Below are positions 1-64,000 of a DNA stretch of 64,000 nucleotides, piece by piece. The stretch spans positions 36,372,101 through 36,436,100 of the forward strand of contig CM073321.1 in NCBI GenBank assembly GCA_037043015.1, in the 5' to 3' direction. This stretch comes from Bryum argenteum. Its lineage: Eukaryota; Streptophyta; Bryopsida; Bryales; Bryaceae. The stretch's first letter is position 1. Each line of letters opens with the position of its first letter. The notes beneath the pieces are model-generated. The model had not been told where the DNA came from. It did no database searches and saw only the letters and a list, made by a program, of their open reading frames with translations. The translations under genes were made by a program, and so were the position numbers.

Positions 1-2100
1 CGTATGCAATGTGAAGTGGGTGTTTGTCGCGATTCTAATTACTCCAACTCTATTTTTTTCTTAGTGGGCCTTACTTGGTAGCATAATCCTGGCTCACTTA
101 GTTGATAGCAACCGGCCACGACTTAGCTCACACTTGCATGTGCCCCACACACACAATGTTAGCATCATTCCAAGTCAAGGTGTCCAACCCACCTTGACTC
201 TATAACTCATTACCCGATACTCATTACCCGGAACTCCCACCAACACATGGGCGTGCGACTTGGTGGCACGAGGTGGCCTTCCACAAATGTCCAAGCTCCC
301 AAGAGTGACACTAATCACCCCCGGAGCTAACCGCCCTTATCCATTGTCCAACTTCCTACAAGTCCCCTTCCACTCTTGTCTCTCACTCCATTCGGGACTT
401 TGCCGGAAACCCTCCCGGAATCCGGCACTAGTCTTCGCGGGGACTAGTTTGGAGCGGAACTCTTTCCAACCCAATGTTGCGGGATGCTCAAGAGCATTCC
501 ACAATGCCCAAGGTGTGGTAATACGGCTTCTTTTCCATGCCTCACCTTTTTGAGCCATTCCCGGTCACTCCGGCACTACTTATCACGTGGACTAACTTGG
601 AGAGGGACAATTCCCAACCCCATGTTTAGAGATGCTCCATAGCTCCCTCTATTTTCTCTCAAAATGCAGGAGTGAGGCCCCATCCGAAGCCTCACCCCTT
701 GGAGCCACTCCGACTCCTCATGGACCCATGTGCAAGTGAGGAGGGAGACCACCACTCCTCATAGTACCCTCTGGAGTCTTCGGTAGGTCCCCCCGTCTTG
801 TGAGGAAGGGCCTTTCATGACACACTTTTTCTTTAGGAAGACCACCTGTTTTTGCCTTAGTCTCAAAAATAGGCCGTAACTTCTTCTCGGGCAAACTTGT
901 ATCTTCATTACTCAAATGGGCCATGCGAGCCCATTTTCGACATTAATCTTTCAGCAGATGTTGATAGACTCCTTACTTGTTCTAATTGGAGCTCCCATGT
1001 GGGAGCTATGCTCCTCTCTACATTCGGGAGTCTCGGAAGGCAGCAGTCCCGGAGTCTCAAAGTTCTGATGGTTTGGAGAGTCATATCTCCCAAAGCATTG
1101 CTTTGCTCCTCATGAGCCTTAGCATTTTGGAAAGTTTTTGTCCATAGCTTTCCAATGACATGCAACATGTCACCATCCCTAAAGAACGACAAATTGAGTC
1201 CCGAAAGGCAAAACTCCCAAGTCCCGGAACGCGCTCCAACTTTGGAGAGCCATATCTCATGACTTACAACTCCAAATCACGCGTCTTTGGATTAATGGGT
1301 GCGTGCTTGAACAAGAATTCAAATTAGGTAAGGCACCCCACCAAGTTCGTCCCGAGCACAACGCTATTGCGTGCTGTTTGCTGGGGACTCTCCTTGGTCA
1401 CCTCACCCTGTCTCTTGCCAAGCCCGAGGCATCACTCCCAAGGTATTTTTGGCTCACCACGGTGTTTGGGCATCCTTTGGAAAGGAATGTGACAATGCGC
1501 CTAGGACCTATGACATGGAGTGTGGATTGTCACGCCCCCCTAGCATGTACGCATCTCTTCCTATTGTATGAGGACTTCCACCCCTTCACTCCACGACCTG
1601 TGTTTGTATCAACAACTATATGGCATGAAGAACCAGTAGGAACTCTCTTGGAGAGACCATCAGTAGTAGGATCTCCACCGTACATGTCCTCATTTGTCAT
1701 TCGGGTGGGAACTATGCTCCCACAATTTGCAAATCTGCTGCAAACACAATGGGGTACAGAGGAGCACACACTCTTCTCGGATTTGGGCATGTAGCCTTAG
1801 TGGAATAATGCACAAACTCGTTAGTGGTTGAATGTTGTCTTGCAAAATACACAAGTAACGTTCCCATTATCTAGACATTCATACCACAAATTCCACTCTC
1901 TTGTTGTCTTCCTTTGGGTTTCCATCGCATTGGCAACTAAAGATGATGCTCCTAGTAGCCAATATGGTGTATTGTATAACATAATAATAGTTTGCTATAG
2001 TGTCTTGCGTGAACCAATTTTGACATTAGCTCCGAAGTTAATTAGCGCCATTCACCACCTTAAAACTCTCAGAGAACCCAAACTGAATTGAAGTCCAAGA
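1..2100. other. Unclassified non-coding stretch
   Basis: No gene is recognised here. The open frames are short, overlap on both strands and look like chance frames in moderately GC-rich DNA. The text is full of loosely similar phrases (CTCCCGGAA, GGAGAG, GAGCCACTCC), which suggests an old repetitive element, but I could find neither clear terminal repeats nor a domain. The longest frame (1303-1794, plus, 163 codons) has no motif I know. Confidence 0.4.
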
Positions 2101-2164
2101 CAGAGTGCAATGTGGTACACCGTGCCTCACAATGCCCATCCCACCTCCTTTTATACATAGATGG

Positions 2165-2345
2165 GAAGATGGGGATTTCTATGGGGCAGGGCGGGTGTGG
2201 CGGGGGAGGGGGTGCGGGTGAGGGGGCGGGTGAGGGAGGCAGGTGAGGAGGGCGGGTGAGGGAGCCGGTGAGGTGGGCAGGTGAGAGGGGAGGGTGAGGG
2301 GGCGGGTGAGGGGGGCAAGTGAGGGGGGCGGGTGAGGGGGGAGTG
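2165..2345. repeat. G-rich minisatellite
   Basis: Imperfect tandem units of about 12-14 bp of the form GGGTGAGGGGGC or GGGTGAGGGAGG run across this interval on the plus strand. Runs of three to six G every few bases could support G-quadruplex formation. The proline-rich frames on the minus strand (2069-2420) are translations of this repeat, not genes. Confidence 0.8.
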
Positions 2346-2379
2346 GAGGAGCTTCCACAGATCCAAGTCATCCTTCTTT

Positions 2380-2990
2380 CTACCCCCCTTCTTATTCAAT
2401 TTTAAGCCAACACAGGCCAATTCTCCCCACTGTTTTAGATTTGAGCTCCCACATTCCGATCTAACTCTTCTTCAAAAATTGAGCTATCACACTCCAATTC
2501 CAACTAATCTTGAAACAAAAAAAAATAAATTAAAAGTAGATAATCTTAAAAAATAATTTGAACAAAAGCTATAATGTGAATGTAGTTCACCCTTACCGAA
2601 AGAAGAGAATATTACAAAAAGAAGAAAATGTAGCTCATAAATAAAATAGTATTTGTAATGTAGAATTTGTTGTCAATCTATGTAGTTTTTTATGCTTTTG
2701 TTATACGTGTTTCTAAAAAGTTGAATACTTTTATATTTTATAAAATTTCATATATTTGTAAAAATTGTAAACCATAGGAAGTAAAATTTATTCGTAATAT
2801 AACATTGGGAAGTAAACTCAAATATATATAATACAACTCAATGATTTATTCTATATTCCTAATATAATTTTAGATGGTAAATTCAAATAAAGATATAAAC
2901 CATAGGATGTAAAATGGTGTTGCCGCCACTTGTATCGAAGGGGGCCTCTGATGTTGCGGAGGCATCCTATGCGCCGGTCAAGGATGTCAA
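2380..2990. other. AT-rich spacer without genes
   Basis: AT-rich sequence with short A and T runs. Two degenerate phrases around 2760-2800 and 2880-2910 (AAACCATAGGAAGTAAAAT, AACCATAGGATGTAAAAT) hint at an old duplication. No coding region or RNA gene is seen. Confidence 0.4.
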
Positions 2991-2999
2991 TATGGACGT

Positions 3000-3495
3000 T
3001 CTTTGAGGTTTTTGGGGCGGACGTCTGGACGTTGGTCCGGACAAATGTCCGGAGGGGGGGGGGGAAATCGTAGTTACTACGACATGAGTAAAATTTCAGG
3101 CCGTTGGATCATCTCAGAGATCGCATCGTGGCCGTTCAAATGATCTGGTAAAAGGTGATCGATCAAGAGGTTGTTCGCCCAAGCTAGCTGTTGGCCTTCG
3201 CGACTGATTTTCGGCCCCCGCAACCGCCCTCCGGTCCGGAGGGCGGTCGCACGAGGCGACGGCCGGTCCGGAGGGCAGTGGCGTGGGCCAAAAATTGGTC
3301 GCGCGGGCCGACGGCCGGTCCGGAGGCCGGTCGCACCGGGTGACAACCAGATCGGAGGCCGATTGCTTAATCCAACGATTTGTGTGCAGTCGGACGGCCA
3401 TTTACCCCGGGTAAATACACCAAAAACCACTAAGTCATGGACGCCCCCTTAACCTCCAGAGGACGTCCGACGTACGTCCACCAAAAGTCCGTGCG
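3000..3495. repeat. GC-rich palindromic segment
   Basis: A dense GC-rich block. At 3224-3246 there is a 23-nt odd palindrome with half-site CCGCCCTCCGG, one central T and the exact reverse complement. Variants of GGCCGGTCCGGAGG recur at about 3260 and 3310. Both edges carry ACGTC/GGAC-rich phrases (3010-3050 and 3455-3500), as if the block had related ends. It may be a small non-autonomous element or a satellite fragment. It is not the same motif as the 21-bp palindromes further right. Confidence 0.5.
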
Positions 3496-3603
3496 TCTAG
3501 ACGTTGTGACTTTCCTGGCGCCAGATGGATCGGGTTGATCATCGTCCTGGGAGTCGTCGTCACGGTCGCTGTGTCGTCGATAAGTCTGTAGGGTAACCTT
3601 TGT

Positions 3604-4815
3604 CTACGATTCTTCATCCGTTGTTTCTTCCTCTCGCATACAAAGGCGTTCTGATGCTCTCGGGCGTTGGAAGCAGATGTGGAGCCCGGACAAGTCAGAG
3701 TTGTCATTGCGATACTCGTTGTCACTACTGCTTTTGTTCTCGAAGTCGAGACTGGTGGACATCCATGCGGCTTTTGGGGGGGAGCGGTGGTTCGGTGAAA
3801 CCGCCAAGTAGTCGTCAGTGTCGAACACTGTAGGGGCAAGAATCTTGTGGATTTGGTGGACCTGCAACATCTATCGACTCCAGAGGTCGAGTCGACTGCA
3901 GATGGCCTGCAACATGTGGTTGCGGAGCTGGATGCGGGCAAGGGCGCGTCCTCTGAGGTCACGCTTGGTCTCGCGGGAGTTGATGAAGTTGACGAGCGCG
4001 TATCTCGAGTGTCTCGTTGCAATGGAGCAGCTCGTTGCTCTTGCCTTGTTGGAGGGTCAACTCGGCAGGGGCATGGTCGACTGCAACTTGGAGACGCCCA
4101 CATTCTGCTGTCGAGCGCTTGCCTCCAGTTCCGAGGTGTTCGATGGTGGTGGTGTTGGTGACAAGCTTGTTCTACGGGCGGGCAATGGTGGCATGCTGCA
4201 CGGAGATTGCGTGCTGCAAGGTCAGTACCTCAGCTTGGAGTTAGTTGACCTTAATAACCTAGGAGGCGAGTTTGGTGGTGTGTTGGGCTGCTTGCTGGCG
4301 AAGGGCGGTGTTCTCTTTAATGAGGCGGCTATTCTCCGTTGAGCTTTATCTCGATCCCGCTCCAGTGTTGAGTGGTTGAGTCGAGCGATCGCCAACTGTT
4401 GTGCGGTTTTGAGAATGGCTCTTTCAAACTTGGAGAAGGTGGCGCGCACCGTCTGCACTGCCTGTTGGTAGCGAGGTGAGGATGGTAGGTGAGGGAGTGG
4501 TCCGTGGCCAAAAGCTCCGTCGACATGTGTGCTAGACAACGGCAGGGACGGAGCGGGGACCGCAAATGCCTGCATTGGTAGGGAAGGAACCGCGTTGCCC
4601 GAAATCAGCATAGGCTCTGGTTTGGGCGCACCTTCGGAAGAAGCTGGGGCTAGACTCCAGGGTGTGCCTGTCAGGGTATTGTCCGTTGATGAAGGTAATG
4701 TCAACTCAGATTCGGAGCCGGATGCCGATATGGGGTCGGTGCTCGACTCGCCGAGCGGAAGGTTGTTCTTGGACAGACATCGCTTGCTTGGAACACAATA
4801 TTCATTAAAATGAAA
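3604..4815 (-). pseudogene. Decayed coiled-coil protein gene
   Basis: On the minus strand a plausible protein can be followed through several frames: a Ser/Pro-rich N-terminal part (about 4810-4450), a helical segment (SKFERAILKTAQQLAIARL, then LERDRDKAQ), a coiled-coil stretch (ENSRLIKENTALRQQAAQ, LQAEVLTLQHA), a helical part around NFINSRETKRDLRGRALA, and an acidic Ser-rich tail ending in EEETTDEES at 3604. Joining them needs a frame change near 4345 and reads through stops near 4265 and 4250 and before 3880. The coiled coil plus disordered tail resembles retrotransposon-associated or regulatory proteins, but no family is recognised. I call it a pseudogene because the frame is broken repeatedly. 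Confidence 0.45.
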
Positions 4816-5022
4816 TTGAGAGGTTTTAGATTGATGTTTTCTTATACACAGATAACTTTGAAAGTTATGAATCTTAAAGTTTCCAATCAATTTATAGTAT
4901 AAGATGGGGGAAAGTTTGTACATTGTGGAGTTTCCAAGCTGGACTTTTTGGAAAGTTTGTGCATTGTGGACTTTTTAAGTCGGAATTCCAATTGATTAAT
5001 ATAAAGGCCGGAGTAATTTTAA

Positions 5023-5290
5023 AATGGAAACCACGTCATGAGCTCAGTGGTTGGATGAGAAGGAGTCTTTGTGTAACGAAGGTGGTCCGAGTTCGATTCC
5101 GATCGGACTTGTTTGAGCAGCTAAAATGTATACATGACTTGGTACTGTTAAGTGAGCTTTGGCAGGCAGGGAAATTTGTATTACCAACCAGCCACGTACC
5201 CTTAATTGTGACATGTATGACGCACATAAACATCAGTGCTGCTAACCACTACTACCTTTTAGAACAAGTTAAATACATGTTATAATTTTT
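5023..5290 (+). mobile_element. tRNA-derived SINE-like repeat
   Basis: The head has RNA polymerase III promoter-like boxes: an A-box-like TGAGCTCAGTGGTTGG near 5038-5053 and a B-box-like GAGTTCGATTCC near 5090-5101, spaced as in a tRNA. The body then diverges from a tRNA and runs into an AT-rich end near 5290. No cloverleaf with a proper acceptor stem can be formed, so I call a SINE, not a functional tRNA. The exact 3' end is uncertain. Confidence 0.55.
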
Positions 5291-5299
5291 AATAACAAA

Positions 5300-5789
5300 A
5301 ATCAATCGACAAAAGTATTTAATGGAAAGAACAAACCTACACTACAATATATTATAGAAATATAATTTCATAAATTCGTACAATGTACTTTTGATTTCGA
5401 ATGAAACCCAGTACCACGAAAAAGTGTTGCTTGAAGCAAGCTAAGTAACTTGAAAAACTCCATACCCTACCAATACTACCAACATCCCAAACCACACATC
5501 GTTGTAGATCATTCGGTCTAACATATCTTTTATACTTTTAAATGCCTATAATCTTTTGAGTTTGAAACAAAAGATTAATATTTATAAGTCGTAAGACAAA
5601 GCCATGACTATGTAGTTGTTACAACACACAAATACGAATTTAATACATATAAGACCTTCAAGCATTTGAAAATTCAACTATAGTATCGTGAATGACTTTA
5701 ATTTGATCTACCGGAATTTTTAAAGTGCACTCGGTTGTATCCTTCTTGACCTTTGACTTTGATGAAGTCATCAATGAAGCTGTATTCTC
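5300..5789. other. AT-rich flank of element A
   Basis: AT-rich DNA between the SINE-like repeat and the stop codon of the DUF7869-like remnant. It contains no recognisable gene. The left end of element A should lie here or a little further left, but I could not identify a terminal inverted repeat or target-site duplication. Confidence 0.35.
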
Positions 5790-7013
5790 CTACAAAGGAG
5801 GTTGAGTATTTTTAACCTTCCAACGCAATCCTTTGTACGAATCCCATCCATTGTAGGTCTCTTGCACATCTCCAACCCTCGATGTAGGCGGAAAGAAATG
5901 AATAAGGATGCAATTAGGCTGCTCGGGGTTTATGTTTAGATCTGACAACGCTCGCGCAATCGACACCGGTTGCGAGTCACCATCAGCAGGCCGAATAGCA
6001 ACAACGTATCCTTCATAAACATCACGAGCTTCCCGAAAAGATGGTTGAGGGCGATCTCGGATCTCTCCAACATAGGCCTCATTCTCTCCAAACTCCTCAC
6101 GAAGTTCGCCATCTTCACCAAATTGGTCCTCCAAAGTTGCATCTATTCTTGATAATGGCCAAAATCCGTCCCAAAGAACATTCGATTGTTCAATGGGAAC
6201 CTCTAATGCTGCCTTCACAGCGCGCCAATAGAACACAAGATGTTCATAGCGTCTTCTATACTCTCCAGTTCTATCTTCATCAAACATTGCCTCCCAGTAC
6301 TTGATAAATCTAGATATGCCCTTCACAAGTTCCACCACACCCCTCATTGCGCGATGCGTCGTAGGAGGTGGATCACCACGTGGCCACAAACAACGACTTT
6401 CCGAGTCCTCTCTCCACAAGTTACTTCTGGTTGTATCATTTGGCAACCAATCTTGTGTTGTGCATGAAACCTTGTACTTCATCACGGGACAACTTTGAGA
6501 CAGAATTGATAGACTCATGAGTTAATATTCCTTTGGATTTGACGGATGTTTCACGAGGCGGGTTCCGAGCTGTATTGTTGTAACGTCTGCTACGAGATGA
6601 CTGAGGTCTCGCAAGAAGTGCAACACGAGAGTCATGATCGTGTCTTATCTCATGGTCTCTGAGACTAGCCCCATTATAAAAGACTTTATCGAACGGCCAG
6701 ACCCTGACTGAGTATCTCCACTCATCTAGCACCACTGTGGCATCAAAGGTCTTTGAGAATTGAACCGCGACTCGGGAGTGCCCAAGTGGACCGTTGCTAC
6801 CGAGAACGAGATCGTAACTGATGCTCTGACATAGGCCCTCCGCTACAGGCCGACCCTTGTCACCGTGAAGGCTAACGAACTTAGTAGCCCAAAGACGCCG
6901 GGGGATACCTTCACAGTTTGGAACGTTTTCCAGCTCCTCTGGTTGCACCGCAACATCCTCATCAGAGGAGTAATTACCAAGCATTTGAACATCATGAGCA
7001 GCCATGGTTGAGT
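5790..7013 (-). pseudogene. DUF7869-like protein, core deleted (element A)
   Basis: The N-terminal part (about 7005-6490) matches the start of the intact protein at 36499-39009: P(P/R)RLW, DGDKG-like, SNGPLG versus SSGPLG, EWRYSVRVWPFDKV versus DWIYSFKSWPIDRV, and (L/I)LTHESIN versus LLTQQSIN. At about 6490 it jumps to the C-terminal part (CPVMKYKV, DWLP, REDSE, LWPRG, ELVKGIS), in another frame. About 480 residues are missing, including the zinc-like CxxC and all three acidic motifs. A further 75-residue C-terminal module, absent from the B copy 1 protein, includes VYEGYVVAIRPADGDS and ILIHFFPP. The main exon begins after a TTTTTCAG acceptor at 7014. Its first exon probably lies to the right, near 10.69 kb. 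Confidence 0.8.
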
Positions 7014-7063
7014 CTGAAAAATCATTACAAACGATAGCTTAGAAACGATAGAATCGGTTGCGG

Positions 7064-8032
7064 TTCAACTCGAGTCGAGTTGAATACAGTAATGACTGAA
7101 CCTCTCCAGTTTTATATATTTGCTAATTCGATCCAGGGATCAGAAATAGAAGGAAAGCATTATGAGAAAAAAAAGATGTATGAATAGATTCAACTTGACT
7201 CGAGTTAAAATCCACGGAATAGTAATCCTACAATAACTAAAACAATCATTATTGTAGAATCTGGTACTCAAGATACTTAAGGCATTTTAAGTGGCACGAG
7301 CGTCTCTATGAGTTAAAAAGTATCTATAAATTGACACCAAACAAAAACATATATATGCGATATATCGTATACGAGTTTATTTAGACTTAAGAGTGTCTTT
7401 AAGTTGCTTCTAGGTCGAAAATATATTTTTGAATATCCACAAATATTTAAAGCGAATTCATTGCACGGTTGAGTATATCTCTAACTCTAATTTAACTTGA
7501 ATTTAGTTAAATATTACTGGGGTGATTAAAATATCACGTGGCGCAGCCGGAAATCCGTTCCGTGAATTTCAACTCGAGTCGAGTTGATCACTCGATTCCG
7601 GAAAGAGATTATCTTCTCATGGATAAACCAAAGGACCTGATGATGTCCAATTCGACTCGAGTCGAGTTGAATATTAACACCTAGAGATATAGCATTCTTG
7701 ATTCTGTGAATAATATTGATACTTAATGAATATATCTCCAATTAGGTGATAATTCATATTTAACTCGATTCGAGCTAAATATAATTGGGCTGATTACAAT
7801 GTCAAGTGTTCCTGACGAATATCCATAGTCACTGTGAATTTCAACTTGACTCGAGTTGAAATTCCACACCAATACAGGGAGCATCCCCTTATTAATAATC
7901 CAACTGAAACTAGAGGATTTCCCATTTCAACTCAACTCGAGTTGAATATCAACTCCCATGAATATATCATTCCTAATTCTGACACCATGTCTGATACTTG
8001 ACGAATTACAATTTAACTCGATTCGAGTTGAA
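7064..8032. repeat. A-type palindrome array in the DUF7869-like gene's intron
   Basis: Eight 21-bp odd palindromes at about 7064, 7189, 7568, 7651, 7759, 7840, 7926 and 8012. The consensus is half-site TTCAACTCGA, a central base, then the reverse complement. 7064-7084 is perfect; others carry one to three changes. The copy at 7759 is a hybrid with one A-type arm (TTTAACTCGA) and one B-type arm (TCGAGCTAAA). The sequence between sites is AT-rich and unrelated. The array lies upstream of the main exon of the minus-strand gene, matching the intron array of the B copies. Confidence 0.9.
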
Positions 8033-8079
8033 ATTGTACAGTTGAAAGTTGACATCTATATACAGAAAATAGGAGACAC

Positions 8080-8893
8080 TTACAAAATTACAGCTAAACG
8101 CGGATTACGAGGGTGAATGGCAGGAGTCCAGTCACGAAGACACCAATCTACCGGATACCGTGGTCACCGAGCGCCATCAGTCCCCACAGCAGGTTACCGC
8201 GGCACCAGATTTCCCCGAGATAGTGGCCCAGGATGACACCACAGGTACCGAGCAGGAGCGTCAGCAAGGTCAAGGTATGGACATACCGGAGGAGCAGTTA
8301 CAGGATCGCGTGCACATCCCGGAACACCTTACCGACACCGAGCAGACACCACAGGCATCGCCGAGGGTAGCAGAGGAGAAGGAGCAATCACCAGCACCGA
8401 CATCCACAACGACATCCATGGCACAGCCATCAACCCCGGTAACCCCTAAAATTTCATTTGCAGCTCACCGACAGGCATTGATACAGTTATCACATGATAA
8501 CACTTGGCATGTGGAACCTGAGAATGACAGCGATGCCGATGAGGAGTACCGGGATGCGCACGATGAAGTTCAGAAATACTTCAACAACCACCCCGATTTG
8601 GCCCAATGTTTTGCAGATCACACGGCTAGCGACGTTCAGTGTCCGGGTTGTAACAAAATGCTGGGCAAAACAGTCCACGATATCCATGAACACGCCAACA
8701 CAATTCGAAATTGACACTTGCTGCACAGGGGCATTGCCGCGGCTATCCGATCGCAGTACGACGATGATCGCCTCCACCACGCCGACAACAACAATGTCCA
8801 CGGGAACAGACTCGTCCCGACCGGCGACCAGCGGAGCGACGTGCCGGCACTAAGCAATCCGGGACGGATTGCGCTCTCACAGGGAGGGCAAAA
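8080..8893 (+). mobile_element. LTR retrotransposon 3' internal fragment
   Basis: This stretch ends in a polypurine-like AGGGAGGGCAAAA directly before the TG that starts the LTR at 8894. It contains the frame at 8160-8714. The base composition is GC-richer than the surrounding intron, and the palindromes stop at its left edge. It is read as the 3' end of an LTR element's internal region. The left boundary is estimated from the composition change. Confidence 0.55.
8160..8714 (+). CDS. Retrotransposon-associated protein fragment with C2H2-like tail
   Basis: An open frame of 184 codons, probably a fragment because coding character seems to extend upstream. The first 130 residues are Gln/Glu/Pro/Thr-rich and probably disordered. 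The end has VQCPGCNKMLGKTVHDIHEH, a Cys-x2-Cys followed by His-x3-His, which looks like a small zinc finger. It precedes the LTR as an envelope-position or extra ORF would in a Ty3/gypsy-like element. I do not recognise the family. It could also be the end of a polyprotein. Confidence 0.45.
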   Translation: MVTERHQSPQQVTAAPDFPEIVAQDDTTGTEQERQQGQGMDIPEEQLQDRVHIPEHLTDTEQTPQASPRVAEEKEQSPAPTSTTTSMAQPSTPVTPKISFAAHRQALIQLSHDNTWHVEPENDSDADEEYRDAHDEVQKYFNNHPDLAQCFADHTASDVQCPGCNKMLGKTVHDIHEHANTIRN

Positions 8894-9698
8894 TGTTACC
8901 CGACTGACGTCATCGGGTAACCTCGGCGGCCAAAGCGGGAGCAGCAGCGGCAACGGAGATAGCAGCACTTTTTCGGTGGAGGCACCAGCAGTTAACTGCA
9001 GATGCCTCGGCAGTCGATAAGGGCACCGTTCGGTTTCAGGGATATCCGCGGCAGCCGTAGTATAAAAGGTTGTAGAAAATAGGAGAGAGACACTCGTTGT
9101 AGTCACCGTAGCAGGATATGTTCAGTTTATCTTGGCAGAACGCTTGAATGTACTCCGTTGTTATCAATTGAATACAAAGGCCATGAGCCACAGTCTTTCT
9201 CTCCCATCCTTGTGTCTCCTCATCTCTCACCTGCTTACTCCGAACACCGAGGCTTGCTTGGTAGACTTGGCGGCAAGAACCCTAATCTTTGTCTTAGATG
9301 TTCTACACCCACCCACCTACCTTCATCGCTACAGTATCACCGAGGTTACCAAGGAAGGTCCGGTAGACAGCCGGACCAGGTTACGGGCTTCGGTGACCTC
9401 AGCTGTTGCCACGGTTAAACCTCGGTACCCCCCCCTCTTTTCCCTTCAAGATCAGTACTACCCACCGATTCTATTCGTGGGTAAAGTAAAAATAAGAAAG
9501 AAGAAGACGACTGAAATGCCCCTCCTTCCGCAGCACAACCAATGTTGCCGAAGTCAACGCTCGGCCTTTTTGGCTACTCCCTTTGTCTCGTTAGACCGAG
9601 CATAGCTCGGCCTCCCTTGTTATCCACTGCCATCCCAAACCTGCTACCTCCAGCGGATGAGCTCGTAAAGCACTCCATCCTCGTTACCTAGGCTAGCA
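8894..9698 (+). repeat. LTR (solo copy within fragment)
   Basis: The proposed LTR begins TGTTACCCGA and ends TAGCA, giving the usual TG...CA ends and a length of about 805 bp. It is preceded by a polypurine-like tract. It is followed by TTTTGGCGACCATGCTGGGG, which looks like a primer-binding site, and 75 bp later by a gag-like start codon. The first 27 bases contain an inverted pair, GTTACCCGA and TCGGGTAAC. A TATA box sits about 165 bp inside. No second LTR was found in the window, so the ends are inferred from context. Confidence 0.6.
9061..9067 (+). promoter_or_regulatory. TATA box of the LTR
   Basis: TATAAAA, followed by GGTTGTAG, in the first quarter of the proposed LTR. This is the position expected for the U3/R promoter of an LTR element. 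Confidence 0.5.
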
Positions 9699-9773
9699 TT
9701 TTGGCGACCATGCTGGGGATGGAGTGTTGAGTCATCCAGCAAAACAGGAAACAAAAACGTCAAACACGACGCA

Positions 9774-10169
9774 ATGCCTCCACGAAAAGCAACAGAAAGA
9801 ACCGCGGAACCTGAGGAGGTTATACCCCAAGAAGACCTAGATACCACGAGAGAACTTCTCCAATGGATGAAACAACAAATGACAGATTTGGTGGCAAAAA
9901 ACGACGCCACCAATGCCAAGATCGAAATATTAAACTCACACTATCTCCAAGGGGTAGGAACATCAACGACTGTTCCGCCCATCGTTACCATGGCCGGACC
10001 ATCACAGCTACCACCGATTGATCCAAACATAGCCGCTTCTATGGCATCAAGGGAAAGGGATCGGCTCATCAAGCTACCAAAGATACCTTACCCAATCTTT
10101 GATGACTACGGAGATATAATTTCAACTCGACTCGAGTTGAATTCGTTCACTAAGGACCAGTATGCTTAA
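9774..10169 (+). pseudogene. Gag N-terminal fragment
   Basis: The frame starts MPPRKATERTAEPEEVIP and continues with a helical segment (ELLQWMKQQMTDLVAK) and a Pro-rich linker up to LIKLPKIPYPIFDD. This is the layout of a Ty3/gypsy-type Gag N terminus, and it begins 75 bp after the LTR next to the primer-binding-site-like sequence. The coding similarity stops at about 10110. The next bases are an A-type palindrome (10121-10141) and intron-like DNA, which run the frame on to a chance stop. Capsid, zinc knuckle and polymerase are missing. Confidence 0.55.
10121..10141. repeat. A-type palindrome at retroelement junction
   Basis: A perfect 21-bp site (half-site TTCAACTCGA, central C). It marks the return to element A sequence on the right side of the retrotransposon fragment. 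Confidence 0.9.
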
Positions 10170-10649
10170 ACATTCTCCTGGAAATATCGGCGGTATTTAC
10201 GGACCTCAAAACCAGCTAACACTCGATATTATACAGTGACGTATAAGGTGCGGTGTGGACCTCATCTAGTGAATGAGCACATATTCCAGGACATAATCCC
10301 CACAGACACAGAAAAGTTATCCAGCGACCAGTGGATAACGTGCATGCTATTAATAGTAAGTGTTGAAACACCGAGGAATTGTGCCTTGCACTCAATTTGC
10401 AAACCACGCTCACCTGCGATTTGCAGATTTCGAAAGGAAAGTAGGACTCGCAATTGAAGAAACCACAGACAACAATCAGTAGCTAATACAAAAGTCGAAA
10501 AATACATGACGGGCAACTGTCATAACTTGAAACTGAATCAAACTAATACATCATGCGCCTTTTCCACAACACTAAAACCTGTAAATGAGAAACTACATCG
10601 GACGCAGTCAGCACCAACTCAAACTCCTTCTACACAAATACGCAACCTT

Positions 10650-10890
10650 GAACACACACATCGGAACAGAATATCATGTTAAACGCACCTTGAGAGCACC
10701 GACGAGAGTGAGAGAAAATGAAAGGAAAGGTTGAGAGACTGACTAGCCCGACCCCAGCCCGACCTCAACCGCTACATCGTGAGAGTATCCTCAACGCCCG
10801 ATATCGTGCAAAAAGCCGACGCATTTTGTCACAACATGAATTTTGCCTTCATAAGGCTCCGAAATAGGATTCCACTTTTTAAAACGGGAT
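10650..10890 (-). promoter_or_regulatory. Probable 5' leader region of the A DUF7869-like gene
   Basis: On the minus strand CTCAAG is followed by a donor-like GTGCGT at 10688-10683, so an untranslated first exon may end at 10689 and splice to the acceptor at 7014. Upstream (10735-10830) the sequence is GC-richer than its surroundings and contains CCCGACC repeats. The placement is by analogy with the B elements and is not proven. Confidence 0.3.
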
Positions 10891-11279
10891 TTTGAATATA
10901 TTAGGCGGCAACGATGTTTCAGCGGGAAACTAATTTTGGAAGGAAACCCATTTCTAAATATGGATTTTTTATATTTTGCAAACGATTGTGTCTTAAATCT
11001 TTCTCCATAAAATTAAATATTTCATACATAACTATGACTTGTGGAAAAAAAGTTCAAATTCGTATTCATATATTTATTGAATAAATATAATAATTACAAA
11101 ATTAGAGTAACTAGTGTAATTGAGAACATTCCATTGACAAATCTTTACTTAAATAGGCCTAATCAATAGAATCAAATATGTGGTACACTACTTACAAAAA
11201 ATACCTTTAAAAAACATAGAATACTTATGGAATAAAAATAGCACAAATAAATGGGCATATGAATAAATATAAATATACA

Positions 11280-11444
11280 TATTATGTTAAATACATAATA
11301 TTTCAATTCAAGTATAATTGATTTTTGATATAAATTTGATAACAAATTTAGCATTTATTGTGCTAAACTAATATAGAATGAAAAAAGTGCAATTACATTC
11401 ACATAAGAGTAAAAATATATATAGGAATAAATAATTTATGTATA

Positions 11445-11480
<36 letters not shown>

Positions 11481-11665
11481 TAGATAGATACGAGTATAAA
11501 TGTTAAATACATTATATCTTTACTCAATTATAATTGTTTATAACATAAATTTGAATACAAATTAAGCATTTATTGTGCTATCTTAATATAGAATGAAAAA
11601 AGCTCAATTACATGCCCATGAGAGTACAAATAAATATAGGAATAAATAAAAAAATAAAAAAATAA

Positions 11666-11702
<37 letters not shown>

Positions 11703-12330
11703 TAAAAATTTATATGAATAAATATTTAAGTACGTATATATATACATAGATACTAGTATAGAAGTCAACTTTATAAAATCTTGATTCAATTATATTCGAT
11801 AATAACATAAATTTGATTATATATTGAGCATTTATTGTGCTATCTTAATAAAGAATAAGGAAAGTGCAACTATATGCCCATATGAGTTCAAATATGTATA
11901 TATATAAATAAACAAATAAATACATGTATACATAAATATAGATATATATATATATATATATGAGTACAAATGTATATGAATAAATAAATAAGTACGTATA
12001 TATACATAGACACTAGTATAGAAGTTAAATTCATATAATCTTAATTCAGTTATATTCGATAATAACATAAATTTGATTATATATTGAACACTTACTGTGC
12101 TATCTTAATATAGAATAAGGAAAGCGCAACTATATGCTCATACAAGTTCAAATATGTATATATATGAATAGATAAATAAATAAATGTACGTATATATAGA
12201 TAGATATACGAGTACAAATATATATATAAATAAATAAATAAGTACGTATATATATACATAGATACTTATGTAGAAGATAAATTCATAAAATCTTAATTCA
12301 ATTATATTAATTTCAAGATAAAGTTGAATA
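11280..12330. repeat. AT-rich tandem repeats with microsatellites
   Basis: Four related units of about 216-261 bp share a phrase like GCATTTATTGTGCTATCTTAATATAGAATGAA at about 11351, 11567, 11828 and 12087. Inside the units are expanded TA, ATAC (11440-11475), GATA and AAATAA runs of different lengths. The block lies in the non-coding centre of element A. The small hydrophobic frames here are microsatellite translations. Confidence 0.8.
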
Positions 12331-12624
12331 CAAATTAAGAAACGAAGGTAATTCTCTCTATATTTACTCTAGTTCGTTTTGTCATGTGTTTTTTGTTTTT
12401 AACGAAACACTACATTAAATAATATATTAGCAACATCATTAGTATTTTAATGTTATACTCCTAGTATAGAAGTTATAACAATTGTGCATGATCAACATTT
12501 ACATAGCATTTGAGTGTTAATAATTAAGTTATAATTCCCCATTGTGAGAGGCCATGTCTACACGTATCCATTTTAGCAATGGTGACTTTACTAGTATATA
12601 TATTGTCACGGACATACATTAGAA

Positions 12625-12735
12625 ACTTCTAGAAGATGGAGAAGCGTCTCGGAGCGTCTCAGAAGGCGCTTGAGAAGTCTCGGATGTCGCTTGAGAAGTC
12701 TCGAAAGTCGCTTGAGAAGTCTCAGAAGAAGCTTC
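12625..12735. repeat. Short tandem repeat, GCTTGAGAAGTCTC type
   Basis: Three clear units of about 24 bp (CGCTTGAGAAGTCTCGGATGT and variants), preceded by two diverged ones (AAGCGTCTCGGAGCGTCTCAG). The block is GC-richer than its AT-rich surroundings. Confidence 0.7.
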
Positions 12736-12777
12736 CTATGTGGTAGTATATATAGGAGGCAACATAAATAAATAAAA

Positions 12778-12990
12778 AGCAACAAGAAAATAAACATGCA
12801 CACATAAAAATAATAAGCTTCATAATCTTTGAAAAGTTGGTAGATAGGAGATATGTTTTTATCTTGAGCGTCAAGAGGACAACGAGGACCTTACTAGTTT
12901 AGGGTTAGTTAAGAAATAAGTACTGAGATATGAGCATTATCAATGTTGAATTAATACTTGAGTGTTGACAATGAAATAATAATGATTGTT
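12778..12990. repeat. Direct repeat, left copy
   Basis: This stretch (CAACAAGAAAATAAAC ... GATATGAGCATTATCAA ... GTGTTGACAAT) recurs about 805 bp downstream at 13583-13780 with roughly 80-85 percent similarity by eye. The direct repeat lies in the non-coding centre of element A. Confidence 0.65.
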
Positions 12991-13582
12991 TATTATTGTT
13001 TGTATCTAACTCATATAAATACCTATAGACATTTACTTTGTAATTATCCGTTAACTCCTAATGATCTAAGATGACCAGATCAAGCTTTTGCTATTTTGGG
13101 TACTGTAGATGAATAGGTTGAAAGTAATAGTTTAGTTTAAATTTTTTGATGGATGCTCCCTCTACTCCAAAGTTTATATGGTTAATTTTGCAAAGCCAAT
13201 TTCCAGTTTGTGAGTCTTGTCTTGTTTTTGAACTACGTATACTCGAGTAAAGAACAGATACAAACATAATTATAATAAACATAGTATTGTTTGAAAGAAT
13301 TGTAGACACATGATACTTTTTTAGCTTCTACGTCTTGTTGATAGGGACATTTCTTGTATAAGAGAGTTGGGTTATCACTGATAGATCTGGCGATCCTTCC
13401 TATCAACCTACGTACCTTTCTCCTACAAACATTCCTACCTATCTAACTACCTACCTACCAGCATACAAACGTACTTACCTACTCACTTACTTTTTATGCT
13501 TTTTGGATTACATAAAAACAAAATGTCAACAAAGCAAAAATAACGAACCAAAAAGAACGAAAAATAATTTTAAAAAAAAAAC

Positions 13583-13785
13583 CAACAAGAAAATAAACAC
13601 GCACGGATAAAAATAATGAGCAGGACAACATCTTAGAAGTTGGTGGAGAGAGGATAATTTTTTTGCTTCCTTCTCCAGTCAACGATGACCTTATTGGTTT
13701 AGAGAACGTTAACTAATGGGTAGTGGGATATGAGCATTATCAAAGTTGAATTAGTGCTTGGGTGTTGACAATTAAATAATGTATT
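13583..13785. repeat. Direct repeat, right copy
   Basis: Second copy of the repeat at 12778-12990. Between the copies (13380-13490) is a run of CTACCTAC-like phrases. No coding sequence is seen between 12.99 and 14.04 kb. Confidence 0.65.
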
Positions 13786-14039
13786 TTTTTTTGAGTTTGT
13801 ATCTTATTTCAATATATAACTACACACAACTTTTTAGTAATTAAAACATGGTATTTCCGCTAAAACGTTTTATCGAATACTACACGTACTATTGTAAAGT
13901 GTTAGGGAGCCTAAATGTTTACGATACAATACATATAGTGTTAGAATAGGCATTTACTGAACTAATCTTCTTTTCAAAAAAGTAAACTAGAAAAAATAGT
14001 TAGAAATTAGTGAAAAATGGTATGGAATTTAGTGTAGTG

Positions 14040-15318
14040 TAGAGACGGGCAGACATGAAAAGGGCAAGAAATTGCTGGCCGGAGCAATATTCGGCGCGGG
14101 CAAAGTGTAAGGTGGCCCGAGTAGGCGGAGGCAGTGTTAAAGGCAGCCCGAGCAAGATTAGGGGCAGCCCGCTCGAATTGTGGCCGGGAACGGAGAGTGG
14201 GGGGCTAGGGTTTGGCCCCCACTGTAATCCTCGTCTTTCTCGCTTCTGCGCTCCGCATGCTTGTTTTTGTCTGTCGGCAAATTAGTTTGTGTTTTCTTGA
14301 ATTCTCGCTATCGCTACCTTCTGGCCTCGAAAGTCGCTAGCTCCTAGCCTCAAAAGTAACTATCTCCTGGCCTCGAAGGTCCTGTTCGTTCATGTTTATA
14401 TAGTCCTTGTTATCTACTCGCCTGTCTTTGTACATTCTCCTAGACGCTTCTTGCTCTGCTCTCCGACGCTTTTTGCTTCTCTTAGCTCTGCGCCTCAACC
14501 CTGTTGGCTTACGAAGGTGTAGACTTCTCTTGCGCGACGTTGTTGGCTTGTGAAGCTGTCTTCTATGCCTCGAAGTGTCTGCTTTTCGAGATTTTCGCGG
14601 CATCAAGTGAGTCGCTTGTTTCAACGGCGCTTTTGCAGCTTTGCCATCGCTCACCCAAGTTCCCGAACTTCACGACCTTCTCTGTAAGTTAATTGCCACT
14701 GTTAGTAACTTTTGGTTTGCAATTTCATTCTGTGGTGTTTGCTTATTTTGTTCATTTCTGTCAGTTTTCCAAACTTCGAGAGTTGAATTTGACTAGCTTT
14801 TAGGATCCTTGAAATTTGAGTGACTACTTTGGAAAAAATGAGGAGGAACTTTGAATGTAGATGTCTGATTTAGGAGAAAAAGAGGAAACTGGCTTGCTGG
14901 AGCTGGTTCATAAAATTTCTGAACCCTAATTTTTAAGAGGAGCTCTGGAATTTGAATGTTCAAAAAAAAAGGGTGGATGTTTTTGAGCTGTTTAGGGTTG
15001 ATTCGGAGCGGTTCACAAACCCGTTCAATTGCTAATTGGTGAGAGTTGTCAATGAGGTTGTACTCAGTGATTTTAGATAATTAGAATGCGTATGTTGACT
15101 TCCAGATCATCGATTTGTGAATCAATTGCAATTGAATTGGTCTACTATGATATTTTTCCATACTTGAATCTGCGTTACTGTTGAGAATTTTGTTATGAAT
15201 CAGTCATTGTAAATTTTCTTGTTCTAATCATTCATTGTTTGCTTTAGGATTAGGACAAAGCCGAGGCTTGTTCAATTAATTTTGGAATCCACAGTCTAGA
15301 AGGGAAGCAGACAAAAGA
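14040..15318 (+). promoter_or_regulatory. Probable promoter and 5' leader of the A large-protein gene
   Basis: Base composition shifts to GC-richer sequence from 14045 to 14690, then returns to AT/GT-rich intron-like sequence, and the first proposed ATG is at 15319. A donor-like TCTCT|GTAAGT near 14682 suggests that a 5' untranslated exon ends there. The frame at 14055-14285 and the basic frame on the other strand (14337-14654) have no motif and I treat them as chance. Confidence 0.35.
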
Positions 15319-15512
15319 ATGGGTGAGTAATCACTACTTTAATCTCGCTCAATCTGACTAAGTTGTAGCAGAATAGTTTGGCATTGGATTTCTCTGTTCG
15401 CATATTATTCAAAATACAAGTATTGTACATACTTAGCGTAGAGAACAGTTCAGCTCGATTCAACCGTAGTCAAGTTGTGTTGATGTTCGAAAGATTCAAT
15501 AAAGATCAGCAG

Positions 15513-16510
15513 TTCAACTTGACCGGAGTTGAATTGGAAACACATTTTATTACCTGTGCATACCAACACCAGTATAGAATACAATCAGATTCAACTCGGG
15601 CAGAGTTGAATTTTCCATTCAATTCATTTCTGAGAGTTAAAACGCGAGTTCTCGGACCAAAGAGAATTCAACTCGACCCGAGTTGAATCTGTGATCCAGA
15701 ATCCTCTTAACGGTCAATGTCAAATTAAACTTGAACAATTCAACTCGATTCGAGTTGAATCAAGAAAACACGAGATGTGAGGGTGCTCCAATGCTTCCGC
15801 TATAACATTGACGTAGTAGATCCAATCAGTCTCTTCAACTCGAACAATTTAACTCGACTTGAGTTGAATCGATAAATTACTAGCTACAATCGCAGTGTAC
15901 ATATTCAACTCGATACGAGTTGAATCAGAGTTGCGCGTGTGAGCAACTAGAAAATTCTTCAACTCGACTCGAGTTGAATCGATAAATTCCTAGCAATGGT
16001 ATTGTGGTACATATTCAACTCGATTTGAGTTGAATAACGGTAGCGCACGTGCGTAACTAGAAGAATAATCCAACTCGATTGGGGTTGAAGTAGAAAGATT
16101 ATGTACGTTTCTTCAAGCAGTTAAAAAAGCACCATAATATTCAACTCGAGTCGAGTTGAATTATTTAAGCATAGGAATCACTAAATGCAGACACGGTATC
16201 CATATAGTTGAAACATGACATGACAAACTCAACTGAAGTATAGCACAAATCCTCTGACTAAATAAGACAGGAACATGAGTGTATACAATCAACTCGATTC
16301 GAGTTGAAATGAAGAAGATTTATCTTCAAGTATAATTCAACTCGACTCAAGTTGAAAGTATTCAAGCACTGTATGAGGAGATCACAACACTCCTCGAAAA
16401 ATACATTCAACTCAAATCAAGTTGAATTTTACTTCTGTGGACAGTTGCTAACGATATTTGTAATGTAGTAGAAACGGAAAGAATGCTATTTCAACTCGAT
16501 TCGAGTTGAA
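15513..16510. repeat. A-type palindrome array in first intron
   Basis: About fifteen sites between 15513 and 16510 (15513, 15590, 15667, 15739, 15848, 15904, 15958, 16014, 16069, 16140, 16288, 16336, 16406, 16490 and weaker ones). Spacing is often 54-80 bp. Roughly five are perfect. The array fills the intron between the tiny first exon (15319-15322) and exon 2 (16568). Spacer phrases repeat partly (GATAAATT.CTAGC..., GCGC.CGTG.G.AACTAGAA), so the array grew by local duplication. Confidence 0.92.
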
Positions 16511-18006
16511 TACTAATCCTTGCAATACGTACGGATAAATACTCATTTGGCCCCTCTGTCTCATCAGGAGAAATTAATCCAAAGGAGAGACTCTCGGCAT
16601 TCTTCAAGCTCTATGTTCGTGATGGCGACAGCGAAGTCGCAGACCCAGAAATATTTGGCGACATGTGGGTGCACACAGAGCCTTTGGATGTCGAATAGTG
16701 GAGTATGCTTCTCACACCGCACACGGACAAGCTGGCTATCGTCACCAAGTACAGGGGAGCAGAGTGCAACCTTCCTATCAATTTGGAGGAGAACATCATC
16801 GATGTCGTTGTCCACAACACGCACTGGATCTGCATGACGTGCATCGTGGACGACCCCACTCAAGACACAACTCTGGACCAAGCCTACAGGTACACTTACA
16901 TGATCGACACTATAAAGATAGATTTTGACATTTGGGCTCATGTCGATAAGAAATTCTCAGTACGATCCCTTGGCAAAAAATGTCGAACAATTGCGAGTTT
17001 TCAGTACATTCACAACCGATCTTAGTAACCAGCAACCCCCAAGTGTTCTCGCCCCTCGTCTCTGATTATTGGTCAGTTCCATGGTGAACTTCAAGGCAAA
17101 GCTGCAACGCAAGAAGATTCTAATGCAGCCCCTTTGTCTGACGCAAGAAGTAAGCATGCACAGTGGCAGCCACGAGTCGATTCTATATCAGACTCCTGAG
17201 ACGTCGGGATCAAAGAGGCGCAAGGCAAATCCGTCCCAAACACAGCGGGGGCCGACACCAAAGAAGATCAAATCAGTCACGACGAAGAAGTCGACCCTGG
17301 CCACTCCCAGGGAGATTGATCAGGTGAGCTTAGTGTCGGCCTTTACAGACGTCCCAATTGACAGTGTAGAGAAAGTTGTCGATTACAAAGAGTTTATGAA
17401 TGTCTTCAAGAACTACTGGGCTCTTTACCAGGACTCTTACATCTTCGGCTTAGATGTCACTTTTGAGATTCCGATCAAGCGTCTCTTTACCCCCTTCCCA
17501 GACTTGAACATCCGGAACCTCGAGCAGGAAAAAGTCAAGCACACAATGCATTTCCTGATTGAGATGTGCGATAAAGAGAAGAAGAACACTCTCTGCGACT
17601 TCCCCAAGAATAGCTCATAAAACTCCAATCTTGGGAGGAGATACAGAACGGGGAGTTCTACATGGTCAATAGACAACACTGTGTCGAGTCCTCCAAGCAA
17701 TTGCAAAACATGCTAGATGTAGATGTGAAGATCAGGGACGCTTTTAAGGCCTGGGACTGCTTTGTAGTATCAAATGAAGATAAGTCCATCATTAGGAGAA
17801 TCTCCGCGTTCTACAACAGGGTCAACCACTTCATGAATACAAATCCAACGTGGGCGACAAACATCATCGGGGCGCGGGAGCTGTGGAAAAGCCTCGGTAG
17901 ACCGGAGAATCCAAAAGAGGCTACTGAGGTTGGCAGGACCGTCACAGAGAAGGCCTCGAAGGGCAAGAAACCAGCTAAGGACGCTTTCAACGTATGTGCA
18001 ACTCCA

Positions 18007-18103
18007 TTCAACTTGATTCGAGTTGAATTGTGTCCTACAATACTAACGATGATATTTCGATTCCATTCCAGTAGTAACCTATTTCAACTCGACTCGAGTT
18101 AAA
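18007..18103. repeat. A-type palindromes in intron 2
   Basis: Two sites, 18007-18027 and 18083-18103, lie just inside the intron that starts at donor 17992. The corresponding B introns carry B-type palindromes at the same gene position (26882-27035 and 51020-51248). Confidence 0.88.
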
Positions 18104-19521
18104 TATCTAAGTCAATATCGTACTTGGTTGATAGAGGAGTTCATAGAAGCTGTCAAGCTTAGATTTACTCTGATTGACGTTAAGAGCGCCTAGAAAGCAG
18201 TAATAGCAAGCAAGGCGGCCAGATAACAAAGCTCAACATCCAAAATGAGCTTAAAATCATCTGTGCTCCTAATGATGTCTACGGCTCTGGCTTGAGCTTA
18301 TCTTGGCAGCATCCCAAGGGGAGCTCATCGACCTCGACACACGAAGGAAGATGAAGGAGTTGGGGAAGTGGGAGGCAGAGTATGGAAACATCTCCAGGGA
18401 TTTCTTCAAATGGATCGGCAAGACAAGCTACCTCTAGCTCAAGCGATTAGCCGAGCATATGCTGAACAAACCGAACCTGAAACGGTCATACACATACCCC
18501 AAAGTCACGTTGAAGCAGATGAAAGGTGTGTTTGTAGATTGCTACAGCACTTACGACCGGCTGGAGCGCTGCAAGAGGAAGACCATCGTGAAGCGCGTGA
18601 TTGACAACATGCGCCCTGACTTAATGCTGATCAGCACGAGTCGGGACTTCAAGAAGGAGAGCTGGAAGAAATTCAAGATTGATTTCAAGATAACGCCAGC
18701 TACACTGAACGTTCTATTTACAAATCCCGAGGAGATGTTCTTTGCGCGCTCCAAATTCCTTAGCAACAAGAACAAGTCCAGAGAAGTATTCTCGCCGTAT
18801 GCAGCAGAGTTCTTCAGAGTCTTTCTCACCAACAAGGGGAAGTTTCAGGTTCCAAAGGGCGAGGCAAACTTCAGGGCCTACAACCTGGAGGACGATGTGC
18901 TGGAGGAATGGCACGATGACTCTTGGAACAAACTATCTTCCAAGAGAATCAAGGTCGGGATTATGGACTTCCGTAATCTCCCCGGAGCACAGGAGGTATC
19001 AGCTTCATCAAGCTTCTCATCAGGCTTGTTCTTCTACAACGTCCTCTAAGTCCTCAAGTCTATCACGGACCTGGTGGTTACGGAAATCCCCGTTTGGGTT
19101 TGGATCTCCGGAAGTGGGGATGCTCTGGCGAAGATTAAGATTCACCTCGATAGTTGCGAGTTTGGAAAGAACTACAAGATTGAGTATGCGGAATATATTC
19201 CGGCTCTATATGAGCGACTCGAGGATCAAACCCTGTCGACCAAGAAGGCCAAGGATCATGTCCAGATCCTCTTCTTCTTTTGTAAATCGCAAAAATTGAA
19301 GATTCCAAACCTCCCGAAGTTCTTCCCGGCCCCCGACACTCCATAGTTCAACATCTGCTGGAGATACATCAAACTTGAGTACCGTATTTATAATACGGAA
19401 TTGAGAATGGAGTTCAACCTGAAGCTACTTGATCTATTCTGCAAGAAAGGGGATGCGATCCTCAGTGTTTTTGGAGGCGGAAAGCTCTACTGTGCGGCCT
19501 GGATAAGGACATCCTTTATAT

Positions 19522-19865
19522 TTCAACTCGATTCGAGTTGAATATTTTGACATGACTCTGTTGCTGTCTTAGTTCGTTGTATTTAACTGGAGTCGAGTTC
19601 AGTGCGCACTTCAGTATCTAGGGATCATTTTACACTAACTTGGATTCTATTCAACTCGACTCAAATTGAACGGATTATTTAGTCTGCTACGAAACCATGT
19701 TTTTTCATACGTTTTAAATTTAAATCGACTTGAGTTGAATGTATTCTTTGCTGGCACTTAGAGTTCATATTTGGTATTCAACTCGAGTCGTGTTAAATGC
19801 GAACATGAGATTAGTATAATACTGCTCTCACACGCCAGCTCCGTTTCAACTGGAATCGAGTTAAA
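19522..19865. repeat. A-type palindromes in intron 3
   Basis: Six sites at about 19522 (perfect), 19582, 19650, 19719, 19777 and 19845, 50-70 bp apart, between the exon ending near 19508 and the exon starting after TACTCGCAG at 19911. The donor region reads GGATAAGG instead of a GT donor, consistent with decay. The B counterparts are 25066-25446 and 49204-49583. Confidence 0.88.
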
Positions 19866-20892
19866 CGTACAAGTTATTGACGTGTTCATCTCTTGTTGTG
19901 TCTACTCGCAGATGTGTTTGCTGATGAATTACACGATCAGCTCGAGCGACAAGCACGACGAAGTCGTCAAACTTGCGATGGAGGTCTTCAACTTGGATCG
20001 TCGAGATTTCGAAAGTGGGTACCCAATCAGTGAGGCTTCCGGATCCAGAGAGAGACTGGAACCACCGCCACTCCCCATGAAGGCCGAGAATGGGAAGGCA
20101 AAGAGGAAGGGCAGGGGAGTAGAGTTACCACTTGATGTGAATGACCCAAGACCGATAGTAATCGGGTCAAGTGACAACGATGACGATCCTGACCAAGATG
20201 GTGAGGCCTACGGATTCCAACTTCTGATAACGCCCCAAACTGGACGAGGCTCATCTACTCATCTTCTTCATCCCCATGAACAGGGCTTCTCCAATAGCTC
20301 TCTTCCGGCTTCTACCCCTTCGCCTCAGAAGAAAAGAAGGGAGTCACTATCCGTTGACGCTCTAATGGAAAGGCTCGATAGAATGCAGGAAGAGGCGCAA
20401 GCGTGACAAAGGATTGAAGCTAAAGCAATGCTTGCTCGAGAGCCCGACGGACGCAGAGCCCAGAGATTGGAGGATGAGCACCAATGGAGCGTAATGATGT
20501 CTCAAGCCTTTGAGAGAATACCTGTGATAGTAGTCCAAGCCATTTCACACCTCAATGCAAAGCCGCTCCTCTCGCTTGAAGCAAGTCATAGTGAACCTCT
20601 GCTTCAAACCCACGGGGCCACTCAGTCTTCCGACAGCGGTGCAGCTCGACAAGCATCTCCTCGACATTCCCTCCAAGGCATGCCATTCGAGTCAACTGCA
20701 GCTCCAACACTTGCGGCCAACATCGATCAAGATGTTTGTAGGGATCAAGGTCCATCAAGTCGCTCCATACCCTCGGACCTAGTCGATGTGGAAAGGAAGG
20801 CCGTGGATGACGCAGAGCAGATAGAGACACAGGATGAGACTCTTGATACGAACGTTATCGAATCAGGTTGAACTCCATGATCTAGTCTTTAA

Positions 20893-20913
20893 TTTAACTC
20901 GACTAGAGTTGAA
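20893..20913. repeat. A-type palindrome between the two plus-strand genes
   Basis: A single near-perfect site with central C and one mismatch, 20 bp after the stop of the large-protein gene and before the FCP1-like gene. Both B copies have one palindrome in the same gap (24037-24057 and 48157-48177). Confidence 0.85.
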
Positions 20914-20974
20914 CTGCACCTTCAATTAATGGCAGATCGCCTGTAGAAGCCTTTGAGAGTTGTTGTTAGCCTAG

Positions 20975-20983
20975 TATATATAT
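20975..20983 (+). promoter_or_regulatory. TATA-like box before the A FCP1-like gene
   Basis: TATATATAT lies in the gap between the two plus-strand genes, about 140 bp before the first coding-like sequence of the FCP1-like gene. The position suits a core promoter, but the motif is common in AT-rich DNA. Confidence 0.3.
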
Positions 20984-21084
20984 TCCCCTAGGACAGTTTT
21001 GTTACATTGGACTTAGTGTTCATTGTGTAAATACTTTTTGTAAATGACGCTGATTGTTGAATGCAGAGTTTGGAATACAATCAT

Positions 21085-21986
21085 ATTTTCTTATACATTT
21101 TCTCCCTCTGATTTCTATGCAAGCTATATTGATTTGCGAAGTGTACCAAATGTATGTTCGTCTTATGAGGTCTCTCCTATGGAAGCCACTAGTCCGATGA
21201 GTCCTTTTTATAGTGAGCCAAGTAACACGGCGCAAGATGATCACATTCCGGATTCATTCTTGCTTGAGGTTCACGTTCCTCTTCCATCCTTGACCGCTGT
21301 ACGAGATTCACAAACAGCTGAAACTCAATTAGAGACGCCGGTAAGCTCTTCCTATACCAAAATCTCATTTTGATTCAATCCATTCTTTATGGGTTCGGTG
21401 TGATCGCATTGTTTGGATTTGGGATTTCTTAGTATTATAGCGATGGTCAGTCTCAAAATGTGGCAGTGCAGTACTTAACTGTCTACACATTTGTCTGCCC
21501 CCCTTCTGAACAGGGGATGAGTCATTCGCACAGTCAGGTAGTTGCAGCCGTACAGGTTGTCCCTCGTTCTAATCCTTCAAAGGTGCCATGCAAGTGGCTC
21601 AATGTCATCCCGGACTTGAACGGTATTCTTTGTGTCTGCAAGGAGAAGAGATTCATGCCAAAGGACCAAGTTTACAACATGGTCGCGAGTGCACATTCCT
21701 CTGTCCTACCTGCTCCGATACGTCCTAAGGCCGTTTTTGTTCGGCCCTTCAGCCTTCATTTTCTTTGTGAGTTGAGTGAAGTTGCGTACGTCTCCGTACG
21801 GCGTTCAATGGTTCATGCAACCACGAAGTCCATATGTGACTACTTGTTCCGGGGTGTGCCATCCCCGTGCCTTATTTGGGGGCAGAACTCATGTGAGGTT
21901 GTCAAGGTTCGTGGACTGCGGAATAAATTGTCCAACTTCAAGTTGAAGGAGACTAATAAGGATCTCTTCCTCAAACCACTCAATAA
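21085..21986 (+). pseudogene. FCP1/HAD phosphatase-like protein, truncated (element A)
   Basis: Exons: a Ser/Pro/Asp-rich N-terminal part to ETQLETP before donor GTAAGC at 21343, a short segment near 21440-21540, and the start of the HAD domain. Motif I is WLNVIPDLNGILC, so the first Asp is present but the usual second acidic residue is Asn. A motif II-like region follows (VSVRRSMVHATTKSICDYLF), then DLFLKPLN, matching DIFLKTMS in the B proteins. After codon KPLNK the sequence changes abruptly into element B's terminal DNA, removing the rest of the domain including the expected IDDSP motif. FCP1-type HAD proteins dephosphorylate phosphoserine in proteins such as the RNA polymerase II tail; activity here is doubtful. 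Confidence 0.7.
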
Positions 21987-22310
21987 AACCTCGTATTCGT
22001 TATATTGGGAAATATGCAGGATTTTGGGAGATTAAAAGGGATTTATGAGGCCTAAAAGCTGTACGATTGGCGCGTAAATTGTACAATTTAAATGACTTGA
22101 TAACCTAAATATGATAGGGAGATGCTATAAACGTGAATTTCGCACTTGTATTGAGTGCGAGGTGTTGTTGAAAAGTGTTGATCGACACAAAAGCCATAGT
22201 ATAAGAGGAGAGTTTGAGAATATTATTGAAATCTCCGAACTTTATATATGATAAATTACTCAAAGAGTAATTAATACATAGTTTATTCATTGTATTCAAA
22301 AGTAATCCAG
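21987..22310. other. Terminal non-coding segment of element B copy 1
   Basis: Shared with 45546-45860 at about 95 percent by eye. It contains AATTGTACAATTTAAATGACTTG and an AT-rich stretch with the inverted pair ATTACTC...GAGTAAT around 22256-22272. This is the probable outer end of the element and/or 3' UTR of the small gene. Confidence 0.45.
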
Positions 22311-22562
22311 CTATCACTACCTAAGGCGTTCCACCATATGCGATGATACGAGACTTTATGAACGCACGTTGACGCTGACGTGTCCATCCGTAATCATTAT
22401 CTTGCATCATAGGGCTATCCAGCAGTCGTTGCAACCGTCGTCTTCGATTATCCTCGATGCCGTTGCAGCTGACTGCATTAATAGACCTCTACTCCGGAGT
22501 GTTGGCCCTACTCCCTCCCCATTGATAAACGAATCTACCGAAGCACGACAACCCTCCTGCGG
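22311..22562 (-). pseudogene. Small element gene, internally deleted (B copy 1)
   Basis: Only the outer pieces of the gene at 45842-46684 remain. Bases corresponding to 46021-46579 of copy 2 (559 bp: most of exon 1, the intron with a palindrome, and the start of exon 2) are absent; the junction is between 22460 and 22461. The left piece corresponds to the Arg-rich end (RRRLQRLLD, RAFIKSRIIAYGG). Confidence 0.65.
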
Positions 22563-22795
22563 AACCTATTATAAATGATTGACACAATAATCGACAGATA
22601 AACAGTTGTCAGTTGAGCTCATTCAGAACATACAATATTCAAAATTAGACTCCTAATTACACTTCACTCTGATCTATACAGTTAACAAAACTTGTTAATT
22701 ACAATGTAGGAAAAACGAAACCAGGGTGAAAAAAAACAGAACTAAAACAAAAATGGATGTACAGCACTCAGTAGACAAGAAGAATAGAATCGTTG

Positions 22796-23932
22796 CTAAT
22801 CTGACATGGCCCTTCGGATGTCAGCATATATAGAACAAGTTGCTCTATCATCGTAAAACATAGGTCGCCCAAAAAGATGGGATGTGCGGTACTCCTTGAG
22901 TGATCCTGGGAACTCGTGTAGCTCTATGAGATATGGCAAAATCTCGTCTAGTAAAACGGAGTCCTCTTCAGCCCTATTGACCTTGGAAGTCCACAAAGGC
23001 AGTAAAAGAACATTCTCACTAAGATTTAACATGTGCTTAATCGGACTATCGTCAATAAAGAGAGTATTGGCCTCTGTATATAGACCATCATAGCTATTAA
23101 AAATATGGGCAGACATGGTCTTAAGGAAAATATCTTTTTGGGTTCCTGGTTCCTTCATGAAGAAAGTTCGGCCCCCAACATTCCGCACGGGCACTCTATC
23201 ACAGTCTTCTTGATCGAGAATTTGTAATGGCTTAATAGGTTTTATCGGACCAAAGAGATAATCACAAATTGCTTCAGTCGTTGTTGTCATCATAGAACTC
23301 CAAACCGTGATAGTGGCGAACGCTGCCAACCCGGAGAGGAAGTCTTTACAACCGGGCCTTACCTACACAAGTTTCTTCCCCACCTCTGTTGGCACCGCGG
23401 CCGAGTGTACTTGGATGTCACGGTTTCTAGATCCCTTAGCTTCCCATGTTGGGGAACAATAACAGAGAATCTCATTGAGGTCGATGACAACATTTAACCA
23501 AGCTTTGCCTGACTCTCTTGGAATAAAACCTATTTCTTCACTAGAATTTTCAGAGACCGTAGCGTTCCTTACCTGGATAGCAAGCACGTCGCAGCAGGAC
23601 AACATTACTGAGGTTTCTCTGCGAGAGGTTTAGTAAATTCAAAGACAACATCTTCTAGTACAAATATTCGATGAACTCTAAAGATAAGAATGGATTGATG
23701 AAAAGTACCTGGATATCGTCATTGCTCATCTCGTCATCATCATGAAGGCCCATTGATCCTAGCGACTGTTGGGTGCAATCTACATCATCACCCAATATAG
23801 GATCATTGCCGAGAAGCGATGCTTCAGTGTAATTGGGAGTGTCCTCGGGAGGATGCGAGTCATGGCGAACAAGATCAACAAATACATCTTCCATGACCGG
23901 GGTATCGATATCTTCATGCTCATCCTCTACAT
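22796..23932 (-). CDS. FCP1/HAD phosphatase-like protein (B copy 1)
   Basis: Acidic exon 23932-23709 (EDEHEDIDTPVMEDVFVDLV ... DDDEMSNDDIQ) between acceptor GTTGAACAG and donor GTACTT, then the domain exon from about 23610 to the stop at 22796. HAD/FCP1 features: motif I VVIDLNEILC (first Asp kept, +2 position Asn), motif II-like TITVWSSMMTTTTEAICDYLF, and motif IV TLFIDDSPIKHML. A conserved tail LHEFPGSLKEYRTSHLFGRP follows. An in-frame TAG lies at 23363-23365 between KKLV and VRPG. Copy 2 has the same stop at the same place; element A has a sense codon there. It is either an inactivating change older than the duplication or bypassed by splicing or readthrough. FCP1-like enzymes act on phosphoserine proteins in the nucleus; the Asn predicts weak or no catalysis. 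Confidence 0.65.
23363..23365 (-). other. In-frame TAG shared by both B copies
   Basis: The minus-strand frame reads AAA CTT GTG TAG GTA AGG inside the HAD-like domain. The stop is followed directly by GTAAGG, a good donor sequence, but no plausible short intron removes it while keeping the downstream frame. The same triplet occurs at 47483-47485. Confidence 0.7.
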
Positions 23933-24036
23933 CTGTTCAACGCAATACAAGGTCATTGAAATCAGGCAAACACAATGAAGTGTGGTGGAAGGAGGAGTGT
24001 GAATCCGAACAGAATGCCTATGTGGCTGATGGGCAA

Positions 24037-24057
24037 TTTAGCTCGAGTCGAGCTAAA
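24037..24057. repeat. B-type palindrome upstream of the FCP1-like gene
   Basis: Half-site TTTAGCTCGA, central G, then the reverse complement; perfect. It is about 105 bp before the acidic exon of the FCP1-like gene, in the gap after the large-protein gene. The position is conserved in copy 2 and in element A. Confidence 0.9.
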
Positions 24058-25065
24058 ATGAACGTGGTAGCTCCTGTATTAATTACAAAAAAATGTTTGA
24101 GAGTTTGTATCAAAAAAAGTGTTCTACCGGTTTTACAACTCAATAACTATACGGTATACCCATTATCTAAGAAGAAGTGGGACCTGTGGTATTCTCTTGC
24201 ACCTCGGCCTCAGTCGTCGATTCGCGGAATTGACGTAGGTGGATGCGCTCTTGGCTCGACGATAGCGGTGGCTGGAGGTGCGAGTGTCGGGGAAGAGGCG
24301 TTGCCCCCATGGAAAGTACCGCATCTAAACTTTGAGTACTAGGCATCGCAATTGCGTATGCGGAGGAGGAGGAGGAAGTGCGGATGGATTTAAGCCACTT
24401 AGTGCTCTACTAAACATATCCATCATATCCGGTGTCTTCTCTTTGCCTCTTGTTTGGCGAGCGTCGCGAGCGAAAATCATCGACCATTTCGACAATCGCG
24501 GCTTGCTCTTCCTCAAGTTTCTTCTGCGGTGAAGAAATCACCCGCCGGAGAACCTTGACTTGGCGAGTCCTTGGCCATTGCGAGCCTTTCCGCTTTCGAC
24601 TTGCGGAACCCCCACGCGTCTTTGAACCGCGCCACGCGATTCCGGGTATTGCGCAGATTGTCGGAGCTGTCTTGCGGGAGGTTCTGGAAATCGGGCTGTT
24701 GGATCCGCACAGGAGAGGCGTCTACCTCAGCCGACCCTGCTAGGCGCGCACTGCCTTCCGCTTCGTCTTCCCCGGCGCTAGAGGCAACTTCTTCCACATC
24801 ATCATCTTCTTCTCCTTCACCGTCATCGCCCTTCATACTGTCGTCATCAGCTTCCACCTTAGCTTTCCCCTTCAAGAGGGCTCTGCCGATGATAGGGAAG
24901 GTATTAGCATCGACAGGATATCCTTTGATGCTGAAGTCATTTGGATCAAGATTAACACCGATCTGATATGCCTGGTGTATGTCAACGGAGTCGTCCTTGT
25001 CGGCTATGACAAAAGATTCAGACGCTATCATCTGTACGGCGACGATGAGAAGTCAGACAAAGCCA

Positions 25066-25446
25066 TTTAGCTCGATTCGAGCTAAACTACACGCTACGAA
25101 GGAAATCAACGAGTTCATAACTTAGAAGGAAATCAGAAGTATCAGAGGAATCACGTACTTTAGCTCGACTCGAGCTAAAATACATGTGAAGGAATCCATT
25201 CATGTCTCGAAGCATGCAACTGATTGAGTTTAGCTCGATTCGAGCTAAACTTCATTCTCAAGAATGCAATCAAGGTTAGGAAATAAATGCGGCTTGAAGG
25301 ACATGGAATGACATAGTTTAGCTCGACTTGAACTAAACTATATTAGGAGCAGAGCAGACCGAACCGGACTTCAATGATTTGAAAGGAATCGAAATGATTC
25401 AGGGAAGGGAAGGGTAATGACATCGTTTAGCTCGAATCGAGCTAAA
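25066..25446. repeat. B-type palindromes in intron 3 of the large-protein gene
   Basis: Five sites at about 25066, 25162, 25231, 25319 and 25426 fill the 430-bp intron between exons ending at 25463 and starting at 25031. Spacer DNA is not conserved with element A, but the palindrome-in-intron arrangement is. Confidence 0.9.
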
Positions 25447-26881
25447 TTGGGCTGTATCTGGCCATGCTTGCTGTAACGGCTTTTGTCCCGAAATAGACAA
25501 GGCAGACAGCCTCGTTGGGGCCGCAGAAAAGCTTGATGACTTGAAGGTAGAATTCCATTCTCAGCTCGTTGGGAAACATGTTGTACTCCACCTCATTGTA
25601 CTTTCGGGGCTTCTCGTACAGTATGTGTTTGGGGGCTGTGTTGAGAGGTTTTATTTCCCCGACGATCCTCACGGATGTGTGCTTGAGGAAGAGAAGTCGC
25701 ACGGGCTCTATTGCCTGCCTACTCTTAGCCGCAAACCCTCTAAGACGCTCGTTAACGGCAGGCTCGTAAATGGATTGGATTAACTCGTAATCCACACCAT
25801 CGAAGAAGGTACTGGTTTTGGCGAAGTGCTGTACATGCTCAAGGTCTTTCTCATCCCCACATATGAACAGCCAGACATGAACAGCCTTGAGAGAAGGCTT
25901 ATCATGTCCCCCGAGAACGTTCATGAAAATCTCAAAGAACGGTTTCTCGACAGTAGATTTCGCCTTTCCAGCAGCTCCAGGAATGAGTCTGAAGTCGATG
26001 ATCCCGAAATTGATGTCCTCGCCTTCTTTACTCCAGGAACCGGATTCCCAGTCCAAGAGCTTCATCGGGTTCTCCCTTTGGAAGAACCGAGTATGAGCGA
26101 TTCCACTCGAAGGTTGGAATTTCTTTCGGACTTCAAGGAATACGCGGAAGAACTCTTTAGCTATGGCGAGAGATCCTCGCAGCTGCTGTTCCGTTGCATA
26201 GTCGCCTTCTGGTTGGCGTAGTATGACTCCGGAACACCCCACTCGAGAAGTACTCGCTTCGACGCTTTTGTGACGTGGTAGTCCTGCTTAAACTTCTTCC
26301 ACGCCTGAACGTCAAGTTCGTCGCCCTTGAAAATACCGAGCGTAGGATCGATCTTGTGAAGCTGGAGCTGGGCGATAGCTTTGCGCTTCAATCGTTCTAC
26401 GTAATCCTTCCACACGCAGCCGTCCTCGAGATGTGACTTAGGTTGCTTGAGAACAACCTTCGGGTATTTCAGGGTCCTCGATGGCCCTGACTCGTTCAAG
26501 ATGTGCCTGCAGAGCTTCTTGTGGTCCCTCTCGGAGAGGTTGCCAAGGAATTTAAAAAACTCTCGATTGAGAGTTGTATCTCTGTCCGGAAGAAACCCCT
26601 CCTTGTCCTTGAACTTGGATCCGTCCATGGACTCGGGGTCGACGAGGTCTCCTTGGGCGGCGCATGTAATCACCGATTCCCAGAACTTATAGAGGTTCTC
26701 TGGTGCAGTGATGATCTTGATCACGTTAGTAAGGGTAAGCAATTTCTTGCCGCCCTTCTTGTTTAGTTCCCTTTGATGATTGACAACGTCGATCATTGAG
26801 AACCTCTCGCTTACAGCCGCGAAGAATTTCTGCAAAATTGAGTACAGGTAATTAGAGTTAGATTCGAAAGCGGCCTTACAT

Positions 26882-27035
26882 TTTAGCTCGAATCGAGCTA
26901 AACCAAAGGGATCCTTGTTCACGATACTGCATGTTCAGTTTAGCTCGATTCGAGCTAAACAGTACTGCATGTGCAGTTTAGCTCGATTCGAGCTAAACAG
27001 TACTGCATGTGCAGTTTAGCTCGAATCGAGCTAAA
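26882..27035. repeat. B-type palindromes in intron 2, 38-bp tandem unit
   Basis: Four sites at 26882, 26939, 26978 and 27015. The last ones form a tandem unit of about 38 bp (AACAGTACTGCATGTGCAG plus the 21-bp palindrome with slight overlap). The intron runs from donor 27064 to acceptor 26830. Copy 2 has six sites here. Confidence 0.9.
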
Positions 27036-28552
27036 CATTGACGCATTGGTTGAGAAAGGCTTACATCGTAAGCGATTGCTTGGCTTGCAGCTCGCATTGG
27101 CTTAATTCAAGCCCCCGCCACCTTTTTGATTGCATCGCGTTTTGGTGGAGGACACCCGAACTCTACCCACACTTTCCGAGCAGCAAGGATATTTGTTGCC
27201 CACGTCGGCTTAAACTGAGCGAAGTGATTCACTCTGTTATAAAAAGCTGAAATTTTGCGCAGCTTGTCCACATCTTTAGTCCAGACTATGTACGCATTCC
27301 AAGTTCGGAAGTCCTTCTTAATAGGCTCGGGGACGGTGTCTTTCTGAATCATCTCGTTTGACGCAGCGACGTTGTGCTCGCCGTTAATGATGTAGAATTC
27401 GCAATCCGTCATATCTCGTTCGTCCTTGGGCTTGAACTTTAAGTCGGGCATGACGCACAGAGTGTGCTTGTGTGACCGGTCCGGCAAATTGATGAGGTAG
27501 TTCAGGAGGCTGGTTTGCCCCCTCTTCTCGAAGGCTCGGATTGTCCACGACGCTGGTGCTTCCTTCATCTTCATGGTGTCAATCTCCAATTTCCGCTGGG
27601 GATTATTTTCGAAGACGAATGCGTCTTGGCAGTCCGAAAAGAATTTCTGGTATATGACATTGCAGTTTGTGTAGTCAATGTCTTCTACCTTGTCAAGAAT
27701 CATAGGGATCTCCGAGACGGCGTCGTTGATAGCGTTTGCCAAGTCCTCTTCTGATATGAGCTTGTTGCGTTTCCTCGCGTCATCAGCTAGCTTCCTCGAC
27801 CGTCTCTTTTGAGGCGATGACAATCCAGGGGTTCCAGAACTATTCGCCCCTGTGGATGTTACCCTGGGGGTTGACGGCTGGACTCGTGTGGTGGTCCTGC
27901 TATCTATGGGACTCTCTGTCCCGGTAAGGCCTGAACGCTCGAAGAGAGGTTGCTAAGCTACTTGTTTGGCTTTCGCTGCAACCGATGCCTGAATAATGGA
28001 GTTGACGACGTTCCTGAGCTTGAAGGACAGAGCTTTAGCTTTGATCGGCCCATCGTTCTTCGACCTCCACTTCCCTTCAAGGATTTCAGCTGTGAGAGTG
28101 GATTTGACTTCGTCGAAATGTGATGCCTCTAAACTCTCGACCATTGCTACAGCATCGAAGGGCGTCGCTACTGTGTTCACGGCTAGGGTGAAATTGTAAG
28201 GGGTCGACCCTGGAGCCGAACAAATGATCCTGATCACCTCTGCTGACTCGCAATCAAGCTCGGTGATTTTCGTGTCGACATGGATTGTCATCGGATCAGA
28301 CACAGGCCCCTGGTAGCTTACAGCAACCGTAAGGTTTTGCGTGTGCGCAGCCCAAAGCGCTGTCCAGTTTTTGACCTTGGTTGCGTCTTTGAATTCGTAG
28401 CAATCAAGGTTCATGGTATCATCGCCATCATCGTCTTGATCCACCGGTGCCCTTGGCTTGAAGAAGTGGGCGAGCAAGCCCTTCACCCTCTGCTCACTGC
28501 ATTAGTCATGAAATATTTGAATTTAGTAATGTGCGCAAGTTCGATGCCATAG

Positions 28553-30201
28553 TTTAGCTCGACTCGAGCTAAACTGAATAGATTTCATTAATCTCCTATG
28601 TTAACGTTTAGTTTAGCTCGAGTCGAGCTAAACTACATAGTCGAAGGTCTGAAATATGAACATTTTATCTCGTTTCTATTAACATTATATCTAGTTTTGT
28701 AGGGTCACAGCTAAACTGAGTTACAGGATGTGCGAGTTAGAAAATTAGTTTAGCTCGACTCGAGCTAAACTCAATAAATAGCAATTGTCTCATGTGAACA
28801 ATAGGTTTAGCTCGATTCGAGCTCAACTAATTTACAAAGGTTTGCTATTAAGTTAGATTGTCACATATTAAGGGCCGCAGTTTAGCTCGAGTCGAGCTAA
28901 ACTGAGTTACAGTTTGTGCGAGTTAGTACCTTAGTTTAGCTCGACTTGAGCTAAACTCAACAGCTAGCAATTGTCTCATGTGAACATGAAGTTTAGCTTG
29001 ATTCGAGCTAAACTTACTGGACTAAGGTTAGATGTTAATTTTAAAGTTAACTTACTATACTAAGGGTCACAGTTTAGCTCGAATCGAGTTGAACAAGATT
29101 AGAGTATGTGCGAGATATTACCTTAGTTTAGCTCGAGTCGAGCTAAACTCAAGAACTAGCAATTGTCTCATGTGAGCATTATGTTTAGCTTGATTTGAGC
29201 TTAACTTTGGAGACTAAGGTTAAATATTAAGGTAAATTCTAACTTTATAAGGGTCACAGTTTAGCTCGAGTCGAGCTAAACTCAACTGAGTTACAATATG
29301 TGCGAGTTGGATGCCTTAGTTTAGCTCGACTCGAGCTAAACTCATTAAATTTCATTACTCTTAGGCGAACATTTAGTTTAGCTCGAATCGAGTTAAACTT
29401 CATAGCTTAAGGTTAGATATAATTACGTTTACTATCATTTTTAAAACAGGTAAATTCTAACTAATGTAGGTTACAGTTTAGCTCGAGTCGAGCTAAACTG
29501 AACTACAATTGGTGCAAGTTGGCTGCTTTAGTTTAGCTCGGCTCGAGCTAAACTTATAATATTTTAATAGTCTCTTATATAAACGTTTAGTTTAGCTCGA
29601 TTCGAGCTAAACTTTATAGTCAAAGGTTAGATATAATTACAATTAGTACAATTTTCAATAGTAGTTCACATCTTAAGTAATGTTTGGTCACAGTTTAGGG
29701 TCACAGTTTAGCTCGAGTCGAGCTAAACTGGGTTACACTTTAGGCGATTTGGATGCCTTAGTTTAGCTCGACTCGAGCTAAACTGAATAGATTAAAATAG
29801 TCGCTTAAGTGAACGTGTAGTTTAGCTCGAATCGAGCTAAACTTTATAGTCTAATTATCATTACGTTTTTTATGTCTTTCTATTAAGGTACATTTTAAAT
29901 TATTTAGGGCCACAGTTTAGCTCGAGTCGAGCTAAACTAAGTTTATATTATTTAGGTCCACAGTTTAGCTCGAGTCGAGCTAAACTTAGTTACCATTTGC
30001 CCGGGTTGGATACTATAGTTTAGCTCGACTCGAGCTAAACTAAATAGAATTCAATATTCGCCCATGCGAACGTGTAGTTTAGCTCGAATCGAGCTAAACT
30101 TCATACTCTAAGATTAGATCTTATTGCGTTTTTTATCTCGTTCTTAACCAGGACAATTCTACATACTGTCAGGAGCTTAGTTTAGCTCGACTCGAGCTAA
30201 A
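28553..30201. repeat. B-type palindrome mega-array in first intron
   Basis: About 24 palindromes in 1.65 kb, nearly filling intron 1 (30274-28497) of the large-protein gene. They form a higher-order unit of about 190-230 bp with three palindromes 53-59 bp apart. Their centres are usually AGT, ACT and then AAT or ATT, in that order (for example 29261/29320/29376, 29475/29532/29591, 29705/29761/29820). Spacers repeat as well: GGGTCACAG before the first, GAGTTACA...TGTGCGAGTTGG.TGCCTTAG before the second, and CTCATGTGAACGT before the third. Some sites have decayed (28805, 29071 with a hybrid A-type arm, 29182). Confidence 0.95.
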
Positions 30202-30299
30202 CTTTCAGCCTCTCACTATCCATTTCTACAGAGTTAGAGGTGGTTTCAGCTTTGCGAGTGATTTCAATTAGCACCTTTCTCCCATTCCAGCCATTTCTG

Positions 30300-31850
30300 T
30301 GAGCTGGAAGGTCCAATTTTCTGATGGTCGTCTTTGGCCTTGTCGTATGTCTGCATTACATACGAGCCTACGGTTTAAAAACAAAAGCAATAACAATCTA
30401 CAAACTTTGCTGCGATTCTTAGTTTGCAATCTACACTGTCATTGCAAACTGTTTTCTGAATACTATTACTAGAATCTCAAACTACCAAGTCTGTGGCTTT
30501 TGAATTGAGCACATCAAAGCTTCTTAACAGCATTTCAAATGTCTGATCATTCACAATATTGAAAGAATTCAATCTAGCTTCAATCTAGCTACTGACGACA
30601 TCCTTGGATAATATTCCAGGCAAGCCACATATACAATACACATTGCGGCCGCTTGCAATAATATTGGAATATCGTCGCACTACTACTACACTGCATGTCG
30701 AAAAATTCAAAGATCTATTAAAACAAAGCTCTAAAACATCGTAGAACGAAATAATGTGCACAAAGCATTGCTATTCCCTGCATGTCTAAAGAATCAAAGA
30801 TCCAGTAGACGGAAGCTCGAAACATGAAATCATCATCGTCACTTACACCAGACGGACCTCTTCATCAATCATCTGTCTTTCGACTTCATCGACTTTTCTA
30901 CTCGCGAAACTATCTATCGGAGCGCAATTAGATTTTTATATGCTAAAACAACGAGATCGTGTAATCAAGCCTTAATGCGATGATGAGAAAAAAGTCCACA
31001 TTTTAGCAGTGGTTGAAGAACGAGCTGATCGGTACAGAGGAGAACAAAAAGATTCAAAGACCTGTTAGACGGAAGCTCAGATTGAATTATCCAACGATGC
31101 CTAAGGATGTCGTCCGGAGGTATCCATACCATTCCAACCCATAAAAACTGCAAACACTACATTCTTTCCAATTAGCTCGACTCGAGTATGTGCGCGATAT
31201 TACCTTAGTTTAGCTCGACACATTACTTGACGCCCTAAACCCTAAAGAAAAAAGCTTGAGCAAATTGCAAACTTGGAAAGAGACTTGAAAACCTAACGTA
31301 CCTCAATGGAGAAAAAAAACCCCACCAATCGAAGCTGTGGAACTCCTCCTCCGACACAGCAAATGTACTTCGACAGCGCTTCCCTCCACAGCGCTCACCT
31401 TGAAATGCGACCCTCCTAGCACTGCGACGCTCCTCCAACAGCGCTCCACTCCGAAAGCGCTCACTCAAACACCAACCTCCTTGAACAGTGTTGCTCCAAA
31501 AGCGCCTCCTCTCTTCCAGCAGTGCAAACCCCAACAACTAAAACGCAAAACTCCGAAAATAAAATGAACACCGAAAAGCTAACTCACTACTGTAACCACG
31601 AGCTGCAAAAATACTCTACACCGAAATCGCTGCTACTCGCGCGCAACGCGAAGCGCCCTAATCGAGACAAAGGATAAAACAACTTTGCGAAAAGCAGAGA
31701 GGAAGAAATTGACATGCAAAGCGAAAATGCATGAGCGAAATTGCAGGAGTGAGACTGAGCAGAGGAAAAGCAAAAAGACGAAACTCAGAGTGAGAGAAAG
31801 GGAGTGGGAGGTGAAAGGCGGCGCTGGTCGAATAATGATTAATATCTAAT
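30300..31850 (-). promoter_or_regulatory. Probable 5' leader and promoter region of the B copy 1 large-protein gene
   Basis: Upstream of the 20-nt first coding exon the sequence is intron-like (30360-31160), then becomes GC-richer with short CTCC/GCGCT repeats (31320-31530) and a purine-rich stretch (31680-31825: GAGAGAAAGGGAGTGGGAGGTGAAAGG). Copy 2 has the equivalent at 54.6-56.25 kb, with the same purine-rich end at 56205-56240. It probably holds the transcription start. The open frames here (31235-31567) change between copies and are not coding. Confidence 0.4.
31168..31218. repeat. Displaced fragment of the palindrome array
   Basis: TTAGCTCGACTCGAG, then GTATGTGCGCGATATTACC and TTAGTTTAGCTCGAC. 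The middle part copies 29093-29112 of the main array. The palindromes are incomplete. It lies 970 bp outside the intron array, towards the gene's 5' leader. Confidence 0.7.
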
Positions 31851-31984
31851 CATTTTAACTACTGCCAAGGCCATCATTTTTACTGCCGAGGCTATCATTA
31901 TTGCAGGACACTCATTTTTAAAAAATTTGATTTCTGAAACCATTCTTCACTTTAAGTTTAGTACCATAATTATATTTTTTCACT

Positions 31985-32290
31985 TCTAAAATTAATTCAT
32001 TCACTTTATCTACTCATATTTTTTTGAGCAACATTAGAATGCTAATTCGTAAACACGCTAAGTTTGATTTTAAGTGTAATAATATAAGTTTCCATTCACT
32101 TTTATTACTCATCTTTTTTTGAGCTACATTAGAATGATAATTTTAACACGCTAAGTTTAAATGTAGTTGTACTAATATTAGTTTTCATTCACTTTTATTA
32201 CGCCTATTTTTTTGAGCAACATTAGAATGCCAATTCAAACACGCTAAGTTTAAATCTAATTGTATTAATATTAGTTTTCTATTTAGTCTT
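31985..32290. repeat. 95-bp tandem repeat, three copies
   Basis: Units of about 93-97 bp built around AACATTAGAATGCTAATTC, CTAAGTTTAA, TATTAATATTAGTTT and TTCACTTTTATTACTCATATTTTTT. AACATTAGAATG occurs at about 32033, 32125 and 32219. Copy 2 has eight units in the same place. Confidence 0.85.
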
Positions 32291-32299
32291 GTCAATTTT

Positions 32300-33950
32300 T
32301 TGAAACTAAGTTGATGTTAATATTGTATACTCTATTTTCAGTATGTGAACTTTACATTGCAATTCTTCTCACCATTTTCAACCAAGTTCATTTTCAACCA
32401 AGATGATTTTAGACGCGTCTATTTGCCAAGCGCTTCAAGTTGCTGTGTGAATCACCGTGGATGAGCCGTGTCCATGGCGGGCATGCTCAAGCACCGTGCG
32501 CAATTTAGTTACCACAATTGGGTAAAGTAGGAGCGGAATCACTACAACCCTATCAACACGTAAAGAGGTAGATGTCACACCAAGAATTGGCCCGTGCGTG
32601 GCAAATCAAGCACTTGGAGGCTCCTCCCCTAGGCGAGTTGGTGCTACAACCGTTTCATCAAATAGTTCATCGTATGATTGATCAACATGATTCCGCTCCG
32701 CACTTGGTTCCTCCATTGAATCAATCAGGTAGTTGCTAATGTAGACTGTCGGCAAATGACACATGAAGTTTTTTTTAAAGTTTTGTATATTAAGCTATAA
32801 GAATTGAGTTGAGGTTTAAATTTTAAAGATTTCGATGTGTTTTAAATTTTAAATTTCGTTATTCCTTGATATGTGCCTTGTTTACCCTAGCACAATACTT
32901 AATATGTGAAATCATTATTATTTATTTATTCGTATATCCTATACGTAAGTATTATTTTTTAATTAAAGATTTAAGTGTTTAATTTCCAAGATTTGTCCAA
33001 TCATTTTAATGTACATAAGTATCACTCTTGATTTAAAATCTTCATATTGGTTTATTTTCCAAATTTTGTAAACCATAGAATACATAAGTATTGCATTCAA
33101 GTATAATAGGTTTAGTTTCTAACTTTTGTCCATATAAAATCACTACATATTTCTAAATAATGCCATGTATTCCAAATATACCTTTACATAGAAATTACAT
33201 GTACAAGTATATGATTTGTTACAAATATATAATATTCTCTATATTAGTAATTATGCCGATTGAATACATTATTATATGAATACATTATGTATAGTAATAT
33301 ATAGTACATTATTTAACATCATTATGAATATAGTGCAAAATTTAATCATAATTTCGAACGTTATGATTCTTATAGCATGGTTATAGGTAACTACAATTAG
33401 AATGTTATTATTATTTATTACTAATAACTATTTACGATCGTATATAATTTAAACTAAATAGCTTAGAAGAAGAGAAAGTGCTTAAAATATTAATTTGGAA
33501 TAAATAGCACATTTCACATTAAGGGGTGCCCATAATACATCAGTGTCCGTTATAGATAAAAGGATCTATTTAACTGAAGATGATTATTTCATTTCAAGTT
33601 CTATATTTGAAATTCTTGACATAAGTTCACCTACAAGTGAGCAAATACTTTGGTATATGCTTTGATGTAACATAGCATGCTATTCTCACTATTTGCACAC
33701 AAATTGATAGATAATTTAAGGCTTCTTATCAAAGTTACTTATCTTGGAGCATAAAACCTAGCATAAATAATTAAGAATATAGACTTGCTCATGCAAGTTG
33801 ATTAGATGAACAAAAGCCTAAAATTCTGAGTGATAGCAAACATACAAAGTAAAGTGTTCGTAATGCTGTAGATGTTGTATGTGATGTTTAGCAATTCAAG
33901 TTAAGTATTGAAGGATTCACAGTATAGTGTTTAGGATTGAGAGTTTCTGG
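32300..33950. other. AT-rich element centre without genes
   Basis: AT-rich non-coding sequence shared with 57230-58870 at roughly 88-92 percent by eye. It includes a GC-richer piece near 32400-32720 (GAATTGGCCC.TGCGT, TCCGCTC..CACTTGGTTCCTCCATTGA), possibly a fragment of another repeat carried by the element. No coding frame or RNA gene is supported. Confidence 0.5.
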
Positions 33951-34091
33951 GTTTAGGATTTAGGGTTTATGGTTTAAGGTTTAGGGTTTAGGGTTCAGGG
34001 TTTAGGGTTTAGGGTATAGGGTTTAGGGTTTAGGGTTTAGGGTTTAGGGTATAGGGTTTAGGATTTAGGGTTTATGGTTTAGGGTTTCTGT
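33951..34091 (+). repeat. Interstitial TTTAGGG telomeric tract (B copy 1)
   Basis: About twenty units of TTTAGGG, some perfect and some mutated (TTTAGGA, ATAGGG, TTTATGG, TTCAGGG). The tract is bounded on both sides by element DNA that is also found around the tract at 58875-59028, so it is part of element B and not a chromosome end. The unit is the canonical plant telomere repeat. Confidence 0.95.
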
Positions 34092-34950
34092 TTTGAGGAG
34101 GCATTTGGCAATTTAGTTATCTTTCCATGCTGTTATCACGTGAAGCTAACCATTTTGTTAAAATGCTGATTATACTGTTCAAAATATACCTGTTAAATAC
34201 ATTATTTTCCATACATTCATACTTTGATTTTGATGTAATAATATATGATATATATTATTTGTTGCAAAGCATGTTGAGAGTTTTTTATAAAATAGCGTAT
34301 TTATTTGGAGTGTTACATTTTAATACATTTTTGTATGCACTTAAGTTAATATCGTCTTGAGATTGGTAATGAGGTTATTTCAGTTCATCATTTTTGGGAA
34401 TTCAATATTTCTATGTTTTTGAGGGAACTCTTTCTTATTGACAATGAATCATATATAAAACCAAATTTCTTACAAAGCATGGCACACTATGAATAATACT
34501 CATATTAAATGTATTCAATATGAGGGACTTTGAAATGCCACAAAACGCTTAAGAAACAACCAAGTGGAGAAAATGAATAATAACAATCTTTCATATACAA
34601 TATATCCATTTAGGTTGACATGTGAAACAAACCATATCCACATGCAATATAACCCCATGTAGTCAGACTAATAATGAATCTAATCACATTAAGCAATACA
34701 CATAATCCTCAATGTCCATAAAAACAATTAAATTACTTGTTTCTCTATATAATGAACAGAACATTGTAAATTTATTTCCTACCTACGGTGAAAATGAGTA
34801 TTCAAAACTTAGAAGAATATATCTTTCAAACTTAAACTATTTGAGTATGCCTAACTTTTAAATGCATGGTCAATATTGGCAAGATAACTTTGAAATGCAT
34901 GCCTTCATTGGAAGCCTATTTCGGCCAATGAGTGTAATATTACGATTGAT
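34092..34950. other. AT-rich element centre, right part
   Basis: Non-coding AT-rich DNA shared with 59029-59870 at about 90 percent by eye. The frame at 34127-34360 is a chance hydrophobic frame and is not conserved as coding in copy 2. Confidence 0.5.
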
Positions 34951-35035
34951 CTTGTAGCAGGGATGTACAGAATTCGTCAAAGTAGGCAGGAATGGCGGGT
35001 GTATTCCCGCTTGAATTCGCGGATGCTACTTCCAT

Positions 35036-35120
35036 GCATAAATATAGGGAGAAGAAATTTTCCCGCCGGAATCTCACCATCGATTTTCCTGACAAATCAC
35101 ATTTGTATTTCCCGCCTCAT
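35036..35120 (+). promoter_or_regulatory. Promoter of the DUF7869-like gene with E2F-type sites
   Basis: A TATA-like ATAAATATA (35038-35046) is followed at 35058-35067 by TTTTCCCGCC and at 35108-35116 by TTTCCCGCC, both matching the plant E2F/DP consensus. A GGCGGG..TTCCCGC pair lies upstream at about 34998-35010. The first proposed ATG is at 35288. The first E2F-like site is conserved in copy 2 (59996-60005), the second is changed to TTTCCCACC. This would fit S-phase-linked transcription of a transposase, but no function has been shown. Confidence 0.45.
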
Positions 35121-35287
35121 GTCGAGATAAGGTGAAGCGCGGAAAAGGCCAGACGAATCTGAATGACCTTCGAGAACGTGGCCGTGTTGATTCCTTTTTC
35201 CTCATTTTCTGAAGGTGCTGCTCCTCCTTCAGGGTTTTCGGCTTTGTCGGCGTTTCAGATTCCAGCGCGCTGCACGTAGGGATCAAG

Positions 35288-38200
35288 ATGAGCTCCACAC
35301 AAGCGTCAAGGTAAGACTCCACGTATATGGCTGTAAAATAAATTCTGTCTCTGTTATCGTACATGCTTCTTGCATTCTACAATTCAATTTTGGCGTCATA
35401 AACCCTAAACCTAGAGTAGCGTTCCACATACGTCGTGGACGCCTTTATTGTGATGCTTACATTTGTGTGTTTTCAATGTAAGTGCAGGCAAGCCTTCATT
35501 TTCATTGCACTCTTCTTGAGTGCAAACCTATTGCTTTCAGAGAATGAGGAGAAGCGGTACTCCGGAATATGCGCCGTAATTATCGGGAGAGAAAGAGTGA
35601 AGACATTTAGGTCGAGTCGAGCTAAATAGCAGGACTATCACAGTGAAGCAGTTTAGCTCGATTCGAGCTAAATTGCAGGGCTTGTACAGTCAAGTAATTT
35701 AGCTCGACTCGAGCTAAAGTATGACTAACCATAGCCATAAAAGTTTAGCTCGATTCGAGCTAAACTACACGTTAAATAGAGATTGTTAATATTTAACCAG
35801 TTTAGCTCGAGTTGAGCTAAACTACGGAATCCAAATGGCGCAAACTGTGCTTCAAATTAGCTCGACTCGAGCTAAATTAGACGTTTACTTTTGAGAGAAT
35901 TGAAATCCATTTAGTTTAGCTCGACTTGAGCTAAACTAAGGCACCCAAGTCGCCCAATATGTAACTCAGTTTAGCTCGACTCGAGCTAAACTGTGACCTT
36001 AAGTTAGTCAAAATTTACCTAAAGAAAGAGAGTTGATGTAATCATTTAAATCCTTAGACTGTACTGTTTAGCTCGATTCGAGCTAAAATAAGCGATTAAA
36101 TTACGGACTTTTGAAATCTGTTAAGTTTAGCTCGAGTCAAGCTAAACTGAGGAATCAACCTCGACCAATATGTAACTCAGTTTAGCTCGACTCGAGCTAA
36201 ACTGTGACCCTAAGTAATCCAGAATTTACCTAAAAAGAAAATAGAGCTGATTTACTCTATTAAATCCTTAGACTGTACTGTTTAGCTCGATTCGAGCTAA
36301 ACTAAACGATTACATCATAGACTATTGAAATGTGAGACTTCGCGAACTCGAGCAATTTAGCTCGACTCGAGCTAAATTACATGACCTCGCAAAGGAGCTA
36401 TACTGTACAAGGAGTCCTTATATCAATAATTTCAGAGACTTCGATGTGATTGATAGCCTTTCTTATAGCTTGTTTCTATGTTCATGTGCATCTGCAGCAT
36501 GGACACCTCATTTGCTGAGGAGGAGTCTGTTGTTCCACCAGTGAACCCGGAAATTCCAGATTTTGAGGTTGTTCCACCTCGGCTCTGGTCGGGAAGAACG
36601 GTGGACTTGCACAACAACGATGGTCTCAAAATTGCAGAAGGTTTACCTCGGAATTTACGATCCAGTGCCCTTACTGATTCTTCAGGACCCCTCGGTGAAT
36701 CTGTTATTGTGGTGCAAGTTTCAACTTTGTTTGTACCTGTGGACAATCCTGACGACTGGATTTACTCCTTCAAGTCGTGGCCCATTGATCGAGTTCTTTT
36801 GGACGCTGTAAGTCTGTTGCACCATACCCAGCGGGATGTGTACAACCGATGGGTTAAAGAACAGGGTCGGGTCAATGGTAGACGCACTCGTACGTATGAC
36901 AATTCCAAAAGGAATGTTCCTACTCCAGCACCTCGCAGAGCAAAAAACTTGTTGACTCAGCAGTCAATCAACGAAGTCGCATCGAATACCTGTTGTAGCC
37001 GAAACTGTGTCCAACACTACCCTAGAGACAAGATAAAGGTTCTTAGGTCTCGCATGTATGAAAACACAACAGTGCAGTTCAGAAATCACATCAAACTAGA
37101 TGTTCATCGACAATTCCATACAAACGGTAATGGGCGGAATGTGGTGACATTTGAAGGCATAGACGTATGTCCGTTAGCGTGGATGCAAATTATGGGTGTT
37201 AGTTCTAGCATCTTTTATCGCAACGCTTTGAACGCAGCTGCTGGGTTCGAAGCCCAACATCATGGGAATACTGGAAAACGAAAGCCCAGAGGTCATACTG
37301 TTGTAGCTTCTGCTGTCTTGGGCGCATTACTTGCTAGGCATGCTGACCACATGCCTCACAGGTCTCATAGCCTCTCCTCAGGGGAGAAGGTTGTAACGAA
37401 GATACTTCCTGCAAGTTTTAAGTGGAAAAATCAGATTCCGCCTATATGTGAACATCTTGCTGAATGCGGGCTTCCACCAGTGTCAGCTTCAAGCATTAGC
37501 AAAATCCGCCGACTTAGCTATCCTGAGTACTACGCGAAGAGGGCAAGAGACAATTTTGCACGGTGCTCAAAGTGTGATGAGTTTGACTCTTTCATGAAGC
37601 TCACCTTACCAGGAAGTCAATCTGCACTTTTATGGTCGAGGAAACTAAGTGCGCACTTGGACTCGGCGTTTGCTCATAGGGATTTGTATTACCTCAATCG
37701 TTTTAGGTCGAAGACAATGCCTCATGAGGTTCTTACTATTATGCATGACAAGATGGACCACTCGAAGACAGCCTCCCCTGCCTTATCCCACAAGGTGAAG
37801 AACTTAGATGGTCTCATGAAATTGCCTTTAGCAGTAACAGGCATTTTAGCTCATGGACATGTAGATCAGCGCTATGCGCATTTTGGATTAGATATTTTCT
37901 CACATGATGCAAATTACACTGTGGGGTCATTTGCGAAGCTCCTACGCGATCTGGAGGCTCCGCCGAAATCCTCCTCCAGACAACTTTTTACAGAGGCATC
38001 TTCGCATCCTCTTTACGCAGCTCTTCTTCATGGTTCAGAGATGTGTTTGGATCCACTTGGCCCGATTCCAGACATTTTGGTTCCACCTAGGCCATTGCCC
38101 CCCATATTAAATGTACAAATGGACAATGCTGTTAGTGATAACAAAAATAGGTTTGTCTTCAGTTTCTGGTCCCTTCTCGTAGCCAAATGGGTATTTCGAG

Positions 38201-39009
38201 AAGTATATGTTAATTTTATGCTAGTTGGTCACACTCATGATGACATAGATGCATTATTTGGTTGTTGGAGCATGGCTTTGCATAAGGAGGATTATCCTAC
38301 TATCCCTCTTCTCATGAAATCTTTCATGAAGCTAGAGTCACTTCCTGTCATTCCTCACCTCGTTCAAGAGGTTCCTAACTTCAAATCTTTCATTCAAGAG
38401 TGGTTGCTAGAGGGTGATGAAGCATTGGTTGGACATACAAAAGCGCATCAGTTCAAGTTCTTCCTCGATGCAAGTGGGTGCCCTGTTATGAAGTACAAAA
38501 TTCTTTGCCATGACGATGAATGGCTTCCTAGAGGTGATGAGGGGGGCATTAAGTTATGGAAGGAGGATTCAGAGGATAGATCGCTATGGCCTAGGGGGGT
38601 ACCACAAGCTGTGCAGCCAATGCAGATGCGTCATTTGCCCGAGATTGTGAAAGGAGTTTCAGGATTTGTTGACCATTGGGAGGGATTATCACGTGAGTCA
38701 ATCGAATCACGGCGACTGTATAAGCCTCTCTCATACTATTGGAGCAACGTGAAGGATGCTCTTTGTATACCTATGGATATACTAATATCCCAGCAGTCTG
38801 GTATCCCGTCAACTCTTGAAGAAGCTCCGGAGTTGGAACATGGGTTTTGGCCATCAACTCGTCTCGCGCATGCTGTAGAAGATGAGTTTATATTGGAGGG
38901 GACACTTCGTGAAGAGTACAGCGAGGATGACCACTTTGTTGGTCAAAGACGTGATCGACCAGCTCCGTCATTCCGAGTTGGACGGGGAAACCACCGGTGT
39001 GAGCGTTGA
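35288..39009 (+). CDS. DUF7869-like putative transposase, intact main exon (B copy 1)
   Basis: Exon 1 is 35288-35310 (23 nt, MSSTQAS plus two bases) before donor GTAAGA. The acceptor CTGCAG ends at 36497. Splicing stays in frame and yields MSSTQASSMDTSFAEEES. The main exon alone gives 836 residues from MDTSF (ATG 36499). Numbering from there: zinc-like RCSKC (C356, C359), MHDKMDH (D417, D420), NVQMDNAVSDNKNR (D542) and VGHTHDDIDALF (D581, D582, D584). These match the DUF7869 pattern of plant element proteins and resemble the spaced acidic residues of DDE/RNase-H-fold transposases; the catalytic reading is inference. The end (PSFRVGRGNHRCER) lacks the C-terminal module seen in element A, so the gene is probably 3'-truncated by the element boundary. 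The intron holds 13 palindromes. Confidence 0.8.
35606..36376. repeat. B-type palindrome array in the DUF7869-like gene's first intron
   Basis: Thirteen sites at about 35606, 35651, 35698, 35742, 35799, 35856, 35915, 35971, 36066, 36125, 36180, 36281 and 36356, within intron 35311-36497. Flanking phrases are reverse complements of those in the 28.5-30.2 kb array: ATGTAACTCAG before and CTGTGACC(C)TAAG after a site, versus CTTAGGGTCACAG and CTGAGTTACAT there. Relative to its own gene each array therefore has the same polarity. Confidence 0.95.
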
Positions 39010-39430
39010 GCGGTGAGCGGTGAGCGGTAAGAAAAAAATAAATTAAAAGATAATGGCCCTATTACCATGGAATAGGTGGTTATGAAATTTTGAAATAGTT
39101 ATTTTTAGGCATAAAAGTACCCTAAACCGTGGATATAGGTCCTTTATTCATTTATTTGCATGGTATTGGGGTCCTACATTATTTCATAAATAATCCACAT
39201 TTGCAAGTTTTAATTAAAGTTTATTAAGTTATGAGCTCGCATCATCATGTGTAACCAATACAATTCAAATCATATACAAAATGTAAACCATAATTTAGGA
39301 TGGCCCTTTAGTTAATCAATAAGTTTAATTTGCCGATTTTAATATTTGGAGATTAATTAGGGCTAACGTCATCAATTTCCTATTACACTTGTCAGAATTA
39401 TTGGTAAATGCTGCGGATTATATAATCTGA
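39010..39430. other. Right flank of element B copy 1
   Basis: Starts with a short tandem GAGCGGT repeat (39000-39030), then AT-rich DNA without genes. Neither palindromes nor element B genes are found here, supporting an element break near 38975-39030. Confidence 0.45.
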
Positions 39431-39434
39431 AATT

Positions 39435-39665
39435 TATAACTAGAGGTCGTCTTCTTGTCTCTCCTTGTAAGGTGTACAGAAAGACATTCACGTGGCATTG
39501 TAGTGATCCGAGTTCGATTCTCCTCGGCCTCGTTAAAGCGTTGCACTGCGTCTTAAAGTCGCTATCCTGAGCTATACAAATACTGGACTATAGCCCCTAC
39601 CAACATTGGCAAAATTCAATCACTCTAATGGAAAACAAAAAACCTTCTAAAACTTTTAGTCTGCT
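39435..39665 (+). mobile_element. Second tRNA-derived SINE-like repeat
   Basis: A B-box-like GATCCGAGTTCGATTCTCC at about 39505-39523, preceded by a weak A-box-like region near 39445-39475 (GTCGTCTTCTTGTCTCTCC), then a body ending in AT-rich sequence. It has the same GAGTTCGATTC core as the repeat at 5023. No tRNA cloverleaf can be drawn with confidence. Confidence 0.4.
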
Positions 39666-39975
39666 TTGAGTTTAAAACTTAAACATTTACATACACTGGT
39701 GCATTAAAATTAGAGTTTAAGAAGTTATATCAAATTAGGGCTGACGTCACCCTTAAAGGCAAGCATGGCTTTAGATTACATTGTATTGAGATTCTTAGAG
39801 TAATACTTGAAGCACTTAGCGTAGGTTAAGCTATCAACGATAATCACAATAAATAAAAATATTAAACCGTATATATTGAAAAACACATAGAGATAGTATA
39901 TAAGTAATAAATCATGGTAAACTACGAATTTGTGGCGCTACCATGTCCAATACCTATCAGAAAGCAAATCACACA

Positions 39976-42900
39976 CTACGCTGAAGGTGTAGTACCATTA
40001 AAGTGCTGATCACACTGATCAGCCTCAAAGTCTATAAACTTAAGCACACTATTGCTATAACGTCGACGCGGAGTGTCAGACAAAATGGGAGATGGAGCTT
40101 GGACAAACTCTTGAGCAAGACGCTCAGCGTACGATGGTAGGGTGAATTTTGATGGAGGGCTCTCGTAGAGATGAGCGTTGCGAGTCAATCGCTCTTTCAG
40201 ACCTGCGATCCTAAAAGTACAAAGAAAGTCCATACTACCGATTTGTAAGTGCGTAATTTAAAATCGAGAAAGAGAATACAAGATGGTATTACACACCAAT
40301 GAACTTCCGTGGCTTCTTCACGACCGGTTCGTCAGAGTCATAGTCTGCGAGAGGGGCCGATTCTCCACTTTCTTCATCACCGGGAGGACCATTCTTGTAA
40401 TCCGCTAGCACACCATCAAAGATTTCTTCGTCAGGTTCCATAGCGATGATGTGTCGGTTGGAGCGTGCGCAAGCAATCACAGATGCACCTAAAAAACCAG
40501 AAGCCCACGTTAAAAATGCGAAATATAGGAACGAATTGTAATGTAGAGTCTGCGGAAACATTACCTGTACTTGCGCTCCAGTCGAAGAATATACCCCCCT
40601 CGTCCGTGAGACAATCAACAAAACACTGAATGAAAGAGGGGTCCTTCTCTCGTGAGCCTCGCCACGGCGTACCGTCCGGACGATAACGCAAGGTTTCTTT
40701 CTCTGCGAAGTTACAGAGGTGGTCTTCCTCATCAGGTACGATTGCCACACCCGCGTATGCGTGTGCCACTTGCCTAGTTTGGAACTTCGAAACATACTCT
40801 TTGCGAACATACACTTTGATATGGAAGCAGTGAGTCTGCAAAACACAAGTATAGATACATTGATATAGATGCATAGAAGGCAGTAACCATGACTTGTGAA
40901 ATTGGAAACAAGAATATGATTCGTACCTCTTTCGGTTTGGGTACAGTAGAGGCCATAGGGGGGGGATTATGTCCCCAGCAGTCTCGAACAAGACAAAAAC
41001 TATATGTATGGGACTCGGAATCGAGAGATCGCTCGATTCTCCAACATTTTGGATGCATGAGAAGAATGGCTCCAACATCTGTCAAATGATACGCGGCAAA
41101 CACGAAGAGGCTCTCAAAGTAGGTTTTGTCACGCCGGTTCCACGATGGAATTTCTGTTGGAGACACACCAGGTACAGGCAAGTTCTCGGGAGCATGTGCA
41201 AAAATGAGATCAATCCCTGGATGCTTGGGTTCATACTCCATCGCCGAACACGGGTACTTGCGGTCTTTTCCAATCTGAGATAAATGTCAAAAATTAGATA
41301 GTGGCTAATAGATTTAGAATTACAAAAGGTAATAAGGGAGATTATGAATGAGAAATGTATGAAATAAAACCTTCTTGATGTGCTCGACAATATCGAGGAT
41401 TTGCGAATCCCATCTTGCAGTCTTCGACGACTGATGAACCAAATCTCCGATGTTCCCCTTCTCGAGATACATTGGCAGAGTGACTGTAATTTTTGACGAC
41501 GAGCTGCTACCAGTGTGATTGGGTTTCGGAAGAGGGCGTTTGGGAAAAACCGGCTGGCTGAGGCGACGCGGGGACTGCTGGGAGTTGTAGTCAACAGTGA
41601 ATGATTGAGGAGGGGACCCAACATTCGTAAGTCCACCTGTAGAAAGTTGAGTCAGTCTTCCACCGCGTCGAATTGCATTGTTTGTCGCTCCCTCCGACGC
41701 CTGAGTCAAATCAGCATCTTCTGGCCCTACAATGTCTTCTGGAGGACGAGCAATATCTTCGGAATCCTCGTCAAGTTCAAAAACAGGCTCCGCAACAGCG
41801 TTGCGTCGCCTCCTGTTTGCACGAGACTTGGGCACTGCAACTGGTTATGAAGGAGAAGATATTGGATCAGATGCAATTGGTAACATAGATAGGTCGTCAT
41901 CGTCATCCTCGTCAATTTCCATCGGTGCAGAGTCAGCTGGATTCGAAGCGGGATTACGAAGAAGATGCTTCTCCTCCTTGTGCACGTAGTTGTCGTCGCA
42001 CTCCAGAAACCATCCACCGGTTGACAATTGAGAGTTTGTAAACCGCTCTTGTTGGGCTGAAGAGAAAAAGCTGCGAGGATCATTTGTGACTGAAACGTCC
42101 TCGAACTCCATTGGAATGGAAAACGAAGCTAATGCTCCCTTGGCAACGAGCTCCTGTTTTAAGTACCTACAAAAAATTAAACAAATTAAATTGTGAAAAT
42201 TGAACATGTTGTACCAATTTTTTTAATACTGAATACAATTCTAGATACTTACCGGAATAAAAGCCTCTTTACTATAATTTTGCCCCCGGAAATCTTTTGA
42301 ATATCTGAGCCTTTGCTGAACTTCGGGCTTGCATTAGGACCAAGATAGTTGTTGAACGCCTTGTCCCATAAGAGCAACCTCCACTTCTCCACATACGCTG
42401 TTGGCTTTAGGACAACACTAGACCACTCAATGTTGAGGTTTGCGTTGTCGATCAGGTTTTGCATTTCACTTTGAAGTGATTGCTCAAGCTGTGAAAAACA
42501 GAAAACATGTTAAATAACAAAATAGCATATGAACTGTAACTTTGAAAACATGTAAGGTAACATTGAGTTATCTGTGCCCAAAAAGACGCGCGATGTAGGA
42601 ATGCCATCAAAGTTTTATCTTTCATTGGACGTTCTTCTGGGAAGCGAAAAGAACGACAAACTTCGTCCGATGAGTTCCACCATTGGAGCCACTTACCCTT
42701 GAAATCGCAATGAACATTGGTAGTGGCTACCATTTGTAAGCGATCGATTGTCATGTCGGGTTTCAAGTTCTTGCTGTAATGAGAATAAATCTTCACATGA
42801 AGATCATAAGTAAGAATCAGGTTATAAAACATGATTACGAGTTCATATAAAACATGAAAGGGGTGTTTTCTTTACCTCCTTCGCAAATACTTTCCCAAGT

Positions 42901-44252
42901 TTGTTGTTGGCCACTGCGACCATCTTATCGAAGTTTTTGCCACGTATGGCCTTAATTTCTGCTTTGATCGCATTATCCATGGCACTCCATACTCCAGGTC
43001 CTGTTTGTTTCTCCTTCGGGACGGTGGCGTAGTAATTCGTTTCTGCGTCATCAGATGCCTTCGCTAATCTCCTCTGTATAAAACTAAAAAAATTTTAATA
43101 AGATGTAAAGAATCAAATACAAACAATCACATTTAAAACACGTTCCACTCAACTTACCGCATATAAGAACTTTACGAATACGTCTACTGTTACAGGATAC
43201 CAAGTATCTTTTTTGGCCTTAGCGTTCTTGCAAATTCTGTAATCCTCTGGGGATCCTTGAAATCCTCTAGTTTCAATTTTCCGAACTGCCTCATTCGCTG
43301 CAATTTTGCACACAAACCGTCTTTGACATGGTTATGTTCAGTAGACCTGCAGTGCGAGATCACACATGAGAAACAAAGAAATTAATCAAAATAGAAATAG
43401 AGCGATTCGAAAAAATCAGTGAAATACTCACCAATTTATGTCGTTCATAGCGTCGAGCAGGAGGTTGCTCTCTCCTCGTGCATCAAGAACGATACAATCC
43501 ACGGAGATGTACCACGAAGGTTCCATTTTATGGTACCTCTCTATGTGACGCATCCACGCCGTCACTCGGTGGTTGCCTTCGTAAACGTAAAAATACTTGT
43601 CACGAAGGTGTTGTAGATCCGGATCAGACTGCAGCGTCTTCTCAAACTCTTCATTGGCTGATTTTCAGAGAGGGTTCGTCCAGACAGCATCTTCGGCATC
43701 AACCAACTTTTCTCGGCCTTTTCGATCAAAGGGTGACACATACATCACACGATCGCCTTCGCGGTATCCTTTGTTGAATTCATTCTCTAGTTTCCTAACA
43801 TCTTGTTTCGAAATTGGGCGAACCTTCGGGTAACAAACGAGACGACAGAGAGGAATGAACATACGTGATTTCTTAACAGGTTTGTAGCGTAACCTGTTGA
43901 TAATTGCAATCGAGTCACTCTTGTGGAGCATTCGCATCTCATTTGCACTCCAATCGGGGTCCTTGTTTTGCAGATGCGGTGGCAAATGGACAATTCCAAC
44001 GTTGACACTCCCAGGCAAAGGAGTATCTTTATCGTCTGAATGCGCGTCGAGTTCATCAGGATCTTGCACGGCTTCAGGATGACGCTGAGTTTCGGCAGGA
44101 CTTTCTTCCGGAACTCCAGTGCAAATGATTTCAACATTTGCGACGCTATCACGAAATTGATCATCTCCATCGGTCGAACGAGTTGGTGGAGAAGCAAGAA
44201 GTTCTCGGGTAGTTACGTCATCTTCATCGGTACGCACTTGAGCTAAGTTCAT
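39976..44252 (-). pseudogene. ParB-like plus DNA methyltransferase-like gene, intron-rich, decayed
   Basis: About ten exons on the minus strand, approximately 44252-43432, 43348-43160, 43075-42875, 42770-42553, 42490-42253, 42168-41370, 41273-40927, 40835-40567, 40490-40298 and 40213-39976. Exon 1: acidic N terminus, then IPLCRLVCYPKVRPISKQDV, KLENEFNKGYREGD and YVYEGNHRVTAW, a ParB/sulfiredoxin-fold pattern with the GNHR box (plus coordinates 43560-43580). The middle is helical, then acidic and Ser-rich. The C-terminal part resembles permuted N6/N4 DNA methyltransferases: DLIFAHAPENL where DPP(Y/F) is expected, FESLFVFAAYHLTDVGAILLM, then FDWSASTGGASVIACARSN and HIIAMEPDEE where FxGxG...GR..G.E is expected. 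Breaks: TGA 43665, frameshift near 43322, TAA 41845, and donor GT changed to AT near 42552. Confidence 0.6.
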
Positions 44253-44394
44253 CTGGCAATCCAGAAACCAAATACAACACAGAATAGAGAGAATAAGAAT
44301 GCGTCATATCAACAATGCAATAAAATTAATAAAAAAAATCGACTTTATAATTAAGAGTATGATAAACTCATCATATCATCCAACGATACAATTA

Positions 44395-44703
44395 AGAGGA
44401 CCGCAACTTTCTAGCAAGTCGCGGAGAACGTCTGGGTTTAAGTCTCGCTAATGCTTCCTCTTCAATACGTCTAGCTTTGGCTACATTCGTTTTTTTTCGC
44501 ATGTTAATCGCTCGTGCAACCCGATCAACGTCATCACGCGAAGTGTGACGGACAGGTGAGGCAGGAGGTGGAGTTTCCGGAACCGAAGACAATGGTATGT
44601 TTAATCGACGGGACTCCATGTATGCTAACACATTCTCTCTCAATGCGGAAAGGTCACTATCTGCATCAGATTCCTCTTCTCTTTCAATTTTCTTTCGCAT
44701 TTT
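44395..44703 (-). CDS. Small basic protein with acidic N terminus, unrecognised
   Basis: 102 codons from MRKKIEREEESDADSDL, preceded by an acceptor-like TTTTGCAG at 44711, so an upstream exon is possible. The middle has a Pro-rich PETPPPASPVR and the end is basic (KPRRSPRLARKLRSS), a nuclear-localisation-like tail. It lies 143 bp before the ParB-like exon, in the same direction. It may be the first coding part of that gene if an unseen donor exists, or a separate small protein. Confidence 0.4.
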
Positions 44704-44904
44704 TGGAACCTGCAAAATCACACGAAACCAATGGTAGGTCAATTATCAACAAACATGCACAACTACACAGAATATAGAAACTACCTCTATAAAGAAAAGC
44801 CCCTACGCTGCCCGATTAGGAAACCAATAAAATCAGCCATTGTTATAAGTTTAATACTTAAGAATTCATTCAGACTTGCCTCAATTCCCACGCAAAATAG
44901 ATCA

Positions 44905-45546
44905 AAAAAGGCGAGTACCAGCAACCCCCACTACCCGAGTATCCTCGCACACCATCCATTTTCAAATATCATAGACCAGCAAATTAAAGAAAGGAGTTCA
45001 AAATAAATAAAAAACAAAAACCGTCCGAATCATTCCAGACATTTGTAGACGACACTCTCTGGTGAACCCCAGCTCCTGCTCGAAAATGAAAGTCTAATGT
45101 CCTACACAAGGGCCTCCTCCTCGAAGTGTGAAAAGAAAAGCAAAATCACGGTGGGGGCCCTAGACATTCGTCGACGAAGGTCTGATATGGATTCCAGCTC
45201 CCGCTCGAAAATGCAAGCTAGTGCTCGACGCAGGGGCCTCCTCATCAAGCCGCTGGATCTCAGCATGATGGCATTGCCTCAGCCCAAAACCATCTGCACA
45301 CATGGGCTTCATCGGCGAGCACGGGGAAGGAGCACAGACCAGCCATGTTCAAAACAAGAGAGACCAGCAAATCGAGCAAGGAGTTCGGACTGTGAAAAGA
45401 AAAGCAAAATCACGGTGGGGGCCCTAGACATTCGTCGACGAAGATCTGATATGGATTCCACCTCCCGCTCGAAAATGCAAGCTAGTGCCCGACGCAGGGG
45501 CCTCCTCATTAAGCCGCTAGATCTCAACATGATGGCATTGCCTCAA
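44905..45546. repeat. Direct repeats of about 265 bp at the left edge of B copy 2
   Basis: A unit containing GTGAAAAGAAAAGCAAAATC, GACATTCGTCGACGAAG and CTCGAAAATGCAAGCTAGTG occurs at about 45126-45282 and 45389-45546 at roughly 97 percent. A more diverged copy is at 44905-45115 (GACCAGCAAAT..., CTCGAAAATGAAAG). The frame 45097-45594 only translates the repeat. Element B copy 2 begins exactly where the second unit stops at GCATTGCCTCAAACC. Confidence 0.8.
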
Positions 45547-45841
45547 ACCTCGTATTCGTTATATTGGGAAATATGCAGGATTTTGGGAGATTGAAAGGGA
45601 TTTATGAGGCCCAAAAGCTGTACAATTGGCGCATAAATTGTACAATTTAAATGACTTGATAACCAAAATATGATAGGGAGATGCTATAAACGTGGGTTTC
45701 GCACATGTATTGAATGCGAGGTGTTGTTGAAAAGTGCAAATCGACACAAAAGCCATAGTATAAGAGGAGAGTTTGAGAATATTATTGAAATCTCCGAACT
45801 TTATATATGATAAATTACTCAAAGAGTAATTAATACATAGT

Positions 45842-46684
45842 TTATTCATTGTATTCAATGAAGAATTCAGCTATCACTACCTGTCGCGTTCCACCATATG
45901 CGATGATACGAGACTTTATGAACGCACGTTGACGCTGACGTGTCCATCCGTAATCATTATCTTGCATCATAGGGCTATCCAGCAGTCGTTGCAACCGTCG
46001 TCTTCGATTATTCTCGATGCTTGATTTAGGAAGTGAGTGGCGGCGCGTTTCGGAATGACTCCTAGTCGCTTCTTTTACATCAGTCGAGAAACCAAGAGGA
46101 GACTGGGGCTCTGAAGGTCCTTCCTGCACATAATGAATTCAACTCCGTCTTAGATATCAATTCCGCAAATTAAGGAGATTACAAGCATGTAACATACCTA
46201 TCCATGTATCTTGCGCGGACATCGAAGTTAGCTCGACTCGAGCTAAAATAAGCTCTCGTAACGAAAGCATTGTACTTCATACTTTAGGAACCTAAAACCA
46301 TTTTTATAGCACAAATTATAGCGAAATCGGAAAAAATGCTTCGAAAGAGAGAAGAAAACTAACCTTTGGTGACAAATCTTGAGTAACGTCCACCTCGTCA
46401 TACAACACGCGATTGGTTCGCCCACATCTATTCTCGATCTGTTTAACATTATGACCTACTGAAAGTGACCTCACGGGCGAAAGGGACTTATCCAAGTCAC
46501 GTACTTGACAGGTCGCCACGGGACTGTTTACCACTCCATCGTCCACAGCCATGGTGGAGAAATCCATGGTTGACTGAGCCGTTGCAGCTGACTGCATTAA
46601 TAGACCTCTACTCCGGAGTGTTGGCCCTACTCCCTCCCCATTGATAAACGAATCTACCGAAGCACGACAACCCTCCTGCGGAAC
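45842..46684 (-). CDS. Small element gene, two exons, unrecognised
   Basis: Exon 46684-46364 starts after TTATAATAG and ends before donor GTTAGT. It encodes EGCRASVDSFINGEG, a run TMAVDDGVVNSPVATCQVRD and SLSPVRSLSVG. Exon 46123-45842 starts after TATGTGCAG and encodes KEGPSEPQSPLGFS, then the Arg-rich RRRLQRLLD and QRQRAFIKSRIIAYGG. The intron contains one B-type palindrome (46227-46247). It is probably a short, basic, partly disordered nuclear protein. An upstream exon is possible because exon 1 has no clear start. It lies downstream of the FCP1-like gene in the same direction. No family recognised. Confidence 0.45.
46227..46247. repeat. B-type palindrome in the small gene's intron
   Basis: One site with central C and the first base changed to G. 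It is absent from copy 1 because of the 559-bp deletion there. Confidence 0.85.
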
Positions 46685-46916
46685 CTATTATAAATGATTG
46701 ACACAATAATCGACAGATAAACAGTTGTCAGTTGAGCTCATTCAGAACATACAATATTCAAAATTAGACTCCTAATTACACTTCACTCTGATCTATACAG
46801 TTAACAAAACTTGTTAATTACAATGTAGGAAAAACGAAACCAGGGTGAAAAAAAACAGAACTAAAACAAAAATGGATGTACAGCACTCAGTAGACAAGAA
46901 GAATAGAATCGTTGCT

Positions 46917-48052
46917 AATCTGACATGGCCCTTCGGATGTCAGCATATATAGAACAAGTTGCTCTATCATCGTAAAACATAGGTCGCCCAAAAAGATGGG
47001 ATGTGCGGTACTCCTTGAGTGATCCTGGGAACTCGTGTAGCTCTATGAGATATGGCAAAATCTCGTCTAGTAAAACGGAGTCCTCTTCAGGCCCTATTGA
47101 CCTTGGAAGTCCACAAAGGCAGTAAAAGAACATTCTCACTAAGATTTAACATGTGCTTAATCGGACTATCGTCAATAAAGAGAGTATTGGCCTCTGTATA
47201 TAGACCATCATAGCTATTAAAAATATGGGCAGACATGGTCTTAAGGAAAATATCTTTTTGGGTTCCTGGTTCCTTCATGAAGAAAGTTCGGCCCCCAACA
47301 TTCCGCACGGGCACTCTATCACAGTCTTCTTGATCGAGAATTTGTAATGGCTTAATAGGTTTTATCGGACCAAAGAGATAATCACAAATTGCTTCAGTCG
47401 TTGTTGTCATCATAGAACTCCAAACCGTGATAGTGGCGAACGCTGCCAACCCGGAGAGGAAGTCTTTACAACCGGGCCTTACCTACACAAGTTTCTTCCC
47501 CACCTCTGTTGGCACCGCGGCCGAGTGTACTTGGATGTCACGGTTTCTGGATCCCTTAGCTTCCCATGTGGGGGAACAATAACAGAGGATCCCATTGAGG
47601 TCGATGACAACATTTAACCAAGCTTTGCCTGACTCTCTTGGAATAAAACCTATTTCTTCACTAGAATTTTCAGAGACCGTGGCGTTCCTTACCTGGATAG
47701 CAAGCACGTCGCAGCAGGACAACATTACTGAGGTTTCTCTGCGAGAGGTTTAGTAAATTCAAAGACAACATCTTCTAGTACAAATATTGGATCAACTCTA
47801 AAGATCAGAATGGATTGATGAAAAGTACCTGGATATCGTCATTGCTCATCTCGTCATCATCATGAAGGCCCATTGATCCTAGCGACTGTTGGGTGCAATC
47901 TACATCATCACCCAATATAGGATCATTGCCGAGAAGCGATGCTTCAGTGTAATTGGGAGTGTCCTCGGGAGGATGCGAGTCATGGCGAACAAGATCAACA
48001 AATACATCTTCCATGACCGGGGTATCGATATCTTCATGCTCATCCTCTACAT
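46917..48052 (-). pseudogene. FCP1/HAD phosphatase-like protein (B copy 2)
   Basis: Nearly identical to 22796-23932. Motif I is VVIDLNGILC (the Gly also present in element A; copy 1 has Glu), with TITVWSSMM and TLFIDDSPIKHML as in copy 1. It shares the in-frame TAG (47483-47485). One extra base near 47089 (CAGGCCC versus CAGCCC) shifts the frame before the conserved LHEFPGSLKEYRTS tail, so this copy is broken there as well. Confidence 0.7.
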
Positions 48053-48156
48053 CTGTTCAACGCAATACAAGGTCATTGAAATCAGGCAAACACAATGAAG
48101 TGTGGTGGAAGGAGGAGTGTGAATCCGAACAGAATGCCTATGTGGCTGATGGGCAA

Positions 48157-48177
48157 TTTAGCTCGAGTCGAGCTAAA
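48157..48177. repeat. B-type palindrome upstream of the FCP1-like gene (copy 2)
   Basis: Perfect site with central G, identical in sequence and setting to 24037-24057. Confidence 0.9.
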
Positions 48178-49203
48178 ATGAACGTGGTAGCTCCTGTATT
48201 AATTACAAAAAAATGTTTGAGAGTTTGTATCAAAAAAAGTGTTCTACCGGTTTTTACAACTCAATAACTATACGGTATACCCATTATCTAAGAAGAAGTG
48301 GGACCTGTGGTATTCTCTTGCACCTCAGCCTCAGAGTCAGTATTCTGCGGAATTGACGTAGGTGGATGCGCTGCTGGCTCGACGATAGCAGTGGCTGGAG
48401 GTGCAGTGTCAGGAAGAGGGCGTTGCCCCCCATGGAAAGTACCTGCATCTAAACTTTGAGTACTAGGCACTGCAATTGCAGAAGGCAGAGGAGGAGGAGG
48501 AAGTGCAGATGGATTTAAGCCACTTAGTGCTCTACTAAACATATCCATCATATCCAGGTGTCTTCTCTTTGCCTCTTGTTCGCGCTGAGCGTCGCGAGCG
48601 CGAAAATCATCAGCCATTCTGACAATCGCGGCTTGCTCTTCCTCAAGTTTCTTCTGCAGTGAAGAAATCACCGCTGCTTCGGAGAACCTTGACTTCGGCG
48701 AGTCCTTGGCCATTGCAGAGCCTTTCCGCTTTCGACTTGCGGAACCCCTGCCACGTGCTGAACCGCTACGCGATTCCGGGGTATTGCGCAGATTGTCGGA
48801 GCTGTCTTGCGGGAGGTTCTGGAAATCGGGCTGTTGGATCCGCACAGGAGAGGCGTCTACCTCAGCCGACCCTGCTAGGCGCGCACTGCCTTCCGCTTCG
48901 TCTTCCCCGGCGCTAGAGGCAACTTCTTCCACATCATCATCATCTTCTTCTCCTTCACCGTCATTGCCCTTCATACTATCGTCATCAGCTTCCACCTTAG
49001 CTTTCCCCTTCAGGAGGGCTCTGCCGATGATAGGGAAGGTATTAGCATCGACAGGATATCCGTTGATGCTGAAGTCATTTGGATCAAGATTAACACCGAT
49101 CTGATATGCCTGGTGTATGTCAACGGAGTCGTCCTTGTCGGCTATGACGAACGATTCAGAAGCTACCATGTGCAGGACAACGATGAGAAGTCAGACAAAG
49201 GCA

Positions 49204-49583
49204 TTTAGCTCGATTCGAGCTAAACTACACGCTACGATGGAAATGAACGAGTTCATAACTTAGAAGGAAATCACAAGTATTAGAGGTATCTCGTAGTTTA
49301 GCTCGACTCGAGCTAAACTACATGTGCAGGAATCCAAGCATTTTCTGGAAGCATGCAACTGATTGAGTTTAGCTCGATTCGAGCTAAACTTCATTCTCAA
49401 GAAAGCAATCAAGGTATGGAAGAAATGCGGCTTCAAGGACATGGAATGACATAGTTTAGCTCGACTCGAGCTAAACTATATTACGAGCAAAGCAGACCGA
49501 CCGGATTTCAATGATGTCAGAGGAATTGAAGTGATTCAGGGAAGGGAAGGGTACTGACCCCGTTTAGCTCGAGTCGAGCTAAA
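49204..49583. repeat. B-type palindromes in intron 3 (copy 2)
   Basis: Five sites at about 49204, 49296, 49368, 49454 and 49563, all perfect, whereas several of the copy 1 equivalents have mutated arms. The intron runs from donor GTAAGA at 49599 to about 49170. Confidence 0.9.
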
Positions 49584-51019
49584 CTGGGCTGTATCTTACC
49601 ATGCTTGCTGTAACGGCTTTTGATCCGGAATAGATAAGGCAGATAAACTCATTGGAGCCGCAGAAAAGCTTGATGACTTGAAGGTAGAATTTCATTCTGA
49701 ACTCGTTGGGGAACATGCTGTACTCCACCTCATTGTACTTTCGGGGCTTCTCGTACAGAATGTGTTTGGGGGCTATGTAGATAGATTTAATTTCCTCGCG
49801 GATCCTCACGGATGTGTGCTTGAGGAAGAGAAGTCGCACGGGCTCCATTGCCTGCCTACTCTTAGCGGCAAACCCTCCAAGACGCTCGTTGGCGGCAGGC
49901 TCGTAAATGGACTGGATCAACTCGTATTCCACATCATCGAAGAAGGAACTGGTCTTGGCGAAGTGCTGTACATGCTCAAGGTCCTTCTCATCCCCACATA
50001 TGAACAGCCAGACAGGAACAGCCTTGAGAGAAGGCCTATCTTGTCCTCCGAGAACGTTCATGAAAATCTCAAAGAACGGTTTCTCGATAGTAGATTTCGC
50101 CTTTCCAGCAGCTCCAGGAACGAATCTGAAGTCGATGATCCCGGAATTGATGTCCTCGCCTTCTTTACTCCAGGAACCGGATTCCCAGTCCAAGAGCTTC
50201 ATCGGGTTCTCCCTTTGGAAGAACCGAGTATGAGCAATTCCACTCGTAGGTTGGAATTTCTTTCGGACTTCAAGGAATACGTGGAAGAACTCTTTGGCGT
50301 ATGGCGAGAGAACCTCGCAGTTGCTATTCCGGTGCATAGTCGCCTTTAGGTTGGCGTAGTATGACTCCGGAACACCCCACTCGAGAAGCACTCGCTTCGA
50401 CGCTTTTGTGACGTGGTAGTCCTTCTTAAAGTTCTTCCACGCCTGAACGTCAAGTTCGTCGCCCTTGAAAATACCGAGCGTAGGATCGATCTTGTGAAGC
50501 TGGAGCTGGGCGATAGCTTTGCGCTTCAATCGTTCTACGTAGTCCTTCTACACGTAGCAGTCCTCGAGATGTGACTTAGGTTGCTTGAGAACAACCTTCG
50601 GGTATTTCAGGGTCCTCGATGGCCCTGACTCGTTCAAGATGTGCCTGCAGAGCTTCTCGTGGTCCCTCTCGGAGAGGTTGCCAAGGAATTTAAAAAACTC
50701 TCGATTGAGAGTTGTATCTCTGTCCGGAAGAAACCCCTCCTTGTCCTTGAACTTGGATCCGTCCATGGACTTGGGGTCGACGAGGTCTCCTTGGGCGGCG
50801 CAAGTAATCAGAGATTCCCAGAGCTTCTACAGGTTCTCTGGTGCACTGATGATCTTGATCTCGTTAGTAAGGGTAAGCAATTTCTTGCCGCCCTTCTTGT
50901 TTAGTTCCCTTTGCTGATTGACAACGTCGATCATTGAGAACCTCTCGCTTACAGCCGCGAAGAATTTCTGCAAAATCGAGTACAGGTAATTAGAGTTAGA
51001 TTCGAAAGCGGCCTTACAT

Positions 51020-51248
51020 TTTAGCTCGAATCGAGCTAAACCAAAGGGATCCTCGTTCAGAATACAGCATGTTCAGTTTAGCTCGAATCGAGCTAAACTA
51101 TAATGCATTGCAGTTTAGCTCGAATCAAGCTAAACAGTATTGCATGTGCAGTTTAGCTTGATTCGAGCTAAACAGTACTGCATGTGCAGTTTAGCTCGAT
51201 TCGAGCTAAACAGTACTGCATGTGCAGTTTAGCTCGAATTGAGCTAAA
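51020..51248. repeat. B-type palindromes in intron 2, expanded 38-bp tandem (copy 2)
   Basis: Six sites at 51020, 51077, 51114, 51152, 51190 and 51228, the last five in a 37-38 bp period with GTACTGCATGTGCAG between them. Copy 1 has four sites, so the tandem unit changed in number after duplication. Confidence 0.9.
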
Positions 51249-52762
51249 CATTGACGCAGTGGTTCAGAAAGGCTTACATCGTAAGCTATTGCTTGGCTTG
51301 CAGCTCGCTTTGGCTTGATTCGAAGCCCTGCCACCCCAGTTGCATCGCGTTTTGGTGGAGGACACCCGAACTCTACCCACACTTTCCGAGCAGCAACGAT
51401 ATTTGTTGCCCACGTCGGCTTAAACTGAGCGAAGTGATTCACTCTGTTATAAAAAGCTGAAATTTTGCGCAGCTTGTCCACATCTTTAGTCCAGACTATG
51501 TACGCATTCCAAGTTCGGAAGTCCTTCTTAATAGGCTCGGGGACGGTGTCTTTCTGAATCATCTCTTTCGACGCAGCGACGCTGTGCTGGCCGTTAATGA
51601 TGTAGAATTCGCAATCCGTCATATCTCGTTCGTCCTTGGGCTTGAACTTTAAGTCGGGCATGACGCACATAGTGTGCTTGTGTGACCGGTCCGGCAAATT
51701 GATGAGGTAGTTCAGGAGGCTGGTTTGCCCCCTCTTCTCGAAGGCTCGGATTGTCCACGACGCTGGTGCTTCCTTCATCTTCATGGTGTCAATCTCCAAT
51801 TTCCGCTGGGGATTATTTTTGAAGACGAATGCGTCTTGGGAGTCCGAGAAGAATTTCTGGTATATGACATTGCAGTTAGTGTAGTCAATGTCTTCTACCT
51901 TGTCTAGAATCATAGGGATCTCCGAGACGGCGTCGTTGATAGCGTTTGCTAAGTCTTCTTCTGATACGAGCTTGTTGCGTTTCCTCGCGTCATCAGCTAT
52001 CTTCCTTGACCGTCTCTTTTGAGGCGATGACAATCCAGGGGTTCCAGAACTATTCCCTCCTGTGGATGTTACCCTGGGGGTTGATGGCTGGATTCGTGTG
52101 GTGGTCCTGCTATCTATGGGACTCCCTGTCCCGGTAAGGCCTGAACGCTCGAAGAGAGGTCGCTGAGCTACTTGTTTGGCTTTCGCTGCAACCGATGCCT
52201 GAATGATGGAGTTGACGACGTTCCTGAGCTTGAAGGACAGAGCTTTAGCTTTGAGCGGCCCATCGTTCTTCGACCTCCACTTCCCTTCAAGGATTTCAGC
52301 TGTGAGAGTGGATTTGACTTCGTCGAAATGTGATGCCTCTAAACTCTCGACCATTGCTACAGCATCGAAGGGCGTCGCTACTGTGTTGATGGCTAGGATG
52401 AAATTGTAAGGGGTCGACCCTAGAGAAGAGCAAATGATCTTGATCACCTTCGGCGACTCGCAATCAAGCTCGGTGATTTTCGTGTCGACATCGATTGTCA
52501 TATGATCAGCCACGGGACCCTGGTAGCTTACACCGACCGTAAGGTTTGGTGTGTGCGCAGCCCAAAGCGCTGTCCAGGTTTTGACCTTGGTTGCGTCTTT
52601 GAATTCGTAGCAATCAAGGTTCAAGGTATCATCGCCATCATCGTCTTGATCCACCGGTGCCCTTGGCTTGAAGAAGTGGGCGAGCAAGCCCTTCACTCTC
52701 TGCTCACTGCATTCATCAAGAAATATTTGAGTTCAGTGAATGTTTTCGATGTGACCGTTATA

Positions 52763-54436
52763 GTTTAGCTCGACTCGAGCTAAACTGACTAGTAATCATC
52801 AGTCTATTTTCTGATCGTGAAGTTTAGCTCGAATCGAGCTAAACTTTATATTTTATGATTACTTGTTTAGGGTCGCAGTTTAGCTCGACTCGAGCTAAAC
52901 TGAGTGAGCTATTAGGGCGAGTTTGTTGGCTTCGTTTAGCTCGAGTCGAGCTAAACTACCTCGACAGGAGTATGCATATTCAAATCGACCTAAACTTCAA
53001 CATTTAAAGTTAGAAATATTGAAGGTTTAATCCTAGAAACGAAGGGTCAAAGTTTAGCTCGAGTCGAGCTATACTTAGTTTAATACACTGTGAGTTGGTT
53101 ACCTCAGTTTAGCTCGATCACAATAGTCTGTTATTGACATGTTTTATTTAGCTCGAATCGAGCTAAACTTTATTCTTTGACAATCAGAAAATTTACATTA
53201 GCTCAGTCTTCTTTCGGGGTAATTGCAGACACACTTAGCGTCACAGTTTAGCTCGAATTGAGCTAAACTGAGTTACATATTGGGCGAGGTTTATTCATCA
53301 GTTTTGCTCGACTCGAGCTAAACGAATTAGATTTGAAATGATTATAATGATATCGTTTAGTTTAGCTCGAATCGAGCTAAACTTCAGAGTTTTAGGATTA
53401 GAAAAAGAACATTAGCTCACGTTTTTTAGGTTCATTCAGACTTACTCAGGGTCTTAGTTTAGCTCGACACGAGCTAAATTGAGTTTCATAATGGGCGAGT
53501 TGGATGCCTCAGTTTAGCTCGACTCGAGCTAAACTTACCATATTTCAAATAACCGTAATGAAATTGTTTAGTTTAGCTCGAATCGAGCTAAACATTAGAC
53601 TTTGAGGACTAGAATATTTACATTAGCTATCTTACATTCAGACTTACGTAGGGTCCTAGTTTAGCTCGAATCGTGCTAAACGGATCTACATATTGGGCGA
53701 GTTTGATACCTTTGTTTAGCTCGACTCGAGCTGAACTTTCCAGATTTTAGATGATTTTATTGAAATCGTTTATTTTAGCTCGATTCGAGCTAAACTTTAG
53801 AGTTTGAGGACTTGATTGTTTTCATTACCTCACTCTAATTTTTAGTAAATTCAGTCTTACTTAGACTCTAAATTTAGCTCGAATCGAGCTAAACTGAATG
53901 GATATTTTATCTCTCCAATCTATAAGTCTAGTTTAGCTCGAGTCGAGCTAAACTGAGGCACATTTTGCGCCAGTTGGATTCCCAAGTTTAGCTCGACTCG
54001 AGCTAAACTGGTTAGGTTTCTTTAATATTTTTGTAACGTGTAGTTTAGCTCGATTCGAGCTAAACGTTTATTCCTTAAGGTTAGTCAGAGTCTAAGTTCT
54101 ATTAGTATTGATTAGGTATATTATAAATAATTTAGGGTCACAGTTTAGCTCGAGTCGAGCTAAACTTACTAACAACCGGTGCAAGTTGGGTGCCTAAGTT
54201 TAGCTCGACTCGAGCTAAACTGATTGGACTTAGGTAGTCTCTCATGTGAACGTATAGTTTAGCTCGAATCGAGCTAAACTTCTTAGTCTAAGGTTGAAAA
54301 TTGTTATGTTTCTTAGTTCATTCCCACCAAGGTTCATTCTACTCACTCTAAGGAGCTTAGTTTAGCTCGATTCGAGCTAAACTGAGTTACAATACGCGGT
54401 AGTTCGATGCTATAGTTTAGCTCGACTCAAGCTAAA
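52763..54436. repeat. B-type palindrome mega-array in first intron (copy 2)
   Basis: About 24 palindromes in intron 1 (54509-52707). The AGT / ACT / AAT-or-ATT order is kept in the right part (54143/54198/54258) and is less regular on the left. Spacers have diverged from copy 1 much more than the palindromes. Some sites are damaged (53051, 53303, 53458, 53658); one at 53107 keeps only one arm. Confidence 0.95.
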
Positions 54437-54559
54437 CTTTTAGCATCACCGTGTCCATTTCTACAGAGTTAGAGGTGGTTTCAGTCTTGCAAGTTTTTTG
54501 ACTTAGCACCTTTCTCCCATTCCAGCCATTCCTGTAAGCTAGAGTCCAATTTTTTGATG

Positions 54560-56250
54560 ATCTTCTTCTGCCTTGTCGTATATCTGCACAACATACGAGC
54601 GTAGAGTTGAATAACAAAAGCAATAACAATGTTCAAACTCAACTGCGATTCCAATATCCTTCTGTGATTACATACTCTGCTGTCAATACTAACATCGCTA
54701 TGAATACAAAATCTCGAAATTCTGCTGGCAAATCAAACTACAAACTCTGATGTTATTGTCTAGGAAATTACAAACCTTCTAAACTTCATTTCATATGTTT
54801 TATCATTCAAAGTAGTGATCATCAACTCAATCTAGAATCACTCGTCTGTGCATGATACAATTCTGCTACATGGTAAAATGAAAGAAATGCATACTGCAAT
54901 CTAGTCCACTGATATTGGAAATGCTATCTTACCACAAAAATTAAACGTAATGCCGATGCGCTTCGAGCAACAAGAGTCAATACTTTCAGCTCATTCAATT
55001 TGCAATTCCGTATCCTGTAAGCATGAGTTGCAGAACTGGTGAAACACAACCACATGTACCTCAAACCCTACTACAAATCCTTTACAAGCGAGGCACTTTG
55101 AACACTAGAATATACATAGTTGATAAACCCTAAACTAGACCAGGTCTTCTTTCGTACTATTTCTAACCTTGCAAAACGAGATTTCAGCCTCATTTTCAAG
55201 CAAACTACTAGAGTTGTTTGAGTTTGAATTGAAGTCTCTAATCTCATCACTGCTGACCTAGAAGTGCAAAATTCGATTCTTTGATTACTTACAAAAAGCG
55301 TGAACAATTCTTTGGATCTTTCGCAAACTAGTTCAACTTAATCCTTACAAATTCTAGACTCAATTACCGATTCACAATCTAGTATTTGAAATACAAGACT
55401 CGCAGCTCGGGACTAAAATGACATGAAATCGAAAAGGTGATAAACGCAGTCAAATCGAAAATACAAAAATGAAATCACAATTACGAGAAAATGAATTCGC
55501 AAAAATACGTAATTGAAATCGAAAATCGATATTCGAACCCGGATGGACAAAAAACGCACTGTCGAGGCTCTCGAAAGCCGCACGGCGACTCTCTCCCGTG
55601 AAATGTAACCTCCTCCGAATCGCTTTGTCCTCTAACAACGACGCTCCTCTCCTCGGAATGCGACGCTCCTCCCCGCGGAATGCGACACACCTCCCCTCGG
55701 ATGCGACACACCTCCCCTCGGATGCGACACACCTCCCCTCGGATGCGACACACCTCCCCTCGATCGCGACGCACCTCCCCGCAACGCCCACGCACCTCCT
55801 CCAACGTCGGCGCACCTACTCTCAAAAGCAAGTACTCTCTAAACTAAGTGCTCCTCCCAACAGCGCCTCTCCAACAGCAGCGCCTCCAACAACGCTTCGC
55901 GTGCAACGTCGACGCACCTCCCCTCCTCCTACGCCTTTTTCCTCATGCACCGCAAACCCCACTGCAGCCCCTACCGAAACACCGAAACCCCGAAACTTCA
56001 AAAACTACCGAAACACCAGAACCCCGAAACTACCAAAACTACTCTACGTCACTCAAAAAAACCCCACACCCAATTCTAAGTTCTACTCGCAGGAGCTACG
56101 GAAAGCGCGAAAATGCGAAAAGCAGAAGCAAACAGCTGCGAAAAAGCTGAGAAGCGCGGAAATGCCGGAGCGACAGTGCGAAGTGAAAATGTGAGAACTG
56201 AAACTGAGGGTGGGAGAAAGAGAGTGGGAGGTGAAAGGCGGCGGTGGTAC
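54560..56250 (-). promoter_or_regulatory. Probable 5' leader and promoter region (copy 2 large-protein gene)
   Basis: Intron-like AT-rich sequence to about 55540, then a GC-richer block. Inside it, a 15-16 bp unit (GATGCGACACACCTCCCCTCG and variants, 55650-55780) repeats about seven times. The block ends in the purine-rich GAGAAAGAGAGTGGGAGGTGAAAGG at 56214-56238, as in copy 1. Open frames across the repeat on both strands are repeat translations. Confidence 0.4.
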
Positions 56251-56464
56251 ATTCATGATGTGTACACAATCATCATGATTACTACCGAGGCCATCATTTT
56301 AACTGCCAAGGCCATCATTTTTACTGCCGAGGCTTTCATTACTGCCGAGGGAATCATTTTTAAAAAATTTGATTTATTCCACCATTTTCCACTTGAATTT
56401 AGTACTCGTATTCATATTTTCTAACTTCTAAATTTTAATTCATTCGTGAACTTTCAGTACTCGT

Positions 56465-57215
56465 CTTCTTTTGAGCTACATTAGAATCTCAATTCAAACA
56501 CACTAATTTTTAATTCTAATTGTATTAATATTAGTTTCCATTCACTTTTATTACTCATATTTTTTAGAGCAACATTAGAATGCTAATTCAAATAGGCTAA
56601 GTTTAATTCTAATTTTTGTATTAATATTAGTTTCCATTCACTTTTATTACTCATATTTTTTAGAAACAACATTAGAATGATAATTCAAATAGGCTAAGTT
56701 TAATTCTAAGTGTAATAATATTAGTTTCCATTCACTTTTATTACTCATATTTTTTAGAGCAACATTAGAATGCTAATTCAAATAGGCTAAGTTTAATTCT
56801 AATTCTTGTATTAATATTAGTTTCCATTCACTTTTATTACTCATATTTTTTAGAGCAACATTAGAATGCTAATTCAAATAGGCTAAGTTTAATTCTAATT
56901 TTTGTATTAATATTAGTTTCCATTCACTTTTATTACTCATATTTTTTAGAAACAACATTAGAATGATAATTCAAATAGGCTAAGTTTAATTCTAAGTGTA
57001 ATAATATTAGTTTCCATTCACTTTTATTACTCATATTTTTTAGAGCAACATTAGAATGCTAATTCAAATAGGCTAAGTTTAATTCTAATTCTTGTATTAA
57101 TATTAGTTTCCATTCACTTTTATTACTCATATTTTTTAGAGCAACATTAGAATGCTAATTCAAATAGGCTAAGTTTAATTCTAATTCTTGTATTAATATT
57201 AGTTTTCTATTTAGT
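56465..57215. repeat. 95-bp tandem repeat, eight copies with 286-bp higher-order unit
   Basis: AACATTAGAAT recurs at 56475 (variant), 56571, 56668, 56761, 56857, 56954, 57047 and 57143. Distances of 97, 93 and 96 repeat exactly, so a three-unit block of 286 bp was itself duplicated. Copy 1 has only three units. Confidence 0.9.
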
Positions 57216-57219
57216 CTTG

Positions 57220-58870
57220 TCAATTTGTTGGAACTAATTTGATGTTTAATATTGTGTACTCTATTTTTAGTATGTGAAATTTACATTGCGATTCTAGTCA
57301 CCAATTTCAACCATGTTCATTTTCAACCATGTTAATTTAAGACGCGTCTATTTGCCAAGTGCTTCGAAGTGCCATGTGAAACACCGTGGGGAAACTGTAT
57401 CCATGACGAGCTTGCTCACGCACCGTGCGCAATGTAGTTACCGCAATTGATTAAGTGGGAGCGGAATTACTTTAACCCTAATTACACGTAAAGAGGCAGG
57501 AGTCACACCTAGAATTGGCCCCTGCGTAGCGAATCGAGCACTTGGAGGCTGCTCCCCTCCGTGGAGTTGGTGCTACAATCGTTTCATCGATAGATCATTG
57601 TAGGATTGATCACCGTGATTCCGCTCCCACTTGGTTCCTCCATTGAGTCAATCAGGTAGTTGCTACTGTAGACTGTCACAGCAAGTTTTTTATGGATATT
57701 TTTTAAATAATGCTATAAGAAATACGCTGAGATTTGAATTTTAAAGAATTGGTTGTGGTTTAAATTTTAAATTTCGTTATTCCTTGACATGTGCCTAGTT
57801 TTCCCTAGCACAATATTTAATATGTGAAATCATTATTACTTTTTAATTAGTATATGCTATACATACGTAGTATTCTTTAATAAAGATTTAAGTGTTTAAT
57901 TTCCAAGATTTGTCCAATCATTTTAATGTACATAAGTATCACTCTTGAATTCAAATCTTCGTACGTGGTTTATTTTCCAAAGTTTGGAAATCACAGTCAT
58001 GTGAAGTATTGCATTCAAGTATAATAGGTTTTATTGGTTTCTAACTTTTGTCCATAAGTAATCACTACATATTTCCAAATAATGCCATGTATTCCAAACA
58101 TACCTTTACATAGAAATTACATGTACAAGTATAGGATTTATTCCAAATATATAATATTTCCTATATTGGTAATTATGCCTATTTAATACATTATTATAGG
58201 AATACATTATGTATAGTAATTTATAGTACGTTATTTAACATCATTATGAATATAGTGCAAAATTTAATTATAATTTTGAACGTTATCATCTTATAGCATG
58301 GTTATAGTTAACTACAATTATAATGATATTATTATTTATTACTAATAACTATTTACGTTCGTATATAATTTAAACTAAATAGCTTAGATGAGGATAAAGT
58401 ACTTAAAATATTAATTTGGAATAATGAGCACATTTCACATTAAAGGGTGATCATAGTACATTAATGTCCGTTATAAATGTAAGGATCTATTTCACTTAAG
58501 ATGATTATTTCGTTTCAATTTCTTTATTAGAAATCATTGACATAAGGTCACCTATAATTGACCAAATATTTTGATTTATGCTTTGATGTAGCATAGCAAG
58601 GTATTCTAACTATTTGCACACAAATTGATAGATAATTTAAGAATTTCTATCAGAGTTACTTAACTTCGCGCATAAAACCTAGCATAAATAATTAAGAATA
58701 TAGACTTGCTCTTGCAAGATGATTAGATGAACAAAAGCCTAAAATTATGAGTGATAGCAAACGTACAAATTAAAGTTTTCGTAATGCTGTAGATGTTGTA
58801 TGTGATGCTTACAATAGCAATCCAAGTTAAGTATTGAGGATTCACAGTATAGTGTTTTGGATTTAGAGTT
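57220..58870. other. AT-rich element centre (copy 2)
   Basis: Counterpart of 32300-33950. No coding sequence. Similarity to copy 1 is about 90 percent by eye with many small indels. Confidence 0.5.
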
Positions 58871-58874
58871 TTGG

Positions 58875-59028
58875 AGTTTAGGATATAGGGGTTAGGTTTT
58901 AGGGTTTAGGGTTTAGGGTTTAGAGTTTAGGGTTTAGGGTTTAGGATTCAGGGTTTAGGGTTTAGGGTTTAGGGTTTAGGGTTTAGGGTTTAGGGTTTAG
59001 GGTTTAGGGTTTAGGGTTTAGGGTTTAT
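58875..59028 (+). repeat. Interstitial TTTAGGG telomeric tract (B copy 2)
   Basis: About twenty-two units, including a run of at least ten perfect ones at the right end, so it is purer than the copy 1 tract. It has the same orientation and the same flanks (CACAGTATAGTGTTT.GGATT to the left, GCAATTTAGTTAT.TTTCCATG to the right). Confidence 0.95.
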
Positions 59029-59029
59029 G

Positions 59030-59870
59030 CTGTGTGCAGAATGGTGCAATTTAGTTATTTTTCCATGTTGTTATTCCTTAAGCTAACAATTTCGCTAAAC
59101 TTCTGTATATAGTTTTCAGAATATTACCCGTTGAATACATTATATTCCATACATTCATACCTTGATTTTGATGTAATAATATATGATTTATATTATTTGT
59201 TGCAAAGCAAGTTGAAGGCCTTTTATGAAGTAGCATATTTATTTGGAGTTTTACGTTTTGATATAATTTTTTATGCACCTAAGTTAATATTGCGTTGAGA
59301 TTGGTAGTCAAATTGTTTCAGTTTGTTATTTTTGAGAATTCAATATTTCTATGTTTTTGAGAAAACTCTTTCATATTGACAATGAATCATATAGAAAACC
59401 AAATTTTTTACGAAACATGACTTGCTATGATTAATACTCATATTAAATGTATTCAATATGAGGGACTTTGAAATGCCACAATACGCTTAAGAAACACCCA
59501 AGTGGAGAAGATGCATAATTACAATCCATTATATACAATATATCCATTGAAGTTGACATGTGAAACATACTATATCTACATGCAATAAAACCCCATGTAG
59601 TGAGACTAATAATGAATCGAATTACATTAAGCAATACACATAATCCTCAATGTCCATAAAAACAATTAAATTACTCGTTTCTCTATTCATTTAATAGAAC
59701 ATTATAAATTTATTTCCTAACTACGGTGAAAATGAGTATTACTAACTTAGAAGATTATAACTTTCAAACTTAAACTATTTGAGTATGCCTAACTTTTAAT
59801 TGCATGGTCAATAATGGCATGATAACTTTGAAATGCATGCTTTCATTGGAAGCCTATTTCGGCCAGTGAG
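59030..59870. other. AT-rich element centre, right part (copy 2)
   Basis: Counterpart of 34092-34950. No gene seen; the minus-strand frames at 59078-59634 are not conserved in copy 1. Confidence 0.5.
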
Positions 59871-59979
59871 TGTAATATTACGATTGATCTTGTAGCAGGA
59901 ATGTACAGAATTCGTCGAAGTAGGCAGGAATGGCGGGTGGATTCCCGCTTGAATTCACGAATGCTACTTCTATGTAGAA

Positions 59980-60005
59980 ATATAGGGAGAAGAAATTTTC
60001 CCGCC
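59980..60005 (+). promoter_or_regulatory. Promoter of the copy 2 DUF7869-like gene with E2F-type site
   Basis: AGAAATATAGGGAG (weakened TATA-like box) followed by TTTTCCCGCC at 59996-60005, in the same place as in copy 1. A second site about 45 bp downstream has decayed to TTTCCCACC. Confidence 0.4.
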
Positions 60006-60225
60006 GGAATCTCACCACCGATTTTCCTGACAAATCACATTTATATTTCCCACCTCATCTCGAGATAAGGTGGAGCGCGGGAAAGGCCAGACGAATCTGA
60101 ATGACCTCTGAGAACGTGGCCATGTTGATTCCTTTTTCCTCATTTTCTGAAGGTGATGCTCCTCCTTCGCGGTTTCGGGCTCCGTCGGCGTTTCAGATTC
60201 CAGCACGCTGCACGTAGGGATCAAG

Positions 60226-63200
60226 ATGAGCTCCACACAAGCGTCAAGGTAAGACTCCACGCATATGGCAGTTTATTGAATTGTGTCTCTGGTATCGTAC
60301 GTGCTTCTTGCATTTTACAATTCAATTTCGGCGTCATAAACCCTAAACCCAGAGAAGCGTTCCACATGCGTTGTGGACGCCTTTGCTGTGATGCTTAAGA
60401 TTGTGTGTTTTCAATGTAAGTGCAGGCAAGCCTTCATTTTCAATGCATCCGTCTCGAGTGCAAACCTATTGCTTTTAGAGAATTAGGAGAAGCGGTACTC
60501 CGAAATATGCGCCGTAATTATCGGGAGAGAAAGAGTGAAGACATTTAGCTCGAGTCGAGCTAAATATCAGGACTACCACAGTGACGCAGTTTAGCTCGAA
60601 TCGAGCTAAATTGCAGGGCTTGTATAGTCGAGTAATTTAGCTCGACTCGAGCTAAACTACAGGACTTTGCAAAGTTGAGCGATTTAGCTCGACTCGAGCT
60701 AAACTATGAATAATTGTATACATAAAAGTTTAGCTCGATTCGAGCTAAACTACACGTTCAATAGAGTTTGTTGAAAGTTAACCAGTTTAGCTCGAGTCGA
60801 GCTAAACTACATAATCGAGCTGGCGCAAAGTGTGCCTCAGTTTAGCTCGACTCGAGGTAAATTAGACGTTTACTTTTGAGAAAATTGAAACCCATTCAGT
60901 TTAGCTCGAGTCGAGCTAAACAAAGGCACCCCACTCGCCCAATATGTAACTCAGTTTAGCTCGACTCGAGCTAAACTGTGCCCCTAAGTATGTCTGAATT
61001 TACCTAAATAGAAGAGTGAGATAATGAAAACATTCTAATCCTCAAACTATGAAGTTTAGCTCGAGTCGAGCTAAACTTAACGATTTCAGTACAATCATTT
61101 GATATCTGGTAAGTTTAGCTCGTGTCGAGCTAAACTTAACGATTTCATTACAATCATTTGATATCTGGTAAGTTTAGCTCGTGTCGAGCTAAACTGAGGT
61201 ATCAACCTCGCCCAATATGTAACTGAGTTTAGCTCGATTTGAGCTAAACTGTGACCCTAAGTGTGTCTGAATTTACTTAAAAAGAAGAGTGAGTTAATGT
61301 ATATATTCTAATTCTCCAAGTACGAAGTTTAGCTCGATTCGAGCTAAACTTAACGATTTCATTACAAGCCTTTGAAATCTGGTAAGTTTAGCTCGAGTCG
61401 AGCTAATCTAAAGATTCAAAGTCTCCCAGTATGTAACTCAGTTTTGCTCGAGTCAAGCTAAACTGTGACTCTAAGAAAGTCAGAATTTACCGATATAGAA
61501 AAGAGAACTAATGTAATTAGTTAAATCCTTAGACTGTGAAGTTTAGCTCGATTCGAGCTAAACTAACTGATTACATTACATACACTTGAAAGCTGAGACT
61601 TAGCAAACTCGAGCAATTTAGCTCGATTCGAGCTAAAGTATACGACCTCTGAAAGTCGAACACTTAAGCTCGAGTTGAGGTGAATAATCCAAATTACCTA
61701 GTTCAAGAATTAAATTTGGACTTGATTTATATAAGATGGTTTACCGTCTCGACTCGAGCTAAAGCTAAGATATATTGTAGTTGATAAGTTTAGCTCGAGT
61801 CGAGCTAAAGTGTAACTAAGGCATCCGATACTACGTCGGTTAGCTCGATTCGAGCTAAATTGCAGTATAATCGATACTGAAAGTGTTAGCTCCATTCTAG
61901 CTAAACTGTCGAACTCATTTTCGCTAAGAAGTTTACTTGGAGTCCAACTATTCTGTTTATCAATCAATTCTTCGAGGCGTTTAGCTCGATTGGAACTAAT
62001 TAGCGTTACATGTCAATATCTGAGGTTTACCTCGTCTTCAGCTAAGACCATGGACTCTATTAACTATGGTGGATGTGATGACATACACTTCTTCAAAAAT
62101 CGACGTTAAGTTTGTGACACTCCAATTTGTGACATTCATTTTCAATAAATCCGTTTCAAACTACATGTGCTCGCCTTCTACAAGGCGTTGGTTAGATCAA
62201 CTGGAGCTATACTATACAAGGAGTCGTTATATCAATATTGTCAGGGACTTTGCTGTGATCAATAGCCTTTCTTATAACTTGTTTCCATGTTCTTGTGCAT
62301 CTGCAGCATGGACACCTCATCCGCTGAGGAGGAGTCCGTTGTTCCACCAGTGAATCCGGATATTCCAGAGTTTGAGGTTGTTCCACCTCGGCTCTGGTCG
62401 GGAAGAACTGTGGCGTTACTTGACAGCGATGGTCTCAAAATTGCTGAAGGTTTACCTCGGAATTTACGATCTAGTGCCCTTACTGATACTTCTGGACCCC
62501 TCGGTGAATCGGTTATTGTTGTGCAAATTTCAACTTTGTTTGTACCTGTGGACGATCCTGACGACTGGATTTACTCCTTCAAGTCGTGGCCCATTGATCG
62601 AGTTCTTTTTGACGTTTGTAAGTCATGTTGCACCATACCCGGTGGGATGTGTACAACCGATGGGTTAAAGAACAGGGTCGGGTCAATGGTAGACGCACTC
62701 GTACGTATGACAATTCCAAAAGGAATGTTCCTACTCCAGCACCTCGCAGAGCAAAAATCTTGTTGACTCAGCAGTCAATCAACGAAGTCGCATCGAATAC
62801 CTGTTGTAGCCGAAACTGTGTCCAACACTACCCTAGAGACAAGATAAAGGTTCTTAGGTCTCGCATGTATGAAAACACAACAGTGCAGTTCAGAAATCAC
62901 ATCAAACTAGATGTTCATCGACAATTCCATACAAACGGTAATGGGCGGAATGTGGTGACATTTGAAGGCATAGACGTATGTCCGTTAGCGTGGATGCAAA
63001 TTATGGGTGTTAGTTCTAGCATCTTTTATCGCAACGCTTTGAACGCAGCTGCTGGGTTCGAAGCCCAACATCATGGGAATACTGGAAAACGAAAGCCCAG
63101 AGGTCATACTGTTGTAGCTTCTGCTGTCTTGGGCGCATTACTTGCTAGGCATGCTGACCACATGCCTCACAGGTCTCATAGCCTCTCCTCAGGGGAGAAG

Positions 63201-64000
63201 GTTGTAACGAAGATACTTCCTGCAAGTTTTAAGTGGAAAAATCAGATTCCGCCTATATGTGAACATCTTGCTGAATGCGGGCTTCCACCAGTGTCAGCTT
63301 CAAGCATTAGCAAAATCCGCCGACTTAGCTATCCTGAGTACTACGCGAAGAGGGCAAGAGACAATTTTGCACGGTGCTCAAAGTGTGATGAGTTTGACTC
63401 TTTCATGAAGCTCACCTTACCAGGAAGTCAATCTGCACTTTTATGGTCGAGGAAACTAAGTGCGCACTTGGACTCGGCGTTTGCTCATAGGGATTTGTAT
63501 TACCTCAATCGTTTTAGGTCGAAGACAATGCCTCATGAGGTTCTTACTATTATGCATGACAAGATGGACCACTCAAGACGACCTCCCCGCCTTATCCCAC
63601 AAGGTGAAGAACTTAGATGGTCTCATGAAATTGCCTTTAGCAAAGATGAGCATTTTAGCTCATGGACATGTAGATCAGCGCTATGCGCATTTTGGATTAG
63701 ATATTTTCTCACATGATGCAAATTACTTTGTGGGGTCATTTGCGAAGCTCCTACGCGATCCGGGAGGCTCCGCCGAAATCCTCCTCCAGACAACTTTTTA
63801 CAGAGGCATCTTCGCATCCTCTTTACGCAGCTCTTCTTCATGGTTCAGAGATGTGTTTGGATCCACTTGGCCCGATTCCAGACATTTTGGTTCCACCTAG
63901 GCCATTGCCCCCATATTAAATGTACAAATGGACAATCTTTGTTAGTGATAACAAAAATAGGTTTGTCTTCTTGATTCTCGGTCCCTTCTCGTAGCCAAAT
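60226..64000 (+). pseudogene. DUF7869-like putative transposase (B copy 2), frameshifted, partial
   Basis: Exon 1 is 60226-60248 before GTAAGA, with the same MSSTQAS codons as copy 1. The main exon starts at 62307 (ATG 62308) after CTGCAG. Frame is lost near 62613-62633 (two inserted bases relative to copy 1), open again from 62625 to about 63570 in the shifted frame, then several indels near 63570-63600, 63755, 63912, 63936 and 63970. It contains the zinc-like and first acidic motifs; the window ends at about the second acidic motif (63929). From 62640 to 63550 it is almost identical to copy 1. Some late indels may be sequencing errors. Confidence 0.7.
60544..61860. repeat. B-type palindrome array in the DUF7869-like gene's first intron (copy 2)
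   Basis: About twenty sites in intron 60249-62306, against thirteen in copy 1. A 58-bp block with a GTGTCGAGC variant is tandemly duplicated (61111 and 61169), showing expansion by local duplication. Sites decay towards 62040, where only half-sites remain. Flanks ATGTAACT.AG and CTGTG.CC.TAAG are again reverse complements of those in the opposite array. Confidence 0.95.

Follow-up and report, generated by a model that had tools for sequence, protein, structure and literature searches.

Family-specific palindrome arrays in large DNA transposons of the moss Bryum argenteum: candidate operators for an element-encoded ParB-fold protein

A 64,000-nucleotide stretch of Bryum argenteum DNA (the window) carries dense clusters of an odd palindrome, raising the question of what the palindrome belongs to and what might bind it. 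The pattern TNNANCTCGANTCGAGNTNNA had 89 exact matches in the window, compared with a mean of 0.00 in 100 dinucleotide shuffles. A relaxed scan, which required at least 16 of 20 arm bases to match, with each arm scored against the better of two half-site types (A and B) and at least one arm ending in TCGA, detected 136 palindromes in the range 7064 to 61980, while five first-order Markov sequences gave 0, 0, 0, 1, and 0 sites. The same scan found none at positions 1 to 7063 and 36377 to 46226, and no palindrome was present in 28.9 kb of scanned flanking DNA. An earlier note on this DNA had described about 130 clustered copies confined to three element copies, which agrees well with these counts, the sites being divided between the elements A (30), B1 (46), and B2 (60, or 59 with stricter scoring).

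These elements are DNA transposons of about 16 to 20 kb with terminal inverted repeats, encoding a DUF7869 protein, an NLI-interacting-factor-like (NIF-type) phosphatase, and an accessory protein. The DUF7869 protein is probably the transposase; PF25273 (DUF7869) was the sole Pfam match for this role among the ORFs scanned. Target duplications, compared with the Repbase superfamily list quoted in PMC9587614, were of 4 bp in both elements with two ends read (CTCA and TATT, not TTAA). Searches of solved structures with the DUF7869 and NIF proteins returned nothing useful. The features of the three elements are listed here, with palindromes taken from the relaxed scan.

4792..21979, minus strand: element A, by blastn to the C9 A element; transposase on the minus strand, accessory gene on the plus strand
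4792: transposase-side inverted repeat of A, AACACAATATTCATTA
5790..7038, minus: A-family DUF7869-type transposase fragments
7064..8032: array upstream of the A transposase, 9 palindromes
10121..10141: lone A palindrome
15667..16510: array upstream of the A accessory gene, 11 palindromes
17066..18000 (end approximate), plus: A accessory exon 1 region, ParB-type (VNRQHCVESS...ISAFYNRVNH)
18007..18103: first accessory intron of A, 2 palindromes
18438..19299, plus: A accessory exon 2, methyltransferase-like, frame broken in this window copy
19522..19865: second accessory intron of A, 6 palindromes
20893..20913: A palindrome adjoining the phosphatase gene
21987..38984, plus: element B1; left-end inverted repeat AACCTCGTATTCGTTATATTGGGA, right end truncated inside the transposase gene
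22805..23584, minus: B1 NIF-type phosphatase gene (PF03031)
24037..24057: B palindrome between the B1 phosphatase and accessory genes
25066..25446: second accessory intron of B1, 5 palindromes
25406..26847, minus: B1 accessory exon 2, methyltransferase-like, frameshifted
26882..27035: first accessory intron of B1, 4 palindromes
26996..28516, minus: B1 accessory exon 1, ParB-type domain
28553..30201: array upstream of the B1 accessory gene, 23 palindromes
35606..36376: array upstream of the B1 transposase, 13 palindromes
36499..38982, plus: B1 DUF7869 (PF25273) probable transposase, C-terminus cut
45546..64000 in the window (full element 45546-65614), plus: element B2, with a TIR at each end and a 4-bp target duplication, CTCA
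46227..46247: B palindrome near the B2 left end
46924..47704, minus: B2 NIF-type phosphatase gene
48157..48177: B palindrome between the B2 phosphatase and accessory genes
48288..49190, minus: B2 accessory exon 3, acidic, coiled-coil-like tail (by eye)
49204..49583: second accessory intron of B2, 5 palindromes
49582..50985, minus: B2 accessory exon 2, helical region then methyltransferase-like domain
51020..51248: first accessory intron of B2, 6 palindromes
51209..52726, minus: B2 accessory exon 1, ParB-type domain in its C-terminal part
52764..54436: array upstream of the B2 accessory gene, 24 palindromes
58850..59027: telomere-like (TAGGGTT)n array within B2; B1 has a similar one at 33925-34087
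60544..62000: array upstream of the B2 transposase, 23 palindromes
62308..64000, on to about 65188, plus: B2 DUF7869 probable transposase

The missing accessory-side end of element A was probably cut by the B1 insertion, and since the accessory-side terminus of the C9 A element was not found in the stretch examined either, no copy of A complete at both termini was observed. Across four elements of families A, B, and B', the arrays were located at five shared non-coding positions: one upstream of each of the transposase and accessory genes, one within each of the two accessory introns, and one next to the phosphatase gene. Only 6 of their 163 sites lay inside protein-aligned regions and 3 partly inside, all within about 35 bp of the region edges. 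The arrays are tandem and differ between copies, with recurrent spacings of about 46, 55-59, and 100, and the inverted repeats that were read lack the palindrome. There may be a third family at C3:6058224.

Genome-wide, the motif search returned 7,992 matches, against 1 for the reversed control, and the exact B site occurred 5,878 times, against 0. Among the first 100 matches listed, 99 had an element gene fragment within 11 kb, the remaining one being C1:480281; the tie between motif and element family proposed in the earlier note was thus upheld. The pattern was absent from six 10-kb stretches picked irrespective of elements, where a uniform spread would give only about 2 matches. The motif arrays were restricted to elements, in introns, intergenic and upstream DNA, a VANDAL-type layout.

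The same note had held that the arms are better conserved than the spacers, and an alignment of 232 sites gave this result. Column identity was mostly 82-100% in the arms (range 59-100%, the four columns below 82% all belonging to the A set of 21 sites), 23-47% at the centre base, and mostly 21-50% in the spacers, with the exception of two to three arm-adjacent columns in the B families (50-96%). Because these columns are conserved, the B palindrome is closer to 25 bp, AGTTTAGCTCGA-N-TCGAGCTAAACT. When 11 pairs of related copies were compared over the best aligned piece of each pair, differences were found at 78 of 1885 arm, 1043 of 9178 spacer, and 26 of 94 centre positions, although the pairs share sequences and so are not independent, and similarity-based site finding favors conserved arms. 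All 214 convergent exact half-site pairs in the DNA examined had one base between the arms. The two half-site types noted earlier are family-specific, with few mixed sites (e.g., 7759 in A and 29073 in B1) and a diagnostic difference at half-site position 5 (A against G); the A form had to be corrected, as A sites use both TTCAACTCGA and TTTAACTCGA.

Structure prediction gave a ParB-type (ParB-CTPase) fold for the accessory exon 1 product and a degenerate Rossmann-type, N6-adenine-methyltransferase-like fold for exon 2, with pLDDT 64-86 for the helices after the ParB-type domain (residues 21-150 of the exon-2 model), at the place where ParB partition proteins carry their HTH DNA-binding domain. 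Sequence searches of Pfam and the PDB found no significant match to the accessory protein (PF20188 appeared once, E 0.063, and was disregarded). The phosphate-binding P motif of ParB, GxxR, is replaced by G-Q-H-S at residues 381-384 (register by eye); in 39 sequences, Q382 and H383 were invariant and G381 and S384 were kept in at least 90%, and, going by sequence, the phosphate-binding arginine appears to be lost. The catalytic motif of the methyltransferase appears to be lost in the same way: no DPPW/NPPY-type motif was present, the matching strand ending in G-I/V-I-D-F-R in most of 23 exon-2 sequences (correspondence by eye), with D311 and F312 invariant. The top Foldseek matches of the exon-2 model included many chains B of METTL3-METTL14 entries, which we take to be METTL14, and also MTA1. 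METTL14 is one of the inactive partners in the MT-A70 family; the likeness is one of fold, with an identity of only 8-15% over the alignments listed, and unlike METTL14 the accessory protein sits in a transposon. A giant-virus origin was rejected: the exon-2 model matched viral structures weakly, with no match at E <= 0.001, and neither the strict B palindrome nor the Ceratodon homologue P0007 was matched in viral contigs, a set from which records near the window's genome were perhaps excluded.

By analogy with VANC and VANDAL, we see an even chance that the palindromes are parS-like operators for the element's own ParB-fold protein, with a role in anti-silencing. A dimer of the accessory protein would bind each palindrome, with each subunit reading one arm of 10-12 bases on either side of the single base, and the element would keep dozens of sites at the two promoters of its divergent transcription units as well as in the accessory-gene introns. 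Dense loading of the protein over its own element, possibly with spreading, would then keep the element transcribable against host silencing. The arrays, their family-specific sequence, fixed spacing, conservation, and placement shared by A, B, and B', together with the predicted folds, are in hand; from these we infer binding, dimerization, and spreading, and an effect that would be anti-silencing and not self-repression.

VANDAL elements are Mutator-like. For VANDAL21 and VANDAL6 of Arabidopsis, anti-silencing by VANC has been demonstrated, as Hosaka et al. 2017 (PMC5735166) report, whereas for the moss element it is our proposal. The moss and VANDAL elements are both DNA transposons with arrays of a short, family-specific motif in introns, in intergenic DNA, and upstream of the transposase gene, a fast-evolving accessory protein, and array turnover by tandem duplication (PMC5735166). 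The parallel drawn in the earlier note therefore stands for the layout of tandem arrays but not for the candidate binding protein, since VANC contains DUF1985/DUF287 (PMC5735166), and the moss protein is ParB-type with a degenerate methyltransferase-like domain; Pfam detected neither DUF in the exon-1, exon-2, and exon-3 frames or in P0159. The motif differs too, the VANC21 motif being a 9-base YAGTATTAY arrayed in one orientation (PMC5735166) and the moss motif an odd palindrome of 21-25 bp, and the moss transposase is of the DUF7869 type.

With ParB-parS, Noc, and KorB-OB (PMC2680271, PMC11790492, PMC12704722), the moss system has in common a predicted ParB-type fold and palindromic operators. 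The KorB operator, as described there, has odd dyad symmetry around a c/g centre and the outer half-site TTTAGC, as in B sites, a resemblance of 6 bases that may be due to chance; its arms lie 8 bp closer together than those in the moss, where the setting is a eukaryotic transposon, GxxR reads GQHS, and no parA-like family was present among the ORFs scanned. Fusions of the ParB fold to N6_N4 methyltransferase in phages and to MT-A70 in archaea are described in section 7 of PMC12704722. They combine the two domain types also predicted in the moss, where a single spliced gene (exons 1 and 2; predicted splicing) apparently encodes both. The moss protein, by contrast, belongs to a eukaryotic transposon and has DFR in place of a DPPW-type catalytic motif. 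No words starting with "transpos," "plant," or "moss" occur in the main text of that paper.

Alternatively, the ParB-fold protein could be an autorepressor like KorB on plasmid RK2, limiting transcription of its own gene and the transposase gene and hence copy number. This is unlikely, although it has some merit: arrays lie at both promoters, and KorB, a structural relative with a similar outer half-site, is a sliding-clamp repressor (PMC11790492). However, dozens of sites with intronic extras would seem to exceed the needs of simple repression, and the layout fits VANC targets better (PMC5735166).

There is a smaller chance that it is the DUF7869 transposase that binds the palindromes, which would then serve as internal enhancers or end-pairing sites. 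Subterminal motifs are bound by the transposases of Spm/En and Ac/Ds, and here the transposase also differs between the A and B families and has arrays upstream of its gene. The site positions nevertheless led us to reject subterminal transposase sites, as the palindromes show no clustering toward the element ends (for B2, the distances are 0.7 kb for one near the left end and about 3.6 kb for the one closest to the right end), are mostly associated with promoters or introns, and do not recur in the inverted repeats read.

Slimmer still is the prospect that the arrays are enhancers through which the element exploits a host transcription factor. Enhancers are typically promoter-proximal tandem sites with a fixed dyad, as found here, but within a single host the half-sites differ between families A and B, and the genome-wide excess of exact B sites over their reversed control argues against it, as do the zero pattern matches in the six element-blind stretches, although with a uniform spread only about two would fall there.

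Unequal crossing-over or gene conversion could have spread the palindromes as a neutral satellite without a function, which would account for tandem arrays that differ between copies and for their recurrent spacings. This is very improbable, as A, B, and B' have their arrays in the same five places, and we rejected it because homogenization would take the centre base and spacers along, yet both are free while the arms are kept.

That the palindromes act as RNA or DNA hairpins (e.g., hairpin small RNAs or splicing structures) is scarcely credible. In its favor, every site has the potential for a 9-bp stem and a 3-base loop, some sites are intronic, and 134 A sites contained 18 cases of a position changed in both arms, 16 being symmetric (12 of these 16 being C/T alternation at position 3, with about 9 expected by chance). 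Against it, most sites lie upstream of genes, and we set the reading aside because 262 B sites contained only 6 such cases, 3 symmetric, so that the sequence is kept and not pairing alone.

Returning to the operator reading, a broader version is possible, and we hold it only tentatively: that of a eukaryotic ParB/parS-like system in giant DNA transposons of plants that would form a superfamily not described before, encoding a DUF7869 transposase, a NIF-type phosphatase, and a ParB-fold protein with a dead methyltransferase. Such elements would coat themselves via a clamp-like protein at dozens of palindromes, with the dead methyltransferase and CTD-phosphatase-like proteins keeping chromatin open. 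In the open-licence PMC literature, no paper on DUF7869 was found, nor, judged by titles and abstract starts (ParB, moss, Physcomitrium, NIF, 4-bp duplication, and sex-chromosome themes), a description of the element, and the DUF7869/ParB-methyltransferase/NIF gene set would define a transposon group. With roughly 8,000 sites and numerous copies whose frames are open, the system, if real, would allow a direct test of protein/operator-array coevolution and might offer a new sequence-specific handle for epigenome editing. If the operator reading is true, mosses would harbor a second, independently evolved case of a transposon that brings its own means of sequence-specific anti-silencing or self-coating, here assembled from a dead methyltransferase and a DNA-clamp fold of bacterial type.

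The exact pattern of the palindrome, a 21-bp odd dyad of two half-sites around one free base, gave 89 matches in the window compared to none in shuffled sequences. With up to 4 arm mismatches allowed, 136 sites were found between 7064 and 61980, compared to 0, 0, 0, 1, and 0 in five Markov controls, and this relaxed scan detected no site in two parts of the window (1-7063 and 36377-46226) or within the 28.9 kb of flanking sequence, in agreement with the earlier note, which had counted about 130 element-clustered copies absent elsewhere in the window. Genome-wide (258.8 Mb, 25 contigs), the pattern had 7,992 matches against 1 for a reversed control; the exact B site was present in 5,878 copies, and the A site with exact arms (TTYAACTCGA) in 1,319, each with 0 in the control. 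Scatter unrelated to the elements is argued against by the first 100 matches listed, all in the first 1.06 Mb of contig C1: for 99 of them, all but C1:480281, a fragment of an element gene was located no more than 11 kb away. Six 10-kb stretches picked regardless of elements (L022 to L027) held 0 sites, compared to approximately 2 expected if uniform; one of them, L024, contained accessory-gene fragments. These results concern a single genome, the copies examined are a selection from the matches listed, and copy counts are lower bounds.

Self-comparison and the adjacent DNA revealed three related transposons in the window, a copy of family A and two of family B (B1 and B2). Their features, with those of a related B' element, were as follows (window numbering unless stated).

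45546-65614: B2, extending beyond the window end; inverted repeats AACCTCGTATTCGTTATA(T/A)TGGGA
21987-38984: B1; left end as in B2, right end truncated
Contig C3, 18.4 kb: B' copy; ends AACCCCATATTCGTTATA, duplication TATT
22805-23584 (B1), 46924-47704 (B2), and L038:2631-3437 (minus strand): NIF/FCP1-type phosphatase gene, also mapped in A and B'
31996-32279 (B1) and 56450-57205 (B2): AT-rich tandem repeats at the element center, units of ~93-96 bp
33925-34087 (B1) and 58850-59027 (B2): telomere-like (TAGGGTT)n arrays upstream of the transposase array
45124-45545 and 65615-66434 (stretch L009): tandem array of ~264-bp units hosting the B2 insertion

B2 is flanked by a 4-bp duplication, CTCA, within the tandem array, another unit of which has the uninterrupted sequence. 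A-family ends had the form AACACCATATTCATTAT, and no A element with both ends was seen among the copies examined; the copy on contig C9 is at least 15.9 kb, and that in the window ends where B1 starts. Another partial element, which carries the end of a transposase gene, is present at about 73306-74093 (window numbering). The AT-rich repeats at the center of the window copies number ~3 in B1 versus ~8 in B2. The B' element on C3 has a reversed 62-bp match to the telomere-like array, likewise upstream of its transposase array, near 14956-15017 of the joined locus; these arrays are possibly a telobox-type element.

A common gene plan was found in the four elements mapped from A, B, and B': a NIF-type phosphatase gene shares one strand with an accessory gene of several exons, and across the center, which is AT-rich in the window copies, lies a divergent gene for the DUF7869 protein, the probable transposase (PF25273, E = 1.8e-40). 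Named relatives were only proteins of the mosses Ceratodon purpureus and Physcomitrium patens, plus one metagenomic "uncultured Leptolyngbya" protein. Together with the presence of telomere-type TTTAGGG repeats, this suggests a moss host. The phosphatase matched PF03031, with E = 1.2e-14 for the B' protein and E = 2.9e-9 for that of B1. Its DxDxT-like site reads, by eye, LDLNGIL, which makes activity doubtful. Such a phosphatase is unusual cargo for a DNA transposon. Neither the term DUF7869 nor a description of the element was found in the open-licence papers searched; the note likewise knew of no described plant element with this motif.

Palindrome arrays occupied five common places in four elements of the three families. 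Two of these lie upstream of genes, that for the transposase and the accessory gene, two more are the introns of the accessory gene, and the fifth adjoins the phosphatase gene. Only 6 of 163 sites lay inside protein-aligned regions and 3 partly inside, all within ~35 bp of a region edge. The array upstream of the transposase recurred in 10/10 further B/B' copies (1 B and 9 B', from at least 54 matches) and in 8/8 further A copies (from at least 151). The half-sites there were family-specific. Upstream of A transposases, exact half-sites comprised 86 TTCAACTCGA and 35 TTTAACTCGA, with the B half-site absent; upstream of B and B' transposases, there were 192 TTTAGCTCGA, 5 TTTAACTCGA, and 3 TTCAACTCGA, plus rarer variants. 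With sites chosen by likeness to their own family consensus, position 5 was other than G in 21 of 524 B/B' half-sites (12 of them A) and other than A in one of the 268 half-sites of family A.

The claim that arms are better conserved than spacers held up, with 78 differences at 1885 arm positions between related copies compared to 1043 at 9178 spacer positions; finding sites by similarity biases toward conserved arms, and the center base, as internal control, differed in 26 of 94. Fisher tests gave p < 0.05 in 10 of 11 pairs (p = 0.72 in the other), the pairs sharing sequences and thus not being independent. Across 232 aligned sites, identity was mostly 82-100% in arm columns (range 59-100%, the four lowest all in the A set of 21 sites), 23-47% at the center base, and mostly 21-50% in spacers, except in columns adjoining the arms. 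Exact half-sites converging at a distance of up to 30 bases formed 214 pairs, and in all 214 a single base lay between the arms. All four bases occurred at the center among B1 and B2 sites in the window; C or G stood there in 204 of 262 pooled B/B' sites, which recalls the c/g center of the KorB operator. Changes at the arm CpGs were mostly transitions in B (21/24 and 17/29) and less dominantly so in A (8/16 and 7/12), a bias that weakly hints at past CpG methylation.

A dyad of fixed spacing whose central base is free, maintained in dozens of copies near promoters and introns, suits the needs of a dimeric DNA-binding protein. The fold predicted for the accessory protein is the one that binds palindromic parS and KorB operators in bacteria; it resembles ParB in this, but the nucleotide motif was not found. 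The inverted repeats examined lacked the palindrome, so the transposase would have other DNA to read. In the VANDAL system, DNA methylation is removed when VANC binds motif arrays that lie within introns or upstream (PMC5735166). The array layout here repeats that of the VANC targets described there, so that part of the proposed VANDAL precedent stood; however, the accessory-gene frames contained no domain known from VANC, and the element is therefore not a VANC/VANDAL member, although by analogy it may work like one. Going beyond sequence, conservation, and predicted fold, we infer that an element-encoded ParB-fold protein would coat its own element via the palindromes and so counter silencing. 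We favor this reading given the dyad's fit to a dimeric binder, the predicted fold, the palindrome-free inverted repeats, and the VANC-like layout. Second comes KorB-like self-repression by the same protein. The operator bound by KorB, TTTAGC(c/g)GCTAAA, also forms an odd dyad, and its outer six bases are identical to those of the B site (PMC2680271), a likeness that may be due to chance.

Contig C1 (44.1 of 258.8 Mb; 17% of the genome) held 40 of the 54 best transposase matches listed, of which 9/40 on C1 were stop-free versus 10/14 elsewhere; C1 is possibly a sex chromosome or some other region rich in elements. One further gene lies off C1.

G000:C3:6058224-6058667 (host genome, minus strand): DUF7869-type gene, 942-aa open frame, 37% identity to A over the matched part

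This gene was not among the B matches listed. It possibly represents a third family, and the palindrome of such a family could be used to test for co-evolution.
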